Source of the DNA: a virus
Reading direction: 5' to 3' (one strand)
DNA: 58,867 nt
IMG/VR virus record: IMGVR_UViG_3300034062_004791
Location: 1-58,867 of that record
In this document: positions 1 to 58,867 of the stretch, piece after piece
How the letters are laid out: every line of letters begins with the position of its first letter
Numbering within the stretch: the first letter of the stretch is position 1
Made by a program: the position numbers and the translations under genes
The notes under the pieces: generated by a model
Seen by the model: only the letters and a program-made list of their open reading frames with translations
Databases searched by the model: none
What the model was told of the DNA's origin: nothing

Positions 1-168
1 AGTGATACGTGAAGCATCAACACCCAGATTAGAAGCATACTGAGCAAAAAGTTGAGCAACAGTTTTACCCTGATAGTTGGCGGGAGTAACTGCATAAGCC
101 TCCTCATTGACCAGAAGGGTCACAGGGGCAGACTGATCTTGAGCGCGAACGTTGTTGAGAAATTGCAT
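1..168 (-). CDS. Unrecognised protein, 5' part only (cut by left edge)
   Basis: An open frame of 56 codons starts with ATG at 168 and is still open at position 1. It begins MQFLNNVRAQ and contains VTLLVNEEAYAV and later GKTVAQLF, a pattern loosely like small ubiquitin-like beta-grasp proteins of phages, but this is only an impression. It follows a terminator (294-315) and a dyad promoter (230-284), so it opens a new transcription unit. Confidence 0.7.
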   Translation of the reverse strand, partial: MQFLNNVRAQDQSAPVTLLVNEEAYAVTPANYQGKTVAQLFAQYASNLGVDASRIT

Positions 169-229
169 AATAAAAAGAAAGTGGTAAACGACAGTGGTTG
201 TGGTGGAGGTTTCCCTCACCGACCCTTAT

Positions 230-284
230 AGTGTACGGCATGGGATGGAGAGTAGCGACCAGTCAAGACCAGTTCAAGAAGTGT
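230..284 (-). promoter_or_regulatory. Dyad promoter for the gene at 1-168
   Basis: The dyad half AACTGGTC is at 267-274, with GACACTT as partner up to 284. About 30 bp downstream lies TACACT (230-235). An overlapping CTATAA is an alternative -10. Here the terminator precedes the dyad instead of lying inside the spacer. Confidence 0.55.
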
Positions 285-293
285 CCACCAAAC

Positions 294-315
294 AAAAAAG
301 GCGGCCATGGCCGCC
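294..315 (-). terminator. Intrinsic terminator
   Basis: On the minus strand the palindrome GGCGGCCATGGCCGCC is followed by six T. The stem starts inside the TAG stop codon of the gene at 315-536. Confidence 0.85.
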
Positions 316-536
316 TAATCATAAACACCCCAATGCTCTTTTACATAAATCAAAAATTCTGGGATGATTTTCTCATTATAAAATGGATCCAACTTTCGAT
401 CCTTAAAGATCCTAAGAAGCATGTTCGGTTGATACCGGGACAATACATTTGTATAACATTGCCCCCAATTGAGTCTTGGGTAGTTTTCGTCATAATCATC
501 CACGACTTCTTCAAGATAGCGTTTAAATTCTGTCAT
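315..536 (-). CDS. Hypothetical protein, 73 aa
   Basis: Acidic, helical small protein (begins MTEFKRYLEEVV). Its ATG overlaps the TGA of the upstream HNH gene (ATGA), so the two are translationally coupled. It ends with TAG inside the terminator stem. Family not recognised. Confidence 0.6.
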   Translation of the reverse strand: MTEFKRYLEEVVDDYDENYPRLNWGQCYTNVLSRYQPNMLLRIFKDRKLDPFYNEKIIPEFLIYVKEHWGVYD

Positions 537-1075
537 GATTGTTTAATGTAGGCTTTTTTGTTTATTTTGTATGAGGATCCCCTTTCGCTGAAGATAAAAA
601 TTTCTTCTTTTTGATTATAGGGATTAATATCAATTTTTTCAATAATCCCTTTATATATTAATTTTCTATGAGACTTTACATAAAGCTCCTTACCTTCGAT
701 GGGTCCTCGATAACTTATAAAAGGAACCACATCGATTCCACTACCTTTTTCTCTGTTACACACATAGCACATTGGTTGAAGATTTTCGATATTATCTTTT
801 CCTCCAAATACTTTAGGAATTATGTGATCAATTGTAATTTCTATGTCATCTGATGACAGAATTGACCAGAAAATTCTATCGTGTCTTTGATCCTTATACT
901 TCCTCAATTTAATGGCGCATCTACCACAAGAAACACATGTGTATCCAATCTTCTTAAAGAGTTTAATTCTCTTAGCAGTACCTAGAAATCTAGACGAATA
1001 TATTTTGTCCGAGACAATAACATCTTCAAAAGAAAGTTCTTTTAGAAGTTGGGGCTGAGGTTTCTTTTTTGCCAT
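533..1075 (-). CDS. HNH endonuclease
   Basis: 180 residues. The middle carries a zinc-binding CVSCGRC knuckle (about residues 48-54), then the ββα-metal HNH core with IDHIIPKVFGG (about 83-93) and the closing CYVCNREKG. This is the layout of free-standing HNH homing endonucleases and McrA-like nucleases, which cut double-stranded DNA. The lysine-rich N-terminus and the extra C-terminal domain (about 115-180) probably set DNA binding. It sits in a run of small genes with no intron hallmarks visible, so it is likely a free-standing mobile endonuclease. The target is unknown. Confidence 0.85.
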   Translation of the reverse strand: MAKKKPQPQLLKELSFEDVIVSDKIYSSRFLGTAKRIKLFKKIGYTCVSCGRCAIKLRKYKDQRHDRIFWSILSSDDIEITIDHIIPKVFGGKDNIENLQPMCYVCNREKGSGIDVVPFISYRGPIEGKELYVKSHRKLIYKGIIEKIDINPYNQKEEIFIFSERGSSYKINKKAYIKQS

Positions 1076-1077
1076 TA

Positions 1078-1281
1078 TTAAAAAAGAAGTTGGTTTAAAA
1101 TCTGGTGTTTAAGTGGAGTCGGTGTTCTTGGGTCGATGTCTATTTGTTTGACACGACCAGAATATTCGCTATATGCAAATAGCGAATATTCGGCCAGACG
1201 TTTACCGTCCATCCATTCTCCGACCTTATAAGACTCGATGTATTCTGATTGGCTATTGGGTCCTATTGCAAGGAGTTTCAT
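1078..1281 (-). CDS. Hypothetical protein, 67 aa
   Basis: The start at MKLLAIGPNS (1281) is preferred over an ATG two codons upstream; both overlap the end of the gene at 1284-1529. Mixed composition with no recognised motif. It lies between a Cys-rich gene and the HNH gene in one operon. Confidence 0.55.
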   Translation of the reverse strand: MKLLAIGPNSQSEYIESYKVGEWMDGKRLAEYSLFAYSEYSGRVKQIDIDPRTPTPLKHQILNQLLF

Positions 1282-1283
1282 GT

Positions 1284-1529
1284 TCAAGAAAGAATTTTAC
1301 GAATTTTGTCTCCAAGTAGTTCCATAATAGTCTTTTTTCTTGGTGTCCATGAACTGTAGTTTATGCAAATATTTCGATAAATTTCTGGGTATTTATGTAT
1401 TATACCACAATAAGACCCACCGGCTTTCAGACACTTATCAAAATCTGCGCCGTGGTAACTTATACTACAATGGTCGCAATTACGGCAATTAATTGCAAGA
1501 CCAGAAGTTGGATCAATTTGATTGTTCAT
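1284..1529 (-). CDS. Small cysteine-rich protein, probable zinc binder
   Basis: 81 residues with seven cysteines, including CRNCDHC near residue 15 and later C-x(7)-C and single Cys positions. The arrangement resembles the gene at 2840-3127 (CLECKHC start), so the two may be paralogues. Such proteins are common in phages; the role is unknown. It overlaps the upstream gene by four bases. Confidence 0.65.
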   Translation of the reverse strand: MNNQIDPTSGLAINCRNCDHCSISYHGADFDKCLKAGGSYCGIIHKYPEIYRNICINYSSWTPRKKTIMELLGDKIRKILS

Positions 1530-2056
1530 TTTAGAGATTTCAGAAGTTTGGCAACTTGTTCTTCGCTCATTTGAGAGAGCAATTGTTTGGCCTGCTCAAT
1601 TTTGTAGTCATTGGGATCATCGAAGGTGGATTTTGTGTTAATTTCATAGGCACCCTCACCGTAGATTTCTACGATGGCCCAATGTTCATTACTAGATGCG
1701 GATGTTCCGTTTTTCACATATTGTCCGACTTGGGACAAATTATAAGTAGAAGTGACGTTTGTGATATGTTCAGAACCCCTGGCTAGTTTTACATAAACTT
1801 TCTGCCCCACAAAATCATCTAGGTTGATATTGGGTGCCTTTTGGGCGATACCATTACCTTCAGATGGAGTCAGGATTTTAATAATTCTAGGTTTTGACTT
1901 TCCTACTCCAGACTCAGTGAACAACGAACCAGAAATCTTATAAGGATACACTATATAAGGAAAATTATCCTTTTCAAGTGGTCCAGCTAATACAGATTGG
2001 TCACGAAGTTCAACGACGATGGTTTTACCAACGTATTGTGAAAGGTCGATAGTCAT
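1526..2056 (-). CDS. Duplicated beta-barrel-like protein, paralogue of 29310-29855
   Basis: 176 residues. IDLSQYVGKTIVVEL at the N-terminus and INLDDFVGQKVYVKL about 75 residues later look like two copies of one small beta-barrel (SH3/Sm-like) unit. The block EIYGEGAYEI and the C-terminal helix EEQVAKLLKSL are shared with the protein at 29310-29855, where all these segments recur in the same order. Function is unknown. Confidence 0.7.
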   Translation of the reverse strand: MTIDLSQYVGKTIVVELRDQSVLAGPLEKDNFPYIVYPYKISGSLFTESGVGKSKPRIIKILTPSEGNGIAQKAPNINLDDFVGQKVYVKLARGSEHITNVTSTYNLSQVGQYVKNGTSASSNEHWAIVEIYGEGAYEINTKSTFDDPNDYKIEQAKQLLSQMSEEQVAKLLKSLK

Positions 2057-2065
2057 AAGATTGGA

Positions 2066-2446
2066 TTAGGAAAAGTTGCAGATTTGGTTTAGAACTTGAG
2101 ATTGAATCTCGGAACATTCGGAACTTGTGAGAACAATCTGTTGTGTTTTGTTGTCATCGCCAACGATAAACAAAAGATAGTCGGAAATTCTCCGACCCAA
2201 AAAGAAACTAGCAATCGTATTAGCATTACGATACATCGTTGAGCCAGGATTCTGGATATCAACAACAAGTAGTTGTGTGTTTTTGGCCTTTTCTCGCATT
2301 TGATGCTTACGCAGTTCTGAATAGAGGTCGGAAGCTCGGTCAGCCATAGCTCTATTACCAGCATTGAAATACCTTTCTTGGAGGGAAGTAAGGCCACTAA
2401 GAATCATTTCGTATTCTTTGTCGGAAACTTCGATGGAGATGCTCAT
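2066..2446 (-). CDS. Hypothetical protein, 126 aa
   Basis: It starts MSISIEVSDKEYEMILSGL. The N-terminal half is helical and charged, the C-terminal half more beta-like. No family recognised. It lies nine bases upstream of the gene ending at 1526-2056 and is probably co-transcribed from the promoter at 2786-2843. Confidence 0.65.
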   Translation of the reverse strand: MSISIEVSDKEYEMILSGLTSLQERYFNAGNRAMADRASDLYSELRKHQMREKAKNTQLLVVDIQNPGSTMYRNANTIASFFLGRRISDYLLFIVGDDNKTQQIVLTSSECSEIQSQVLNQICNFS

Positions 2447-2468
2447 GGTAGGTTATGTTGTGAATTTG

Positions 2469-2762
2469 TCAAATAAGACCAAGAATTTCTTTTTCTTCTT
2501 GGGAGAGTTTGTTAAGTGCTTGTTCTTTGAGTTCTTCTTTTCGTTGCTCACTTTCCATATAATCATACTCAAGTACCTCGACTCTTTTCATATACCAATC
2601 CCCATAAGGCTGTTCAGACCATTTTCCCCTACGGCCCATGACACCTTCTTGGGCATCAATATAATCGACCGCATGTTGCCTATGAAGAAAGGCGAGGTCT
2701 GGAATGCTTGGTCCTCGGCCTTCTGTCATATCGGCATTTCGATAGGTTTGCCAAATAATCAT
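2469..2762 (-). CDS. Hypothetical protein, 97 aa, with LSQEEKEILGL tail
   Basis: First gene behind the dyad promoter at 2786-2843. The C-terminus ends in a helix with LSQEEKEILGLI, which closely resembles the end of the protein at 47155-47505 (LSKEEKEQLGLI). The rest shows no known domain. Confidence 0.65.
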   Translation of the reverse strand: MIIWQTYRNADMTEGRGPSIPDLAFLHRQHAVDYIDAQEGVMGRRGKWSEQPYGDWYMKRVEVLEYDYMESEQRKEELKEQALNKLSQEEKEILGLI

Positions 2763-2785
2763 GGTTTTGTGGGTGAACTGAGTGT

Positions 2786-2843
2786 ATTATAGGGGATAAT
2801 GACCGCGAATGGAGACTAGGGTGGACGGTTTAAAAACCGTTAC
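2786..2843 (-). promoter_or_regulatory. Dyad promoter for 2469-2762
   Basis: The dyad (ACGGTTT-N4-AAACCGT, 2821-2843) covers the stop codon of the gene at 2840-3127. TATAAT at 2786-2791 follows 29 bp after the right half. There is no hairpin in the spacer and no TTGACA-like -35. Confidence 0.75.
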
Positions 2844-3127
2844 CTAAGCATATAGGGAGGGTTGAAAAAATCCCAAATAAGTTTCCGCCAAGAATTCTTG
2901 GGCTTTTCTTGTACTTGCACTTCTTTTTGTTCAAAGTCCTTGGCATATTTACCACACATAGATTCATTTCCCCTAACATCATTAATCTTATAAAAAATTA
3001 AGTGGTTGCCACCATTTAGATAATCAGGGAATGATTCATAATATTTTGAGCATTCGGCACCCTCCATAAAATCTAGATACATACAATGTTTGCATTCCAG
3101 ACATGCTGGGATAGATTCGTTTGACAT
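2840..3127 (-). CDS. Small cysteine-rich protein, probable zinc binder
   Basis: 95 residues. CLECKHCMY near residue 9 is followed by further Cys at about 26 and 58, like the gene at 1284-1529. The C-terminal third (QEKPKNSWRKLIWDFF) is basic and aromatic. It is a single-gene unit with its own dyad promoter (3152-3209). Confidence 0.65.
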   Translation of the reverse strand: MSNESIPACLECKHCMYLDFMEGAECSKYYESFPDYLNGGNHLIFYKINDVRGNESMCGKYAKDFEQKEVQVQEKPKNSWRKLIWDFFNPPYMLR

Positions 3128-3151
3128 GGAGACTCCTTAAATTACAGGGGT

Positions 3152-3209
3152 ATCATATGGCATTCAGAGCACTTTAGACACCTCAAGTGGACAGTTTTTC
3201 AACTGTCAC
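3152..3209 (-). promoter_or_regulatory. Dyad promoter for 2840-3127
   Basis: Near-perfect dyad GTGACAGTT-N4-AACTGTCCAC (3187-3209), 29 bp spacer, TATGAT at 3152-3157. The TGA stop of the toprim gene lies in the dyad centre. AAGGAG precedes the next ATG. Confidence 0.8.
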
Positions 3210-3747
3210 AATACTTACTGACAAGAAAATCAACATAATCATCTGGTGCTTCTCCAAGGTCCTTACCATCAGGAACAACCTCAACATAATCACCAAAATT
3301 GGCTAATTTTCTTCCAGCATCATCATTATCACAAACAACAATGATTGGGCGATTTAGCATTTCTAGCCAGTTTTTATAATCTTTTGGTGGATTATTTGCA
3401 AGAGTGGCAAAGGCCGATTGTTTTAATTCGGTCATCCGACAAGCATCAAAGATGCCTTCGGTTAGAAAGATAGGACCATCAGAAACATAATAACTTTCCA
3501 GGCCCCAGATTGCGATGGTTGGTTGGTTTTTATTTCTGTAGGTATAATATTTTCCTTTTTTCGGGCAATTAAAAACTTTTTTACATCCCTCTGGTTGATA
3601 TTGTTGGTAGCCCACCAATTGACCCGAGAGATTATAAAGAATAAAAGTTGCAATATTTAGTTCTTCATCAAGAATTGGTCTATGAAGTTCTAGGTCAAGA
3701 TGCCGTTGTTTTAGGTGGGTCTTTATGTTCATAACCAGTTCCGCCAC
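3199..3747 (-). CDS. Toprim-domain protein, primase-like fragment
   Basis: 182 residues. The central and C-terminal parts match the toprim fold of DnaG-type and phage primases: IFLTEGIFDACRM with the catalytic Glu (about residue 96), then IIVVCDNDDAGRK with the DxD pair (about 138-140), then a KDLGEAPDDY tail. No zinc-finger or catalytic RNA-polymerase subdomain is present, so it is a short stand-alone toprim protein rather than a full primase. The GTG start at 3747 has AGGA upstream; an ATG at 3732 is the alternative. It overlaps the zinc-finger gene upstream by about 50 bases. Confidence 0.75.
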   Translation of the reverse strand: MAELVMNIKTHLKQRHLDLELHRPILDEELNIATFILYNLSGQLVGYQQYQPEGCKKVFNCPKKGKYYTYRNKNQPTIAIWGLESYYVSDGPIFLTEGIFDACRMTELKQSAFATLANNPPKDYKNWLEMLNRPIIVVCDNDDAGRKLANFGDYVEVVPDGKDLGEAPDDYVDFLVSKYCDS

Positions 3748-3970
3748 AATCTTCGCATCCTAAAGTTTCTATAATTGGTTCCTCTGCATAAACATAATAC
3801 CCATCTGCATTTATAAGAACTTTTACGAGTCCGGTTCCATCGCATGTTTCACATTTAAGTTTTGTAATCATTTTCTTTAGTCTTTCATTTTGCTTCCTAA
3901 GAAGTTCGGTTTCTTGTTTAAGAAGTTCGGTTTGCTTTCTTATTTTTTCTCTGAGATTACTTTGGTCCAT
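3695..3970 (-). CDS. DnaJ-type zinc-finger small protein with coiled coil
   Basis: 91 residues. Residues 1-38 form a heptad-like coiled coil (repeated LLKQE/LRKQN patterns). Then follow two CxxCxGxG knuckles, CETCDGTGLV and CEDCGGTGYE, the zinc-ribbon repeat of DnaJ cysteine-rich domains. No J domain. It probably binds zinc or unfolded protein; it starts right at the stop of 3971-4183. Confidence 0.75.
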   Translation of the reverse strand: MDQSNLREKIRKQTELLKQETELLRKQNERLKKMITKLKCETCDGTGLVKVLINADGYYVYAEEPIIETLGCEDCGGTGYEHKDPPKTTAS

Positions 3971-4183
3971 TCATTCTCCGCTCAAGATGAGGTCATCGAC
4001 ACCCATACAGGTTTCAGTGCTTTGCCTTGCCTCTACACATTTTACATAATTCATCAACCTTTGTTTCTCATGTTCAGTTTGATCAAGGTGGGAAATAGCC
4101 ATAAAAGGTATGACTGAAATAATGATTAGGACACCAACTAGAAAAATTTCAAATCCAGTAAAACCTTGAGTTTCGTTGTTCAT
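3971..4183 (-). CDS. Single-pass membrane protein, 70 aa
   Basis: The ATG at 4183 is chosen because the dyad promoter (4208-4264) occupies the upstream extension of the frame. One hydrophobic helix (about residues 11-29) follows a short N-terminus, and the C-terminal tail has two Cys. Unknown function. Confidence 0.65.
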   Translation of the reverse strand: MNNETQGFTGFEIFLVGVLIIISVIPFMAISHLDQTEHEKQRLMNYVKCVEARQSTETCMGVDDLILSGE

Positions 4184-4207
4184 GGCGGTGATGGTTGAGT
4201 TGTGTGT

Positions 4208-4264
4208 ATCATAAAGCAAAAAGGACCCTATGAGTGGGTCCTTGTGCCAGTTGGTCGGGTGTCT
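4208..4264 (-). promoter_or_regulatory. Dyad promoter with nested terminator, for 3971-4183
   Basis: The dyad at 4244-4263 (AACTGGCAC right half) is followed by the hairpin GGACCC-N7-GGGTCC plus TTTTT (4221-4241), then TATGAT at 4208-4213, 30 bp after the dyad. Confidence 0.8.
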
Positions 4265-4266
4265 AC

Positions 4267-4818
4267 TTATACCCCACAAGTAGCCATTTGTTCTTGTTGA
4301 GACTTTTGAACAAACTGAGTGATTTCACTTGAGAGTTCGTAAGATTCTTTACGGGCCTCCTCAAGAATTGGGTCAATGAACCACTTCATTACCAGTTGTT
4401 CTGGGAGTCCTTTATATGACTCTGTTTTTAGATTGAGGTTAGACTGCATAATCCAGAAAAATGGCTGAGCATAATGAGACAGCATATTCGTAGCAATTTC
4501 TGTAATATCGATAGTAATATTAGGAAAATAATCAATATCATTCATATAGAGAGCTTGTGCATAGCCTGCGATACAGTGAGAGGTCCCACAACTATTTTTT
4601 GTGTGCCAACTATTCATATTAAATCGGTTTTGATTAGACTTAATAATAGAGGCAACCCTTACAAGATTACTCCATTGCTCGGCTGTGATAGAACTTCCAC
4701 TATTGAAAATGTCATCATTCCGAGAAAACATAAAAACACCTGGCCTTACACCAGTAATTTGTTCAGATTCAGCAAGCAGAGCAAAATAGTTGTTCTTGAA
4801 ATCAATTGGAGTCAACAT
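4267..4818 (-). CDS. Hypothetical phage protein with CGTSHCIAG motif
   Basis: 183 residues. The central SWHTKNSCGTSHCIAGYAQ (about residues 70-88) is a motif I know from a widespread phage family of unknown function. The surrounding sequence is mixed alpha/beta. It is transcribed alone from the promoter at 4849-4908. Confidence 0.65.
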   Translation of the reverse strand: MLTPIDFKNNYFALLAESEQITGVRPGVFMFSRNDDIFNSGSSITAEQWSNLVRVASIIKSNQNRFNMNSWHTKNSCGTSHCIAGYAQALYMNDIDYFPNITIDITEIATNMLSHYAQPFFWIMQSNLNLKTESYKGLPEQLVMKWFIDPILEEARKESYELSSEITQFVQKSQQEQMATCGV

Positions 4819-4848
4819 AATTTAAAATGAGTTGGTTGAACTGAGTGT

Positions 4849-4908
4849 ATTATAGGGGATATTGATGGGAGGTGGTAGGGTCCTTGTGCCAGTTAGTCGG
4901 GTGTCCTA
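4849..4908 (-). promoter_or_regulatory. Dyad promoter for 4267-4818
   Basis: Dyad 4886-4905, then AAGGACCC but no hairpin partner, then TATAAT (4849-4854) after 31 bp. The TAG stop of the upstream gene abuts the dyad. This copy shows that the spacing does not depend on a terminator. Confidence 0.8.
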
Positions 4909-5172
4909 CCATACATACACTTCTTTTTGATAAAAATTCCAATTTCCTACAATTTCCTTTGCATTATCTCCAAAAAATCCATGAGTAATTCCAGATGGGT
5001 TCCGTCTCCCTAGAATATCGCAACACACAGTCAACTCTTGATAAGACGCATAAACCACCGTATTAGTTCTAGGTGACATAAATTCATTTAGTTCCTCATC
5101 TGGGATAAATTGACCTAGTTTAATCGACAGATCGCCTTTTGAATTATTAAATTTAGAAATAAGTAATGGCAT
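4906..5172 (-). CDS. Hypothetical protein, 88 aa
   Basis: Start at 5172 (MPLLISKFN) because the frame upstream is promoter sequence. It contains a Cys pair (VCCDI). No family recognised. Monocistronic between two dyad promoters; it ends TAG. Confidence 0.6.
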   Translation of the reverse strand: MPLLISKFNNSKGDLSIKLGQFIPDEELNEFMSPRTNTVVYASYQELTVCCDILGRRNPSGITHGFFGDNAKEIVGNWNFYQKEVYVW

Positions 5173-5195
5173 AATGAGTTGATTGAACTGGAGAC

Positions 5196-5253
5196 AGTAT
5201 AAAAGAGAATTGGCTGGTCTGGTCGGGTCCTTGTGCCAGTTGGTCAGGTGTCT
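5196..5253 (-). promoter_or_regulatory. Dyad promoter for 4906-5172
   Basis: Dyad 5233-5252, AAGGACCC without hairpin, 31 bp spacer, TATACT at 5196-5201. The TGA of the upstream gene is inside the dyad. Confidence 0.75.
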
Positions 5254-5468
5254 CCAGTGCAATCCAAAAAGTAATGATAATGAGCCGAATTGGGTGGGAT
5301 ATAGCGAACCACCACGCAACCCTTGTACGTGTCAACTTCCTCAAACTTTTGTGGTGGTTCTTTAGGTGCCACTGTAATATTGGATACAATATACATCGCC
5401 AAAAATGTTGGTATGGAAAGTATAATGCCCAAAAGTACACATTCGCCAATATTTAAAAGTGTTTTCAT
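5244..5468 (-). CDS. Single-pass membrane protein, 74 aa
   Basis: The ATG at 5468 (MKTLLNIGE) is favoured; the longer frame overlaps the neighbour. One strong transmembrane helix (about residues 10-30) is followed by a polar tail with KEPPQKFEEV. The stop TGA falls in the next dyad. Last gene of the 5244-6520 operon. Confidence 0.6.
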   Translation of the reverse strand: MKTLLNIGECVLLGIILSIPTFLAMYIVSNITVAPKEPPQKFEEVDTYKGCVVVRYIPPNSAHYHYFLDCTGDT

Positions 5469-5481
5469 AATAATCAACAGA

Positions 5482-5700
5482 TCACGAAACGATGAAACGA
5501 TGAGATTTAAAGATATCGTATCCATAATCAGTACTAACAAAGAATCCCAATTCTTCCAACCTCTTCTTATCCTCAGAGGATACATAAAAAGGTGAAATTA
5601 CAGGATTAACAGTCAAAGAATTGTTTTCACAATGGAACAATGGGGGTTCAAAATTTCCATATTTGGAAAAGATTTGGAGTGCTTCAATTAGGTCGTTCAT
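5482..5700 (-). CDS. Hypothetical protein, 72 aa
   Basis: Starts MNDLIEALQIF; ends with aromatic beta-type sequence. Family unknown. Within the 5244-6520 operon. Confidence 0.55.
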   Translation of the reverse strand: MNDLIEALQIFSKYGNFEPPLFHCENNSLTVNPVISPFYVSSEDKKRLEELGFFVSTDYGYDIFKSHRFIVS

Positions 5701-5709
5701 AATAATAAT

Positions 5710-5943
5710 TCAAATTTCGTCTACAAAACTAACAGTCGGAGTAAGTCCTTGAATTTTGTACTCCTCAATTTTCTTGAATGTTTCTGTGGTGAAAGAATCA
5801 TCTTCTAGTTCTTTTTGACTAGCAAATTTGAGAAATAAGTTGTAATCATAAGAATCAAGGTCTTTTGATGGGACTATGCTGTTTGCATCAAAAAATTCAA
5901 CTTTACCGGACTTTATGAGTTCTTCTAATTCTTTAATTTTCAT
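5710..5943 (-). CDS. Hypothetical protein, 77 aa
   Basis: Charged, helical N-terminus (MKIKELEELIKSG). ATGA overlap with the upstream gene. No family recognised. Confidence 0.55.
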   Translation of the reverse strand: MKIKELEELIKSGKVEFFDANSIVPSKDLDSYDYNLFLKFASQKELEDDSFTTETFKKIEEYKIQGLTPTVSFVDEI

Positions 5944-6167
5944 TTTGATAAGTGTTCTCGTTTGTCAAGTTCTTCTTTTATTACAGAAAGTTTTTGATTA
6001 ATTTTTTTTCTATTTTCTCTCCATTCAACACAAGAAGAACAATCACAATACCATACCCAGTCCGCTGCATAAACGTGTAAATACTCTCTTTCTTTACGAT
6101 AAACCTCCAAGAGACGATGAGTGGGGAGTTTAAGAATTGTTTCTAGTTTGTTTCTGTTAGGGTCCAT
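5940..6167 (-). CDS. Hypothetical protein with CDCSSC motif, 75 aa
   Basis: A central WYCDCSSCVEW cluster (about residues 39-49) suggests a metal or redox site between two charged helices. ATGA overlap downstream. Function unknown. Confidence 0.6.
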   Translation of the reverse strand: MDPNRNKLETILKLPTHRLLEVYRKEREYLHVYAADWVWYCDCSSCVEWRENRKKINQKLSVIKEELDKREHLSK

Positions 6168-6172
6168 AATAT

Positions 6173-6520
6173 TTAAATCGTCTCCATTAATTCTTCAAAA
6201 AAATTAATATTGGCAATCCGTTTTTGAGCATGTTTGGTCAACTCCACAAGAACTTTGGTTGTTGGTGAAATATAACCATCCCATGTTTGGTTATGCTCTA
6301 GGTAATCTACAAGTTCCACTAGATACTTGATAGAACAACTACTAATCTCAAAAGATTTCCCAACAATCCAATTATCCGTGATAAAAGTATAAAGAACAGG
6401 AGCCGGTTCTTGGCTATTGCACACCGCCTCAAACATGTCATTACGAAAATCATGCATTTCGTCATTCTCTAGGAACAAACGAACCACATTGCTAGTTGAA
6501 GACTGATGCTCAAATTTCAT
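6173..6520 (-). CDS. Hypothetical protein, 115 aa
   Basis: First gene of the operon behind the promoter at 6547-6605. Mostly helical, with no recognised motif. Confidence 0.6.
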   Translation of the reverse strand: MKFEHQSSTSNVVRLFLENDEMHDFRNDMFEAVCNSQEPAPVLYTFITDNWIVGKSFEISSCSIKYLVELVDYLEHNQTWDGYISPTTKVLVELTKHAQKRIANINFFEELMETI

Positions 6521-6546
6521 GATGAATTGCCGTTTGGTTATGGGGT

Positions 6547-6605
6547 AATTTTAAGAGAAAAAGGACCCTGGTGGTAGGGTCCTTGTGTCAGTTGGTTATG
6601 TGTCA
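6547..6605 (-). promoter_or_regulatory. Dyad promoter with nested terminator, for 6173-6520
   Basis: Dyad 6585-6605, hairpin GGACCC-N6-GGGTCC with TTTTT, then a weak -10 (TTAAAATT, 6547-6554) at the usual distance. Confidence 0.65.
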
Positions 6606-6607
6606 CA

Positions 6608-6931
6608 TTACAGAGGAATAAAAGTAATTTTCTGGCCAATCCAATTGTACAAAGAAATGATGCTGTTTTGGTCATAGGCAAAATCATCATAACGAGGAAG
6701 TGTTCCACAAGACAGGTCCAAATTCTTCTCTAGTTTAGAACCCACCAAGTTTGGATTGTATTTGCTTGAGAAGATTTTAAGGGCCAGTTCTGACCTACAA
6801 GAAAGAATGTGTTCTTGAGTGGCCCGATAGGTTTTGTCTTGGGTATAATGAGAAAATGAGTCGGAAGTTAGTGGAAATACCAGGAAGATAATTCCAAGAA
6901 CTGATAAGGCGATTGCAAGAGAACGGTTCAT
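6608..6931 (-). CDS. Membrane-anchored protein, 107 aa
   Basis: N-terminal hydrophobic segment (about residues 5-22) that could be a signal anchor, then a soluble part with two Cys about 30 residues apart (LSCRSEL and LSCGTLP), possibly a disulfide. A similar size and Cys plan occurs at 47502-47738. Confidence 0.6.
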   Translation of the reverse strand: MNRSLAIALSVLGIIFLVFPLTSDSFSHYTQDKTYRATQEHILSCRSELALKIFSSKYNPNLVGSKLEKNLDLSCGTLPRYDDFAYDQNSIISLYNWIGQKITFIPL

Positions 6932-6933
6932 TT

Positions 6934-7296
6934 TTAAATGGAATCAACCAACTGAGAATATCGGGGGAAATTACACAAGTAGTAAAACTCACTATTATCC
7001 CAGAAATCGTTTTCAATTAAATAGTCCCCAACCTCCTCATTCAGAAATACATGAACAGGATGCTCCTCAAGATATTTAATTGTACGATTGTTCCTGGCTT
7101 CATTATGAATATCATCTGCTTGATACATTAGGTAAAAAGAGCCGATTGTTTTCTTGAACAAGTCAACAATACGTTCTCTGGTAAACTCAGTAGTATCACG
7201 ATATACAATCATTTGCACAATAGCAAACGTCAATGGTCGTAAGGTACTACCAAAATCATTGTCAGAAAATCTGATACCGATGGAGTGAATTTTCAT
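6934..7296 (-). CDS. Hypothetical protein, 120 aa
   Basis: Begins MKIHSIGIRFSDNDFG. Mixed alpha/beta, with no known motif. Two bases separate it from the next gene. Confidence 0.6.
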   Translation of the reverse strand: MKIHSIGIRFSDNDFGSTLRPLTFAIVQMIVYRDTTEFTRERIVDLFKKTIGSFYLMYQADDIHNEARNNRTIKYLEEHPVHVFLNEEVGDYLIENDFWDNSEFYYLCNFPRYSQLVDSI

Positions 7297-7310
7297 AATA
7301 AGTTACTTTT

Positions 7311-7604
7311 TCAGATTCCAGAAGTAGTAGAAGTAAAATAGGAATAAGCAATGGCCATGCATATATCATTATCTCCACCCTGCCATTCTTGGTAAGATTC
7401 TACCAAGCCCTTGCGTTCCAGAGTTCTCCGCACAGAGTCCCGAGTCAATAAAATGAAGTTATGAGAATACTTCCCTAAACTCTCCATGTAAGCATAGAAC
7501 TTCTTTTCAAAATCAGCCGGATAAGTGCATCTGTTACAAAACGCCAAGTACTCTAGGGCTTTATTGAGATCCTCCGGGGTGGAGATACCTTGTATCTTAT
7601 CCAT
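7311..7604 (-). CDS. Hypothetical protein, 97 aa
   Basis: Starts MDKIQGISTPEDL. Contains CNRC near residue 23. Helical. Its ATG overlaps the end of the tiny membrane gene at 7597-7677, which suggests coupled translation. Confidence 0.6.
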   Translation of the reverse strand: MDKIQGISTPEDLNKALEYLAFCNRCTYPADFEKKFYAYMESLGKYSHNFILLTRDSVRRTLERKGLVESYQEWQGGDNDICMAIAYSYFTSTTSGI

Positions 7605-7677
7605 TGAGGCTTTTCCAATAGGCGTAGATAATGAAGTAGGATAAAAGAACTGGTAAAACCAAGATGATTATTGACAT
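7597..7677 (-). CDS. Tiny membrane protein, 26 aa
   Basis: An ATG at 7677 opens 26 codons that are almost entirely one hydrophobic helix, ending YWKSLNG. It fills the gap between the CCA-adding enzyme gene and 7311-7604 with an eight-base overlap. Only composition and position support it. Confidence 0.45.
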   Translation of the reverse strand: MSIIILVLPVLLSYFIIYAYWKSLNG

Positions 7678-7680
7678 AAT

Positions 7681-8412
7681 TTACTTTTTGAGTGTGGGCA
7701 TAAGACGCAGACCATCTCGGAAGATTGCATTTTTAAGATTAGTTCTAAGGTCTGCAATCATTTCCAAAGTAAAGAGACTATTGGCCAAGAACATTTTCTC
7801 AAGTTCTTCCCGAATCCGCTCAATAGAAACCTTATGAAGCATTTCTGCCCCAAAGTCACTATTGACCGCATCCCAGGTGTTAGGTTCAATATCGAATCCT
7901 TTGGTGATATGGAACCTCAGGGCTCGCATAACCCTTAGACCATCTTCTGTGATTCGGTCGGTTGGATTACCAACAAATCGAAGAAGATTGTTGTTAAGGT
8001 CATCTAGGCCACCGAAAGGGTCAACTACTTCACCATTAAGGATGCAAAAAGAATTTACGGTGAAATCCCTTCTTTTTAAATCGTCCATCAAAGTTCCAGG
8101 TAGAACAAAATCAGGACGGCGACCATCAGTACTCGGACCATCTTTTCGGGCGAGAACAAAATCAGCAACGTTGGTGCGTTCTTTTAGTGGATGGCCATCA
8201 GGAACTTGTGCCCGAACAGTAAAGAATTCAGGAGTCTCAAGGAATACTTTGAATCCATTGTTTTTTAGATGTTCAACCAGATGGTTAAATGCGAACTCTG
8301 CATTTACAAACATATCGGGATTTTCTGGAATTGCAACAAAATCAACGTCTTTGGATTCTAGGCCAAGAAACTTGTCTCGGACTGCACCGCCGACTTCTGC
8401 AAAAGTAAACAT
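7681..8412 (-). CDS. CCA-adding enzyme / tRNA nucleotidyltransferase, short form
   Basis: 243 residues of the class II nucleotidyltransferase family that adds or repairs the CCA end of tRNA. Motifs in order: GGAVRD (8-13), the metal-binding DVD (22-24), RRDFTVN (114-120), and EDGLRVMRALRFH (156-168) of the neck that selects CTP and ATP. Bacterial enzymes are usually about 400 residues or more; the body and tail domains after about residue 230 are absent here, so it is a minimal head-neck form or a processing nuclease-free variant. The window's only tRNA lacks an encoded CCA, which fits a need for it. It overlaps the upstream gene by one base (TAATG). Confidence 0.88.
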   Translation of the reverse strand: MFTFAEVGGAVRDKFLGLESKDVDFVAIPENPDMFVNAEFAFNHLVEHLKNNGFKVFLETPEFFTVRAQVPDGHPLKERTNVADFVLARKDGPSTDGRRPDFVLPGTLMDDLKRRDFTVNSFCILNGEVVDPFGGLDDLNNNLLRFVGNPTDRITEDGLRVMRALRFHITKGFDIEPNTWDAVNSDFGAEMLHKVSIERIREELEKMFLANSLFTLEMIADLRTNLKNAIFRDGLRLMPTLKK

Positions 8413-8573
8413 TAGTCCTGGAGTGAAGAAATAATTGTTGCTAATAGATTTAAAACTGCACTAGAACCACAAAACCCAACAAAGAATGGGAGTGAAACTT
8501 GAGCAGAAATGACTGCAAGAACACCAAAAATAAGTGCTCGTTGAAAATATGCGTTTGGGTTTTCGGAAAGCAT
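8412..8573 (-). CDS. Small membrane protein, 53 aa
   Basis: The ATG at 8573 starts a 53-residue protein with two hydrophobic stretches (about 13-30 and 36-50). Its TAA overlaps the ATG of the CCA-adding enzyme gene. Confidence 0.55.
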   Translation of the reverse strand: MLSENPNAYFQRALIFGVLAVISAQVSLPFFVGFCGSSAVLNLLATIISSLQD

Positions 8574-8612
8574 TGGATTTCAGGTAATGAGACAGTTCCT
8601 TAAGTATCCTAT

Positions 8613-8843
8613 TTAATCAACCCTGTTAAGAACAGCATAGATTGCATCAGAAGATACGGCAGTGGAATTACAAATCAATCCACGAATCTGTGTGAGTGCC
8701 TGTTCTGGTGAAATAGAGATTTTTTCTACGCTTTCAATTTTCAAATTTTTATAATTATCAAGATAATTTTTTAAGTCATATTCAACACTATTGGTATTGA
8801 GAGCAACGGAATCAAACTCAATCGTAGCACTGTATCGGGGCAT
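8613..8843 (-). CDS. Hypothetical protein, 76 aa
   Basis: Begins MPRYSATIEFDSVAL, a beta-strand pattern followed by a helix. AAGGAG lies upstream and the dyad promoter 8873-8931 precedes it. Family unknown. Confidence 0.6.
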   Translation of the reverse strand: MPRYSATIEFDSVALNTNSVEYDLKNYLDNYKNLKIESVEKISISPEQALTQIRGLICNSTAVSSDAIYAVLNRVD

Positions 8844-8872
8844 TGGGGAGTTCTCCTTGTGTGTATGAGAGT

Positions 8873-8931
8873 ATTATACAATGAAAAAGGACCCTGATGC
8901 TAGGGTCCTTGTGACAGTTACTCAGGTGGCT
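8873..8931 (-). promoter_or_regulatory. Dyad promoter with nested terminator, for 8613-8843
   Basis: Dyad 8911-8930 holding the TAA of the upstream gene, hairpin GGACCC-N7-GGGTCC plus TTTTT, TATAAT at 8873-8878 after 32 bp. Confidence 0.82.
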
Positions 8932-9085
8932 CCTCGTTGTTGGTTAATACGAATTTCATCCAATAAGAGCCAAATAAAGTTCCCACTAAAAATGGTTGAA
9001 CAAACTCTTCGGGAAATCTTAATGTTACGAACACTATCAACAATGGACCAGCAACAAATACAATGAGGTTCTTTAGTGATTTCAT
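8918..9085 (-). CDS. Small membrane protein, 55 aa
   Basis: ATG at 9085. Two hydrophobic segments (about 6-22 and 30-45) and an acidic tail EEPPE. The stop is inside the dyad of the next promoter. Confidence 0.55.
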   Translation of the reverse strand: MKSLKNLIVFVAGPLLIVFVTLRFPEEFVQPFLVGTLFGSYWMKFVLTNNEEPPE

Positions 9086-9119
9086 GAATTCAATGGGAAA
9101 TACGTCGTTTTAAAATCGT

Positions 9120-9581
9120 CTACCCGCTAATTTTTCTATGAGTCTGTTGAAATCCATTGTAATGATAAGTTGTAAATTTTCCAATGTAATGAGCATCCTT
9201 TGGTCTAGATACCATTACATAAGACACAATAATATTAGGCATAGAATTGTAATTAACCAGTTTTATTACTGGTTCTCCCTCATAATTTGGAATTGTTCTC
9301 CATGTACCCTCTCTTTGAAGTTTTTCATAAGCATAAGTAACCTTACAAAAAGGATAACTTTCTATCTTTACCATTGTTCTTGGGTGACTATTTGATTGCC
9401 AAATAGTCCCAATTTCAGGAACAGATTTCTTAGGGGGATTGAGGGTAGAAATTAGATCATTAATTTCATTTTCAGTAAGTCTATATTTTCCATTATCACT
9501 TTCATAATCACCATGACCGTCAAACATGTTAATTGCATCAAGAATAAATGCAATTTGATTTTGGTTTAGATTTAGGTCCAT
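9120..9581 (-). CDS. Hypothetical protein, 153 aa
   Basis: A helical N-terminal 45 residues with LTENEINDLI, then a beta-rich part from about residue 55 (PEIGTIWQSNSHPRTMVKI), which looks like a small barrel. No family named. Transcribed from 9605-9661. Confidence 0.6.
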   Translation of the reverse strand: MDLNLNQNQIAFILDAINMFDGHGDYESDNGKYRLTENEINDLISTLNPPKKSVPEIGTIWQSNSHPRTMVKIESYPFCKVTYAYEKLQREGTWRTIPNYEGEPVIKLVNYNSMPNIIVSYVMVSRPKDAHYIGKFTTYHYNGFQQTHRKISG

Positions 9582-9604
9582 TAGAGTTTGATGATTACTT
9601 GGAT

Positions 9605-9661
9605 AGTATAAAACAAAAAAGGCGCCCGTGAAGGCGCCATTGTGACAGTTTAAAAATTGTC
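9605..9661 (-). promoter_or_regulatory. Dyad promoter with nested terminator, for 9120-9581
   Basis: Dyad GACAATT-N4-AACTGTCAC (9642-9661), hairpin GGCGCC-N6-GGCGCC with TTTTTT, TATACT at 9605-9610 after 31 bp. The hairpin sequence differs from the GGACCC copies while the spacing is kept. Confidence 0.82.
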
Positions 9662-10540
9662 TTGGTATTCTTCCATTTCCTTTTCTTCTTTATCGGCAAT
9701 TTCAAGAATAGTCTTAGCAAGTAGTTTATGGCCAGAAAGTTCTGTATTCTGACTACCTTCACCACATTGAGGAATCCAACTACGACGAGTCATTTCCATA
9801 AACTTAATCATGAATGCGCCCTTCAATGCATCTGTGGTGAATTGTTTTGCATCTTCAATACGACCCTCTTTCACTAAAGATATAATTTCGGGGAGTGGGT
9901 TAATAAAACTTCTAAATTCAAAACTGGTAAAATATCTAATCCAGTGATTGATTCTAGGATTACTACTCAATAGAATATTATCAAGGAAATATGGCTCATT
10001 AATTTTATCTTGAACAATTTTAATAATTTCATCTACATCCCCTAGAACATCAGTGAATTTGTAGTAAATATATTCACCATTGATGTACTCTTCAATATCA
10101 TATTCTTTAATGAGATTGTCTACCACATCTTTTCGCATCATCACAAAATCAATAGAGACATTCTCTGGATTTCCAACATAAGAGGCATAGCGATTTTGAA
10201 TCTCAAGTCGGCCTTCTCGCATGGTCTCAAAAAGATTATCCACATCAAATCCCTCTCGTTTTACTGCGATATCATGATACTCATTCTTGCCAACTTCTTT
10301 TTCGATCAGCTTTTCTTTTAGGTTCTTGATAATTACTTCAAGACCAATACCACTATTATTTTCACCAGTACCATAATAATCATAATGACTATGGAATGGA
10401 ACCATCACCGGGGTATAAAAATGATTTGAATAGCAATGATTGGAACCAACAGAATTTTGTTCTAGGATAAAGACATAAACCGGGTCTCCAGCATGAATAT
10501 GCAAATTGGAAACTCCGCAAGTTTTGTTCCAACAGCCCAT
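9650..10540 (-). CDS. MGCWNKTCG-family phage protein, 296 aa
   Basis: The N-terminus MGCWNKTCGVSNLHI with two Cys is the signature of a widespread large-phage family of unknown function. The rest is mixed alpha/beta with an acidic C-terminus that ends inside the downstream dyad. Its exact role is not known. Confidence 0.75.
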   Translation of the reverse strand: MGCWNKTCGVSNLHIHAGDPVYVFILEQNSVGSNHCYSNHFYTPVMVPFHSHYDYYGTGENNSGIGLEVIIKNLKEKLIEKEVGKNEYHDIAVKREGFDVDNLFETMREGRLEIQNRYASYVGNPENVSIDFVMMRKDVVDNLIKEYDIEEYINGEYIYYKFTDVLGDVDEIIKIVQDKINEPYFLDNILLSSNPRINHWIRYFTSFEFRSFINPLPEIISLVKEGRIEDAKQFTTDALKGAFMIKFMEMTRRSWIPQCGEGSQNTELSGHKLLAKTILEIADKEEKEMEEYQDNF

Positions 10541-10570
10541 AATTAAACTCCTTTAATGTTTTTAATGTGA

Positions 10571-10780
10571 TTATTCAAAAGTTGGCATAGGATGCCAATG
10601 GGTAGGGGGAAACGGATGGGGCCATCGAGCAAATTGCCCATTACTTTCTCGCCAAACATAATAGGCGTCCGTGGTATATGGGGCACCATTTGAGGTTACA
10701 ATTACATCCCTTGCAATAACTGCAAACATTTCAAATGGTTTCCTGTCTGTTCGTGCAGTTTCAATCGGTTGCCATTTCAT
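10571..10780 (-). CDS. DUF551-like protein, 69 aa
   Basis: Starts MKWQPIETAR and ends FPPTHWHPMP, the two ends of the small DUF551 family found in phages and prophages (W-x-P-I-E-T-A and THW-x-P-x-P). Function unknown. It has its own dyad promoter (10810-10868). Confidence 0.75.
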   Translation of the reverse strand: MKWQPIETARTDRKPFEMFAVIARDVIVTSNGAPYTTDAYYVWRESNGQFARWPHPFPPTHWHPMPTFE

Positions 10781-10809
10781 AAGAGGCGCTCCTTTATGTG
10801 TATGAGAGT

Positions 10810-10868
10810 ATTATACAGCAAAAAAGGACCCTACTATCAGGGTCCTTGTGCCAGCTCATAAACCGTCT
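10810..10868 (-). promoter_or_regulatory. Dyad promoter with nested terminator, for 10571-10780
   Basis: Dyad 10848-10868, hairpin GGACCC-N6-GGGTCC plus TTTTTT, TATAAT at 10810-10815 after 32 bp. Confidence 0.8.
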
Positions 10869-11184
10869 ACCAATCACCATAAAAAACATAATTGGTGTCA
10901 ATCACCGAAACTCCATACTCGCAAATATCAAGACTTTCCTCGATTTTATGAGCGGCAATCAGGGCGTCATCTTTGTTGTCATAAACCTCTGATTGACCCC
11001 AGATTGACTGCATATAGGCCCCGAGATTATAGGGTTGGTCTTGCATATACCAGTTCCAATTATCAATTGCTCCGGCCTCTGCGACTCGGTAGACTTTATG
11101 AGGTGCGCAAGAAACTCTTGCGATTCCTTCTTTTTTGAAAAAGCGAAAGGTCGAAAGAACATAAACGCCATTGTCAGCAGACAT
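10867..11184 (-). CDS. MSADNG-family phage protein, 105 aa
   Basis: Starts MSADNGVYVLS, contains KVYRVAEAGAIDN and ends EYGVSVID plus a short tail. This order is typical of a small phage family of unknown function. Stop TAG at the edge of the dyad. Confidence 0.7.
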   Translation of the reverse strand: MSADNGVYVLSTFRFFKKEGIARVSCAPHKVYRVAEAGAIDNWNWYMQDQPYNLGAYMQSIWGQSEVYDNKDDALIAAHKIEESLDICEYGVSVIDTNYVFYGDW

Positions 11185-11210
11185 GAGACCTCTTGGGTGG
11201 TTGTGACTTG

Positions 11211-11269
11211 ATTATACAACGAAAAGGGCACCCGCGAAGGGGCCCTTATGCCGGTTTAGGAAGTGGTCA
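11211..11269 (-). promoter_or_regulatory. Dyad promoter with nested terminator, for 10867-11184
   Basis: Diverged dyad (GACCACTT / AACCGGCAT, 11248-11269), hairpin GGGCCCC-GCGGGTGCCC with TTTT, TATAAT at 11211-11216 after 31 bp. Confidence 0.72.
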
Positions 11270-11677
11270 CTTATCTACACTGAAGGTAGGAACTGGAGTT
11301 CCATCAAGGCCAATCGGAACCATAATCAACTTATTTCCTTTTTCAGAACCCTGTTCTAGGTTTTGAATATAAAGATATTGAAGATATTCTTTGTTGTCTT
11401 TGAGTGAGCCAGCAATAACCTGATTGGCTTTTGCTACACCCTCTGCACGAATAACTTCTGCATCAGCAAGTGCCCTAGCAGATTCTTTTTTGGCATTTGC
11501 TTCTTGAATTGCAATTTGACGATTATACTCGGCGCGAGCAAGTTCACTTTTTCCGGCAAGTGATTGGTTCTATATATTATATTGAGGAAGGCCAAATGCA
11601 AGACCACCAATAATTACCACTGCTCCGATAGCAAATAGGACCATACCAGAGTCAATAAAATCATTTTGTTGTTTCAT
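11267..11677 (-). pseudogene. SPFH/prohibitin-like membrane protein with in-frame TAG
   Basis: One continuous frame of 137 codons from ATG 11677 to TGA 11267-11269, interrupted only by TAG at codon 36 (11570-11572). Part one is an N-terminal transmembrane helix ending GLPQYNI. After the stop come AGKSELARAEYNRQIAIQEA and a coiled-coil stalk, then KANQVIAGSLKDN and IMVPIGLDGTP, the pattern of short SPFH-like phage proteins. In relatives I recall, a Trp follows PxYNV, so the change is TGG to TAG. TAG ends many genes here, so it is a true stop. Either the gene is dead, it is read through, or this is a sequence variant. Confidence 0.75.
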
Positions 11678-11737
11678 AATTAATTTAAAATAAAGGAATA
11701 AAATTAGCTGAAAGTAAGTTTGTTAATTATTAGACTA

Positions 11738-12139
11738 TCACACTAGAGTACATTCATCGAAAGTAATCTTTGCATTAGCAACTTGCATTTGTCCATTATA
11801 AAAATACTTTTTCCATATGTCTTCACTGTCATCACCATCACCATAAAGAATAAAGAGAACTCCGTTAAATTTTTCAGAAACAGAAATCATATTCGTTTCA
11901 TGGTCATACCATTTACATTTATCTCCAAATGGGTTAAACCCAATAATATCTAAAACATCAGATTCAGTGACATAGTGATTTTGGTATTCTTTGTTGATAT
12001 CGCTGATTAGGCGGTTTTTTGTTGTTTCAGATAGATTAGAATCCTTAATTTCTTGAATTTCGGCCTCTTTGGCTTTTTTTCTTTCTGCTTGACCTTTGGA
12101 ATAATCAATTGTCAACTCATAGTAAGTGTTGTAGCCCAT
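11738..12139 (-). CDS. MGYNTYYELTI-family protein, 133 aa
   Basis: The N-terminus MGYNTYYELTI and the late GDGDDSEDIWKKYF block define a small family I know from phages and bacteria, of unknown function. The middle is a charged helix. It lies behind the promoter at 12167-12222. Confidence 0.7.
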   Translation of the reverse strand: MGYNTYYELTIDYSKGQAERKKAKEAEIQEIKDSNLSETTKNRLISDINKEYQNHYVTESDVLDIIGFNPFGDKCKWYDHETNMISVSEKFNGVLFILYGDGDDSEDIWKKYFYNGQMQVANAKITFDECTLV

Positions 12140-12166
12140 AATGCTCCGATGAATTACTTTGTAAGT

Positions 12167-12222
12167 TTACTAGATGATTGTGTGATGGAGTGGGGTCCTT
12201 GTGACGGTTTGAGAAGTGTCAC
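12167..12222 (-). promoter_or_regulatory. Dyad promoter for 11738-12139
   Basis: Dyad GTGACACTT-N4-AACCGTCAC (12201-12222) covers the upstream TGA. The -10 is weak (TAGTAA, 12167-12172), and the spacer has no hairpin. Confidence 0.65.
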
Positions 12223-12362
12223 ATAAACTCCATCATAAAATAATCAACAGTAATTCCACATTGCGAACAAAACTCTTCAACATCATCAGGCAGCGATTCC
12301 ATAATATTTGATGTTGCGAATCTTTCCCAGAGTTCGTAAAACTGGTCTTCAGAGAGAGTCAT
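12219..12362 (-). CDS. Small acidic protein, 47 aa
   Basis: ATG at 12362, starts MTLSEDQFYELW, contains FCSQCG, and its stop lies inside the dyad. It overlaps the upstream gene by 14 bases. Unknown function. Confidence 0.55.
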   Translation of the reverse strand: MTLSEDQFYELWERFATSNIMESLPDDVEEFCSQCGITVDYFMMEFM

Positions 12363-12501
12363 TTAGATGATTCAAATGGTTTTGATAATACGCAATGTCA
12401 TCGAGAATAGAGTCTTTTATGTTTTGAGAATAATCAGGGTTATCCTCAATTTCCTTTTTTAATGATTCGATTTTTGTTTCTAAAAGAGTGAATTCGTCCA
12501 T
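12349..12501 (-). CDS. Small coiled-coil protein, 50 aa
   Basis: Start MDEFTLLETK at 12501. An ATG at 12525 would overlap the tRNA 3' end and be lost on tRNA processing, so the later start is preferred. Charged helical sequence throughout. Confidence 0.5.
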   Translation of the reverse strand: MDEFTLLETKIESLKKEIEDNPDYSQNIKDSILDDIAYYQNHLNHLNDSL

Positions 12502-12518
12502 GTTGTTGGTTTGTTTAG

Positions 12519-12599
12519 TGTTCATCAAGAGATTTGAACTCTTATGGTTGCCCAGCAACATTTTCGATGTTGTGCGGATACCAATTCCGCTAGATGAAC
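12519..12599 (-). tRNA. Class II tRNA-like gene, anticodon loop reads GAA
   Basis: A cloverleaf folds by eye: acceptor GTTCATC/GATGAAC, D arm GCGG...CCGC with GGTA in the loop, anticodon stem CAACA/TGTTG, a variable arm TGG-GCAA-CCA, and T arm AAGAG/CTCTT with loop TTCAAAT. All stems pair. The long variable arm is a Leu/Ser hallmark, but the seven-base loop TCGAAAA puts GAA (Phe) at 34-36 and C instead of U at 33. Discriminator A; no CCA is encoded (CTA follows). Identity is therefore uncertain: an unusual Leu/Ser-type tRNA or a decaying one. Confidence 0.75.
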
Positions 12600-12713
12600 A
12601 AGAAATTAATTTCCTGCTTCAACTCAGGAAATTAATAAAATACTCTTCCTTCCACAGACGAGTAAAAATTGTGTTAAGTGAAACGGAATCCGATAGATTT
12701 TTAACACCCCTTA
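12600..12713 (-). ncRNA. Structured leader between promoter and tRNA
   Basis: No ATG-started frame is visible on the minus strand. Two strong inverted repeats occur: ATTAATTTCCTG/CAGGAAATTAAT (12605-12636, loop of eight) just before the tRNA, and GTGTTAA/TTAACAC further upstream. This may be the precursor of a small RNA or a tRNA-processing signal. Confidence 0.4.
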
Positions 12714-12770
12714 AAGATAGCAGACTTATTGGCGGTTTTGGTGGTCAGTGGACAGTTTGTGGCCTGTCAC
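12714..12770 (-). promoter_or_regulatory. Dyad promoter for the leader and tRNA
   Basis: Dyad GTGACAGG-N4-AACTGTCCAC (12748-12770), TATCTT at 12714-12719 after 28 bp, no hairpin. Confidence 0.6.
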
Positions 12771-13012
12771 GCGCTCAACTGTTTGATCTTCTCTCTAATC
12801 GCCCTGGCCCGGTCGAAATCTTTTTGTTTTAGGGCATCTTCTAAAGACTTTTGAAGGCTAGTAATCGCCGCGAAACTTGCCTCTTCGGTTAAATGATTTA
12901 ACCATTCTTCGGGCGCATTTTGTAGTGTTTTTAATGCAATCTCTTCGTCTCTAAAAACACCAGATTCCATGAGGATTTTTAGAATTTCTTCGGCTATTAG
13001 ATCGTTTTCCAT
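12767..13012 (-). CDS. UVR-motif protein, 81 aa
   Basis: The C-terminal helix ALKQKDFDRARAIREKI is the UvrB/UvrC interaction (UVR) motif; in other proteins it mediates protein contacts. The N-terminal 45 residues are acidic and helical. ATG at 13012 chosen over a GTG two codons earlier. A late-type promoter lies about 20 bases upstream (13031-13038). Confidence 0.7.
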   Translation of the reverse strand: MENDLIAEEILKILMESGVFRDEEIALKTLQNAPEEWLNHLTEEASFAAITSLQKSLEDALKQKDFDRARAIREKIKQLSA

Positions 13013-13030
13013 GTTCACTATCTTTCTAAA

Positions 13031-13038
13031 TATTTATT
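13031..13038 (-). promoter_or_regulatory. T4-type late promoter
   Basis: AATAAATA on the minus strand, 19 bases before the ATG of 12767-13012. Close to the T4 consensus TATAAATA. Confidence 0.55.
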
Positions 13039-13045
13039 TTAAAAG

Positions 13046-13126
13046 ATGACCCAACAATTACTAACAGGATTTTGCATAATCCTAATAGGCTCTTTAACCG
13101 CATATCTCATTAAAATCAGCCAGTAG
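13046..13126 (+). CDS. Possible tiny membrane protein, 26 aa (plus strand)
   Basis: ATG at 13046, mostly one hydrophobic helix, ends SQ-TAG. It opposes the minus-strand genes and overlaps the end of 13116-13481. Weak ribosome site; kept only because of its membrane-helix composition. Confidence 0.25.
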   Translation: MTQQLLTGFCIILIGSLTAYLIKISQ

Positions 13127-13481
13127 GATAAACAAGAACTTGCTTGACTTCTTCTTGAGTCATATTTAGTCGTTTACCTAGAAGAAATGCCCGCTTCTTC
13201 CAGATCATAATAGCCTTTGTTAGCTGATTGACTTTTGCATGATTCAAAAAATGTGCCCGACGTTTTGCGATAATGAACAGCGTATTATATGCTTTCATGT
13301 CGTTAATTAGGTCTTGATGTTGATCAAGTTCCTTTTTAGAGATTTTGTTGAACATTTTGAAATAGACCTCTTTATAAGAAGTCAATTCGTCCAGGACCTT
13401 ATAAGTATCCTCTAGGGAGAGTTCTTCAAGATCATCGGCGGTAATATCTTGGGCAAAAATTTGGGAGAAATATGAAATCAT
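13116..13481 (-). CDS. Helical hypothetical protein, 121 aa
   Basis: Starts MISYFSQIFAQD at 13481. Predominantly helical with KRRAHFLNHAK and a C-terminal MTQEEVKQVL. It follows a terminator (13494-13517), so it is transcribed separately or by read-through. Confidence 0.6.
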   Translation of the reverse strand: MISYFSQIFAQDITADDLEELSLEDTYKVLDELTSYKEVYFKMFNKISKKELDQHQDLINDMKAYNTLFIIAKRRAHFLNHAKVNQLTKAIMIWKKRAFLLGKRLNMTQEEVKQVLVYPTG

Positions 13482-13493
13482 AATGTGCAAAAT

Positions 13494-13517
13494 AAAAAAG
13501 GGGGCCTTTCGGCTCCC
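13494..13517 (-). terminator. Intrinsic terminator
   Basis: On the minus strand GGGAGCC-GAAA-GGCCCCC (one mismatch) followed by six T, just after the gene at 13524-13643. Confidence 0.8.
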
Positions 13518-13523
13518 TGTATC

Positions 13524-13643
13524 CTAGCACACAACGGTTTGCTTTTGCTGACGTAAGGTGGCGGTTTGGGCGGTTTTCAGGGCATTAGTTTTCCTGATGG
13601 TGGCCCGGATCAGATTAAGTTTGTTAATTGGGGTTTGAGACAT
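13524..13643 (-). CDS. Small basic protein, 39 aa
   Basis: The start MSQTPINKLNLI at 13643 is preferred because GGAG sits nine bases upstream; an upstream in-frame start lacks this. Lys/Arg/Thr-rich. It has a long 5' leader (13644-13734) with a TAGCTCTTTAGAGC hairpin and a possible promoter CTAAATAATAC at its head. Confidence 0.55.
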   Translation of the reverse strand: MSQTPINKLNLIRATIRKTNALKTAQTATLRQQKQTVVC

Positions 13644-13734
13644 GAGTTTTTCTCCAAAGAAACGGTTGAAAATTGCGTTCCTTCGCTCTAAAGAGCTACT
13701 TCCGGCCAATTTGGCTGAACGAAAGTTGTATTAT

Positions 13735-14061
13735 TTAGTCCTTGGCCCACCACCAAAGAAGACCAAGAATAGCCAATAACGGCACTGCAATATACCAATA
13801 AACAAACACCAAGTAGCCAACAACAAAAACAACACCTAACCAGAATTTTTCTTCAAAGGTTGTGTTGTCCTCATAAGATTGTCTAGGTTTTTCTTGGTAA
13901 TCATTACGTTCAGAAATTACTCTTAGATTTCTTATGTAGATTACGTTGTTCCATTGTGATTTAATAGTCTGTGTGGCAGTAGCACTAGACCCGGCAGTTA
14001 CAGTAACATCGAACGGCGTCCCCGAATCAGTAACTTTAATCTGAGCTTTCCAAACTGCCAT
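13735..14061 (-). CDS. Membrane protein with N-terminal beta domain, 108 aa
   Basis: Residues 1-50 are beta-like (MAVWKAQIKV, TPFDVTVTAG). Residues 72-105 are two adjacent hydrophobic helices ending in WWWAKD. Starts one base from the ArdA-like gene stop. Confidence 0.6.
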   Translation of the reverse strand: MAVWKAQIKVTDSGTPFDVTVTAGSSATATQTIKSQWNNVIYIRNLRVISERNDYQEKPRQSYEDNTTFEEKFWLGVVFVVGYLVFVYWYIAVPLLAILGLLWWWAKD

Positions 14062-14489
14062 TATTCTTTCCCAAACACGAGGAACTTCTGATTGTGATTA
14101 TGAAAAACGATCTCATAATCATCTTTCAAATTGTCAATACTGATATCCCAGTCAATCCAAAGAAAAGACGGAAGATCTTCTAGACCATAATGCTTTATTG
14201 CAAAATCCTGAGGAGACTCATAAGCCCCATAAAACGTAGTATGGAGAAAATGAAATCCCGAAAAATAAGAAACAAGTTCGTCTAAGTCTAATTGAGACCC
14301 ATAAAGGTGATCGAAATCTAGATAATCGTCATAATAAGTAAGAAAATCTTCTTCTCCATACCTGTCAATAAAAGCCAGACAATCATCTGAGCAATAATCA
14401 ACCTCATCATACTCTTTCATTCGTTCGATTACTTCTGGTGAATAAAGCATTTCGTAATGAGTTCCATTAAGTCCCATAAATTTGTCCAT
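14061..14489 (-). CDS. ArdA-like antirestriction protein
   Basis: 142 residues, very acidic. CLAFIDRYGEEDFLTYYDDY is followed by FYGAYESPQDFAIKHYG, then a WIDW-x-ISIDNL block and FLVFGK, which follows the order of the ArdA family (acidic domain, then Y-x-G-x-Y-x-S-x-x-D-F/Y-A, then Y/W-I-D-W/Y). ArdA proteins mimic DNA and block type I restriction enzymes. Start at 14489 in a TGATG overlap with the upstream gene. Confidence 0.65.
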   Translation of the reverse strand: MDKFMGLNGTHYEMLYSPEVIERMKEYDEVDYCSDDCLAFIDRYGEEDFLTYYDDYLDFDHLYGSQLDLDELVSYFSGFHFLHTTFYGAYESPQDFAIKHYGLEDLPSFLWIDWDISIDNLKDDYEIVFHNHNQKFLVFGKE

Positions 14490-14896
14490 CACTTTACAAT
14501 CTCCCAACCAGCATATTCAACCTCATTATCGCCATCCATGTTGACGAATCCTTCCACCTCATATTTCCATTCCCTAAGAAGCTCTAGACCAGATTCATCA
14601 GTGTAGGCAAGCAATTCAATCCGACCTTCACATTCTTCTTCCTTATAATCAATAATCTGTCTCATGGCATCATAAATGCTATGGTAGATATATTGTGAAT
14701 CAAGAAATTCAATATCGTTATACATTCCAGTATATCCATAATAGCGAACAATAATCGCCTCAGGAGCAATCCCAGGAGAAAAAAGTCTGCGGTGGGTTGC
14801 ATTTACATGGGCCTGCCAGGCACTATTTTGGTGTACCAAATAACCAGGATAAAAATAAAACCCTGTGTTGTTGATGGTTTTTAGGTCGGAATTCAT
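14489..14896 (-). CDS. Hypothetical protein, 135 aa
   Basis: Aromatic-rich (YFYPGYLV, VRYYGYTGMYND), acidic C-terminus. First gene of the operon that ends with 13735-14061; no family recognised. Its pairing with the ArdA-like gene suggests, but does not show, a counter-defence role. Confidence 0.6.
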   Translation of the reverse strand: MNSDLKTINNTGFYFYPGYLVHQNSAWQAHVNATHRRLFSPGIAPEAIIVRYYGYTGMYNDIEFLDSQYIYHSIYDAMRQIIDYKEEECEGRIELLAYTDESGLELLREWKYEVEGFVNMDGDNEVEYAGWEIVK

Positions 14897-14920
14897 TGGT
14901 GGGGTGAATTAACTGTTGAT

Positions 14921-14977
14921 ATTATAAAGACCCGACCGTGGTTCAGTCAGGCCTGATGTGACAGTTTATAAAGTGTC
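14921..14977 (-). promoter_or_regulatory. Dyad promoter for 14489-14896
   Basis: Dyad GACACTT-N4-AACTGTCAC (14958-14977), weak AGGCCT-containing hairpin in the spacer, TATAAT at 14921-14926 after 31 bp. Confidence 0.8.
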
Positions 14978-14978
14978 T

Positions 14979-15146
14979 CTAGTAGAAACTAAATTTCCAG
15001 CCTTTTTTAGTGGCCTCTTCGATTACTTGATCATTAGACCAATTGTAATCTTCGGTGCCCACAGTGATGCCGAAATTTTCCCATAAGAATTTTTCGGCAT
15101 CAATAATCATTGCCCTAGAATAATAACTTCTGGTTTCAGTGGTCAT
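14979..15146 (-). CDS. Hypothetical protein, 55 aa
   Basis: Start MTTETRSYYSRAM at 15146, overlapping the end of the upstream gene by 11 bases. Contains WENFGITVGTEDYNW. Unknown. Confidence 0.5.
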   Translation of the reverse strand: MTTETRSYYSRAMIIDAEKFLWENFGITVGTEDYNWSNDQVIEEATKKGWKFSFY

Positions 15147-15354
15147 AATCGGTCTCATAGTAAGAAGAACAAACAATATCATCCCAATGTGATGGAATAG
15201 CCCTCCGAGAAAGAATCCGATTCATTTTAGAAATGGGGAATTCCATTGATTCATCATCGGTAATTAGCGAATCAATTTGACGTTTTTCGTTAAACGTCTT
15301 GGGATTTCGGAGAGCACACTTATTGAAAGAAGTGTTTCGGTGGGTGCGAGACAT
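15136..15354 (-). CDS. MSRTHRNT small protein, 72 aa
   Basis: Basic N-terminus MSRTHRNTSFNK and IPSHWDDIVCSSYYE near the end; this plan recurs in phage proteins of unknown role. Own dyad promoter. Confidence 0.65.
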   Translation of the reverse strand: MSRTHRNTSFNKCALRNPKTFNEKRQIDSLITDDESMEFPISKMNRILSRRAIPSHWDDIVCSSYYETDYDH

Positions 15355-15376
15355 TGAACCTTGAGTGGGTGGTGTT

Positions 15377-15434
15377 ATTGTATCTAGGAATTGAGTGGGC
15401 CTGTGTTTTGGGTGTGACAGTTTTTTATGTGTCT
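15377..15434 (-). promoter_or_regulatory. Dyad promoter for 15136-15354
   Basis: Dyad GACACAT-N4-AACTGTCAC (15414-15434), TACAAT at 15377-15382 after 31 bp, no hairpin. Confidence 0.75.
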
Positions 15435-15448
15435 ATTAGTGCGAATAT

Positions 15449-15808
15449 TTAGGAGGTGGTGTCATCGGGGAGTAGTTCTAGGGTGCGGCGGATGGTTTCA
15501 ACATGCTCTTTTAAGTTATCGTGGATAATGTATGATTTGAGCTGATCAACGGCATAGCCATCAATTACATCAAGAGCGTACAGTGCCTTCTCTTTTGTAC
15601 TGGGTGGCTTGGGTCGGAGTGCCTCCCTCATTCGGGAAAGTGAAAGCCCGTTGTCACCAGCATACCTAAGACACACATCTAGTTGTTGGTCGGCGCCCCA
15701 CTGGGCGGCGCAAGTGGCAATGTACCCCTCAGGGTCAATGTGTGGGGACTGATTTATCCACTTATCGACCAGCTCCGGCGGCGGCATGATCGGGTGTTGT
15801 TGAGTCAT
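15449..15808 (-). CDS. PPPELVDKW-family protein, 119 aa
   Basis: Start at 15808, after the end of the upstream gene. MPPPELVDKWI, then ATCAAQWGADQQLDVC and LRPKPPSTKEKAL: a small protein family common in cyanobacteria-associated and other phages, with unknown function. Confidence 0.7.
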   Translation of the reverse strand: MTQQHPIMPPPELVDKWINQSPHIDPEGYIATCAAQWGADQQLDVCLRYAGDNGLSLSRMREALRPKPPSTKEKALYALDVIDGYAVDQLKSYIIHDNLKEHVETIRRTLELLPDDTTS

Positions 15809-15831
15809 AATAATTCTCGTAGTGAAAATGT

Positions 15832-16077
15832 CTAGTGGGTTTGAGGTGTAATAAGCTCCCAAGCGTGAGGCCACTCAAGCAGGCAGCCGCAGTTAGGACA
15901 CTCAATCGAATAACAGGGGCGCATGGTTCCATCGCTATCAATTTCAAGCGAGTCTTCTTCAACCTCCTCTGTTAGCACTTGATCGCATTCAGGCATTCGA
16001 CCAGTTTCATCGATCCCAAAGAAGGGCATCCACGACTCAGCTCCGCATGTGGTTGTTAGTAAAAAAGTACGAGCCAT
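15832..16077 (-). CDS. Zinc-ribbon protein, 81 aa
   Basis: One Cys at residue 11, a second at about 31, and CPNCGCLLEW at about 60 indicate a treble-clef or ribbon zinc site with an acidic insertion. Unknown role. Confidence 0.6.
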   Translation of the reverse strand: MARTFLLTTTCGAESWMPFFGIDETGRMPECDQVLTEEVEEDSLEIDSDGTMRPCYSIECPNCGCLLEWPHAWELITPQTH

Positions 16078-16086
16078 TAGTCTCCT

Positions 16087-16248
16087 TCAATTAGATGATA
16101 GCAAACAAAAAACCTGAGCTGGCTTGTTGTCATAAAGCCTCTGACAGGCTTGCCACTTTTGAGGAATCCACCACCAAAGTGTTGCAATCATAATCAACAG
16201 CACTAAAATAGCAGCTCCAAACGTGGTGTAGTCATCAAGGTTTTTCAT
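16087..16248 (-). CDS. Single-pass membrane protein, 53 aa
   Basis: ATG at 16248 with AGGAGG eight bases upstream. One strong helix (about 10-28, ending WWW), then a tail with two Cys. First gene behind the promoter at 16280-16336. Confidence 0.6.
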   Translation of the reverse strand: MKNLDDYTTFGAAILVLLIMIATLWWWIPQKWQACQRLYDNKPAQVFCLLSSN

Positions 16249-16279
16249 GGTCCTCCTGTATAATGTTGTTTACTCCCAC

Positions 16280-16336
16280 ATAATAACCCATAATCCCCAT
16301 CAGTCCTCTACCGAATGGTCAGTTTCAGAATCGTCC
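16280..16336 (-). promoter_or_regulatory. Dyad promoter for 16087-16248
   Basis: Dyad half AACTGACCAT (16315-16336 overall), TATTAT at 16280-16285 after 29 bp. The spacer (GATTATGGGTTATT) is nearly identical to that of 22654-22710, so these two copies are a recent duplicate pair. Confidence 0.65.
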
Positions 16337-16674
16337 AGTCCTAAAAGCTCCAGGTCTTCTTTAACTTCTTCCCAAGTATAAGTTTTCACTTTACCTGTGT
16401 CAATATCATCAACCATCTGAAGTAAATATTCTAAAAACTCTTTAGGATGAACCTCATCCTCATTCAGAGAAGTCCAGAACCAGTCTCTACATTCTTCAAG
16501 AGGGTCATCATCTCTCATTAACGCATAATTGTCAAGATTATCTGTCATAAGGTCCGCCCAGATTCTAAAGTTCATTCTAAAAACCTGAACCCAGGTGGGA
16601 AGAACGTGAGTAAAAATGTACTCGGCCCATGACATTTTTGTTTTATTTTCCGTTCCTAAAATTGCCTTACTCAT
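16300..16674 (-). CDS. Acidic hypothetical protein, 124 aa
   Basis: Helical, Trp-rich N-terminal half (WAEYIFTHVLPTW), acidic C-terminus ending in the dyad. No family recognised. Confidence 0.6.
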   Translation of the reverse strand: MSKAILGTENKTKMSWAEYIFTHVLPTWVQVFRMNFRIWADLMTDNLDNYALMRDDDPLEECRDWFWTSLNEDEVHPKEFLEYLLQMVDDIDTGKVKTYTWEEVKEDLELLGLDDSETDHSVED

Positions 16675-16753
16675 CATCTTTTTGTTTCCCGTAATTAAAA
16701 CCGTAGTAAATGATATACAAATCTATCAGCACATTGAACCAATTAATTTCCAT
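16667..16753 (-). CDS. Tiny membrane peptide, 28 aa
   Basis: ATG at 16753; one hydrophobic helix then KQKDDE. It overlaps the next gene's start by eight bases and abuts the upstream gene. Confidence 0.4.
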   Translation of the reverse strand: MEINWFNVLIDLYIIYYGFNYGKQKDDE

Positions 16754-16754
16754 C

Positions 16755-16952
16755 TTAAAATCCCTTTGCTTTTTCCCTATGGTCTAACACTTCAACATAA
16801 TCTAAAAGTTCACTCGGGGTCTGAAACCAAGTTTGAAGTACGTCTTGATAATTATCGAATGTTCTTGTTTTTTTATTTATGAAATGGATTTTGTAGTCGT
16901 GACGTAAATAAGGCTCGTCTGATGTTTGTGTAAAGCTAATTGGATCGGTCAT
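16755..16952 (-). CDS. Hypothetical protein, 65 aa
   Basis: Start at 16952 (MTDPISFTQTSD) because the upstream frame is promoter sequence. Family unknown. First gene of the leftward run and under a consensus sigma-70 promoter, so probably early. Confidence 0.55.
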   Translation of the reverse strand: MTDPISFTQTSDEPYLRHDYKIHFINKKTRTFDNYQDVLQTWFQTPSELLDYVEVLDHREKAKGF

Positions 16953-16974
16953 GCTCCATCTGCTCTGGTGTCTC

Positions 16975-17003
16975 ATCTTAGCACGGGCCCGCCAATTTGT
17001 CAA
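16975..17003 (-). promoter_or_regulatory. Consensus sigma-70 promoter
   Basis: TTGACA (16998-17003), 17 bp, TAAGAT (16975-16980). This is the clearest classical promoter in the window. It stands back-to-back with a late promoter for the plus strand. Confidence 0.8.
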
Positions 17004-17016
17004 GCCCTAAAACCTA

Positions 17017-17024
17017 TATAAATT
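17017..17024 (+). promoter_or_regulatory. T4-type late promoter of the plus-strand module
   Basis: TATAAATT in the context CCTATATAAATTAAG, with AGGAG and ATG about 20 bases downstream. Confidence 0.65.
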
Positions 17025-17043
17025 AAGTTTATTCAAGGAGCCT

Positions 17044-17319
17044 ATGATTTCTATTAAAAAATTCTATTCAAACATAAAACTCGGTTGGTTATTAATTTTT
17101 GCCACCTTTACTTTGTGGAAAGATCACCTAAAATCCGAATCCACTTTTTGGGTTAATGGCATTTACTGTCTTGAGCAAGATCTATCCATGCCAACATTTA
17201 ATTGGTCAGATTATGAGTGTTTCATAAAAACCCAAAAGAAGCCAAGAGGTCGGGCAAAACCAAAATATCCAAACACAATTGCCGGGTTTTTAAAATGGCG
17301 TTCCGAATTTACTAAATAA
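17044..17319 (+). CDS. Hypothetical protein, 91 aa, first gene of plus-strand module
   Basis: AAGGAGCCT precedes the ATG. An N-terminal hydrophobic stretch (about 14-25) is followed by a basic end (KTQKKPRGRAKPKYPN). Unknown function; position behind a late promoter suggests late expression. Confidence 0.65.
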   Translation: MISIKKFYSNIKLGWLLIFATFTLWKDHLKSESTFWVNGIYCLEQDLSMPTFNWSDYECFIKTQKKPRGRAKPKYPNTIAGFLKWRSEFTK

Positions 17320-17490
17320 AACAGGAGACGAAATTCTCCTCTTTAGAGAATAAGATGTATTACTAAAAGATTCCAGAAATGGCTCTTTCATTAATGCTTC
17401 TCCTCTAATTGGGTAACATAATCCAATTCTAAGAGAAATAATCTCAGACGACTCATTTGCAGCCGCCTGTAGAGCCGACTCGTCTGACAT
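17290..17490 (-). CDS. Doubtful ORF, 66 aa
   Basis: Starts MSDESALQAAAN but has no ribosome site, runs through a hairpin and overlaps the end of a plus-strand gene. The stretch 17320-17556 has no better gene; it also holds TGACAT-T-ATGTCA (a 13-base palindrome) and a CAGACGA/TCGTCTG repeat. Confidence 0.2.
   Translation of the reverse strand: MSDESALQAAANESSEIISLRIGLCYPIRGEALMKEPFLESFSNTSYSLKRRISSPVLFSKFGTPF
17323..17340 (+). terminator. Weak hairpin after 17044-17319
   Basis: AGGAGA-N6-TCTCCT followed by CTTTA; a weak terminator at best. Confidence 0.3.
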
Positions 17491-17556
17491 TATGTCAGTA
17501 AGGAATTAGATTGTGTTACTAACAAACCACCCTTTCTTTCCTTAGGAGAAAAACAA

Positions 17557-18351
17557 ATGCCAGACACAGTTTATGCACCAGATCCCTGGTCTATTCTTGC
17601 CGGTCAGCACTCAGACATTCGTAGAGAAGGTTCTGTAGAGCGCGGCGAAATCCGTTATGATGTTGCTACTCGCGCAGCCGATAACCGTTATGCTACTGCA
17701 GTCGGTCAAGGCGAAATCAAGTATGCAATTGCCGAGCACTCTGAATCAACCAACCGCGATATTTTAACCACTGGTTATCATACTCAGGTAAAGGTTGATG
17801 AGGCCGCTGATAAGATTCAGCAAAGAGCCACTGATTTCTATCTTGCTGGTCAGGCAAGAGATTTTGATGCGGCTCGTGATGTTGCTGCCCTAAAGGCAAG
17901 TACAGACATGGCAACCCAAAAACTCAGCACCGAGATTCTTCTCACTGCTGAAAGGGGAGCCACTGCTACTGCTCTTGAGTCCGCTAAAGTTGCCGCTGCT
18001 GTTGCCCTAGGTCAATCTCAACTCAGCAAGGAAATTGCCGAGAGCAAGTTTGAGCTTAGCAAGCAGGTCGGTTATGAAAACGAGAAGACCCGTGACCTCA
18101 TCAATTCTCTCAAGAATGATGAACTCAATCGTCTTCTTATTGAGCGCAACACTGATCTTCAACATTGCCGCCACGACTATTGGGGTGCCAGAGATGGTCT
18201 CGTCAATACTCAATTTGCGGCCCTGTCTTCCCAGGTTAACTCTCAGCTAAATGCCCTAAACAGCCAAATTGCTGAGACCCGTCAAGGTATGGTTAACTTC
18301 GGGACCATGGCCGGTGTTGGTCAGTCCTCAACCAGCAACGCTGTACGCTGA
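17557..18351 (+). CDS. Late helical protein ending in the SQIA...NFG module
   Basis: 264 residues, Ala-rich and almost entirely helical from residue 15 to 225 with repeated ERGEIRYDVA / GQGEIKYAIA type segments, so probably an extended coiled coil. The C-terminus LNSQIAETRQGMVNFGTMAG is shared with the protein at 19853-20101. AGGAG precedes the ATG and a strong terminator follows. Likely a virion or packaged protein; this is inferred from the late promoter and its neighbours. Confidence 0.75.
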   Translation: MPDTVYAPDPWSILAGQHSDIRREGSVERGEIRYDVATRAADNRYATAVGQGEIKYAIAEHSESTNRDILTTGYHTQVKVDEAADKIQQRATDFYLAGQARDFDAARDVAALKASTDMATQKLSTEILLTAERGATATALESAKVAAAVALGQSQLSKEIAESKFELSKQVGYENEKTRDLINSLKNDELNRLLIERNTDLQHCRHDYWGARDGLVNTQFAALSSQVNSQLNALNSQIAETRQGMVNFGTMAGVGQSSTSNAVR

Positions 18352-18370
18352 TTTAGTTCAGTAGTTATCT

Positions 18371-18395
18371 GGGGGAGTTACCTCCCCCTTTTTTT
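18371..18395 (+). terminator. Strong intrinsic terminator
   Basis: GGGGGAG-TTAC-CTCCCCC followed by seven T, directly after 17557-18351. Confidence 0.9.
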
Positions 18396-18411
18396 AAAAA
18401 GGAGAATAACT

Positions 18412-18957
18412 ATGGACTCAGCAGAAAGAAAACTCATTGATCTTTATAATCTTCTGGCCCAATATCAAAGAAATAATGACCCGGCCCTAGAGGGGGTTAT
18501 TAATTCAACTCGATCTGAAATAACATCGATATTGAATGATCGTGGTAGTGGTAAAACCGTCATCAAAATTGATGATAGGGACACTATCAACCACTGCAAT
18601 GAAGGCCCTCCAGGACCACCAGGACCCCCAGGACCCCCAGGACCACCAGGGGAGCCAGGAGTGTGTACCTGTAAATGCAAAAGCATCCTGGTTTCAGATG
18701 ATTATGATGCTACTTGCGATGATTACTATATCGGTGTCAACAGCAACGAACCTGTTACTATTACATTACCTGAAGACTGCATCGACTGTTGTGAGATCAT
18801 TGTAAAGGCAGAAATGGGTCCACCACTCGGAAATCGTAAAGTCACCATTACGACTTCGGATGGCTCATTAATTGACGGTGATGATGAGTATGTTATTGAA
18901 GTACCTTATGATTCAATCAACATAATTTGTCGCGGCGGCGATTGGCACATTATTTAA
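18412..18957 (+). CDS. Collagen-like protein, 181 aa
   Basis: Residues 1-45 are a helical head. Residues 65-80 are six Gly-Pro-Pro/Glu-Pro triplets, the most collagen-like sequence possible. A Cys-rich junction (VCTCKCKS) and a beta-rich C-terminal domain ending DWHII follow. The C-terminal domain resembles trimeric fibre heads of phages and giant viruses. Probably a trimeric surface fibre; AAGGAG precedes the start. Confidence 0.85.
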   Translation: MDSAERKLIDLYNLLAQYQRNNDPALEGVINSTRSEITSILNDRGSGKTVIKIDDRDTINHCNEGPPGPPGPPGPPGPPGEPGVCTCKCKSILVSDDYDATCDDYYIGVNSNEPVTITLPEDCIDCCEIIVKAEMGPPLGNRKVTITTSDGSLIDGDDEYVIEVPYDSINIICRGGDWHII

Positions 18958-18966
18958 TTTAGAACC

Positions 18967-19764
18967 ATGAAATTTAATATTAAATCATCTCAAATTGACA
19001 CTAGAGATTTTATTTACAGAAACGATAGCACAGAGGTCTTGCGGGAATCCGTAGATCTCCGTGAATGGGATACAATTGTCGAATCGCAAGAAGATTTAGG
19101 TAGTTGCGCCGCCAATGCAATAACAAATGCCTATGAACTTTGCGTTAATCGAAATTATCCTGAACAGTTTACTCATCTAAGTAGATTATTTGTTTATTAT
19201 AATACACGCCTTGAGCACGGAATAATCGAAGAAGACGAGGGAATGTTTCTTAGGGATGGTATGAAATCATTATCCAAATATGGAGTGTGTTGTGAAAAAT
19301 TATGGCCTTATGGTATAGACAAATTTAACATAAAACCAAGTGAAGAGGCATATGAGGACGGTATAAAAAGAAAAATTCTTAATTACCAAAAACTCATAAG
19401 CACCTATTATATTGCCCAGGTGATAAACAACAACAAACCAGTTGTATTTGGAATGACCATTTATGAAAGTTTTATGGATCTAAATGAGCGTATTTCTACT
19501 GTTACTTTTCCTTCTAGAAAGGAAAGAAATCTTGGAGGCCATGCTATGTGCATGGTTGGTTATGATTTAAATAAGAGACTATTTTTGGCAAAGAATAGTT
19601 TTGGGTCTGATTGGGGAGACAACGGCTATTGTTGGATTCCTTTTGATTATATTGAGAAAGAGGCATACGACATTTGGACATTTGAAATCCCACCCCAAGC
19701 AGGAGAACTCAATGTACTACCCCTACCCATACTATCCGTACCACAGGCGGAGATATTGTTATGA
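18967..19764 (+). CDS. Papain-like (C1) cysteine peptidase
   Basis: 265 residues, no signal peptide or long propeptide. Catalytic residues are all visible: Cys47 in EDLGSCAANA, His192 in GGHAMCMVGYD and Asn210 in AKNSFGSDWGDNG, plus the C1 N-terminal VDLREWD. Such stand-alone C1 enzymes occur in phages and giant viruses. The late position suggests maturation of a neighbouring structural protein or attack on host surface protein; neither is shown. Its 3' end overlaps the Tyr-rich gene by about 50 bases in another frame. Confidence 0.88.
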   Translation: MKFNIKSSQIDTRDFIYRNDSTEVLRESVDLREWDTIVESQEDLGSCAANAITNAYELCVNRNYPEQFTHLSRLFVYYNTRLEHGIIEEDEGMFLRDGMKSLSKYGVCCEKLWPYGIDKFNIKPSEEAYEDGIKRKILNYQKLISTYYIAQVINNNKPVVFGMTIYESFMDLNERISTVTFPSRKERNLGGHAMCMVGYDLNKRLFLAKNSFGSDWGDNGYCWIPFDYIEKEAYDIWTFEIPPQAGELNVLPLPILSVPQAEILL

Positions 19765-19840
19765 GAACTATTATTGGAACAGGTGCTATCCATATTACAA
19801 CAGATGGTATCCATATTATTCCTACTACCCCTATTATTAA
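19712..19840 (+). CDS. Tyr/Pro-rich microprotein, 42 aa
   Basis: ATG at 19712 with AGGAG six bases upstream, nested in the end of the peptidase gene. About 40 percent Tyr, with YPYPYYPY and WYPYYSYYPYY patterns and Arg/Asn spacers. The composition is like adhesive, cross-linkable or phase-separating peptides. Not in any family I recognise. Confidence 0.65.
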   Translation: MYYPYPYYPYHRRRYCYENYYWNRCYPYYNRWYPYYSYYPYY

Positions 19841-19852
19841 GGAGACTTAAAA

Positions 19853-20101
19853 ATGCATTATCGATTTAGACCTTATCCTTATTATAGGCGGTATTATAAT
19901 ATTGATCCATATTATTACAGGAGATATTATCCTTATAATGTGATTGATAGCCAAATTGCCAATATCGATCAAAACATGATCAATTTTGGTGATATGACAA
20001 ATGTTACCCAGGACGCGGACATTTACCAGTTGAGAAGTCCAGAAACAGAAAAAACCAATGAACCACCCGAAGAAGATGGATCATTGGTTGTGGCCACATA
20101 A
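19853..20101 (+). CDS. Tyr-rich protein with the SQIA...NFG module, 82 aa
   Basis: Residues 1-30 repeat YPYYRRYY-type units like the previous gene. Residues 31-60 (SQIANIDQNMINFGDMTNV) match the C-terminus of the helical protein 17557-18351. The acidic tail ends DGSLVVAT. A strong AGGAG lies upstream. Confidence 0.7.
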   Translation: MHYRFRPYPYYRRYYNIDPYYYRRYYPYNVIDSQIANIDQNMINFGDMTNVTQDADIYQLRSPETEKTNEPPEEDGSLVVAT

Positions 20102-20107
20102 TTTACC

Positions 20108-20129
20108 AGGCGGTGTTTACCCATCGCCT
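20108..20129. terminator. Hairpin between convergent genes
   Basis: AGGCGGTG-TTTACC-CATCGCCT with TCTTCTTTT on the plus side; it may end plus-strand transcription. Confidence 0.35.
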
Positions 20130-20401
20130 TCTTCTTTTGTAATGCAATCAGACTGAAAAATCTTTTCTAGTTCTTTAAGTTCCTTGGGTGCAACCGCGAC
20201 CCATTCTTTTTTAATGTCTAGAAAAGTCTCCCAAATCGGAACACCATCAGATTCCATTCTTCGGTAAAAAACTCCTTTATAAGGTGCGAAATATTGACCC
20301 GTGAAGTTCCTAGAAATTTCTAGTTTTGGGGTTTTTAGATCATCTAGAGTTTGTTGGAGAGTGTTAATTTGGTTTTGTATTTCTTCGATAGTTAGTGACA
20401 T
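20117..20401 (-). CDS. Hypothetical protein, 94 aa
   Basis: Coiled-coil N-terminus (IEEIQNQINTLQQTLDDL), then an aromatic beta part. Convergent with the plus-strand module. Confidence 0.6.
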   Translation of the reverse strand: MSLTIEEIQNQINTLQQTLDDLKTPKLEISRNFTGQYFAPYKGVFYRRMESDGVPIWETFLDIKKEWVAVAPKELKELEKIFQSDCITKEEGDG

Positions 20402-20404
20402 GAT

Positions 20405-20800
20405 TTAGTTTTTATAAGAAATATTTTCGTTAAAAAGTTCTACTAGATCCTGGAAATAATATTCGACTTCTTCAGGATTTCTTTTTCCTAGTTCCCAGGC
20501 CTTATCAAAAATCCTGTTTGCCTTTGGGTGATTGACCATATTGTATTCTGCAATCAGGTCAGTTTGGAATTCATTTTTTAGTTTATCTTGTTCTTCATAA
20601 TAATGCTTTAGGTGGGCATTATATGATACTTCGTCAAGGACTTTTTCTTCTACACAGTTCTTTGGGGGGTTGAAATCATCATCAATTTTTCCAACTTTCA
20701 TTCCTACCATCACCCCTTTGCGATAGTAATAAATGGTCATGTAGTCATCCTTTTTAGGGATTGATACCGATGTTGTTTGATAATAAGCAAGTGGTTTCAT
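20405..20800 (-). CDS. Hypothetical protein, 131 aa
   Basis: A beta-like first third (YMTIYYYRKGVMVGM), then helical. A TATAAT at 20845-20850 lies 45 bases upstream of the ATG, but the dyad there is at best degenerate. Family unknown. Confidence 0.6.
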   Translation of the reverse strand: MKPLAYYQTTSVSIPKKDDYMTIYYYRKGVMVGMKVGKIDDDFNPPKNCVEEKVLDEVSYNAHLKHYYEEQDKLKNEFQTDLIAEYNMVNHPKANRIFDKAWELGKRNPEEVEYYFQDLVELFNENISYKN

Positions 20801-20844
20801 AATGTCTTTGCAAGGGTCAACTGGACTTTGACTGTCCTGTGACT

Positions 20845-20850
20845 ATTATA
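20845..20850 (-). promoter_or_regulatory. Probable -10 without clear dyad
   Basis: TATAAT before 20405-20800. The sequence about 31 bp upstream is only a poor match to the dyad half. Confidence 0.45.
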
Positions 20851-20896
20851 GGGTAAATGGCGGGGATTTAAAGGGGTGATGCGGATGTGATGCAGA

Positions 20897-21061
20897 TTAT
20901 CTATTTTTAATAATCACCGGACAAGATTTAACAACTTTCTGAATTTCTTCCATTATTTCCTGTTTCTGCGTCTGAGTCAGATTGGGATTAGTTATCAGTC
21001 GGTGATAAAGCCCAACAACCTGATTACAGGTGAGAAGTGTTAGAAGAAGTAAATTAAACAT
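20897..21061 (-). CDS. Small protein with N-terminal hydrophobic segment, 54 aa
   Basis: ATG at 21061 overlaps the stop of 21054-21461. The N-terminal MFNLLLLTLLTC is possibly a lipoprotein-type or signal segment; then a soluble helix. Unknown. Confidence 0.5.
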   Translation of the reverse strand: MFNLLLLTLLTCNQVVGLYHRLITNPNLTQTQKQEIMEEIQKVVKSCPVIIKNR

Positions 21062-21461
21062 TGAGAATTTCTTTTAGCTGCTGTTCTATTTGGCCATTTT
21101 GAAAGCCAAGTTCTCTTTTTTTGTTTTCTACTACCTCGTTCAGACGATAAACAGTTTTTCGGTCTGGGAGTTTTTCGCCCAGAATAAAGTTAAGTTTTTT
21201 ATAATTCTCCCAGTCTTTGACTGTTAAATTTGAATGGTCACATGCCACATATCCATAGCAATAAGGATAGTTTGCAATCCATAAACAAAGCCTATTATAA
21301 GTTGGATGTTCAAGAACACAACAATATTTGTTAAGAATTAAAATATCTGTTTCTGGGTCATCTAGATATTGATTGATGATTTTAGAAAGTTCTGGAGAAG
21401 TCTCACGATTTCTGATAAGAGACGCGAAGAAATAATTAAATTTTTTGAGTAGAGTGTTCAT
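21054..21461 (-). CDS. Hypothetical protein, 135 aa
   Basis: Helical with several Cys in the middle (NKYCCVLEHP, ANYPYCYGYVAC). No known family. ATGA overlap with the next gene upstream. Confidence 0.6.
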   Translation of the reverse strand: MNTLLKKFNYFFASLIRNRETSPELSKIINQYLDDPETDILILNKYCCVLEHPTYNRLCLWIANYPYCYGYVACDHSNLTVKDWENYKKLNFILGEKLPDRKTVYRLNEVVENKKRELGFQNGQIEQQLKEILNV

Positions 21462-21658
21462 ATTCTATAAACGGGAATAATGTTAATGGTGTGGCAATGT
21501 GGACAAAGAAGACCAGGCTCATCAACCATTGGAATTCTTTGTTTAAATGTCAGATTACATTCACCACAAGTAATACTCCAAAGTGGCGTAAGACCAATGA
21601 GTTGAAGAGGAGTAAAATTCAGACCTGATGCTGAGTGACAGCGAACTTTTTTGTACAT
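21458..21658 (-). CDS. Zinc-ribbon protein, 66 aa
   Basis: CGECNLTF and CPHCHTI, about 20 residues apart, form a classical zinc ribbon. Single domain. Confidence 0.65.
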   Translation of the reverse strand: MYKKVRCHSASGLNFTPLQLIGLTPLWSITCGECNLTFKQRIPMVDEPGLLCPHCHTINIIPVYRI

Positions 21659-21661
21659 AAT

Positions 21662-22003
21662 TTAGAGAGCGAGTGTACATTCTTCTGGTGGATTCCAAAT
21701 AAAAAAGCAAATTAACTTTTGTTTTCCGATTCCACCTCTTTCGGAGTAACCTTCTTCTATTTCTTTGTCCCAACCATTCTTTTTGGCCTGGCTTACTGAT
21801 GGGAACAAACCAATTTCCTTGGCAATGTGGGCCATTGACCAATTGGGTTGAATGGCAATAGCGGTTTCCCAACTCATGCCTACAGAATTGGCGCTTTCTT
21901 CAGAGACTCCTTCTCTGATAAAATCAAACACTTTTTGATTTGGTCCAGAAAAGGCTTCTGGTGGGAAGTCTTTGATTCTTATCCATAATGGGAGGTGGGC
22001 CAT
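21662..22003 (-). CDS. Hypothetical protein, 113 aa
   Basis: Start MAHLPLWIRIKD at 22003, which avoids overlap with 22012-22272. Contains GLFPSVSQAKKNGWDK, the kind of Lys/Trp sequence seen in nucleic-acid-binding proteins, and SWETAIAI. No firm family. Confidence 0.6.
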   Translation of the reverse strand: MAHLPLWIRIKDFPPEAFSGPNQKVFDFIREGVSEESANSVGMSWETAIAIQPNWSMAHIAKEIGLFPSVSQAKKNGWDKEIEEGYSERGGIGKQKLICFFIWNPPEECTLAL

Positions 22004-22011
22004 AACAAGGT

Positions 22012-22272
22012 TTAATGGTTTACAAACCGTTGAATCTCGGCCCATTCAGCATCAGTGTATTCAGATTCACCAGAAACAATTTGATTGCTACGAGCACAAG
22101 ATAAAATTTCCTCGTTATAATTTTCTACAGCTGCACGCAATTTAAGTGCAACCTCTGAAAATTGGTCCGGGCCAACTGGTCGGATTTTTCCATTTAGTCC
22201 CATACCTCCGACAAGAGATAGAGCCAAATCGGCCATTTTTCCGGCCTTATAAAGTAGTTCTTTATTGTCCAT
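22012..22272 (-). CDS. Hypothetical protein, 86 aa
   Basis: Helical; begins MDNKELLYKAGK. No recognised motif. Confidence 0.6.
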   Translation of the reverse strand: MDNKELLYKAGKMADLALSLVGGMGLNGKIRPVGPDQFSEVALKLRAAVENYNEEILSCARSNQIVSGESEYTDAEWAEIQRFVNH

Positions 22273-22281
22273 TAATTCTGC

Positions 22282-22617
22282 TCACTCGTTAGGTTGATAA
22301 GTACTAGTAGATCGCTGCTTTACCCAGGCGATTGCTTCACCAAGGGTTGTGGCTCCTGACAAGCGAACATCTTGGTGGCCTGATGATAGCCAGAATTGAC
22401 CATTAGGGTCTCTGAATCCAGTTTCAACATCACGATAGCCAAATCCAGTCATGCGGTCCAAAACCGTCAAAGAGCCGATGTCTGTATGCAAAGCCCATTG
22501 ACGATTGGTGTCAAACTGATCAGGGACGGGCTCAAGTATGGATGGGTCAAAATGAGTATCAAGCGTTGTGCCAACCCAAAAAGGCTTTCCACTTTCGGGG
22601 TGAATTTGTCTTTTCAT
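22282..22617 (-). CDS. Hypothetical protein, 111 aa
   Basis: Start MKRQIHPESG at 22617; the longer frame runs into the promoter 22654-22710. Contains PFWVGTTLDTHFDP and a late LGEAIAWVK helix. Unknown family. Confidence 0.6.
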   Translation of the reverse strand: MKRQIHPESGKPFWVGTTLDTHFDPSILEPVPDQFDTNRQWALHTDIGSLTVLDRMTGFGYRDVETGFRDPNGQFWLSSGHQDVRLSGATTLGEAIAWVKQRSTSTYQPNE

Positions 22618-22653
22618 GGTAATCAGTTTTTCACTTGTGTTGTCTACTCTCAT

Positions 22654-22710
22654 ACAATAACCCATAATTGCCATCAATCCCATACCGAGTGGTCAGTTTA
22701 TGGACTGTCT
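22654..22710 (-). promoter_or_regulatory. Dyad promoter for 22282-22617
   Basis: Dyad GACAGTC-N4-AACTGACCAC (22689-22710), TATTGT at 22654-22659 after 29 bp. Spacer nearly identical to that at 16280-16336. Confidence 0.65.
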
Positions 22711-23097
22711 ACTGACTTGCTCATAATCCTGAAGAGCCCCATTTACAAAGTGTAGTTTCAGTCTTGGCCAGTCTTCCCATTTCCCTTTCCAATTTGAAGG
22801 ATAAACCACAATGTATTTTGTGATAAGGTAAATTCTATATTTTCCACGTTTTCCGGTTGGTATCCATTCAAAATTCAGAAATAGTCTGTCTTTTTTATAA
22901 CGAGGGTCATCTTCTTTAATTTCTTCAAAGGTTGAAGTGCCAGTATAATCGGGATACCATAATCTACCAGCCGGGTCAATCCAAAAATAGGTCATAGTCC
23001 CACTATAACCCTCTTCAATGTCTTTTGTTTGTAATTCGGTGTCCGTGAAGTGTTCTCCTAAATTATAAGAAGAGCGGACGTAATCAAAAAGTCCGAT
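22693..23097 (-). CDS. FDYV-family phage protein, apparently ATC-initiated
   Basis: From 23097 the frame reads IGLFDYVRSSYNLG, then ELQTKDIE, WIDPAGRLW and a C-terminal LKLHFVNGALQ. This matches a common phage family that starts M-G-x-F-D-Y-V and contains F/L-Q-T-K-D. The first in-frame ATG (22995) would delete the conserved N-terminus. The codon at the expected start is ATC, and a perfect AGGAGG lies eight bases before it. The frame closes upstream at the TGA of the HNH gene. So either ATC initiates, or the start codon was lost by mutation. Confidence 0.6.
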   Translation of the reverse strand: MGLFDYVRSSYNLGEHFTDTELQTKDIEEGYSGTMTYFWIDPAGRLWYPDYTGTSTFEEIKEDDPRYKKDRLFLNFEWIPTGKRGKYRIYLITKYIVVYPSNWKGKWEDWPRLKLHFVNGALQDYEQVSRQSIN

Positions 23098-23100
23098 TGG

Positions 23101-23601
23101 TCATTCCTCCTCAGTCACTATATATTCGCATTTATACCCCTTTGTTTTTTCACCACGATTACAACAAACCCAAATTCTACTTTGATTTAACCCAAGTTGT
23201 CTTGAAAGCGGTCGTTGTCTACCAATAAAAACTTCACCAGTTTCCAAATGAGTTAATTTAACCATAACATCATTAAAGTTATTTGTCCCATGTCGTATTT
23301 TATCAAAAATATTATCTGATTGAGTTCCCTATTGTAAATTAGATAAGTTATCATCTTGAGCATTTCCGTTTAAATGCCTAACAACCATTTTATGTGGTCT
23401 TGGGGATACAAAACTTTCTAAAACGAGTGTAGAGATTGTTTTCTGGACTGCTTTGCCATTTTTATATAATACTACACACCTATAATTCATAGGTGTTTTA
23501 TACCTAATTTTTAAAATGCGATTTTTTTTATTTTTAACTCTTCCCATATTAGAAATTTTATAAAGTCCTTCATAATTTAAAACTGGTTTCCATTTTTCCA
23601 T
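23101..23601 (-). pseudogene. NUMOD4/HNH homing endonuclease with in-frame TAG
   Basis: 167 codons including one TAG at codon 91 (23329-23331). Before it: the NUMOD4 motif WKPVLNYEGLYKISNMGRVK and the HNH part VVRHLNGNAQDDNLSNLQ. After it: GTQSDNIFDKIRHG and a NUMOD1-like tail ending KCEYIVTEEE. Family members read NLxWGT, so the conserved Trp is replaced by TAG. This is the same substitution as in 11267-11677. Without read-through the product lacks the DNA-binding tail. Confidence 0.8.
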
Positions 23602-23604
23602 TTT

Positions 23605-24207
23605 TTATTTTACATATTTCATAAGTTCCTTATAATTCTCAAACATTTTCTGACGTTGAAGGAAATAAAAGAAAAATCTAAGGGTATTTAGAGAATCGTA
23701 TTCAGCATTATGTGATTGACCAATAAAATCTAGACCATAAGAAATCATTGATTTTCTAAGGCCACCGGAAGGAGTTTTGCCACGAACCATTTGATTGAAG
23801 ACGTATAGAGTTTTTACATCTATTACTCTGCGACCAAAATATGGAAAATGAATTCCTCTTTCTCTGAATTCATCCTTGAGTTCGGTTGCATCCGAAAACT
23901 TATTATTACCTCCCCAAACCAAGGGATTTGTAAATACTTGATTTTGTGTAAGAATATCCCCGAGTTCTTGGGCTACTGTTTTGTGGTCTACAGACTTTTC
24001 TTGGATAATTTCGTCAGTAATCCCGGTAAGTTGGGTGATAAATGGTGTAATATTTTCTTCAGGGTCAAGATACCAAGAGTATGTCTCGATTTCCTCGGGT
24101 CTTATTGGGCTCCCCCAGGCAACGCCAACCTGAATAATTCGTGGAGTAGTTCCATCATTTTTATTGTTAAGTTCAAGATCAATTGCTAGGTAGTTTTGGT
24201 CTCTCAT
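23605..24207 (-). CDS. DnaQ-like 3'-5' exonuclease
   Basis: 200 residues, DEDDh superfamily. ExoI AIDLELNN (Asp/Glu pair at about 10 and 12), the ITQLTGIT block typical of DnaQ/ExoX enzymes, and ExoIII HNAEYDSLNTLRFF with catalytic His and Asp. No polymerase domain. Could be a proofreading or RNA-degrading enzyme. Confidence 0.85.
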   Translation of the reverse strand: MRDQNYLAIDLELNNKNDGTTPRIIQVGVAWGSPIRPEEIETYSWYLDPEENITPFITQLTGITDEIIQEKSVDHKTVAQELGDILTQNQVFTNPLVWGGNNKFSDATELKDEFRERGIHFPYFGRRVIDVKTLYVFNQMVRGKTPSGGLRKSMISYGLDFIGQSHNAEYDSLNTLRFFFYFLQRQKMFENYKELMKYVK

Positions 24208-24208
24208 T

Positions 24209-24472
24209 TTACTGATAAGGATTCCTCAATTCTTTAAATATTGCCTCAAAAAAAGCAACCCTGTCTTTTGTGTACTCAGCGTCAACACCATTTTCTTTAC
24301 AAAACATAATGATGCATTTATTAACATCTAATTGATAATCAGATTCAAACCTAGAATATTTAATGTGCTCTAAAAGCTCTAGACACATAATCTCAAACAA
24401 CTGAAACAGTTGTTGTTGAGAAAGTTCTACTTCTCTTTCGGTTTGCTGATGTGCATTAAATTTGATTTTCAT
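24209..24472 (-). CDS. Hypothetical protein, 87 aa
   Basis: Helical with QQLFQLFEIMCLELLEH. Directly upstream of the exonuclease gene, with one base between. Unknown. Confidence 0.55.
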   Translation of the reverse strand: MKIKFNAHQQTEREVELSQQQLFQLFEIMCLELLEHIKYSRFESDYQLDVNKCIIMFCKENGVDAEYTKDRVAFFEAIFKELRNPYQ

Positions 24473-24474
24473 TT

Positions 24475-24837
24475 TTATTGTACCTCAATTTCAAGAATTA
24501 GCCATTTACCAACATTATTATTCAGTTCACAAAGCAAATCGTGACCACCAATCTTCAATTCTTCATCAGTCCACAAATAACCAGTATATTCACTATAATG
24601 AGAACCAAACTGAACATCACCAATACCCATCACGGTTAGAATAGTTGCTTCAATCACTTCGTCCCGAGTGCAGGGTTTATCACTCACCCAGTAACGTACC
24701 GTGACTTTTTTGTTATGAATCCATCCCAATTCTTCAGCAAGAGGGTCGCTCAAACTAGAAAGAAACAAAACATCACATGCTTCACCATAATTGTGAAGAC
24801 AAAGCAAGCCTTCATAAGTCTTTGAGGTGAGAGTCAC
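24475..24837 (-). CDS. Hypothetical protein, 120 aa
   Basis: Contains VTVRYWVSDKPCTRDEVIE and YSEYTGYLWTDEELKIGGHD, a pattern seen in phage proteins of unknown function. ATGA overlap with 24834-25037. Confidence 0.65.
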   Translation of the reverse strand: MTLTSKTYEGLLCLHNYGEACDVLFLSSLSDPLAEELGWIHNKKVTVRYWVSDKPCTRDEVIEATILTVMGIGDVQFGSHYSEYTGYLWTDEELKIGGHDLLCELNNNVGKWLILEIEVQ

Positions 24838-25037
24838 TTGTTCATCTCCGCAATAACAGCAACAATAGCAATAATCAGAATGATTGCAAATACAAAACTA
24901 GCACTAATCCAAATCGGTGAGAGTACCCAAACCCAAGACCAATTAATATACCCGGTCAGTTTAAGACCGATAAACAGCACAGTCAAAAGACCAGGAAATC
25001 CGATTCCACTAGAAGATGAAGAAGAATTGTTAGACAT
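24834..25037 (-). CDS. Small two-helix membrane protein (fragile-X-F-like family)
   Basis: A Ser-rich start (SNNSSSSSSG), then GIGFPGLLTVLFIGLKL and WSWVWVLSPIWI, the typical order of small bacterial and phage proteins annotated as transmembrane Fragile-X-F/TMEM185-like. Function unknown. Confidence 0.7.
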   Translation of the reverse strand: MSNNSSSSSSGIGFPGLLTVLFIGLKLTGYINWSWVWVLSPIWISASFVFAIILIIAIVAVIAEMNK

Positions 25038-25065
25038 TGATTAAAACTCCGTTGTTGACAAATGT

Positions 25066-25122
25066 ATTATAGCCTAAATTAGATGGGTTGTTGTTTTGTT
25101 GGGTCAGTTTTCTAACTGACCC
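25066..25122 (-). promoter_or_regulatory. Dyad promoter for 24834-25037
   Basis: Perfect dyad GGGTCAGTT-N4-AACTGACCC (25101-25122), TATAAT at 25066-25071 after 29 bp, no hairpin. A compensated variant: both halves carry GGTC instead of GTGAC. Confidence 0.78.
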
Positions 25123-25338
25123 TCAAGGTCGTCCATAAAGCGCCCAAAGATACTCTTTTACTTCTCTAATAGAGCCAAATGGACCCATAATTTCATCGTC
25201 AAATGGGTAACTTGTTTGTGAGTAAAATTCATAATCTTCCCCCTCAAGAATATCAGCAGAAAGTAGGTTGCCGGTATAAGGGCAAGGAATTGCAACAAAT
25301 GAAATTTTTTGCATTTTGTGTTTTGTGTATACAGTCAT
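25123..25338 (-). CDS. Hypothetical protein, 71 aa
   Basis: Contains IPCPYTGNLLS and a C-terminal IREVKEYLW helix. Unknown. One-base overlap upstream. Confidence 0.55.
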   Translation of the reverse strand: MTVYTKHKMQKISFVAIPCPYTGNLLSADILEGEDYEFYSQTSYPFDDEIMGPFGSIREVKEYLWALYGRP

Positions 25339-25604
25339 TATAAAGCATCTAAATCCCTACGACGATGGACCTCGGACACTTTCTGAACCGTCCTATCACC
25401 TTGTTGCTCAATCAGGTCTGCGAGTTGTTTAAGTTCTTCTACTGGGATGCTTTCTTTTAGATTATACTTTCGGGCGAATGCATAGATGGCTGCTCTAATG
25501 GCCGTTGCTTCTAAATGTTCCATACTAGTAATAGAACCCCACGGAGAAGCCGCGCATTCTTGATTATAAAATTCGTTGAACCTATCAATTAATCGCATAA
25601 TCAT
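25338..25604 (-). CDS. Hypothetical helical protein, 88 aa
   Basis: ATGA overlap with the gene upstream. HLEATAIRAAIYAFARKY is a clear helix. Unknown. Confidence 0.55.
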   Translation of the reverse strand: MIMRLIDRFNEFYNQECAASPWGSITSMEHLEATAIRAAIYAFARKYNLKESIPVEELKQLADLIEQQGDRTVQKVSEVHRRRDLDAL

Positions 25605-26059
25605 CCATAGTTAAAGTGTACTTGTGTCTCCCATATAGTCAGACTTCTATCTTGGAGTTTATGAGCAACAACATTTGGAAGAAATCTAGAATATTTGTCT
25701 AGAAACTCTCTTTCATAAAGTTCTTCGGTTCCGGGTAGATAGAAATCATTTCCTACAAATTGTTGCCATCGTTTTTGATAATATTCGGTTGAATCATTGC
25801 GACTGATTTGTAGAAAAATAGTCCGGCCTTCACCACTCGCCGTATAATCAATTACTCGGTAGTTGTAGTAGTTTTTTTGAAATTCTTCAGGAAAAAATCC
25901 ATCTGAGATATGTCCAAATTGTTCTTTGACATTTATTTTGGATATTTTGATATTCGCTTCTCTGAGACGTTTGTTTTCTTCTCTAAGACGTTCAGTTTCT
26001 TCTCTAATGCGTTCGGTGTCTTTTCGCATTGGTTCTAGCCAGGAATCATCAGTCATCAT
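25601..26059 (-). CDS. Coiled-coil protein, 152 aa
   Basis: Residues 10-42 are a regular coiled coil (RIREETERLREENKRLREAN); the rest is alpha/beta with many aromatics. It overlaps the truncated terminase gene by four bases, in the place where the nuclease half of a terminase would be. No terminase nuclease motifs are visible. Confidence 0.6.
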   Translation of the reverse strand: MMTDDSWLEPMRKDTERIREETERLREENKRLREANIKISKINVKEQFGHISDGFFPEEFQKNYYNYRVIDYTASGEGRTIFLQISRNDSTEYYQKRWQQFVGNDFYLPGTEELYEREFLDKYSRFLPNVVAHKLQDRSLTIWETQVHFNYG

Positions 26060-26802
26060 TCATATTCACGGTTAAATGCGTCTTCTCCAATATTTTTAAT
26101 CGTCATCTCCTTCCAATTATTATCTAGTCTAGGAATATCTCTCCAATCATATTCGGATAATACATATTTGTTTATACCATTCTTCGTATCTTCAACTATC
26201 TCATTAAAATAACTACCTTCTTTTTTGGTACTTGCGATAATTATTTTGGGTGAGCCATTACGATGAAAGAAAGAAGCCAATAAATTCTCAGAAGTATAGT
26301 ACTCCATAAAAGCAAATTCATCTAAGAATGCGTGAGTATATTCCCAATTCTCCCAAGTTTCGGGTGCGGATATATTTGTTACTATTTTTATCCTAGAATT
26401 ATTTTTAAGTATTAACCACATTGAGGTTCTTTTTACTATTTTGGGTTTAATCCAATCAGGCAACTGTTCATAAGCATTATAGAATCGTTCAAGTAAATAT
26501 TTTGAATTTTGATAACTAAAACTACTAATCACAATATTGCAATTAGATTTAAAGATTGCCTGATGTAAAAGGTAGAATAATGGAACAGATGATTTACCAA
26601 ATTGTCTTGGGGCCTTTATAAGATTGTATTTGTTTTTATGAATTTTTTTGACTATTTCTTCTTGGGCCGAATAAAGAAGAAATGGCGCATTGCGTTCTTC
26701 AAGTGAAGAAAATTTTACATAATTGTTGATAAAATAAGCTGGGTCATTAGAACATTTAATTAATTCTGAAAAATTAGAAATTTTGTTTAATAGGTTAATC
26801 AT
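26056..26802 (-). CDS. Terminase large-subunit ATPase fragment
   Basis: 248 residues. Walker A-like KAPRQFGKSS (63-72), Walker B THAFLDEFAF (156-165), and a coupling block ASTKKEGSYFNEIV. The end WRDIPRLDNNWK...IGEDAFNREYE matches the linker that precedes the nuclease domain in T4 gp17-type terminases, then stops (TGA TGA). The nuclease domain is missing. It is therefore an ATPase-only paralogue or a remnant, not the working terminase. Confidence 0.75.
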   Translation of the reverse strand: MINLLNKISNFSELIKCSNDPAYFINNYVKFSSLEERNAPFLLYSAQEEIVKKIHKNKYNLIKAPRQFGKSSVPLFYLLHQAIFKSNCNIVISSFSYQNSKYLLERFYNAYEQLPDWIKPKIVKRTSMWLILKNNSRIKIVTNISAPETWENWEYTHAFLDEFAFMEYYTSENLLASFFHRNGSPKIIIASTKKEGSYFNEIVEDTKNGINKYVLSEYDWRDIPRLDNNWKEMTIKNIGEDAFNREYE

Positions 26803-26803
26803 A

Positions 26804-26953
26804 TCAAAAAGGTTGAATGCGGTCAAGAATAATTGCAAACACAGGAAGGGCAATAAAAAACAGAAGCCAAGAAATGCTTGTATATTCAAATACAAGAAAA
26901 ATCCACAGACACAAAAACGCTATCCATAAAACTAAAAAGGTTAGGTATTTCAT
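26804..26953 (-). CDS. Small two-helix membrane protein, 49 aa
   Basis: ATG at 26953, ATGA overlap with the glycosidase stop. Two hydrophobic stretches separated by FEYTS. One base separates it from the terminase fragment. The apparent hydrophobic N-terminus of a longer terminase frame is this gene read in another frame. Confidence 0.55.
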   Translation of the reverse strand: MKYLTFLVLWIAFLCLWIFLVFEYTSISWLLFFIALPVFAIILDRIQPF

Positions 26954-27852
26954 GTTACTGAGTTGATAAAATTTCTATCTGGGACTAGGCTCTGTTGATT
27001 TCTCAATACTGTACCATTAAAACCGTCCATTAGCAAGAGGTTGTACCCACGGTTCCAGGCACTTTGCAAACCAGAAACATTAGACTGAAGTGCCCAGGAA
27101 TGGTCTGTATCAAATATAATGGGCTTATTAACTCTAGAAAACTGCCCATTATTTAGAGCAGTGAAGGTAGGACCATACCAATCGGCTCCTGTTTTCTGCA
27201 TCCAGGCTAATTCATTTTTGCCACTAGATGCCCTGATTCCTCTTGCATAAGAAACACCGACTGGTTTATCAGACCACTTATTAACCCACTTCACAACTTG
27301 CTTTTGAAACCAACCAGTTGAGTTGGACATTAACTCATTCCCTACTTCATAAATCACATTACCATAAGGCTCTAGAGTTTCTACAACTCTTTTAACATGG
27401 GCTCTTTGAAACTTATTCCAAGGTCCCTTCGTATGAACTTCTTCGTGGGATTTTGGTCCTAGACCATTAAATGGATGATTCTCCCAGGCCAAAGGGAAAA
27501 TGTCAGGAATAGAACCTTCAAAAAGAACGACTCCTGTTACAATGTCTCTTTTTTCGGCTCTTTTTACGGCATCTTCTAAATTAGTATAAAAAGTATTATT
27601 TAAGGCGCCATTCTTTTTCCAAGGACCATTTTTAATTCTTATAGTACCAGGAGTATTACTTCCCCAAATAGATTGGGAGAAGTTTGCTCCTTTTGTTTCT
27701 ACAGTCCAGAGTCTTGTAAAGTTTCCGGTTATTTTATCAATTCCTATTTTTTCACCACCAATTGTCTGAACAGTGTTCCAGGTGTGATTGCCCGCAAGGC
27801 GAATTTTCTTTCCGTCTTTATAAAAATCTTTACCTTTTATGGTTATGGACAT
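26950..27852 (-). CDS. TIM-barrel glycoside hydrolase (GH5-like)
   Basis: 300 residues. GNHTWNTVQ near the start, FTRLWTVE, then YGNVIYEVGNELM, where Glu173 is the expected acid/base of clan GH-A enzymes (N-E pair). Later come WYGPTF and PIIFDTDHSW, where the nucleophile strand should be; a clear catalytic Glu there is not obvious, so activity is uncertain. No signal peptide. A virion-associated polysaccharide depolymerase or lysis aid is plausible. A late-like CTAAATAG lies 30 bases upstream of the ATG. Confidence 0.72.
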   Translation of the reverse strand: MSITIKGKDFYKDGKKIRLAGNHTWNTVQTIGGEKIGIDKITGNFTRLWTVETKGANFSQSIWGSNTPGTIRIKNGPWKKNGALNNTFYTNLEDAVKRAEKRDIVTGVVLFEGSIPDIFPLAWENHPFNGLGPKSHEEVHTKGPWNKFQRAHVKRVVETLEPYGNVIYEVGNELMSNSTGWFQKQVVKWVNKWSDKPVGVSYARGIRASSGKNELAWMQKTGADWYGPTFTALNNGQFSRVNKPIIFDTDHSWALQSNVSGLQSAWNRGYNLLLMDGFNGTVLRNQQSLVPDRNFINSVT

Positions 27853-27884
27853 AATTCCTAAATCAGGAGTTATGACTATTTAGA

Positions 27885-28118
27885 TTAATCATAGTACGAA
27901 TCAGTTCGTTGGCAAGTGCTTTCTAAATCTTCTATTTTGTCTTGTAGGTCTAGGATAACCTCAATAATTTTGTACTTATCCAGGTTTCCGGCCTCATCAA
28001 CAATCATTGAAATATATGAATCGTTGATTATTTTTTGTTGTTCTTCGTAAGATTTAAGCCAAAATTCTTTTTTTTCTTTAGAAAAATATGTGCTAAAGTC
28101 TTTTGGAGTGTGTCTCAT
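27885..28118 (-). CDS. Hypothetical protein, 77 aa
   Basis: Charged, helical; DKYKIIEVILDLQDKIEDLE is a coiled coil. ATGA overlap with 28115-28360. Confidence 0.55.
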   Translation of the reverse strand: MRHTPKDFSTYFSKEKKEFWLKSYEEQQKIINDSYISMIVDEAGNLDKYKIIEVILDLQDKIEDLESTCQRTDSYYD

Positions 28119-28360
28119 TTTAATCTATCTCTCATCATTTTTACACATTTGTCCCATTGCATCGTATCATAAGATGGTCTAGAGCTTTCTTTTGGTAGCC
28201 ACCTAGCAACTAAATCAATAACTTCTTGAGTGCAATTGTGGGAGAATCCTAACTCATCTTGAATGAGTTGATAAAGCGTCGGAGGCTTATTCTTTTCGAC
28301 CCAGTTGTCAATAATACTCAGGCACTTTTTAAGATGTTCGTCTTGTTCTTGTTCAGTCAT
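28115..28360 (-). CDS. Hypothetical protein, 81 aa
   Basis: Begins MTEQEQDEHLKKC, one of several genes here with an MTE(E/Q) start. Ends MMRDRLK. Unknown. Confidence 0.55.
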   Translation of the reverse strand: MTEQEQDEHLKKCLSIIDNWVEKNKPPTLYQLIQDELGFSHNCTQEVIDLVARWLPKESSRPSYDTMQWDKCVKMMRDRLK

Positions 28361-28508
28361 AAACCCCTCTAATTAATTCGGCAGTTTCTTCAATCAGTTC
28401 TTGTGTGATGTGGGAATATTCGCAATCTTTTGGAGTTGCAATATAAGGAAACTTGGCCTTATTTGGCTCAAATTTCCCGGCCAGGAGTGGTTTTTGGATT
28501 TTAGTCAT
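28353..28508 (-). CDS. Possible N-terminal stub of an ATP-dependent DNA ligase, 51 aa
   Basis: Starts MTKIQKPLLAGKFE and continues KFPYIATPK. This matches the segment just before the catalytic lysine of phage ATP-dependent ligases (KPMLA...KFPxLASPKLDG). After ATPK the sequence changes to an unrelated helix and ends. It cannot be active; either a remnant or chance resemblance. Confidence 0.45.
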   Translation of the reverse strand: MTKIQKPLLAGKFEPNKAKFPYIATPKDCEYSHITQELIEETAELIRGVYD

Positions 28509-28690
28509 TCTTCATTCCGCCTCACATAATTGACCATAAAACTATAATCACGCAATGCTTCTTCTACTACAGATTCGTCGCAGTGCTCAAGCATTTCTTC
28601 TTCGGTAGCATAACCATTAAGTGAAACATCAATAATAAATTTAGCTATTTTAGCTGTACTCCTCAAACCATTCATCTCCATAATTCTCAC
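28505..28690 (-). CDS. Hypothetical helical protein, 61 aa
   Basis: AKIAKFIIDVSLNGYATEEEML; overlaps the gene upstream by about 40 bases, or 26 if it starts at the ATG at 28675. Confidence 0.5.
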   Translation of the reverse strand: MRIMEMNGLRSTAKIAKFIIDVSLNGYATEEEMLEHCDESVVEEALRDYSFMVNYVRRNEE

Positions 28691-28826
28691 GAATTTCAGT
28701 AGTAAGTTGCTCGTCGCTCACGTTCTTATACTCACTTACCAAATATTCATAAAGAGTTTCTTCTTTGAGTTTTTGAGACATACTATCCATAATAAAATTT
28801 ACGTAATTATCAACTAGTTTAGTCAT
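28650..28826 (-). CDS. Hypothetical acidic protein, 58 aa
   Basis: ATG at 28826; MTKLVDNYVNFIMDSM, then EYLVSEYKNVSDEQL. ATGA-type overlap with 28819-28983. Unknown. Confidence 0.55.
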   Translation of the reverse strand: MTKLVDNYVNFIMDSMSQKLKEETLYEYLVSEYKNVSDEQLTTEIRENYGDEWFEEYS

Positions 28827-28983
28827 TATTTAACTCTCCTTCAAGTTGAACAATAAGTTTTTTTAATAGCTTGTCCTGAATTGCCTTAGCAAACTCAATA
28901 ATACCGTCATCGGTTCCAGACCATCGATGCTTGCCTTTTACAAAATAATATGTAGCAAGTTCAAGACTTTGCTCATCAGTCAT
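28819..28983 (-). CDS. Hypothetical protein, 54 aa
   Basis: Start MTDEQSLELATYYF at 28983. The GTDDGIIEFAKAI segment resembles VDIIEFARQI in 33333-33569, so the two are probably paralogues. Confidence 0.55.
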   Translation of the reverse strand: MTDEQSLELATYYFVKGKHRWSGTDDGIIEFAKAIQDKLLKKLIVQLEGELNND

Positions 28984-29272
28984 TTGCATCGATTTCACAG
29001 CACACAAGTTCCCAATTTAATTGTTCAACCAAATCTTCTAATTGTTGAACACGAACATTCAACCGTTCAATCTCTCTAGAAGCATCATAAATCAACCGAT
29101 GAGGTTTGTCTTTCCAAGTATATGCATAATCACCCTCTCCTGATGGCGCCAGGCGAAGATGATACGTCATTTTAGTTGGCATATCAGGGATTTGACAATC
29201 ATTCTTCAATTGTAGAAGGTTTTCTTGTGAAACAGGAGTCAAATTCCAATCTGGTGTAGGGATAATAGTCAT
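28976..29272 (-). CDS. Hypothetical protein with C-terminal coiled coil, 98 aa
   Basis: A Pro-rich start, then a beta part, then EIERLNVRVQQLEDLVEQL. Unknown. Confidence 0.55.
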   Translation of the reverse strand: MTIIPTPDWNLTPVSQENLLQLKNDCQIPDMPTKMTYHLRLAPSGEGDYAYTWKDKPHRLIYDASREIERLNVRVQQLEDLVEQLNWELVCCEIDAND

Positions 29273-29309
29273 TTCAGTTGTCTATAAGAAAGTTCTTTAG
29301 TGAAGGCGG

Positions 29310-29855
29310 TCATTTTTTCAAAGAGTAAAGGAGTTTTGCGATTTGTTCCTCGGAAAGGTCTTTGATTGCTTCTTTTGCCTTTTCTACTGCCTCATCAGTT
29401 GGCTCATCAAAGGTTTCTCTGGTTTTTATTTCGTAGGCCCCTTCACCGTAGATTTCTTCAATATCCCATCTATCATCAAATTGGGGGTTATGGGGAGTTC
29501 CATTCTTCCTATACTCCATGAGTGCGTGAATATACCAAATATTCTTGGATTTTTTTTCAATGTCCCTGAGGAGATATTTACCCGACTTAAACTTCACATA
29601 AACTGTTTGTCCCTCAAAATCCCCAAGATTGATGTTGGGGTAGCGTTGGGCGGGTCCATTCATAGTGTCAATTACAGTGATTGTAGCAATTTGGGGCATA
29701 CTGGCTCCCTCACCAGTGAGAGTAAATCCCCAGCCAGCAACAACGTATGAGTATTTTAAATGATTACTAGTACTAACTACTCCAACACATGGTTGAGCTC
29801 CATTGTCAAAAGTGCATTTAACTTTCTTTCCAACATACTTGGACAGGTCAATCAT
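29310..29855 (-). CDS. Duplicated beta-barrel-like protein, paralogue of 1526-2056
   Basis: 181 residues. IDLSKYVGKKVKCTF, then INLGDFEGQTVYVKF, EEIYGEGAYEIKT and EEQIAKLLYSL match 1526-2056 segment by segment although the linkers differ. A small barrel repeated twice is inferred. Own dyad promoter. Confidence 0.7.
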   Translation of the reverse strand: MIDLSKYVGKKVKCTFDNGAQPCVGVVSTSNHLKYSYVVAGWGFTLTGEGASMPQIATITVIDTMNGPAQRYPNINLGDFEGQTVYVKFKSGKYLLRDIEKKSKNIWYIHALMEYRKNGTPHNPQFDDRWDIEEIYGEGAYEIKTRETFDEPTDEAVEKAKEAIKDLSEEQIAKLLYSLKK

Positions 29856-29884
29856 GAATAAAACTCCTTTGTGTTTGTGAGTGT

Positions 29885-29942
29885 ATTATAAGCCAAAAAG
29901 GGCACCTATGAAGCGCCCCTTGTGCCAGTTGGTCAAGTGTCC
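29885..29942 (-). promoter_or_regulatory. Dyad promoter with nested terminator, for 29310-29855
   Basis: Dyad 29922-29942 containing the upstream TGA, hairpin GGGGCGC-N6-GGTGCCC with TTTTT, TATAAT at 29885-29890 after 31 bp. Confidence 0.82.
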
Positions 29943-38057: not shown

Positions 38058-38215
38058 CAGTTTGAATTATTAGAACTATAATAAGAAGTAGTCATCAATG
38101 CGATTGCGAGAAACCATCCCCAACCAGCAATACCATTGAGGGCAAGTAGAATTGCTCCAACAGCACAGGCAAGAGAAGTGAGATTAGACGCAAGAAGTAA
38201 TAGTGCGGGTTTCAT
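38057..38215 (-). CDS. Small membrane protein, SNLTSL family, 52 aa
   Basis: Start MKPALLLLASNLTSLACAVG at 38215 and GWGWFLAIAL later; this plan is common in small proteins of phages and proteobacteria. Unknown role. Confidence 0.65.
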   Translation of the reverse strand: MKPALLLLASNLTSLACAVGAILLALNGIAGWGWFLAIALMTTSYYSSNNSN

Positions 38216-38472
38216 TCTAAAATAAGGCAATAACGACATTGAAAAGCAAAAGTTTCCTTTTGCCATGTTTTCTTTACACCATTTTCTTCCCAAGAATAAA
38301 CAACCTCATACCAAGGGTCAGTAGAACCATACTGATTAAACCCCTCAACAGTAACATAACCTTTAGAACCATCCGCCCGTGCCCAACGAGAACCAATTTT
38401 AATTTCGTTTGGTTTGAAGAAGTGTCCTACTACTGCTGTGTGTCCGTCGATAATTTCAGTTTCGTAATTCAT
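38212..38472 (-). CDS. Small phage protein ending FAFQCRYCLILE, 86 aa
   Basis: WARADGSKGYVTVEGF and the end TFAFQCRYCLILE are typical of a small phage family of unknown function. First gene behind 38495-38553. Confidence 0.68.
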   Translation of the reverse strand: MNYETEIIDGHTAVVGHFFKPNEIKIGSRWARADGSKGYVTVEGFNQYGSTDPWYEVVYSWEENGVKKTWQKETFAFQCRYCLILE

Positions 38473-38494
38473 AAGTCTTCATGTTTACTGAGTC

Positions 38495-38553
38495 ATCATA
38501 CAACAAATGGCACCTGATGACAAGTGCCCTTGTGCCAATTGTTTAGGTGTCAC
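38495..38553 (-). promoter_or_regulatory. Dyad promoter with nested terminator, for 38212-38472
   Basis: Dyad GACACCT-N4-AATTGGCAC (38532-38553), hairpin GGGCACTTG/CAGGTGCC, TATGAT at 38495-38500 after 31 bp. Confidence 0.78.
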
Positions 38554-38711
38554 TTGGCTCTCAAGAAAAGAGAACAAAAAAGCAACCCGGTAATTAGTCC
38601 AACAAAACTAATAGGACTAAAAGCACAATAGAAAATTACAATAATTACTGCTGACTGGACTGGTTCACAGACCAAGTAAGATCTTTTAAGGTGATTAAGG
38701 ATTTTAACCAT
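38550..38711 (-). CDS. Small membrane protein, 53 aa
   Basis: Start MVKILNHLKRS at 38711; one long hydrophobic stretch. Unknown. Confidence 0.5.
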   Translation of the reverse strand: MVKILNHLKRSYLVCEPVQSAVIIVIFYCAFSPISFVGLITGLLFCSLFLRAK

Positions 38712-39168
38712 AATAAGAAGAAAGCCACCAACCAATTACAGAATCAGGAGTAAGATTAAATTCCTCTAGAAAAGAAACAAGAACTTTATGCGAATCTTCG
38801 GTATCTTGAAAAAATGCTGGTTTTACCTCAACCGGAAATCCTCGCCTATTAGTCAAGGTTTTAGTTGAGATCAAATACATTGGACAATCATCACTACAGT
38901 AATTAATGACTTCAACCGGAATTGGATTATTTCTGGACCACTCACTACTAGCATTCCAGTATTTTGTTATAATGGGAGAGTTGGGGGAAATTCCTGGTTT
39001 GTGATTACCATTTTCGTCATATGGAGACTCCACTGGATTTACAAATCCTTTAACATGCTGCCACCACAATTCAACATCATAATCATATTCGTCGTTACTC
39101 CATGGAAATTCATATTCTTCTTCAAAAAGACAACCATAAGAAAGTTGACCATTAGTCGAGACGCTCAT
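38704..39168 (-). CDS. Hypothetical phage protein, 154 aa
   Basis: Start MSVSTNGQLSYG at 39168, after the promoter. Acidic and aromatic, with CSDDCPMYLI in the middle. Unknown family. Confidence 0.62.
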   Translation of the reverse strand: MSVSTNGQLSYGCLFEEEYEFPWSNDEYDYDVELWWQHVKGFVNPVESPYDENGNHKPGISPNSPIITKYWNASSEWSRNNPIPVEVINYCSDDCPMYLISTKTLTNRRGFPVEVKPAFFQDTEDSHKVLVSFLEEFNLTPDSVIGWWLSSYYG

Positions 39169-39196
39169 AAAAATTTCTCCAATTAGGTGTGTTTTA

Positions 39197-39255
39197 ACAA
39201 TAACAAAAATCATCTGGTAATAGTAGACGTTTATGCCAGTTCTAAAACTGACCAT
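39197..39255 (-). promoter_or_regulatory. Dyad promoter for 38704-39168
   Basis: Dyad GGTCAGTT-N4-GAACTGGCAT (39233-39255), TATTGT at 39197-39202 after 30 bp. Confidence 0.65.
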
Positions 39256-39364
39256 CCCTGAATCCGATCAAATAGCCTAAGATTAGACCACACAAAAATG
39301 CAATAAACAAGTAGAGTTCGTGTGAAACGAAATCCACAAATTCCAACCATTCTGCTGTCGTCAC
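39242..39364 (-). CDS. Small membrane protein, 40 aa, GTG start
   Basis: The GTG at 39364 overlaps the TGA of 39361-39498 (GTGA). One transmembrane helix; the stop TAG is in the dyad. Confidence 0.5.
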   Translation of the reverse strand: MTTAEWLEFVDFVSHELYLFIAFLCGLILGYLIGFRDGQF

Positions 39365-39498
39365 TGTTTAATTAGCCAAATGGCATGAATGATTCCAAAA
39401 GTAAACAATGCGCCAATAACACCACTAATCCAGCCAACCCGTATTTCGTGGTGTTTAATCGCCTCATCAATCATTTTTTGAACTTCTCCTCGGTCCAT
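39361..39498 (-). CDS. Small membrane protein, 45 aa
   Basis: Start MDRGEVQKMIDEAIKHHE at 39498, right after the stop of 39500-39661. C-terminal transmembrane helix. Confidence 0.55.
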   Translation of the reverse strand: MDRGEVQKMIDEAIKHHEIRVGWISGVIGALFTFGIIHAIWLIKQ

Positions 39499-39499
39499 T

Positions 39500-39661
39500 T
39501 TAGGTTGGTAGAACGGCGATTTGGCTATAAAGATCTTCTTTAAGGATCCCCAGAAGTTCTTCACATTTTTGACGGGTGTAAGAATCCCAAATGGATTTTT
39601 CCATTTGAGTCAGAACACATTCGCAAAGAAGTTCTTTTTGTTCGGTTGTTAGTCTTTCCAT
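39500..39661 (-). CDS. Hypothetical protein, 53 aa
   Basis: ATG at 39661; MERLTTEQKELLCECV, helical. Overlaps the upstream gene by 13 bases. Confidence 0.5.
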   Translation of the reverse strand: MERLTTEQKELLCECVLTQMEKSIWDSYTRQKCEELLGILKEDLYSQIAVLPT

Positions 39662-39861
39662 GGTGGTAGTCTCTCCATAATTTTTTTAATTCGCTCCATT
39701 GCTTCAGGATCTGGTGGCTCGTTTAGGCGCTTAACTAAGGAATCATAATCCTCGGCAGAAACATAAATGGTTTCTGGTTTTGCTCCAAAGTACTTAAGGC
39801 ATTTGCGTTCATACTGCCAAGATTTGTATTTGAACCAAAGGGAAAGAAAAAAGTTCTTCAT
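39649..39861 (-). CDS. Protein with DUF1778-antitoxin-like tail, 70 aa
   Basis: The C-terminal half IYVSAEDYDSLVKRLNEPPD...PPWKD follows the toxin-binding tail of DUF1778 (TacA-type) antitoxins. The ribbon-helix-helix N-terminus is replaced by a basic aromatic segment (FFLSLWFKYKSWQY). No toxin gene is adjacent. Confidence 0.55.
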   Translation of the reverse strand: MKNFFLSLWFKYKSWQYERKCLKYFGAKPETIYVSAEDYDSLVKRLNEPPDPEAMERIKKIMERLPPWKD

Positions 39862-40136
39862 AAATCCCTAAAATCTCTTATAAACCCAATGTCCATCGCG
39901 GCCCGATAATGGATAAAAGACATTCTAAGGTAAAACTTCCAGATACTTAAATCAAAGGCAAAAACTGAACTTTTAAAAACAGAAACACTAAGACTTAGAT
40001 TTGGCTCCCAGTCAACCCATTCAGTAGTAAAAGCGGTCCCTTCGATTAGATTAAATTTCTTAAATTGGCCAAAGATGAAATCTATAGTATGGCCAAAATC
40101 ATATTCATAATGACTATCAAACAATTTCAGTCCCAC
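39858..40136 (-). CDS. Hypothetical protein, 92 aa
   Basis: Contains LSLSVSVFKSSVFAFDLSIW, a beta pattern weakly similar to the end of 43583-43825. Unknown. Confidence 0.55.
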   Translation of the reverse strand: MGLKLFDSHYEYDFGHTIDFIFGQFKKFNLIEGTAFTTEWVDWEPNLSLSVSVFKSSVFAFDLSIWKFYLRMSFIHYRAAMDIGFIRDFRDL

Positions 40137-40150
40137 AACTTATTCCCCTT

Positions 40151-40567
40151 TTAGCTCATGGCCTCTAGTTCTTCCTCGGTGTATTGTGGATTTTCTGGTT
40201 CCTTAAGCCTTGAAAGTTCGGCCTTTAGGGAAATAATTTGGTGTTGCAGCCGATCAATTTCTTGTTTTTGTCCTTCTTCAACATCAAACAGTTCATTGAT
40301 ATGATCAGATGTTTCCATAATTTCTGATGCTTGCATAAGAGAATTTACGAGTTCTTCTCCATTACTCTCAATATCAAGGGCAGCATCAAGATGTGCCTTC
40401 ATGATAGAATACTCGGCCAGGCCAAGAGACCTTAAAAAGGAATTAAAAACATGAACATATTCCTTGGCTGATGGATATTCATTTGTAATTTTAAATTCTA
40501 TCGTATGATTGGGAGAATTTAAAACACTGGCCGCAGGAAGCCTGGCCGAAAAGATAATTTCGTTCAT
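40151..40567 (-). CDS. Hypothetical protein with C-terminal coiled coil, 138 aa
   Basis: A beta-like start, then helices, ending with QEIDRLQHQIISLKAELSRL. ATGA overlap downstream. Confidence 0.6.
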   Translation of the reverse strand: MNEIIFSARLPAASVLNSPNHTIEFKITNEYPSAKEYVHVFNSFLRSLGLAEYSIMKAHLDAALDIESNGEELVNSLMQASEIMETSDHINELFDVEEGQKQEIDRLQHQIISLKAELSRLKEPENPQYTEEELEAMS

Positions 40568-40728
40568 TCGTTAATCTCCGCACTAATTTCGGCGATTTCG
40601 TTTGCCTTCCGAAGAAGCTCTTTAAGGTGAAGTGTCAGGGCCTCTAGGTCATCGGCTGTTTTGCCCACAAGGGCGTCGTAAATTCTTTCGATTGCGGCGG
40701 AAGTCTGGAGCGTCATGTTCTGGGGCAT
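40564..40728 (-). CDS. Small helical protein, 54 aa
   Basis: ATG at 40728; ALVGKTADDLEALTLHLKELL. Unknown. The same general plan as 45617-45754. Confidence 0.55.
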   Translation of the reverse strand: MPQNMTLQTSAAIERIYDALVGKTADDLEALTLHLKELLRKANEIAEISAEINE

Positions 40729-40752
40729 AATGATATTGCGACTGGTTGTAGT

Positions 40753-41247
40753 TTAGAGGGTAGTGGTGGCTTCTAGTGTGGTTGTTGTGCCAGTTTCAGG
40801 AGTGGGTGCTTTCTTAAGAACATAAGAACCATCGCCATTATTAACCCATTCGATCTCATCACCCTCTTCTAGACCAGCCGTTTCTAAAAGATCATCCGGA
40901 AAAGTGAGGAAATATTCCCCAGAAGGATCGGCCTCTACAGGAAGAACCCAGTTTTTTGTTTTATTCTCGTTGGGGAAATTACTTGTTAGAAAGTCATTTG
41001 CCAAATAGTCGATTTCTTCTTTTTGTTTAACAATTACCTCATCCCAGGCGACCTTAAATTTATCATCAAACTCTTTAATGAACATCTGAAGAAAATCATC
41101 CGCAGCATACATCAATGTTTCGATCTTTGAGCTATCTCCATATGGAAGTTTTTCGATAGCACAATCTAAAATTTCCCTGGCTGAACAAATTTTGGAAACT
41201 ACCATTTCAAGATCATTCATGGCGTCCCAACTCTTTTGATAATCCAT
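40753..41247 (-). CDS. Protein with AbrB/MazE-like C-terminal domain, 164 aa
   Basis: Residues 1-95 are helical. Residues 98-147 (WVLPVEADPSGEYFLTFPDD...GLEEGDEIEWV) read as a swapped-hairpin AbrB domain, which usually binds DNA. A Thr-rich tail follows. Found in T4-like cyanophages in my recollection. Confidence 0.65.
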   Translation of the reverse strand: MDYQKSWDAMNDLEMVVSKICSAREILDCAIEKLPYGDSSKIETLMYAADDFLQMFIKEFDDKFKVAWDEVIVKQKEEIDYLANDFLTSNFPNENKTKNWVLPVEADPSGEYFLTFPDDLLETAGLEEGDEIEWVNNGDGSYVLKKAPTPETGTTTTLEATTTL

Positions 41248-41726
41248 TAGAAATCTTCTCCTAGAGTGTGAATAACGGGCGTTTCTTGAGTCAGAATTTT
41301 ATAAAGATCCTTGTTTTGTGATGCAGAAACCGGAACAAATTCTGTTTCGGGATTAAAATATTCGTCTCTGATTGCCTGATTAATCACAATAGAACCCTCA
41401 TCATAAGACCAGGACCTATGAAAAGTTTCTTTTGGAATCACAAGGGCACCTGAAGACCGGTTGAGATGAACAATATGGTAGGGATATCGCCAGGATAAAT
41501 TGACCAGTTCAAAAGTCCTCTTTCCTGAAAGAACTCGATTGTTGTCGATTTGATGATAATGAATGTAAAACTGTTTGGCCCCTACCTTATCGTCTGGTGG
41601 AGAAATGGCAGGGCCATTGTGAACAACAAGATCCTGGGCATTGGATCCTTCTACTGAAATATCATAAAAAATGACAGAATCTGTCTCTCGGAAAACCTTA
41701 TGTTTTTTGAAAGTAATTTCGCTCAT
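41247..41726 (-). CDS. Hypothetical phage protein, 159 aa
   Basis: Beta-rich. KQFYIHYHQIDNNRVLSGKR and EGSIVINQAIRDEYF are distinctive blocks, possibly a cupin-like fold. A late promoter is 22 bases upstream. Unknown function. Confidence 0.62.
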   Translation of the reverse strand: MSEITFKKHKVFRETDSVIFYDISVEGSNAQDLVVHNGPAISPPDDKVGAKQFYIHYHQIDNNRVLSGKRTFELVNLSWRYPYHIVHLNRSSGALVIPKETFHRSWSYDEGSIVINQAIRDEYFNPETEFVPVSASQNKDLYKILTQETPVIHTLGEDF

Positions 41727-41747
41727 CGGGGAAAATAGTAGTTTTGG

Positions 41748-41755
41748 TATTTATT
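41748..41755 (-). promoter_or_regulatory. T4-type late promoter
   Basis: AATAAATA in TTAATAAATACC, 22 bases before the ATG of 41247-41726. Confidence 0.6.
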
Positions 41756-41999
41756 AATCGAATCGTTGAGACCAAGTAACCCCGAAAGACTCTTGTAATT
41801 GCTGAATTTCTTCAAAATATATTTTAAGTTCACTATCATCAGGAAGTTCCGCCCACCCACTAGGACAAAGCATAAGTAAACTATCTATCGCGGTGATCAA
41901 GGTATTATTGATAATCTCATGTTCTCTACAAGTTAGAGTAACTTGTATGCTACTGGTGTCCATGTTGTAATCAGAATCCATCATGTTTTTGTTCTCCAT
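41754..41999 (-). CDS. Hypothetical protein, 81 aa
   Basis: Start MENKNMMDSDYNM at 41999, right after the upstream stop. Helical EHEIINNTLITAIDSLL. Unknown. Confidence 0.55.
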   Translation of the reverse strand: MENKNMMDSDYNMDTSSIQVTLTCREHEIINNTLITAIDSLLMLCPSGWAELPDDSELKIYFEEIQQLQESFGVTWSQRFD

Positions 42000-42001
42000 A
42001 A

Positions 42002-42421
42002 TTAGGGGGTAATCCAATCATAGGAATCGCAAGTTTCAACACTCTCATTGCCATCATATTCATCAATACGATAGGGTCCATAAACTTCATCAATAGCAAG
42101 ACTAGCACACATTCCGCTTGCTTTTTCACCAAGTTCTTCTACAACCTGAACAAGGATTGGATCATGGCGACAAACATTACGATTATACCAAGTTTGTTTG
42201 GAATACTTTTCGTTATATTCACGACGTTGATCCATGGTCATAGAATACCAGTCTCCTTTTTTAACACGTTCTTCAGGTGGAACCAACCAAACAGTGAACA
42301 TACCACTGAAATCACCATCTTTAATCCAGACTTCCTTACCTTGAAGTTCCCAATATCGCTTGCAAGCCTCTTTTGAGAGACTAAAGCCTCCGTAACAATT
42401 GTTGTAAACTACTTTTGTCAT
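42002..42421 (-). CDS. YNNCYGGFSLS-family protein, 139 aa
   Basis: Starts MTKVVYNNCYGGFSLSKEA, and RHDPILVQVVEELGEKASG later; both are hallmarks of a common phage family of unknown function. Confidence 0.75.
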   Translation of the reverse strand: MTKVVYNNCYGGFSLSKEACKRYWELQGKEVWIKDGDFSGMFTVWLVPPEERVKKGDWYSMTMDQRREYNEKYSKQTWYNRNVCRHDPILVQVVEELGEKASGMCASLAIDEVYGPYRIDEYDGNESVETCDSYDWITP

Positions 42422-42452
42422 TTAAAAAATTCTCCTTTGTTTGAACAGATAA

Positions 42453-42509
42453 ACAATAACTGATTTTTGATTCTGGTTTTATGGTCGTGTGACAGTTTGT
42501 TAATCGTCT
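42453..42509 (-). promoter_or_regulatory. Dyad promoter for 42002-42421
   Basis: Dyad GACGATT-N4-AACTGTCAC (42489-42509), TATTGT at 42453-42458 after 30 bp. Confidence 0.68.
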
Positions 42510-43303
42510 ACTTCAATCTCAAAATTTGGATCGAAATCTGGATTTAGCCCAGAACTATTATAAGAATTATAATAGCCCCTTGGATTACATATAACCCGAC
42601 AACCCCCAATCATGTAATCAAAACTATCATGCATATGACCATGAGAAAAATACTTAATCTGCGGATTATTCAAAATCAAATCATCTAAATTACTGGCAAA
42701 TGCCCCGTTCATGGTCTCGGCCCGGTATTTCGGATGAATCGACTGATAAGACGGCGCATGGTGAGTGCAGATCCAGATTTTTTCGTCCTTAAACTCTTCT
42801 AATTTCTCAATCAAGAATTGTTTAGATTGTTTATGGAACCCAAGAGTATCTTCTGGTCGTAATTTCCTATAATTATTTCCAATTCTTATGCTTGTATAAT
42901 CTCGCATATACCTCTGGGCCTCCATCATTTCTAATGGGTTCTCATTAAAAAAGTCTGTCCAGAGCGTGCAACAAAGGAAGGTCCAACTTTTGATTTTTAT
43001 GTACTCATTTTCAAGTAAGTGGATATTATCTGGGAGATTTTCTTTTATGAGATCATGAGTTGACTCAAAATTGTACCCCCAAAATTCGTGGTTTCCTTTT
43101 ATGTAAATAACATGCTCAAAATTATCAGAACATTTTTGAAGAAAATCTTTATAGACTTTTTTAAGGGGGCCATCAGTCTTAAAGTGGCGAGCACATAAGA
43201 TGTCACCACCTAAAATCAAGATTTCACCTGATTTTAAGTCAGGAACCCCGTGGCCCTGATCACAAAATTCAAGGTGAGCGTCCGAGACACATTTCACTCG
43301 CAT
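42500..43303 (-). CDS. Calcineurin-like metallophosphoesterase
   Basis: 267 residues with the full motif set: SDAHLEF, LILGGDIL, YIKGNHEFWG, CTHHAPS and SHGHMHDSFDY. These bind two metal ions and hydrolyse phosphodiesters or phosphomonoesters. The substrate (nucleic acid, nucleotide or protein) cannot be told. Its start overlaps the end of 43294-43590. Confidence 0.85.
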   Translation of the reverse strand: MRVKCVSDAHLEFCDQGHGVPDLKSGEILILGGDILCARHFKTDGPLKKVYKDFLQKCSDNFEHVIYIKGNHEFWGYNFESTHDLIKENLPDNIHLLENEYIKIKSWTFLCCTLWTDFFNENPLEMMEAQRYMRDYTSIRIGNNYRKLRPEDTLGFHKQSKQFLIEKLEEFKDEKIWICTHHAPSYQSIHPKYRAETMNGAFASNLDDLILNNPQIKYFSHGHMHDSFDYMIGGCRVICNPRGYYNSYNSSGLNPDFDPNFEIEVDD

Positions 43304-43590
43304 GGTATTTTAATCTGGGTAAATGGAATAATAAGGGTGTCAGCATAAGTGACTGGTGAATTCTCCGTGGTCTTATGAGTGGCGATCCAGGAATTCAAGA
43401 ACATAATAGCACACTCGCGCCTGTATGCAAAGGCCTGTTTGCGTTTGTCAAAATACTCCTGGGATTTAAAAAGAAAAGTCTCTGCATCCTGGAGAAGAGA
43501 ATATTCCGTTTGATTCACAAACGACAAATATTCTTGTTTGTTTTCTTCAGACGGGTCTTCTACTACTTTTTTTATAAGTTCGTCAATCAT
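43294..43590 (-). CDS. Hypothetical helical protein, 98 aa
   Basis: ATG at 43590 (a TTG two codons earlier is possible). MIDELIKKVVEDPSEE start, then helices. Unknown. Confidence 0.55.
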   Translation of the reverse strand: MIDELIKKVVEDPSEENKQEYLSFVNQTEYSLLQDAETFLFKSQEYFDKRKQAFAYRRECAIMFLNSWIATHKTTENSPVTYADTLIIPFTQIKIPCE

Positions 43591-43825
43591 ACTCAAAAAT
43601 CTTAGTCAATAAATTAAATTCAAAAGTAATTCTAAAAACACTAACAACAAGAGAAAAAACCTGATTAAGACCACAATCAATTCGGATCCATGGCCAGCCA
43701 CCATATTCGTCTAAAGAGAAACTGAACTCGGCCAGGGCGAATTTGTTTTTGACAGGCAAGACAGTAAAAATAACCATCTTGCCACCATATTTCTCGGTGT
43801 ATGTAAACTTAAGCGGCCAGCTCAT
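43583..43825 (-). CDS. Hypothetical protein, 80 aa
   Basis: Start MSWPLKFTYTEKYG at 43825. Beta-rich, ends FSLVVSVFRITFEFNLL, weakly like 39858-40136. Confidence 0.55.
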   Translation of the reverse strand: MSWPLKFTYTEKYGGKMVIFTVLPVKNKFALAEFSFSLDEYGGWPWIRIDCGLNQVFSLVVSVFRITFEFNLLTKIFEYD

Positions 43826-45392
43826 TGGTTCTAATCTCAAGGGCCTTTTTGAATGCCTTAGAAAACTCTTCTTGTTCTGCATAATTTAGACTGGTATTAC
43901 ATTGCTTTTTAATTTGAATAACCTTAAAGTTTTCTTCTTCCAACTTGGCCTGAATAGTCAGGTATGGAGCATTTTCTTTAAGGGCCAAGATAATAAAATG
44001 ATTCTTCTTTAGAATACCATCTGAATAAGTAGAACTACCTACGCAGTTTCTGGCAACCCGGCCATAATGTGAAAGTTGATAAGTCGATTGGGGCTGAAGG
44101 AAAGTTAGGCCATCAACCTTAACGGGAGACGGAAAAAGATCCTGGGGAAGATCTACATTTTTGTGGTTACATTTCCACTGTTCGGCCATAATCCAATCAT
44201 GAAATTCTGCTGCCCTCCAGCGTCCGGAGTATTTCAATTCCATATCTGGTTTGTAATAAAAAACATCCCCAATCATGCTAATTGTGTCTTTAACCACAAT
44301 AGGCGAATTAATAAACATATTCACAAAAGACTTTACCGGGACATTTTCTTGGACCCAAATCATTTGGGGCTGTCGAAAGGTATAGCCAGAATAAAAAATA
44401 GAACTCTGACGAAAATCATGATCCATCGACCAGATCTGTTGAAGATAGTCCAGAGACATTTTTTCTCCATAAAGATTAATCAAGACATTCAAGACATTTA
44501 GTCTATTGACAATTGATGCATGTTTATGAGAAATAAGATGCTCATAGTCTCTGTTAGATTTCCATTCTGGTGGATTATTAAAAGTATCAATAATCCAAAG
44601 AATATCTTGATTGATTACCTTTTTAAAGAAAGGAGTATTGATAGCCTCTTTGAGTTCTCTGGAATGATACCTACTAATATTCAAATAATAATCAATATCT
44701 GGAACCCAGTGGAAATCATTTTCTTGTGTCCAATTAGACAAAACCACCGCCAAGGACCGATTATATGAATAGAACATATTATACATATTAGATTCTATCT
44801 TAATATGTTTTTGAAGTTTACTGATAAAACCATCCCTGGCAGCCTGTTCCGGTCCAGGCTGATTATACGTATTACCAAAGGGTGTCACCATCTGATAGGT
44901 GTGATTCTTTAGATCCTCTGGAGTCACACTACGGAAAAGATAAAGATATTCTTTTTTATTATGGAACCGAGAAGTAAAATCTTCTTCTTTTACATTAAAA
45001 GTTTTAAAATAATAACCATCCCTATACGTCTTAAGAGACTTAAGATTTCTTACACACAAGGAATAATTAAATACAACCTCCTCACTATTATCAAACCAAA
45101 TCGCATACCAGAAGCGGTTACCGATTTTTGTTACAATAATGGTATTTTCTCCTGATACAGTAGCAGAAGTTGCATAGTGATTATAATAGGGATCGGTATG
45201 CCTGTTTAGTGTCTCAATAATATTCTTGAGCCGTTCTTTAGGTAGGATATTTTCTGGAACCAGATTTTCTGGAATTCCGGCCTTTGGGAAAGTTGGTTTG
45301 GTGCTTGCTGGCTTTTTAGGGGCCACTGGTTTTTTTACATCATAATCCTCTACTTTTACATAAAGAGGCTTGGGGATAGTAAAATTCAACAT
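43809..45392 (-). CDS. PcfJ-like protein, 527 aa
   Basis: The C-terminal domain GRVARNCVGSSTYSDGI followed by HFIILALKENAPYLTI and FKVIQIKKQCN matches the PcfJ-like family (L..EG..M.HCVGSY ... LT.E...G.I.QIRG.N). The first 60 residues are Pro/Lys-rich. PcfJ proteins are found in conjugative elements and phages and their function is unknown. ATG at 45392 overlaps the upstream TGA. Confidence 0.72.
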   Translation of the reverse strand: MLNFTIPKPLYVKVEDYDVKKPVAPKKPASTKPTFPKAGIPENLVPENILPKERLKNIIETLNRHTDPYYNHYATSATVSGENTIIVTKIGNRFWYAIWFDNSEEVVFNYSLCVRNLKSLKTYRDGYYFKTFNVKEEDFTSRFHNKKEYLYLFRSVTPEDLKNHTYQMVTPFGNTYNQPGPEQAARDGFISKLQKHIKIESNMYNMFYSYNRSLAVVLSNWTQENDFHWVPDIDYYLNISRYHSRELKEAINTPFFKKVINQDILWIIDTFNNPPEWKSNRDYEHLISHKHASIVNRLNVLNVLINLYGEKMSLDYLQQIWSMDHDFRQSSIFYSGYTFRQPQMIWVQENVPVKSFVNMFINSPIVVKDTISMIGDVFYYKPDMELKYSGRWRAAEFHDWIMAEQWKCNHKNVDLPQDLFPSPVKVDGLTFLQPQSTYQLSHYGRVARNCVGSSTYSDGILKKNHFIILALKENAPYLTIQAKLEEENFKVIQIKKQCNTSLNYAEQEEFSKAFKKALEIRTNELAA

Positions 45393-45541
45393 CAAAATTC
45401 CTCCACAACTTTATTGGTTTCGTTATCAATTACATAAGAACTGCCAAAATGGACCGCCATTGACATGGCAATATCAATGGCCTCTTCTAGGCTATCACAT
45501 TCTTGAAATTCAGTATTGGAGTGTGCAGAGTAGCGTTTCAT
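45392..45541 (-). CDS. Small protein, 49 aa
   Basis: Start MKRYSAHSNTEFQECD at 45541; EEAIDIAMSMAVHFGSSYVID is typical of small phage proteins. Unknown. Confidence 0.55.
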   Translation of the reverse strand: MKRYSAHSNTEFQECDSLEEAIDIAMSMAVHFGSSYVIDNETNKVVEEF

Positions 45542-45562
45542 TGGGTTTGGTTGACTGACAAT

Positions 45563-45620
45563 AGAATAGCCCACCTCAGCAATTGAGATGGGCCAAGATG
45601 GACAGTTTTTAAACCGTCAC
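45563..45620 (-). promoter_or_regulatory. Dyad promoter for 45392-45541
   Basis: Dyad GTGACGGTT-N4-AACTGTCCAT (45598-45620), hairpin GGCCCATCTC/GAGGTGGGC in the spacer, TATTCT at 45563-45568 after 29 bp. Confidence 0.7.
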
Positions 45621-45754
45621 TCAGTAAACTCTAGGTCAGAAACTTCTTCTTCCACTGCATCAGAGCAGAGAGACGAAACCTTATCGAGTAGGTCAAGGAT
45701 TTGACTACCGGTTTTACCGGATCGAACAATTGCCAGGGCTTCTTCGCGTGACAT
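45617..45754 (-). CDS. Small protein, 45 aa
   Basis: ATG at 45754; MSREEALAIVRSGKTGSQIL, acidic end in the dyad. Unknown. Confidence 0.55.
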   Translation of the reverse strand: MSREEALAIVRSGKTGSQILDLLDKVSSLCSDAVEEEVSDLEFTE

Positions 45755-45777
45755 AATATACTCCATTATAATTTGGT

Positions 45778-45930
45778 TTACAGGGTTTTTAGAAGTTGTT
45801 GAACTTCCGGGGATAATTCTTCTTCAACCGGAGACGAAAAAACTCCGGTCTCTAGAAGATTGTCGATGAGAGTCTGGGATAGCTTCTCATCAGACGGTTC
45901 TAGTCTAACGTACTTTTCCTTACTTGGCAT
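45778..45930 (-). CDS. Small acidic protein, 50 aa
   Basis: ATG at 45930; MPSKEKYVRLEPSDEKLSQT. Unknown; typical small phage protein. Confidence 0.55.
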   Translation of the reverse strand: MPSKEKYVRLEPSDEKLSQTLIDNLLETGVFSSPVEEELSPEVQQLLKTL

Positions 45931-45935
45931 AATCA

Positions 45936-45957
45936 GTGGACAGTTCTTCAATTGGCA
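45936..45957 (-). promoter_or_regulatory. Dyad element without a clear -10
   Basis: GCCAATT-N4-AACTGTCCAC. The position 29 bp downstream lies inside 45778-45930 and reads AGACTA, so promoter activity is doubtful. Confidence 0.35.
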
Positions 45958-46061
45958 TAATCATCGAATTCGGGATAGTCCTCTTCATTTTCTTCTTCCT
46001 CTTTCATGAGGTACTCAAAAAGCTCTTTTTCTTCGGTTTTTTCAGCGATTAACGTTTCCAT
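45948..46061 (-). CDS. Very acidic small protein, 37 aa
   Basis: ATG at 46061; METLIAEKTEEKELFEYL followed by a run of Glu. Ends in the dyad. Confidence 0.45.
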   Translation of the reverse strand: METLIAEKTEEKELFEYLMKEEEENEEDYPEFDDYAN

Positions 46062-46257
46062 AAAACCCCCTTTGGATGAATTGCCATTTTAAAAGTTCCA
46101 GAGCATCTTCAAAATGAAGAAACTCTGGATTAGTAATATTTAGATCACAAGATCTAATAAAACCCATGTGATCACAAAGACTTTTTAGATATTCTTCTAA
46201 ATCGTCAATAGATTGCAGATTTCGCCTGTTGGCGAGAATCGTAAGGTCCGTACTCAT
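46042..46257 (-). CDS. Hypothetical protein, 71 aa
   Basis: Start MSTDLTILANRRNLQ at 46257; helical. It overlaps 46205-46360 by about 50 bases, so its start may be later. Confidence 0.5.
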   Translation of the reverse strand: MSTDLTILANRRNLQSIDDLEEYLKSLCDHMGFIRSCDLNITNPEFLHFEDALELLKWQFIQRGFYGNVNR

Positions 46258-46360
46258 CGTAATCTCCATCGTTGTATTCGACTATTGCATAATAACCATC
46301 CTCCTTACAAATAATATCTACATCAGTAATGTAAATCGTTTGTTGTTCTAGAGTTTGCAT
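46205..46360 (-). CDS. Hypothetical protein, 51 aa
   Basis: ATG at 46360 with AGGAG upstream; YYAIVEYNDGDYDEYGPYDS. Unknown. Confidence 0.5.
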   Translation of the reverse strand: MQTLEQQTIYITDVDIICKEDGYYAIVEYNDGDYDEYGPYDSRQQAKSAIY

Positions 46361-46370
46361 GGGGTTCCTC

Positions 46371-46514
46371 CTAAGACGGAATAATTTTTACATCGAATGC
46401 GTTTAGATTTTGTTTGACATGTTCTTCCCATTGAAAAGAATCCTCGATTTTTAGGAAAGTGGCCTTTTGTTCTTTTTTATGTTTGGGAAGTTTGTAGGTA
46501 ACGGTAAATCTCAT
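46371..46514 (-). CDS. Small phage protein, 47 aa
   Basis: MRFTVTYKLPKHKKEQKATF plus a C-terminal IIPS. The start resembles a small cyanophage family. Overlaps the upstream stop (ATGA). Confidence 0.6.
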   Translation of the reverse strand: MRFTVTYKLPKHKKEQKATFLKIEDSFQWEEHVKQNLNAFDVKIIPS

Positions 46515-46666
46515 GGGATCGATTCTTGATAGTCTTCTACTGATTCAAGGAGGTCTTTTAGTTTTTTATAAATGACCGAATCGGTTCCAAGATCAAAATC
46601 GGCGTCCATCATAATGTCCTCAATTTGAGAAGTGATGTCAAGAAGAAATTTTTGTTGCTCGTTCAA
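46511..46666 (-). CDS. Small acidic protein with TTG start, 51 aa
   Basis: TTG at 46666 with GGAGG about ten bases upstream, right behind the promoter 46699-46755. NEQQKFLLDITSQIEDIMMD. No ATG gives the full frame. Confidence 0.5.
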   Translation of the reverse strand: MNEQQKFLLDITSQIEDIMMDADFDLGTDSVIYKKLKDLLESVEDYQESIP

Positions 46667-46698
46667 GTTTGTTTAGGTCCTCCAATGTGGATGTTTGT

Positions 46699-46755
46699 AT
46701 TATATAGGGTGGGTGATCAGGATTTTTTATGAGTGTGCCAGTTTGGGGAGTGGCT
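46699..46755 (-). promoter_or_regulatory. Dyad promoter for 46511-46666
   Basis: Dyad GCCACTC-N4-AACTGGCAC (46735-46755), TATAAT at 46699-46704 after 31 bp, no hairpin. Confidence 0.75.
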
Positions 46756-46763
46756 CAAAGCGG

Positions 46764-46979
46764 TTATGGTGCCTTTCCGAGTTTTTCAGAAAGTTTTATG
46801 TAGTTATAAAGTTCTTTACACTCATTAGGCTTTTCCATACAAGAAACAGTTGTCTCATTTTTTGCTTCTTTTTTTCCATGAAAATGGCCCATATTATAAA
46901 ACATCACAGGAAACCCAATTAAAACAAGAAAAAGACTAAGAGATGCAAGTAATGCTTCAAAAAACTCGTCAGTAGTCAC
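46764..46979 (-). CDS. Membrane protein, CxEKPxxCK paralogue A, 71 aa
   Basis: One transmembrane helix (about 10-30), then TVSCMEKPNECKELYNYIK. The C-terminal block is repeated in the next gene upstream (CIEKPAQCKIIYDYLK). A tandem duplication. Confidence 0.62.
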   Translation of the reverse strand: MTTDEFFEALLASLSLFLVLIGFPVMFYNMGHFHGKKEAKNETTVSCMEKPNECKELYNYIKLSEKLGKAP

Positions 46980-47158
46980 TTATTATCTCCCATTTTTAAA
47001 TAATCATAAATGATTTTACATTGAGCCGGTTTCTCAATACACATAACAACGGTTCTTCGTTCTCCAAGAGTATAGGTGACATTAGAAATTGCAATCATAA
47101 ACATTATAGCAAGAACAAAATTTCTAAGTGATTTACTCGTTTCTGATTCGTTTTTCAT
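46976..47158 (-). CDS. Membrane protein, CxEKPxxCK paralogue B, 60 aa
   Basis: Transmembrane helix about 12-30, then VMCIEKPAQCKIIYDYLK. ATGA overlap on both sides. Two Cys may form a periplasmic disulfide. Confidence 0.62.
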   Translation of the reverse strand: MKNESETSKSLRNFVLAIMFMIAISNVTYTLGERRTVVMCIEKPAQCKIIYDYLKMGDNK

Positions 47159-47505
47159 TTGCTATCTCCAATAAGTCCTAGCTGTTCTTTTTCTTCCTTA
47201 CTCAAAGAAGAAAGTTCTTTCTTTAGTTTTTCAAGTTTTTGGGTCTTTACTTTTGCTTTGTTTTCTTTTTCTTTCGCTAGTTGTTTCATTCTTTTTTCAT
47301 ATTCTTTATCATTTTCCTCTCGGTGTTTATAAAGATAATATACAGTGTATTTTTCTCCACCATAAACCCAATCATAATCACTCTCAAGCCCCTCCCAACC
47401 AGCGTCCAAATCAGCCTGAAGTGAATAAATGATACTCTGAAGAGAACCCTCAAAGCCCCCATGATACTGTTTGGTTTCTCTTACTTGAATTCGTTTGATA
47501 GTCAT
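47155..47505 (-). CDS. Coiled-coil protein, 116 aa
   Basis: VRETKQYHGGFEGSLQSII, then WVYGGEKYTVYYLYK, then a long Lys/Glu coiled coil ending LSKEEKEQLGLI, shared with 2469-2762. Unknown. Confidence 0.62.
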   Translation of the reverse strand: MTIKRIQVRETKQYHGGFEGSLQSIIYSLQADLDAGWEGLESDYDWVYGGEKYTVYYLYKHREENDKEYEKRMKQLAKEKENKAKVKTQKLEKLKKELSSLSKEEKEQLGLIGDSK

Positions 47506-47738
47506 TTGCTATCTCCACGTTGAGGAATTGGCCCGCAAATTTTGTCCATCTGGGCGATTTCTACTGACTTGCGGCACTCAAGAACTGTTTTGAGATTTTG
47601 TTGAAACTGACTGTTTTCTTGATGTGAAAAATAAAAAGGAGAGCCAATAAGCAGAAACAACCCCAAGTAAAGCGGACTAAAGATCAAAATACTCGCAATA
47701 ATCGCAATAGATTGCGGATCCTTAAAAAAACGTTTCAT
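47502..47738 (-). CDS. Membrane protein, 78 aa
   Basis: Hydrophobic about 10-35, then VLECRKSVEIAQMDKICG. Same general plan as 6608-6931. Confidence 0.6.
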   Translation of the reverse strand: MKRFFKDPQSIAIIASILIFSPLYLGLFLLIGSPFYFSHQENSQFQQNLKTVLECRKSVEIAQMDKICGPIPQRGDSK

Positions 47739-47827
47739 AGTTTAAAAAGTTGGATAATGTTGTAGATGGTTGCTACAGTAAGAAATACTGAAATGAATAC
47801 AAGTGGTAAATAAAGAAAGAATTTCAT
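47735..47827 (-). CDS. Tiny membrane protein, 30 aa
   Basis: ATG at 47827; one hydrophobic helix; ATGA overlaps on both sides. Confidence 0.5.
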   Translation of the reverse strand: MKFFLYLPLVFISVFLTVATIYNIIQLFKL

Positions 47828-48300
47828 AGATAAACGTACTCCCTCCATTCATCAACATTAGATTTTTTCAAAATAATCTCCAATTTACTTTTAGGTTTGT
47901 AGTTGGTTCGGTAAGGAAACTTACCCCATTCTTCTGGGGTCCGATTACCCTTTTCTTCATTACAACTTCGACATGCTGGCACTAGATTATCGAAAGTGTG
48001 AAGCCCTCCGCGAGACAAAGGAATTACGTGATCGATTGTTAAATCATCATAAATTCCACAATAAGCGCACTGATAATTACCAAATTTCTTAACAAGATTT
48101 TTGGTTGGCCTCACACTCAAGAGTTTTTCAAATGGAATCCTTACATAATTTTTCAGGCAAATGACTCGTTTAGAAATAAACTTGACTCTTTCTTTCAATA
48201 AAAGAACAACGGCTCTTCGCCATTTTATAATGGAAATCGGGTTGTAATCGGCGTTTAAAAGTAACACATCTCGGTAAGGTTCTAGGTCCTTGTAGCTCAT
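47824..48300 (-). CDS. HNH endonuclease
   Basis: 158 residues, ATG at 48300. LLLNADYNPISIIKWRRAVVLLL at the N-terminus and YQCAYCGIYDDLTIDHVIPLSRGG ... CRSCNEEKGNRTPEEW are the full plan of the common bacterial HNH family (VLNADYxPL... CxxC ... DHVxPxSRGG ... CxxCNxxKGxRTPEE). All metal and catalytic residues are present. Confidence 0.88.
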   Translation of the reverse strand: MSYKDLEPYRDVLLLNADYNPISIIKWRRAVVLLLKERVKFISKRVICLKNYVRIPFEKLLSVRPTKNLVKKFGNYQCAYCGIYDDLTIDHVIPLSRGGLHTFDNLVPACRSCNEEKGNRTPEEWGKFPYRTNYKPKSKLEIILKKSNVDEWREYVYL

Positions 48301-48305
48301 AAAGA

Positions 48306-48980
48306 TCAAAACTCCTTGATTACACCAGATTCTACATTATAAAGAGACAACGGAGCCAGAGAATCGCTCCCACATCCAGAATCAAGAACGATGGATTGGT
48401 CTCCAATAAAAACCGTATGATAATGACCGGCTACCCGGACGTATTCTTGGTTTTCATTCTGGGCCTCCCACCACTTGACTCGGATATTATCCCGGTCGGT
48501 TTTTCCGTAAATAAATACGTCCCTGTACCTACGATTAAGGTCACTCCTAAAAACAAAATTTGATTCTGTTTTTAGACTATTCGGGAAGTATGCATGGGCA
48601 ATTCGGTATTCCTTGCCCCTACTATCCTTCATAATCGCCCCATAAGGAAAAGACGAAAGAAGATCAAACAGGGCTTTTTTATCAATGTTGTTCTCCTCAA
48701 ATTCCTTGATTGTGACATCTAGGCCATTATTTTGAGAGACATTGTTTCCTTTTAGATAACGAACTAGCTTGTCCTGGTGATTAGAATGCATACAAACGTG
48801 ACCATTTTTTACACACTTTTCCACCAGATTAAGAACCCCAATGGAGTCACTGTATCCAATCTTGCTATCAAAAATATCTCCAAGAAAGATAATCTGGAGA
48901 TTTTGGGACTCGGCATAATCAACTGCACTTTGCAGTCTTTGGGACTGAGAGTGAATATCAGAAATAAAACAGAAAGACAT
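48306..48980 (-). CDS. Metallophosphatase, PrpA-like
   Basis: 224 residues: FISDIHSQ, IIFLGDIFD, CMHSNHQDK (Asn-His), HAYFPNS and AGHYHTVFIG motifs in order, as in lambda-type Ser/Thr and diadenosine-tetraphosphate phosphatases. Substrate not predictable. Followed upstream by a hairpin and dyad promoter. Confidence 0.85.
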   Translation of the reverse strand: MSFCFISDIHSQSQRLQSAVDYAESQNLQIIFLGDIFDSKIGYSDSIGVLNLVEKCVKNGHVCMHSNHQDKLVRYLKGNNVSQNNGLDVTIKEFEENNIDKKALFDLLSSFPYGAIMKDSRGKEYRIAHAYFPNSLKTESNFVFRSDLNRRYRDVFIYGKTDRDNIRVKWWEAQNENQEYVRVAGHYHTVFIGDQSIVLDSGCGSDSLAPLSLYNVESGVIKEF

Positions 48981-48981
48981 T

Positions 48982-49018
48982 AAAAACCTCGGTTAACTTT
49001 TTAAGTTTAGCCGAGGTT
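48982..49018 (-). terminator. Hairpin terminator overlapping a -10
   Basis: ACCTCGGCTAA ... TTAACCGAGGT followed by TTTTT, 5-6 bases before the next ATG. The TAAACT -10 of the dyad promoter lies on the left arm/loop. Confidence 0.65.
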
Positions 49019-49061
49019 ATGGTTTTATTGGGTTAGGGTGTGACAGTTAGGAGATTGTCAC
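49004..49061 (-). promoter_or_regulatory. Dyad promoter for 48306-48980
   Basis: Dyad GTGACAATC-N4-AACTGTCAC (49040-49061) covering the upstream stop, TAAACT at 49004-49009 after 30 bp. Confidence 0.65.
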
Positions 49062-49411
49062 CAGTCGGTTTCGGATTCCAGATCGTCAATTGCGGTGAAA
49101 ATCTGGTCGCGGAACTCGTTGAGTTTTGCGTCAACGGCTGGCGCACGGACTGACCATTGCGAAATCCAACTGATCATTTCATTAACCCCCTCACGGGCAC
49201 GATCAGCAGCGGTAGGCTCGACTTCCTCTTCAGGAACATCGGCCTCAAGATCATCAACAAAGAAGAATCGTGAATAAAAGGAACATTCTTTTACATTCCC
49301 CATTGTTGTTTGTACCCAGCGTTCAAGATTCGCATCATAAGCCAGCACTTTAGAAGAAGTGGTGCGAGCGGTAAAATCGTAATCAGAGCGGTTGAAAATT
49401 TGATAATTCAT
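49058..49411 (-). CDS. Hypothetical protein, 117 aa
   Basis: Start MNYQIFNRSDYDF at 49411. Beta start, then a strongly acidic middle (DDLEADVPEEEVEP), then a helix. Unknown. Confidence 0.6.
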   Translation of the reverse strand: MNYQIFNRSDYDFTARTTSSKVLAYDANLERWVQTTMGNVKECSFYSRFFFVDDLEADVPEEEVEPTAADRAREGVNEMISWISQWSVRAPAVDAKLNEFRDQIFTAIDDLESETDW

Positions 49412-49443
49412 AAAAAGCATCCTTTAGTAATTTGGACAATGAT

Positions 49444-49499
49444 AATGTAGCACGTTTAAAGGCCAGTGGTCAATTTAGTGGACAGTTAAAGGACCGTCC
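49444..49499 (-). promoter_or_regulatory. Dyad promoter for 49058-49411
   Basis: Dyad GACGGTC-N4-AACTGTCCAC (49478-49499), TACATT at 49444-49449 after 28 bp; within the 3' end of the kinase gene. Confidence 0.62.
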
Positions 49500-49949
49500 A
49501 TCGGCCACTTGAGAGAAACCCTCCGAAACGCATGGCCTACTATAAGAGCCATGCATCGACTCTAGCACATGAATGGGGACAGTTTTTGTTCTGTCTGAGT
49601 TGTGATTTCTTTTTAACATTTCTTCTTTGGTTATTTCAAAATAAACAGCAATCTTCTCATAATGATCTGGAATCATTTTGAGTTTTCTTTTCCTAACTTT
49701 TGGGGTCAGGTGAGTCTGATCACAAATAATGTTTTGATCATTTTTGACCGCATGTTCAAGTTGTTGAAGCATTAATGAGATTGCCTCGGTTATGTATTCA
49801 CTAAAGATCGCATCGTATGTCGAGTTGATATTCTCAGCATAATTTTCGATTATGTTGTCAGAAGAGATGACAATGTATCCTGGGTGCGTTTTGACCCAGG
49901 AAGATTTTCCAGATGTTGGAACACCGCATAAAAGAATTGCTTTAGGCAT
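49470..49949 (-). CDS. P-loop kinase, polynucleotide-kinase-like
   Basis: 159 residues. Walker A GVPTSGKSS (9-17), IISSDNII-type lid, IICDQTHLT and a RNHNSDRTKTVP-type Arg motif match the kinase domain of T4 PNK and AAA_33 kinases. No phosphatase domain. It follows the RNA ligase gene with an eight-base overlap, which supports a role in 5'-phosphorylation during RNA repair. The last codons overlap a dyad. Confidence 0.82.
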   Translation of the reverse strand: MPKAILLCGVPTSGKSSWVKTHPGYIVISSDNIIENYAENINSTYDAIFSEYITEAISLMLQQLEHAVKNDQNIICDQTHLTPKVRKRKLKMIPDHYEKIAVYFEITKEEMLKRNHNSDRTKTVPIHVLESMHGSYSRPCVSEGFSQVADGRSFNCPLN

Positions 49950-51276
49950 CTTGAGATTCCAAATCTACATAATTTTCATCATCTAGTTGTTTAGTTTCCC
50001 ATTCAAGAAATTTGAATGATTTGAGTTTATAAATCTCAGAATCAAAAATGTCTTTCCTTAGGCAAATTCCTTCATCTGGAACGGGTTTTTTCTGAGATAC
50101 ACATAGGTCACAATCTTTCTCCAAATAATCGCCAATAAGACACTGAAGAAAATTCTCGTGCCAATGGTCATTTACAGAAAGATCTGGATAAAGATCCTTG
50201 GCCTTTCCATAATAAAGTTCAGGAACCATTGTGAGTCCAAACTGTTCACAATATTCCTTCACCTGATTATGGGAGAATTCATAAACTTGACCAGACTGGT
50301 TTGTTGTGGTGATTCGGTAAATATAGGTCTTAAATGTGCCCGGTTCACAACCATAATCATATCCATTTTGGATGTAACCACCGGTTTTTAGATACCCAGT
50401 GGCTTCTCCATAAAGGGTAATAGAATCTTGAATTGCGTATTCTACTGATTTGGCAATTTCTTCCCAGAGATCATAAGAATAAAAATGATCCTTATTTCCT
50501 ACTTCAAGATAGCCGTTTTTCAGGACCCTTCTTGATGCCCAAAGCAAATCATACTCAGTGTCAACAATTTTTACACCAAACTTTTTAAGCAACTTTTCTT
50601 GCCAGGTCAGCCTTTTATTACACAGAAGTCTGGCCGCAACCCATGAGGTTCCATGAAGTTTTCGGGTAATTGCAATATAATCGTTTGGCGAAATATTGTG
50701 AATGGATTTTTTTAGTTGAATGGTATCATAATGAAACCTGAATTGTTGATCAACAACTTTAGGCTCACGAACAACTTTCTTCTGATTTTTCTTCTCCTTA
50801 TTTTGCTTCTTAAGAGAAACAGGATTTACATACTTCTCGCAAACGAGAATATCACCATAAGAATCAAATTCTGTTCCGACCAGATCCTCTTTAAAATCAA
50901 CACTCTTTCCGGTCTTTTCTTCTAGCCAATTGCAGAATTTATCAAACGGCAGGGCATAACCCATAGAAGGCACTGATCTCAATTTTACAGCCCTCACTCT
51001 TCCCTTAGAATTGAAAAATCCAGCTACTTCCTTATTATCATTTAGAGTTTTATCAGAAAAAGAATTGCCCCATGAGAGGAACTCTTTATTGATAGCACAC
51101 TCTAGCGGAAAGTAAACATAAACGTCTCCTTCCTTTGCGTCCAATGAAACAATAACAGAATTCCCTTGGATAACTGCAATCTGAAGCCTATCGGCATTAG
51201 GGTGAGGGGCAATATTATCCAGTCGGACAATCTGTGACAAATAATTTGGGTTGGCTTTTTCTGAAATCTTAAACAT
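49942..51276 (-). CDS. RNA ligase with N-terminal OB-like domain, 444 aa
   Basis: Residues 15-55 (IVRLDNIAPHPNADRLQIA) look like the tRNA-binding OB fold of EMAP/PheT type. A Lys-rich linker is at 155-170. The nucleotidyltransferase core starts at about 198: motif I RKLHGTSW with the catalytic Lys206, motif III-like YSYDLW, motif IIIa/IV GEATGYLKTGG and EGICLRKD, motif V YKLKSFKF. Seals RNA 5'-phosphate/3'-OH ends in the known families. With the kinase it can make an RNA repair pair. Confidence 0.85.
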   Translation of the reverse strand: MFKISEKANPNYLSQIVRLDNIAPHPNADRLQIAVIQGNSVIVSLDAKEGDVYVYFPLECAINKEFLSWGNSFSDKTLNDNKEVAGFFNSKGRVRAVKLRSVPSMGYALPFDKFCNWLEEKTGKSVDFKEDLVGTEFDSYGDILVCEKYVNPVSLKKQNKEKKNQKKVVREPKVVDQQFRFHYDTIQLKKSIHNISPNDYIAITRKLHGTSWVAARLLCNKRLTWQEKLLKKFGVKIVDTEYDLLWASRRVLKNGYLEVGNKDHFYSYDLWEEIAKSVEYAIQDSITLYGEATGYLKTGGYIQNGYDYGCEPGTFKTYIYRITTTNQSGQVYEFSHNQVKEYCEQFGLTMVPELYYGKAKDLYPDLSVNDHWHENFLQCLIGDYLEKDCDLCVSQKKPVPDEGICLRKDIFDSEIYKLKSFKFLEWETKQLDDENYVDLESQDA

Positions 51277-51299
51277 GACAAAACTCTAAGGGCAAATGA

Positions 51300-51356
51300 A
51301 CCATAAAACGTTTTTAGACAGAATAGTATAAAAAGTAGACAGTTTAAAAATTGTCT
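51300..51356 (-). promoter_or_regulatory. Dyad promoter for the RNA ligase operon
   Basis: Dyad AGACAATT-N4-AAACTGTCT (51335-51356), TATGGT at 51300-51305 after 29 bp; a TATACT at 51326-51331 is a closer but unconventionally placed alternative. Confidence 0.65.
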
Positions 51357-52587
51357 ACTTACTAATTTCCTGAGACACTGTTTCTCCCAGGGTAAAACTT
51401 TTGTAAATGACCGTTTCTACTGCTTCCGCAACTTTCTTTGAATAAGAATCAAAAACTGGCAATACAATCAGACCATAAGGCTTTACATAATTCCTATAAT
51501 CACATGCACGCAATTCACCAGATACAATTCGATCTGAATCGTTTTTATGAAGACGAATTACACGACCAACAGTTTGGACCATATCAATAATAGACATATT
51601 CCTTAGGAAGATTACTGAATCAAGACCAACCACATTGATTCCTTCTCCTAGGATACTGTAATTGAGCACCACAAATTTCTTTTCTTCATCATTACCCCAC
51701 TCGTTAAGGGTCTTGAAGAAGTCGGCTCTTTTGACCTCTTTCCCATCAATATAACACCCATGTTGTGAGGTAATATGCATAAGACTATAATCTCTTTCTT
51801 TTAGTTGTTCTGCAAAATCAGTTTCACTGATCAATGAAATAATTGATTTAGTAGACTTTGCGGCAATAAGAACCTTGGATGCATTTTCTTCATCAAGGGT
51901 CTTTAGGATCAGGTTACAATTACGTTCATCAATATTCTCACTATTTTCTACTTCTTTTTTTACAACCAATGGTGGAATAACAAAACCCTGGTCTACCATT
52001 TGGGTCATTGGGACACTACAAAGAATTTCACCATAGACTTCTTTGATATTCATTCCTGGTTTTTTATCAGGAATAAGGGAGTTTTTAGGGGTAGCCGTAA
52101 AGAAGTATTTTTTGTTTGCAGACTTGACTGCGTCTTCAATATGGGGAAAGAAGTTTTTCTTTACCGAGTTGTGACATTCATCAAAATTGTATGTATCAAC
52201 CTTAATTCCAGATTCGATTACTTTCTTTAGGGAATTATAAGAAGTAAAGATTAGTTTATGGTGGTCTTTATGGATATTATGCCATTCTTTAAGATTTTGT
52301 GGATCAGTTGTTCTATAATGTTTGAATTTAGATCCAGAATGAATATGAATAAACTTTGCATTAGTAATAAACTTCTCATATTCTTGAGACAGTTGAGAAA
52401 CAAGAAGAAGTCTTGGTGCAACAACACAAACAGTCTGAGGAATAGATGATTCAAACTGTTTAATTGTATTTTGAATAAAAATAATAGACTTACCAGCACC
52501 TGTTCCTAGGATAATTGAACCATTATCATTATGATGCATCTGATGCAATGCGTCTTGTTGATGTGGTCTGAGAATAATAGGAGTCAT
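51355..52587 (-). CDS. SF2 DNA/RNA helicase, UvsW-like
   Basis: 410 residues. LRPHQQDAL (Q-like), GTGAGKS (28-34), VVAPRLLLVSQ (Ia), DECH (136-139, a DEAH/D-type box), FTATP (III), motif V LGEGINV and motif VI QTVGRVIRL. This is a complete SF2 core like T4 UvsW, which remodels replication and recombination forks. Two dyad promoters lie upstream. Confidence 0.86.
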   Translation of the reverse strand: MTPIILRPHQQDALHQMHHNDNGSIILGTGAGKSIIFIQNTIKQFESSIPQTVCVVAPRLLLVSQLSQEYEKFITNAKFIHIHSGSKFKHYRTTDPQNLKEWHNIHKDHHKLIFTSYNSLKKVIESGIKVDTYNFDECHNSVKKNFFPHIEDAVKSANKKYFFTATPKNSLIPDKKPGMNIKEVYGEILCSVPMTQMVDQGFVIPPLVVKKEVENSENIDERNCNLILKTLDEENASKVLIAAKSTKSIISLISETDFAEQLKERDYSLMHITSQHGCYIDGKEVKRADFFKTLNEWGNDEEKKFVVLNYSILGEGINVVGLDSVIFLRNMSIIDMVQTVGRVIRLHKNDSDRIVSGELRACDYRNYVKPYGLIVLPVFDSYSKKVAEAVETVIYKSFTLGETVSQEISK

Positions 52588-52609
52588 TTGGTAGTGTTAT
52601 TATTTTATT

Positions 52610-52665
52610 ATTGTAGTGGGTATTTATGAGATTTAATGAGATAGTAGACAGTTTTATAAGTGTCT
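52610..52665 (-). promoter_or_regulatory. Proximal dyad promoter for the helicase
   Basis: Dyad AGACACTT-N4-AACTGTCTAC (52644-52665), TACAAT at 52610-52615 after 28 bp. CATAAATA at 52621-52628 may be an overlapping late promoter. Confidence 0.7.
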
Positions 52666-52714
52666 ATATTAGTTATTAATTAATATATAATGTATTCACT
52701 AAACCGACAAACCG

Positions 52715-52773
52715 ATCCTAGACCCTTTCTCAGAAAAAGTCAAGTACCTATAAGACAATCGGGAAATTGTCAC
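52715..52773 (-). promoter_or_regulatory. Distal dyad promoter with a -35, for the helicase
   Basis: Dyad GTGACAATT-N4-GATTGTC (52753-52773), TAGGAT at 52715-52720 after 29 bp, and TTGACT at 52738-52743 with 17 bp spacing. The only copy with both a dyad and a good -35. The region 52588-52820 holds no gene. Confidence 0.65.
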
Positions 52774-52820
52774 AAGACACTTGACAAATTTGAATTTATG
52801 TTGTAATCTGGTCCAGATTC

Positions 52821-54659
52821 TCAAACAGTATCAAAAAAGAACATTTGCCATAATCTTGCATTTTCCATCACAGTACCAAAGTATTGAGAAGCACTATGAA
52901 TACAACTGGCATCAAAAATCACAAGACGATTATAAACATTCCCTAAAACGTCTACTGGTTCAAATGGAGTGCCGTCTAAATGACAATCTCCAGGAATATC
53001 TTTCCAAGAAGCATCCCATCCTTCTTCAAAATAATTTCTTGCTCTTGTTTTTTTATGAGCATAAAGAGTAGTACCACACTGATAAGGAGCACCAGGAGTT
53101 AGATACAACATTCCACCCCATTTCTGACTATCACAATGATAAACTAATGGTTCTCCCGACCAAGCAACCTGAAATCTTCCGTTCATTCCATGACTTTCCC
53201 ATTCAGTAATTTTTCTACCCATAATCTCTTCAAAACGTTCTTTGAGACCTGGAAATAAAAACTGTTGTTCTGTCCTTCTCCCAATAAATCCTCTCCCAAA
53301 ACCACCTTCCATATAATCTTGTTCTAGAGCAAACTTTCTGACTTCATCTGGTTTTTCATAAAAGTTGTCTACAATCCAAGAGGTTGATTTTTGGTTATTA
53401 TTTACTGAAAAAAAATTAAAAGACTGTTCGGTATCACTTAATATATAATCCCTAACATTGTGAATACCATCTTTGACAGATTTCATTCTTTCTATGATAC
53501 TTTTATCTATTAAATCAGGATGAGCCCACCAGTCTTCAAAATTTGATTTACCCTCAGGTGAAATATCATTTGCAATTAAAATATAACCTTTACTCAATAG
53601 AAACTCTCTTGATTTTTCTCGGTAAGATTTAGTAACATCCACATAATAATCGTGCTCATAAGTAATAACTGCAAATTTATACTCATTAAAAGGTATTTTT
53701 AACATACATTCATAAGTATTTTTTGCTGGTTCAATATCTAATTGTAAATAATCAATTACATCACTTTCAAAGTTTTCCTTTAAAAGTTTTTTATAATCAA
53801 TTGTAAGGGCATTGTCATGTAATAATTTTGAACTTCTATTATTTCTATAGTTTTCAATAAACTTCTCATTATATTCAATAGAAACACCAGACCACCCAAA
53901 ACTTTTTTCAAGTAATGCAGTATTATTTCCCTTAAAAGGGTCTGCTCCACCTATTTCTAGAAATGTTCCATTTTTTTTTCCATTTGTCATAGAAAGAATA
54001 AACATATCTTGAAATACTTGGGAATAATTTCTTTCTATAGAAGAAGAACCAGGAAACTTATATCTTAATTTTGAGTGGTCTTCTTTTTTATATGGCTGAA
54101 ATGATATAGATTCTGGTCCACTACCAAGACTAGTAATATTCTGTTCTACTGAATTTTTATGAGACTCGTCTAATTTATCCCAATAATTATCAACCAATTT
54201 ACGAAAAAGTTCCCTTGATTCCATTCCTTTTCCCCACCACCATCCAGCAACTGCCTTCTGGAAAAGTAGTAAATGATCCCCACTATATTCAGAAATTATA
54301 CTTTCTTGATTAGAATATTGAATTCCTAAATTTGCATATGTATATGCACTTTGCCATTCTTGGTTTCTTTCATAAAGTAATGAAAGAAAATAGTATGCTT
54401 CTGGTCTTTGTGGCATTAAATTTAATGCATTTTCAAGAATAACTTTCTCTGTCACATCTCTTGAACCTTGTGCTCTATAACAAAATGACGACCTAATAAG
54501 TGCTCTATATGCTAATAAATCATCTTTAGACCTTTCTGCCGCTCTTAAGTAATAGCTATGTGCTGGGGCATATTGTTGTTGTTTTTCGTACCACTCGGCA
54601 AGTTTATAATTCTTTTCCGCATTTTCTGTATCTACTGAAAATTCATTTAATTCATTCAT
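52821..54659 (-). CDS. TPR / FkbM methyltransferase / 2OG-Fe(II) oxygenase fusion
   Basis: 612 residues. Residues 1-170: TPR-like helices (AEWYEKQQQYAPAHSYYLRA, YFLSLLYERNQEWQSAY). About 225-400: FkbM-type SAM methyltransferase, GTFLEIGGADPFKGNN as the SAM site and YLQLDIEPAK as the acidic motif. About 430-612: a 2OG-Fe(II) oxygenase double-stranded beta helix with YHCDSQKWGGMLYLTP (His-x-Asp), IFDASCIHSA (distal His) and the closing RLW. FkbM enzymes O-methylate sugars. The neighbouring fibre and glycan-enzyme genes suggest modification of glycans or virion proteins. It overlaps the beta-propeller gene by eight bases. Confidence 0.82.
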   Translation of the reverse strand: MNELNEFSVDTENAEKNYKLAEWYEKQQQYAPAHSYYLRAAERSKDDLLAYRALIRSSFCYRAQGSRDVTEKVILENALNLMPQRPEAYYFLSLLYERNQEWQSAYTYANLGIQYSNQESIISEYSGDHLLLFQKAVAGWWWGKGMESRELFRKLVDNYWDKLDESHKNSVEQNITSLGSGPESISFQPYKKEDHSKLRYKFPGSSSIERNYSQVFQDMFILSMTNGKKNGTFLEIGGADPFKGNNTALLEKSFGWSGVSIEYNEKFIENYRNNRSSKLLHDNALTIDYKKLLKENFESDVIDYLQLDIEPAKNTYECMLKIPFNEYKFAVITYEHDYYVDVTKSYREKSREFLLSKGYILIANDISPEGKSNFEDWWAHPDLIDKSIIERMKSVKDGIHNVRDYILSDTEQSFNFFSVNNNQKSTSWIVDNFYEKPDEVRKFALEQDYMEGGFGRGFIGRRTEQQFLFPGLKERFEEIMGRKITEWESHGMNGRFQVAWSGEPLVYHCDSQKWGGMLYLTPGAPYQCGTTLYAHKKTRARNYFEEGWDASWKDIPGDCHLDGTPFEPVDVLGNVYNRLVIFDASCIHSASQYFGTVMENARLWQMFFFDTV

Positions 54660-55626
54660 TGATAAAATCCTCCACTACATTTTTAGAAACTTTTAAAATA
54701 TATGCTGCATTATCCTGAACACCAAAACTAATCAGAAAATCATTTTGGTGTTCTACCATTCCACAACAAAATTCAATTTTCATATTCATAAACGAAAATA
54801 ATTTTGATATTTTTTGAAGCCTAAATTCCTTATCCCAAATGACAAAACGATGGCGGTATGTTGCATCTTTTCTTCCTTGCTCGGAGTTATATAAATGTGT
54901 TTCATGAAGAAGCGATATATATCCATTTTTATATGGAATAACCTGAGAACCTCCCCTCAAATCATTTTCTAACCGAATATAAGGACTTGTTTCAAAAACT
55001 TCTGTTTCTTTTCCATTTATATTAAATTTCATTAGTGCAGTGGGGTTAGACCACTTAAGAAGATGAAATGGTTTATCTAAAATCGGAGTGCAATTTTTCA
55101 TGCAATACTCATTATCTGGAAGTGGCCCAGGAATACGATAACGAAAAACTTCTTTAACTGAAGAATCAGAAATCTTAAATTCACTGATTTCCATTCTACC
55201 AGTTCCTTTATTATCTAAGTCTCTACGAACACCTATACCATAAAGTTTATTATTCCACTCTACAAGACGAACATCCTCCAGACCTACAAAATCCCACTGT
55301 GGTTGATAAGTATCAAAGTCTGAAGTATCTATTTTTGAATAGTGAACTGTATCTAGATTATCATCTAGTTCTGCAATATAATTCGTAGTCCTCAAGTGCA
55401 TATCATTTTCGGGATGAATGTAGGATAATGGACCCCACATATGCTCAAACCGATTAAGTTCTGCATGATATAATGTATAATTTATATTACGAAGATTAAC
55501 TAATATTTTATTTTGGTAAATGAAGACTGAGGGATTTGTAATTGATGGCCCTGAAAGGTCTTCTGGTCTTATAAGCAAAGGTTTTATAATTCCCTTATTT
55601 TCTAAAGCAAGTTTTACAAAGTTCAT
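54652..55626 (-). CDS. Five-bladed beta-propeller glycan enzyme (GH130-like)
   Basis: 324 residues. SITNPSVFIYQNKILVNLR opens the propeller, followed by GLEDVRLVEW, CTPILDKPFHLLKWSNPTAL, LRGGSQVIPYKNGYISLLHE and EFCCGMVEHQNDFLISFG, the periodic blade pattern of GH130/GH43-like proteins, with Asp/Glu in GLEDVRL in a position seen in GH130. Phosphorylase, hydrolase or only glycan binding cannot be told. No signal peptide. Behind a late promoter. Confidence 0.7.
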   Translation of the reverse strand: MNFVKLALENKGIIKPLLIRPEDLSGPSITNPSVFIYQNKILVNLRNINYTLYHAELNRFEHMWGPLSYIHPENDMHLRTTNYIAELDDNLDTVHYSKIDTSDFDTYQPQWDFVGLEDVRLVEWNNKLYGIGVRRDLDNKGTGRMEISEFKISDSSVKEVFRYRIPGPLPDNEYCMKNCTPILDKPFHLLKWSNPTALMKFNINGKETEVFETSPYIRLENDLRGGSQVIPYKNGYISLLHETHLYNSEQGRKDATYRHRFVIWDKEFRLQKISKLFSFMNMKIEFCCGMVEHQNDFLISFGVQDNAAYILKVSKNVVEDFINE

Positions 55627-55669
55627 TAAATTTCAGTAATAATTTAATCAGGAAACTCTTTCCTTTGGT

Positions 55670-55677
55670 TATTTATA
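55670..55677 (-). promoter_or_regulatory. T4-type late promoter
   Basis: TATAAATA, perfect match, 44 bases before the ATG of 54652-55626. Confidence 0.72.
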
Positions 55678-55705
55678 ACAGAATATTTAGTGGATTAATT
55701 GGCGT

Positions 55706-55963
55706 TTATCTGATATCTGGATTTGGAGTATTATAATCTGGATTTGGAGTTCCGTCTACTAAAAATCTGGGTTGTATGACTCCTTCAAAGTATGGCCCCA
55801 CTTTATATATTTTGGCCCTCTGTCTTACCGTTTCAATAATACTTTCCGTAAAATATTCTTCTGGACTAGTAGCAGAAGTAGCACCAGCAACGGAAACAAT
55901 CCAATACTCCGCAATTAACGCCGGTATCAACTCATCTGGTAATTCAAAAGAAAACTGTGCCAC
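55706..55963 (-). CDS. Small structural-type protein, 85 aa
   Basis: MAQFSFELPDELIPALIAEY, then a helix, and PNPDYNTPNPDIR at the end. Located between fibre and glycan genes; probably virion-related. Start has AGGAGG upstream. Confidence 0.6.
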   Translation of the reverse strand: MAQFSFELPDELIPALIAEYWIVSVAGATSATSPEEYFTESIIETVRQRAKIYKVGPYFEGVIQPRFLVDGTPNPDYNTPNPDIR

Positions 55964-55978
55964 AATAGATAACCTCCT

Positions 55979-57727
55979 TTAACTAATAGTAGATTTTAAA
56001 ACTGCAAAACGAATTACTAAAGCCTGAGAAAGCGCACCAGCAGTAACATTACGAACAGCTATTGATGCTGAGCCAGATGAACATGAGGCATTGAGTGTAT
56101 ATGAGCCTAAAGTTCCAACTGACCCCATATTTAAAATCAATAGGTCTGTTTCCCCAATCTTATTATTAGTTAGTGTAAATGTAACTGTAGTATTTGCGGC
56201 AAGTGATGCACCATTCATTGTAATTGAACCACAAAGAGTATTTAATGTTACTCCAGTACTTTTATTAGTAGTTTGAGTAACTTCACCACCAGCCCCAGTT
56301 CCATATCCAAAAGAACCTCCAATACTCAATTGCCCACCAAAGGGTAAAATTGAAACAGTACCATCAGCATCAACATCAATACTAGGAATACCAGAAACAT
56401 CATTCACAGAAAAAATAGAACCACTGGTAAGATTATTCGTAATTCTAAATAATTGACCAGAAGATGCTTCCCAAGACAGAGTTCCACTGTCTAAATTGTC
56501 ATAATGCATATTTTTAATAATAGTTCCAATTCCAACCGTCCCAATTCCAGAAACATTTCCAGTATATGTAAGAGAGCTAGAACCAGTAGCTACATTGGAT
56601 GAGTTTTTATAGATAATTTGATTTGCACTACCTTCCACTGGTCCAGTAATACCTTGAATACCTTGAGTTCCGGTAGTACCTTGAGTACCTGTGGTTCCTT
56701 GAGTACCTGTAGTACCTTGAGTTCCTGTAGTTCCCTGGCTTCCTTGAGTACCTGTAGTACCTTGAGTACCTGTAGTACCTTGAGTTCCTGTAGTTCCCTG
56801 AGTTCCTGTGGTTCCTTGAGTACCTGTAGTACCTTGAGTTCCTGTAGTTCCCTGAGTTCCTGTGGTTCCTTGAGTACCTGTAGTGCCTTGAGTACCAGTT
56901 AATCCTTGTCTACCTTGGATTCCTTGAATACCTTGAGTTCCGGTAGTACCTTGAGTTCCGGTAGTACCTTGAGTTCCTGTGGTTCCTTGAGTACCTTGAG
57001 TTCCTGTGGTTCCTTGAGTACCTGTAGTACCTTGAGTTCCTGTGGTTCCTTGAGTACCTGTAGTACCCTGAGTTCCGATAGTACCCTGAGTACCAGTTAA
57101 TCCTTGTCTACCTTGGATTCCTTGAATACCTTGAGTTCCTGTAGTACCCTGAGTTCCGGTAGTACCTTGAGTTCCTTGAGTTCCTGTGGTTCCTTGAGTA
57201 CCTGTAGTACCCTGAGTTCCGATAGTACCCTGAGTACCAGTTAATCCTTGTCTACCTTGGATTCCTTGAATACCTTGAGTTCCTGTAGTACCCTGAGTTC
57301 CGGTAGTACCTTGAGTTCCTTGAATTCCCTGAACTCCTTGGATACCTTGAAGTGCTGCTGTTGCAATTGCTTCCCACTTGATGCCAGAACCAGTAGATAG
57401 TAATACTGATGTTGCAGTTCCTACATTATTACTACTATCTTTTAAAGCACCAACAACTTTAATATAACTATCTGTTTGTCCTAAACTTACTGTCTTATTT
57501 GTAAGACCTCTTATTTCACCATCCTGCTCAAAAATAATATCTACATTATTAACACCATCACCAATAAAAATATCTCTACTTGTATCACCTAAAGTTAAAT
57601 CGCCACCAGGATTTGCGATATTAAGATTACCATTATCATCTAATTGAATAGTAGCACTTGATATACCAATGTTACCTTGAAAATCCACTAGGCCCGAGGC
57701 AGGCGTTATGATTACATCTTTGGGCAT
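55979..57727 (-). CDS. Collagen-like tail-fibre-type protein, 582 aa
   Basis: Residues 1-125 are beta-rich (IQLDDNGNLNIANPGGDLTLG). Residues about 125-365 are 80 or so Gly-x-y triplets, mainly GTQGTT and GIQGIQGRQGLTGTQG. Residues 365-582 form a beta-rich head ending LVIRFAVLKS. Such proteins form trimeric fibres. The repeat is almost free of Pro, Thr-rich, and uses T-Q rather than P-P. Likely virion surface; host interaction is inferred. Confidence 0.85.
   Translation of the reverse strand: MPKDVIITPASGLVDFQGNIGISSATIQLDDNGNLNIANPGGDLTLGDTSRDIFIGDGVNNVDIIFEQDGEIRGLTNKTVSLGQTDSYIKVVGALKDSSNNVGTATSVLLSTGSGIKWEAIATAALQGIQGVQGIQGTQGTTGTQGTTGTQGIQGIQGRQGLTGTQGTIGTQGTTGTQGTTGTQGTQGTTGTQGTTGTQGIQGIQGRQGLTGTQGTIGTQGTTGTQGTTGTQGTTGTQGTTGTQGTQGTTGTQGTTGTQGTTGTQGIQGIQGRQGLTGTQGTTGTQGTTGTQGTTGTQGTTGTQGTTGTQGTTGTQGTTGTQGTTGTQGSQGTTGTQGTTGTQGTTGTQGTTGTQGIQGITGPVEGSANQIIYKNSSNVATGSSSLTYTGNVSGIGTVGIGTIIKNMHYDNLDSGTLSWEASSGQLFRITNNLTSGSIFSVNDVSGIPSIDVDADGTVSILPFGGQLSIGGSFGYGTGAGGEVTQTTNKSTGVTLNTLCGSITMNGASLAANTTVTFTLTNNKIGETDLLILNMGSVGTLGSYTLNASCSSGSASIAVRNVTAGALSQALVIRFAVLKSTIS
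56640..57350 (-). repeat. Tandem 9- and 18-base repeats in the collagen-like region
   Basis: Units of Gly-Thr-Gln-Gly-Thr-Thr (18 bases) alternate with a longer block (GIQGIQGRQGLTGTQGTIG) that recurs several times at about 110-150 base intervals. Unequal recombination or slippage could change copy number. Confidence 0.85.
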
Positions 57728-57728
57728 T

Positions 57729-58867
57729 TTAAATTATGCTTCCTCCAAGTCTTAATTTGGGTAAAGTAGGACTATCTTTAGTATATATGAGTCCTGTAGC
57801 AGGCCCAAAACCACTATTTACTCCATTATCATTTGTGATTGGGAATGGATATGGTTTATCCAAAAAGATATTCATTGGTTTCATCCAATAACCTTCACTT
57901 GCATTTACATTATCTACGTGAACTCCCACATTTATGTTTCTTGAGAATGAAACTGGATTCACAGTTAATGTTTTGGTTTCATAGGAACCTACTGCAGCAA
58001 TCGTATACTGAGTAACAGTTGAACCACCAGTTACAATTGAACTATAATCTCCGCCAGCATTTGCTAATCTATTTGGACCAACTGCAGAAACAACATCTCT
58101 TACTTCAAGTCTTGGATAGTTTCCAGAATAAGGACTATAAAGTTTAATCGCACAAGAGACATTAAGAGTTGTATTTGCAGGCACATAAACAGAAACCATA
58201 AATCCAAGTCCATAATCATTTATTTCTGTTGAATGTAAAACTCTCCAAGCAGTTTCATTTGCATCCCAATATCTTTCAACTCCATAACCAAACTCACGAA
58301 TTGCATCAATCTCAAAGTTATGTTCTAAAGAAGTTGCAGTTTGACGATTTGTTCCTCTGTCTATGTGAGTTCCGTGATATTGTGACCTTACGGTTGTTCC
58401 TGGTGGATTTGAGTTTTCATTTGCAAGACCACTTAATCTTGTGTGATATGAATAGGAAATAATTGACGATACTCTTTCACAATACATTCCGTGCCTGGAA
58501 CCAGTTGATTTTATTTTGTAATTACTTGGTGAAGTACTAGATGCAAAAAATAAACTTTGTTCGTTTCCACCATCACCAATGAAATGATGAACTCCTATAT
58601 TAGTATCAAACTGAATAATTCTTGCTTGCCTATAATTTCTTGAGGAATAATTATAAGCAAATTCTCCCCATTCCGCCATATGTTCATTTCTATATCCCGA
58701 AGCATTACTTCCAGATGCTATACAGTTATAAGCACAACCACCTTCGTGATACCAACCAGGAGTTATAGCAGAGTTAAAAATTCCAACAACAGAACAACAT
58801 CTCAATTGCCCGTATCTTGCTCTATTAAACAAACCACCTAAATCTCTTGTACTATTACTTCCGGTGA
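57729..58867 (-). CDS. Beta-rich fibre or adhesin-type protein, C-terminal part (cut by right edge)
   Basis: An open frame to the edge reads ...GGLFNRARYGQLRCCSVVG. 380 residues visible, beta-rich, Gly/Asn/Tyr-rich, with EFAYNYSSRNYRQARIIQFD and a closing LRLGGSII. No catalytic motif seen. It lies upstream of the collagen-like gene and is probably another fibre component. Confidence 0.6.
   Translation of the reverse strand, partial: TGSNSTRDLGGLFNRARYGQLRCCSVVGIFNSAITPGWYHEGGCAYNCIASGSNASGYRNEHMAEWGEFAYNYSSRNYRQARIIQFDTNIGVHHFIGDGGNEQSLFFASSTSPSNYKIKSTGSRHGMYCERVSSIISYSYHTRLSGLANENSNPPGTTVRSQYHGTHIDRGTNRQTATSLEHNFEIDAIREFGYGVERYWDANETAWRVLHSTEINDYGLGFMVSVYVPANTTLNVSCAIKLYSPYSGNYPRLEVRDVVSAVGPNRLANAGGDYSSIVTGGSTVTQYTIAAVGSYETKTLTVNPVSFSRNINVGVHVDNVNASEGYWMKPMNIFLDKPYPFPITNDNGVNSGFGPATGLIYTKDSPTLPKLRLGGSII

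Follow-up and report, generated by a model that had tools for sequence, protein, structure and literature searches.

The window, i.e. the whole stretch of 58,867 nucleotides analyzed here (IMG/VR record IMGVR_UViG_3300034062_004791), is part of a T4-like cyanophage (Kyanoviridae) close to Synechococcus phage B23; the virus infects photosynthetic bacteria. On its minus strand a promoter-like unit recurs, composed of a palindrome (dyad) and a host-type -10 box (Table 1). For identification of the dyads we applied a position weight matrix trained on B23, P-SSM2, S-SRM01 and S-PM2 only, with the window excluded from training. The search revealed 35 dyads at a score of ≥12, compared to a mean of 0.59 and a maximum of 4 in 100 dinucleotide shuffles. 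At a score of ≥10, a -10 box (TA...T with at least 4/6 of TATAAT) lies 28-32 bp downstream of 35 of the 37 dyads on the minus strand and of none on the plus strand; this is the spacing that a first-pass annotation of this DNA had described for the minus strand. Other 5-nt distance intervals hold 0-4 boxes. The exception is 33-37 with 11 boxes, most of them an additional TA...T word adjoining the main box. The distance from dyad to -10 is 28 bp at one site, 29 bp at 5, 30 bp at 14, 31 bp at 14 and 32 bp at 2 sites. The earlier annotation had counted about 32 copies; our recount gives 35 clear minus-strand sites and one ambiguous site (52751-52774), and its eight example coordinates were all located as claimed.

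Table 1. Dyad promoter units in the window. Starts are predicted transcription starts; “hairpin” denotes a hairpin in the spacer.
Unit	Strand	Dyad	-10 box	Start	Start codon	Remarks
230-288	-	265-288	TACACT 230-235	223		weaker site; next ATG 55 nt past start
2786-2844	-	2821-2844	TATAAT 2786-2791	2779	ATG 2762	
3152-3210	-	3187-3210	TATGAT 3152-3157	3145	ATG 3127	
4208-4266	-	4243-4266	TATGAT 4208-4213	4201	ATG 4183	hairpin, terminator-like
4849-4908	-	4885-4908	TATAAT 4849-4854	4842	ATG 4818	
5196-5255	-	5232-5255	TATACT 5196-5201	5189	ATG 5172	
6548-6607	-	6584-6607	TAAAAT 6548-6553	6541	ATG 6520	hairpin
8873-8933	-	8910-8933	TATAAT 8873-8878	8866	ATG 8843	hairpin
9605-9664	-	9641-9664	TATACT 9605-9610	9598	ATG 9581	hairpin
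10810-10870	-	10847-10870	TATAAT 10810-10815	10803	ATG 10780	hairpin
11211-11270	-	11247-11270	TATAAT 11211-11216	11204	ATG 11184	hairpin
12164-12223	-	12200-12223	TAAACT 12164-12169	12157	ATG 12139	
12714-12771	-	12748-12771	TATCTT 12714-12719	12707		nearby start codon not found
14921-14980	-	14957-14980	TATAAT 14921-14926	14914	ATG 14896	
15377-15436	-	15413-15436	TACAAT 15377-15382	15370	ATG 15354	
16280-16338	-	16315-16338	TATTAT 16280-16285	16273	ATG 16248	
22654-22712	-	22689-22712	TATTGT 22654-22659	22647	ATG 22617	
25066-25123	-	25100-25123	TATAAT 25066-25071	25059	ATG 25037	
25337-25395	-	25372-25395	TATAAT 25337-25342	25330	ATG 25314	
29885-29944	-	29921-29944	TATAAT 29885-29890	29878	ATG 29855	hairpin
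33910-33969	-	33946-33969	TATAAT 33910-33915	33903	ATG 33884	
35134-35192	-	35169-35192	TATAAT 35134-35139	35127	ATG 35109	
36739-36798	-	36775-36798	TATACT 36739-36744	36732	ATG 36709	488 aa ORF
38495-38554	-	38531-38554	TATGAT 38495-38500	38488	ATG 38472	
39197-39255	-	39232-39255	TATTGT 39197-39202	39190	ATG 39168	
40750-40809	-	40786-40809	TAAACT 40750-40755	40743	ATG 40728	weak dyad
42453-42511	-	42488-42511	TATTGT 42453-42458	42446	ATG 42421	
45563-45621	-	45598-45621	TATTCT 45563-45568	45556	ATG 45541	
45902-45959	-	45936-45959	TAGACT 45902-45907	45895		without nearby start codon
46699-46757	-	46734-46757	TATAAT 46699-46704	46692	TTG 46666	
49004-49062	-	49039-49062	TAAACT 49004-49009	48997	ATG 48980	phosphoesterase ORF
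49444-49501	-	49478-49501	TACATT 49444-49449	49437	ATG 49411	
49539-49598	-	49575-49598	TATAGT 49539-49544	49532		weak site; without nearby start codon
51300-51358	-	51335-51358	TATGGT 51300-51305	51293	ATG 51276	RNA ligase
52610-52667	-	52644-52667	TACAAT 52610-52615	52603	ATG 52587	helicase
52715-52773	.	about 52750-52774	TAGGAT (minus) or TGTAAT (plus)			ambiguous dyad; poor -10 either side

The palindrome has the form TGTGACAGTT-N4-AACTGKCACA, with arms of 9-10 bases and a gap of 4 bases, and occupies about -65 to -42. The imperfect dyad of the earlier annotation is thus real but was drawn too short, since its full length is 24 bp; the proposed centre near -53 agrees with the measured value of about -53.5. 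The -10 follows at 30 ± 1 bp, the predicted start is a purine 7 bases beyond this box, and about 18 nt separate this purine from the start codon. A purine followed by T occurs at the expected start in 58% of 205 sites (56% within the window), compared to roughly 3-22% at neighbouring offsets. A TATAAT-type -10 with a purine start 7 bases behind it is the arrangement of a sigma-70 promoter. When promoter-leader-ATG units were picked blind to the dyad, 20 of 30 in the window carried it, and none of 79 in HTVC008M.

A -35 (≥5/6 of TTGACA) is found at 8% of the window sites versus 2% of shuffled spacers, which upholds the earlier remark that it is almost never present. It is nearly absent from B23 as well; in several relatives it is commoner and co-occurs with the dyad. 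The poor or missing -35 expected of a sigma-70 promoter that needs an activator is therefore seen in the window and in B23 but is not general in the relatives. Dyad strength and -35 match show no trade-off (rho -0.08, p 0.23). Replacement of -35 recognition by the dyad agrees with what is seen in the window and in B23, but because several relatives have both elements without a trade-off, it need not hold for every phage. Spacer stems of ≥5 occur at 25% of the sites versus 4% of shuffled ones, and the spacing is kept in hairpin sites, as had been noted before. Several cassettes of the window have spacers near-identical to one another.

In addition, a motif search over the genome and related phages, which the first-pass annotation had proposed as a check, found the dyad far above shuffled sequence and recurring in relatives. 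The same dyad/-10 architecture is present in B23 (55 dyads vs 5 shuffled), S-PM2 (25 vs 3), P-SSM2 (21 vs 3; good -10 with 19), P-HM2 (15 vs 2), S-SRM01 (23 vs 1 in 50 kb), S-CRM01 (28 vs 6) and Syn9. The enrichment is weaker in Syn9 (17 vs 5), whose sites fit the dyad model more poorly than those of B23 or P-SSM2, and the element is weak in S-ShM2. In IMG/VR at least 120 loci carry the element, compared to 3 for a reversed-motif control, and all of these loci carry ORFs related to T4-like cyanophages. Dyad matches in T4, DLP6 and HTVC008M are at or below control, Ma-LMM01 has one match, and the element is absent from the T7-like P-SSP7. HTVC008M is a pelagiphage with a SAR11 host that is filed in the same family as the dyad-bearing cyanophages.

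The genes behind the promoters were best seen in B23, where the predicted start lies a median of 20 nt before the annotated gene and 34 of 43 predicted starts fall within 60 nt of an annotated gene start (16% at random). Its dyads are concentrated at about 30-118 kb, among small unknown early-type genes and tRNAs; structural genes and replication genes, the middle class of T4, are almost free of them. In Syn9 the dyad model matches upstream of the small genes gp55-gp90. The dyad-led genes of both phages are early-type by location and gene type, and the ‘early’ class is assigned provisionally from location, gene content and what is reported for Syn9 (Doron 2016). The element appears to be common to nearly all T4-like cyanophage relatives, where it would serve small early genes.

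Together, the fixed distance to the -10, the purine-T at the start and the B23 gene starts just downstream favour the promoter reading of the first-pass annotation, and a palindrome at a rigid distance fits its protein-bound dyad as a predicted binding site. With a probability of about 0.78, we read the 35 sites as one class of activator-dependent promoter for the small early (host-takeover) genes of T4-like cyanophages. A dimeric DNA-binding protein would sit on the palindrome, on one helix face and in fixed phase, and would touch sigma region 4 or the alpha C-terminal domain directly, thereby bringing in the sigma-70 polymerase of the host. With such direct recruitment a good -35 would not be needed in the phage of the window. 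The terminator-like hairpin in about one quarter of the spacers would block read-through from the preceding gene, so that each unit could be switched separately.

Alternatively, the phages might have joined the regulon of a cyanobacterial host, with the dyad bound by the regulator of that regulon. The element is limited to cyanobacterial phages and missing from the SAR11 phage HTVC008M, early promoters have to work before phage proteins exist, and larger cyanobacterial genomes are richer in such palindromes than control; in 18 palindrome regions examined there, however, no consistent -10 was found at the right distance. The element is absent from picocyanobacterial hosts: the composite promoter was found in no picocyanobacterium among 84,980 species genomes, and the dyad core occurs 89 times in 121 host-family genomes versus 113 times for the reversed control. 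A picocyanobacterial host regulon was rejected on this lack of enrichment in both scans. A cyanobacterial host regulator that binds the dyad is a contender that falls clearly short of even odds.

A repressor that uses the dyad as its operator and later shuts off early genes at otherwise ordinary host promoters is improbable. Palindromic operators in fixed placement are common among repressors, and a -35 is also present in some relatives. However, blocking of polymerase is less usual from a site this far upstream, beyond the -35 region, and the spacing to the -10 is rigid. The -35 is nearly absent from the window and B23, so that the promoter core alone would be weak.

Still less probable are MotA-like middle promoters, in which a phage activator replaces the -35 for delayed-early and replication genes. 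The analogy to T4 MotA in the first-pass annotation holds for the shared logic of an activator and a -10 without -35, but not for the genes, since the dyads of B23 precede small early-type genes and are almost absent from replication genes. Moreover, the site is palindromic at -53 and not a short box at -30, and motA and asiA are missing from cyanomyoviruses together with alt, modA and modB (PMC2984593). A 2010 review called early transcription in cyanophages without Alt, ModA, MotA and AsiA unclear (PMC2984593).

The arms of the dyad show a complementarity of 0.637, equal to the 0.637 expected for independent arms, which indicates that they are read separately as DNA half-sites; they show no covariation and no G-U excess, which argues for a predicted DNA-binding site and not an RNA hairpin. 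An RNA hairpin acting in termination, processing or stability was therefore rejected as hardly credible, although arms of this length and gap could fold and terminator-like hairpins sit in many spacers, because covariation is absent and the palindrome lies upstream of the predicted start, at a constant distance from the -10.

For the activator-dependent reading, the candidate binder would come from the host, arrive with the virion or be made by the phage as an immediate-early protein. No credible Pfam DNA-binding family was detected in 56 early-region proteins of P-SSM2 or in 54 proteins of Syn9 and P-HM2. Genes that occur in dyad phages and are missing from HTVC008M mostly belong to known non-DNA-binding families or encode uncharacterised proteins without a recognised DNA-binding domain. 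A small helix-turn-helix-like protein, present in 420 cyanophage records and located at 57929-58093 in Syn9, looked promising but is disfavoured as binder, as P-HM2 has 13 good sites and no credible copy. Tentatively, and against somewhat unfavourable odds, we propose that one dimeric activator, virion-borne or made at once, starts infection in nearly all T4-like cyanophages by reading the palindrome at -53 and bringing host polymerase to dozens of promoters without -35.

A non-T4 regulatory element reportedly controls the early genes of Syn9 and is conserved among T4-like cyanophages (Doron et al. 2016, ISME J, doi 10.1038/ismej.2015.210). The element of the window is probably the same: both are non-T4 and conserved in T4-like cyanophages, and the dyad model matches Syn9 upstream of small genes. 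The distribution agrees with the Doron 2016 class, with presence across T4-like cyanophages and no excess over control in the other T4-like phages T4, DLP6 and HTVC008M. A search of literature other than the Doron 2016 and PeSL papers returned no description of the dyad.

Compared to other systems, the MotA/AsiA middle promoters of T4 share the predicted logic: their -10 is of the sigma-70 type, and an activator site substitutes for the -35. However, the MotA box has 9 bp at -30, whereas the cyanophage site is a palindrome at -53 within the block from -65 to -42, and the two serve different gene classes. Activator-dependent sigma-70 promoters of class I/II (CRP/FNR/FixJ type) resemble the proposed arrangement in an upstream dimer site in fixed phase and a weak or no -35, but their sites are centred at -41.5 or -61.5 and not at about -53.5; the TGTG-N16-CACA of the dyad differs from the CRP spacing. 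The PeSL cassettes of T4-type phages, as far as they are cited in PMC4503421, consist of a promoter and a stem-loop (Arbiol 2010; Comeau 2014). The window may resemble them in a terminator-like stem-loop joined to a predicted early promoter between genes and in its near-identical spacers, but differs in that only about a quarter of its sites have the stem. The dyad is not known to be a part of PeSLs.

T4-like cyanophages rank among the commonest phages of the ocean’s main photosynthetic bacteria, and the element spans freshwater and marine phages. Its confinement to cyanobacterial phages and its absence from host genomes reduce the number of possible identities of the putative activator, for the isolation of which the dyad is a ready probe. 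With a precise element, early genes could be called from sequence alone. If the proposed activator is real, it would be a third route by which a large lytic phage seizes transcription at time zero, beside Alt/ModA of T4 and the virion polymerases of N4 and phiKZ.

A scan of the window with the dyad and -10 box of the first-pass annotation, which had proposed about 32 such promoters, produced 52 minus-strand and 8 plus-strand matches; the figure for reversed sequence was 15-16. An iterative model returned 37 dyads with a good -10 on the minus side; many dyads were entered twice in its list, as the palindrome is readable on both strands. To avoid circularity, an independent dyad model was trained on other phages only, with the window left out. 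With this model the window contains 35 dyads at a score of at least 12, compared to a mean of 0.59 (maximum 4) in 100 dinucleotide shuffles, which confirms that the repeated sites are real and enriched over shuffled sequence. Of 37 dyads scoring at least 10, 35 are followed on the minus strand by a -10-like word at a distance of 28-32 bp, and none is on the plus strand. In 28 of 36 window sites, dyad and -10 are 30 or 31 bp apart.

The window is an IMG/VR virus record of 58,867 bases. Its helicase shows 68% identity to that of Synechococcus phage B23, which is annotated as Kyanoviridae, and about 44% or less to the helicases of hundreds of other T4-like cyanophages. Most genes of the window are short, of unknown function and located on the minus strand. 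At the right end, RNA ligase and helicase adjoin tail-fibre-like genes. The minus-strand gene run is broken by a short block of plus-strand ORFs (17044-20101), in which no dyads were found. An ORF of 528 aa (43809-45395) has a domain resembling PcfJ, whose family is known from conjugative plasmids. Outside the dyad region, a TATAAATA-type late promoter word is located at 55677, about 50 nt upstream of the ORF 54652-55626.

The anatomy of the promoters was derived from an alignment on the -10 of 146 well-formed sites, taken from the window and from eight phages. Conserved blocks are the region from about -65 to -42, the -10 itself and a purine 7 bases past the -10, followed by T. This purine-T pair, which was outside the search model, occurs at exactly that offset in 58% of all 205 sites (other offsets roughly 3-22%). 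A start codon follows 32 of the 35 minus-strand window sites, in most cases an ATG 15-30 nt past the predicted start. For B23, gene starts come from the annotation of other authors. There the predicted starts precede an annotated gene or tRNA by a median of 20 nt, and the distance is at most 60 nt for 34 of 43 (random positions: 16%). When promoter units were defined without the dyad, by a TATAAT-like box, a purine start and an ATG at the right distance, 20 of the 30 units in the window carried a dyad, but none of 79 in the pelagiphage HTVC008M. The reading of the sites as promoters with an activator site is supported.

It had been proposed that an activator or phage-modified polymerase at the dyad replaces -35 recognition. 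This fits the window and B23, where a -35 is nearly absent. However, a -35 (at least 5/6 match) is more frequent in Syn9 (27%), S-CRM01 (27%) and S-ShM2 (75%, only four sites), and dyad strength shows no trade-off with the -35 match (rho -0.08, p 0.23). The dyad therefore makes the -35 dispensable in the window phage, but as a rule need not replace it.

In a palindrome acting as RNA, a change in one arm would be matched by the other. The dyad as an RNA hairpin was rejected: Watson-Crick complementarity of the arms is 0.637, identical to the 0.637 expected from independent columns, and G-U pairs between them are not in excess. This argues that each arm is conserved for its own sequence, as with a protein dimer on DNA. 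Within the spacer between dyad and -10, a stem of at least 5 was found in 25% of window sites, in some cases with a T run, compared to 4% of shuffled spacers. These hairpins resemble terminators for the preceding gene that have been fitted in between dyad and -10. Several cassettes between 4208 and 12223 have a near-identical AACTGGCACAAGGACCC...GGGTCCTTTTT dyad-terminator stretch in common, as if copied or spread through recombination. In a study of promoter-stem-loop cassettes in S-PM2, a stem-loop at 11369-11391 was recorded without a promoter (PMC4503421); it sits inside the spacer of a dyad promoter which we found at 11347.

Most likely, a dimeric activator would bind the dyad at -53.5 and contact the polymerase at a fixed phase; the spacing of 30 +/- 1 argues for direct contact. 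No credible DNA-binding domain was detected in 56 early proteins of P-SSM2 or in 54 proteins of Syn9 and P-HM2. A 54-70 aa protein containing a helix-turn-helix-like segment was found in 420 records, which are all from cyanophages and no other phage; one copy is annotated as Rob-like factor. The B23 gene for this protein belongs to a gene pair that is preceded by an isolated dyad promoter (17235). As it stands, this protein is ruled out as the general activator, because P-HM2 has 13 good sites but no credible copy.

Location of the helix-turn-helix-like protein in four T4-like cyanophages
Phage	Position
Syn9	57929-58093
B23	17501-17671
P-SSM2	138979-139191
S-PM2	~93932-94144

The analogy to T4 MotA middle promoters drawn in the first-pass annotation is not supported. 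The dyads of B23 are distributed from about 30 to 118 kb, along a stretch where small genes of unknown function and tRNAs are grouped, including tRNA-Leu (promoter at 110458, start 17 nt upstream) and tRNA-Lys (45755, 41 nt), and are almost lacking in structural genes and across 175-204 kb, where the replication genes lie. Most sites of Syn9 are located in a similar small-gene block between a ferrochelatase-like gene and gp25. Judged from this placement, the pattern is that of early genes for host takeover, a class different from the T4 middle genes.

In IMG/VR, the dyad with its -10 was identified in at least 120 stretches, compared to 3 for the reversed dyad at the same spacing; among the matches listed, each of the 120 stretches carries ORFs that resemble those of T4-like cyanophages. 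Beyond the window, whole-genome counts established the dyad in B23, S-PM2, P-SSM2, S-CRM01, S-SRM01, ACG-2014f, S-SKS1, S-T4 and Syn9, and a PWM added P-HM2, with S-ShM2 only marginal. Ma-LMM01 has one match. T4, DLP6, P-SSP7 and HTVC008M do not exceed the control. The last makes a useful comparison, as its family assignment is that of the cyanophages but its host is SAR11. A scan of 84,980 species genomes of bacteria and archaea found the composite pattern in 14 stretches. Synechococcus and Prochlorococcus are not represented, and three of the stretches belong to one 'Microbacteriaceae' bin with phage-like contigs. In this MAG (ERR2206766_bin.66), the contigs (L161, L162 and L163 in our scan) are dense in the cyanophage dyad, encode an HNH endonuclease besides short ORFs lying on one strand, and are probably misbinned phage contigs. 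The dyad core is not enriched in 121 host-family genomes (89 vs 113 for the reversed control). In four larger cyanobacteria (stretches L233, L240, L241 and L243) a TGTGACA-N10-TGTCACA-like palindrome directly precedes one and the same unnamed membrane protein gene; by a hand tally (~209 vs 33 for the control), palindromes of this type seem several-fold enriched in larger cyanobacterial genomes.

Doron and colleagues reportedly described in 2016 a novel regulatory element controlling the early genes of Syn9 and conserved in T4-like cyanophages, which we think is the dyad element. In outline, the element has probably been noticed before. Cyanomyoviruses lack alt, modA, modB, motA and asiA, and their early and middle control was unclear as of a 2010 review (PMC2984593). 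Later papers concur, with three temporal classes and no MotA promoters (PMC5780444, PMC5082946). In the literature searched we did not meet the full 24-bp palindrome, its precise geometry, the signature of start site and leader, the missing covariation of the arms, or the absence from hosts and HTVC008M. The finding of the dyad promoters is solid, and they are widespread.

Follow-up and report, generated by a model that had tools for sequence, protein, structure and literature searches.

Background

Phage homing endonucleases of the I-HmuI-like NUMOD4/HNH type (PHROG families 1492, 59 and 959) combine a NUMOD4 with an HNH_3 domain and are patchily present at single sites, features which are shared by the gene described here, whereas the latter carries a TAG codon inside its HNH motif. 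The homing cycle includes the degeneration of homing endonuclease genes (summarised in PMC3403396), and here likewise intact, damaged, remnant and absent states occur at one site in related genomes; the present lesion differs in being a single, apparently young nonsense codon, and homing itself is putative in this case. In-frame TAG codons followed by conserved coding sequence are also typical of the stop-codon-recoded phages, crAss-like and others, which use translation table 15 with TAG read as glutamine (PMC11210395). In contrast to these, the window (the whole of the 58.9-kb IMG/VR virus record) has just two such codons, both at tryptophan positions, retains TAG as a terminator and shows no Sup-CTA tRNA in the available fragment. 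The locus seems to present a homing endonuclease gene at the onset of decay, with related cyanophages providing intact, remnant and empty versions of this site.

Relatives of the window

Shared genes place the window among the T4-like cyanophages. Its nearest named relative is Synechococcus phage B23 of the Kyanoviridae (MN695335), which comes from a subarctic lake (PMC7171214). Phage and window have many small genes in common, and their UvsW proteins are 68% identical. The UvsW proteins of two IMG/VR contigs, G002 and G003, are closer (86% identity), and the left half of the window is matched by a further contig, G001. The 140 kb examined of the about 244 kb of B23 contain no match to either of the two TAG-bearing genes of the window, namely the HNH gene and a stomatin-like gene.

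A NUMOD4/HNH gene with an in-frame TAG

The features of the HNH gene are as follows:

23101..23601, minus strand: disrupted, free-standing NUMOD4/HNH (I-HmuI-like) homing endonuclease gene, with 166 sense codons and a TGA upon readthrough of the TAG
23329..23331, minus strand: in-frame TAG, codon 91 of this gene, TGG in L131, L136 and L056
23329..23601, minus strand: predicted truncated product of 90 aa, in which NUMOD4 is complete, HNH_3 breaks off at about 36 of its 46 positions and the C-terminal part is lost

Read from 23601 to 23101 on the minus strand, the frame runs M...VVRHLNGNAQDDNLSNLQ, then TAG, then GTQSDN...CEYIVTEEE and a terminal TGA at 23103-23101. The preliminary description had reported a TAG in a NUMOD4/HNH gene at the motif NLQ-stop-GT and a frame continuing for 76 codons to a proper stop; the TAG and the proper stop are both borne out, while the count of sense codons between them is 75. 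The frame downstream of the TAG is a real gene rather than a chance opening, as it aligns to its end with the orthologs in three IMG/VR stretches (L131, L136 and L056). Enterococcus and Staphylococcus phages also encode full-length relatives, which share 37-41% identity with it from end to end, and the PHROG matches of the gene (1492, 59 and 959) are all HNH endonucleases. The NUMOD4 domain is recovered above the Pfam cut-off with or without readthrough (50-52 bits; 52.2 bits, E 5e-15), whereas HNH_3 scores 31.7 bits when the TAG is read through and 24.0 bits in the 90-residue product, against a cut-off of 24.8. The gene therefore descends from the NUMOD4/HNH family, and the translated product lacks a complete HNH domain. 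The position of the TAG had been described as an invariant tryptophan, and TGG is indeed present in all three of the above stretches; however, across 86 relatives in a motif scan the residue is W in 55, Y in 13 and I, F, L or T in 8 (10 could not be scored), such that tryptophan is usual but invariance is too strong a term for the family as a whole.

The insertion site and its states among relatives

The gene lies between two neighbors and has a 3' end shared with other contigs:

23605..24207, minus strand: RNase_T/DnaQ-type exonuclease gene, the upstream neighbor, present in G001, G003 and phage B23
22693..23097, minus strand: PHROG 1615 gene of unknown function, the downstream neighbor, homologous to its relatives from the codon ATC at 23097
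23101..23118, minus strand: GTGACTGAGGAGGAATGA, the shared 3' end (VTEEE stop), which contains a Shine-Dalgarno-like site of the downstream gene

This 3' element together with the next C is present in 13 IMG/VR stretches. The HNH gene is intact and terminates in the element in L131 and L136; in L124, the noisy copy, it is frameshifted but ends in the same way; L128 retains merely a C-terminal remnant with this ending; and L126 is a contig that starts within the HNH tail at the site. A few HNH-like residues at most lie upstream of the element in L133, there is no HNH gene at the site in L127, L129, L130, L132, L134 and L135, where other ORFs end, and the matching stretch in L125 looks unrelated. 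Hence, a single insertion site is polymorphic for presence, remnant and absence of the gene, a pattern which would be predicted by the turnover of a (putative) homing gene. Since the gene comes and goes at this site among the relatives, its loss would probably cost the phage little, and it may be viewed as a selfish insert ahead of the PHROG 1615 gene.

More generally, upstream ORFs of several unrelated kinds share the element as their 3' end in different phages (L126-L136), as at a swap point in front of a conserved gene. The homologous start of the PHROG 1615 gene (23095-23097, minus strand) has no ATG, GTG or TTG and reads ATC GGA CTT, while the relatives have ATC GGA ATG in most cases and ATG GGA CTT in G003. 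The gene may start at the ATC beside the strong Shine-Dalgarno-like site. Loss of its ATG was considered as a third lesion and dropped, as most relatives share the ATC, which is thus not unique to this contig, and have an ATG two codons later.

A second gene with the same change

The claim that an unrelated gene has undergone the same change also holds, with both genes being otherwise intact. The companion, which is the first case that the preliminary description implies, lies at about 11.6 kb of the window:

11267..11677, minus strand: gene for a stomatin-like "protease" (PHROG 11227) with 136 codons upon readthrough
11570..11572, minus strand: in-frame TAG, codon 36 of this gene, Trp in 13 of 13 IMG/VR homologs and TGG in G001

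Further mid-gene stops were sought by tblastn with the ORFs of G001, G002, G003 and B23 as queries against the window, retaining the best frame at each place. This covered about 35 kb, the remainder having no such relatives and hence not being judgeable by the method; stops located in a shadow frame or an upstream extension were not counted. The companion TAG, which has homology on both sides, was the sole mid-gene stop found in these 35 kb. The scan is blind to the TAG of the HNH gene, as that gene has no match in any of the four query genomes. In the comparable part of the window, no other Trp codon was seen to have changed to TAG or TGA, and the list of read-through ORFs of the window revealed no further gene-like halves split by a single TAG. 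The relatives themselves showed practically no comparable stops in the same scan, the nearest being found in G003, where a short ORF has a TAG in place of Gln close to its end. The preliminary description had held that an absence of further cases, together with clean fixed pseudogenes in relatives, would refute its reading: the former is observed over the 35 kb, while the relatives have intact genes with TGG rather than fixed pseudogenes.

Age of the two stops

The presence of TGG in the intact same-site orthologs of L131 and L136 indicates that the TAG of the HNH gene arose on the lineage of the window. Between the window and L131 dN/dS is about 0.21 before the TAG and 0.15 after it, as compared to 0.20 and 0.36 on the two sides of the same position between L131 and L136, both of which are intact. 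The part after the TAG has a dN of 0.156 and a dS of 1.06, and against L056 its substitutions fall mostly at third codon positions (9, 8 and 29 at positions 1, 2 and 3). By our arithmetic, a neutral period could take up only some 5% of the path with a ratio of 0.10 in the intact state, and none of it with a ratio of at least 0.15. The HNH gene has no lesion besides the TAG. In the companion gene, dN/dS downstream of the TAG is 0.27 against G001, at the high end of the 0.06-0.32 of other measured genes, which suggests that this stop is also young or that the gene is made in full, its age being less tightly bounded than that of the HNH stop. Signatures of purifying selection 3' of both TAGs thus imply a recent origin of the stops or, with lower probability, their readthrough; as neither gene has decayed further, the sequence alone does not separate a very young stop from a protein still made by readthrough.

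The TGG and the third-position bias of L056 are used above as supporting evidence only, given that this copy is error-ridden. The L056/L118 record (IMGVR_UViG_3300049043_000188) shows many insertions of 1-2 bases near its start, in the HNH gene, and apparent frameshifts in the stomatin-like gene; these are probably sequencing errors, and its apparent pseudogenes are not trustworthy. The frameshift-riddled HNH gene of G004/L056 was accordingly set aside as a doubtful candidate for an independent pseudogene, as its 18 short insertions, all in one direction and near the contig end, look like sequencing error.

TAG as a terminator

The most direct evidence on the reading of TAG comes from genes which end in this codon, with the UvsW-type helicase serving as a control:

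51355..52587, minus strand: UvsW-type helicase, TAG stop, ending at residue 410 as in G002 (TAG), G003 (TAA) and B23 (TGA)

Similarly, the genes at 315-536, 14979-15182 and 46371-46514 have TAG stops at the same residue as the stops of their relatives (TAG, TAA or TGA). Altogether 6 of the 93 homology-supported genes of the window end in TAG (6.5%; 6-17% in the relatives), and UvsW and RNA ligase would merge into one frame of 885 codons if TAG were a sense codon. Judged by these shared stop positions, TAG is a genuine terminator in this virus. Unlike in TAG-recoded phages, the in-frame TAGs are only two rather than many, about 260 Trp codons of the window remain TGG, and two Trp-to-TAG cases in one contig are insufficient to claim recoding. 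Nor is either stop conserved, as would be expected of programmed readthrough, the relatives of both genes having TGG or Trp at the position. The 81 bases from each TAG fold no better than shuffled sequences (z = 0.31 and -0.47), giving no sign of a stimulatory structure.

ARAGORN found no suppressor tRNA (CUA) in the 58.9-kb fragment; the record does not extend to that part of the genome in which the tRNA genes of the phage would be located. The program did report a doubtful tRNA-Phe at 12518-12599 (minus strand), which is probably spurious, as Rfam recovered no tRNA in the window even at E values up to 2. A tRNA of B23 (L022, 46064-46136) is annotated as a pseudo-tRNA with anticodon CCA and called tRNA-Trp by ARAGORN. 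Its possible role as the chassis of a suppressor was considered and dropped, since in our reading its loop, CTTCCAA, fits a tRNA-Gly (UCC) better.

Origin of the two stops

The above observations are best accounted for by the standard code and two recent TGG-to-TAG mutations that arose independently in dispensable genes and are now either fixed or segregating, an account to which we assign a probability of about 0.8. Under this scenario, the free-standing NUMOD4/HNH homing gene of a B23-like freshwater cyanophage would just have been hit by a nonsense mutation. With TAG read as an ordinary stop, only the 90-residue fragment would be made, comprising NUMOD4 and most, though not all, of the HNH motif, and its nuclease activity would probably be lost. 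The companion TAG would be a second such mutation in another accessory gene. We infer both the dispensability of the two genes and the independence of the mutations. Against this stands the coincidence of the change. Given the codon usage of the window, the share of Trp-to-TAG among random single-base nonsense mutations ranges from 3.7% without transition bias to 13.5% with a transition weight of 8, such that both members of a pair would be of this kind in only 0.1-1.8%, although any shared residue and stop would be expected in 7-11%. The coincidence is hence mildly improbable, notable yet far from decisive, and has to be set against the direct evidence that TAG terminates.

It could also be that most of the sampled phages carry TGG and the contig merely recorded a TAG in one or both genes, through consensus error or through polymorphism, the latter being an option raised in the preliminary description. 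The otherwise intact and constrained state of both genes and the origin of the record as a metagenome contig are consistent with this, and exact DNA patterns around the two TAGs matched no contig of the same population. However, it would be unusual for two conserved codons to be hit by the same type of error in a contig with no sign of indel errors elsewhere (a frameshift site was seen with one of 96 queries, and B23 suggests that it is located in G001), and we regard this explanation as unlikely. The same signatures of selection would result if a host or phage activity partially suppressed the stops, inserting Trp or another residue, and thereby kept both proteins functional. Many in-frame stops in bacteria are reported to lie in genes whose dN/dS is below 1, and readthrough has been proposed for them (Belinky et al. 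2021, PMC7918605), and this proposal keeps a small probability for partial suppression. Given that TAG ends UvsW and other genes at conserved positions, that its reading as sense would fuse UvsW with RNA ligase, that the window offers neither a supporting tRNA nor a stimulatory structure and that no relative conserves either TAG, suppression or readthrough appears quite improbable. The version listed as an option in the preliminary description, amber suppression inserting tryptophan, is likewise not supported, with no other Trp-to-stop case in the comparable part and TGG retained elsewhere. A related variant, in which a Trp-charged amber-suppressor tRNA encoded outside the fragment, by the phage or its cyanobacterial host, supports an early and partial reassignment of TAG to Trp with most TAGs still terminating, is more improbable still. 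If true, suppression would amount to a TAG-to-Trp reading in a phage, of which we know no description.

G-to-A hypermutation, or a mutator strongly biased to G-to-A on the coding strand, would produce such stops from Trp codons only and had likewise been suggested earlier. Window-specific changes lean this way in both genes, G->A exceeding C->T by 14 to 3 in the HNH gene and by 8 to 4 in the companion; as G->A is the commonest change in the former (14 of 63), Trp-to-stop mutations are favored there. Over the 15.5 kb aligned with G001, however, the counts of G->A (383), A->G (331) and C->T (365) are similar. No Trp codon was seen to have become TGA, and about 260 Trp codons persist in the window. 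Hypermutation thus seems largely refuted already and has the smallest probability of all.

Other features of the window

A glutamine riboswitch aptamer (RF01739; 52.2 bits, E 1.2e-8) at 13672-13723 on the minus strand precedes the small genes at 13524-13709 and 13116-13490. At 28428-28508 (minus strand) 27 codons correspond to the N-terminal end of the DNA ligase (290-293 aa) that G001, G003 and B23 encode, with 85-89% identity; as the remaining ligase has no match here, this gene looks like a deletion remnant. The protein encoded at 26056-26802 (minus strand; about 249 aa) has a terminase-like ATPase domain without the nuclease half; this short version is shared with G001 and hence does not represent a truncation peculiar to the present contig. 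Finally, a long protein with collagen-like GTQGTTGTQ repeats, perhaps a tail-fibre protein, is encoded at 55979-57727 on the minus strand.
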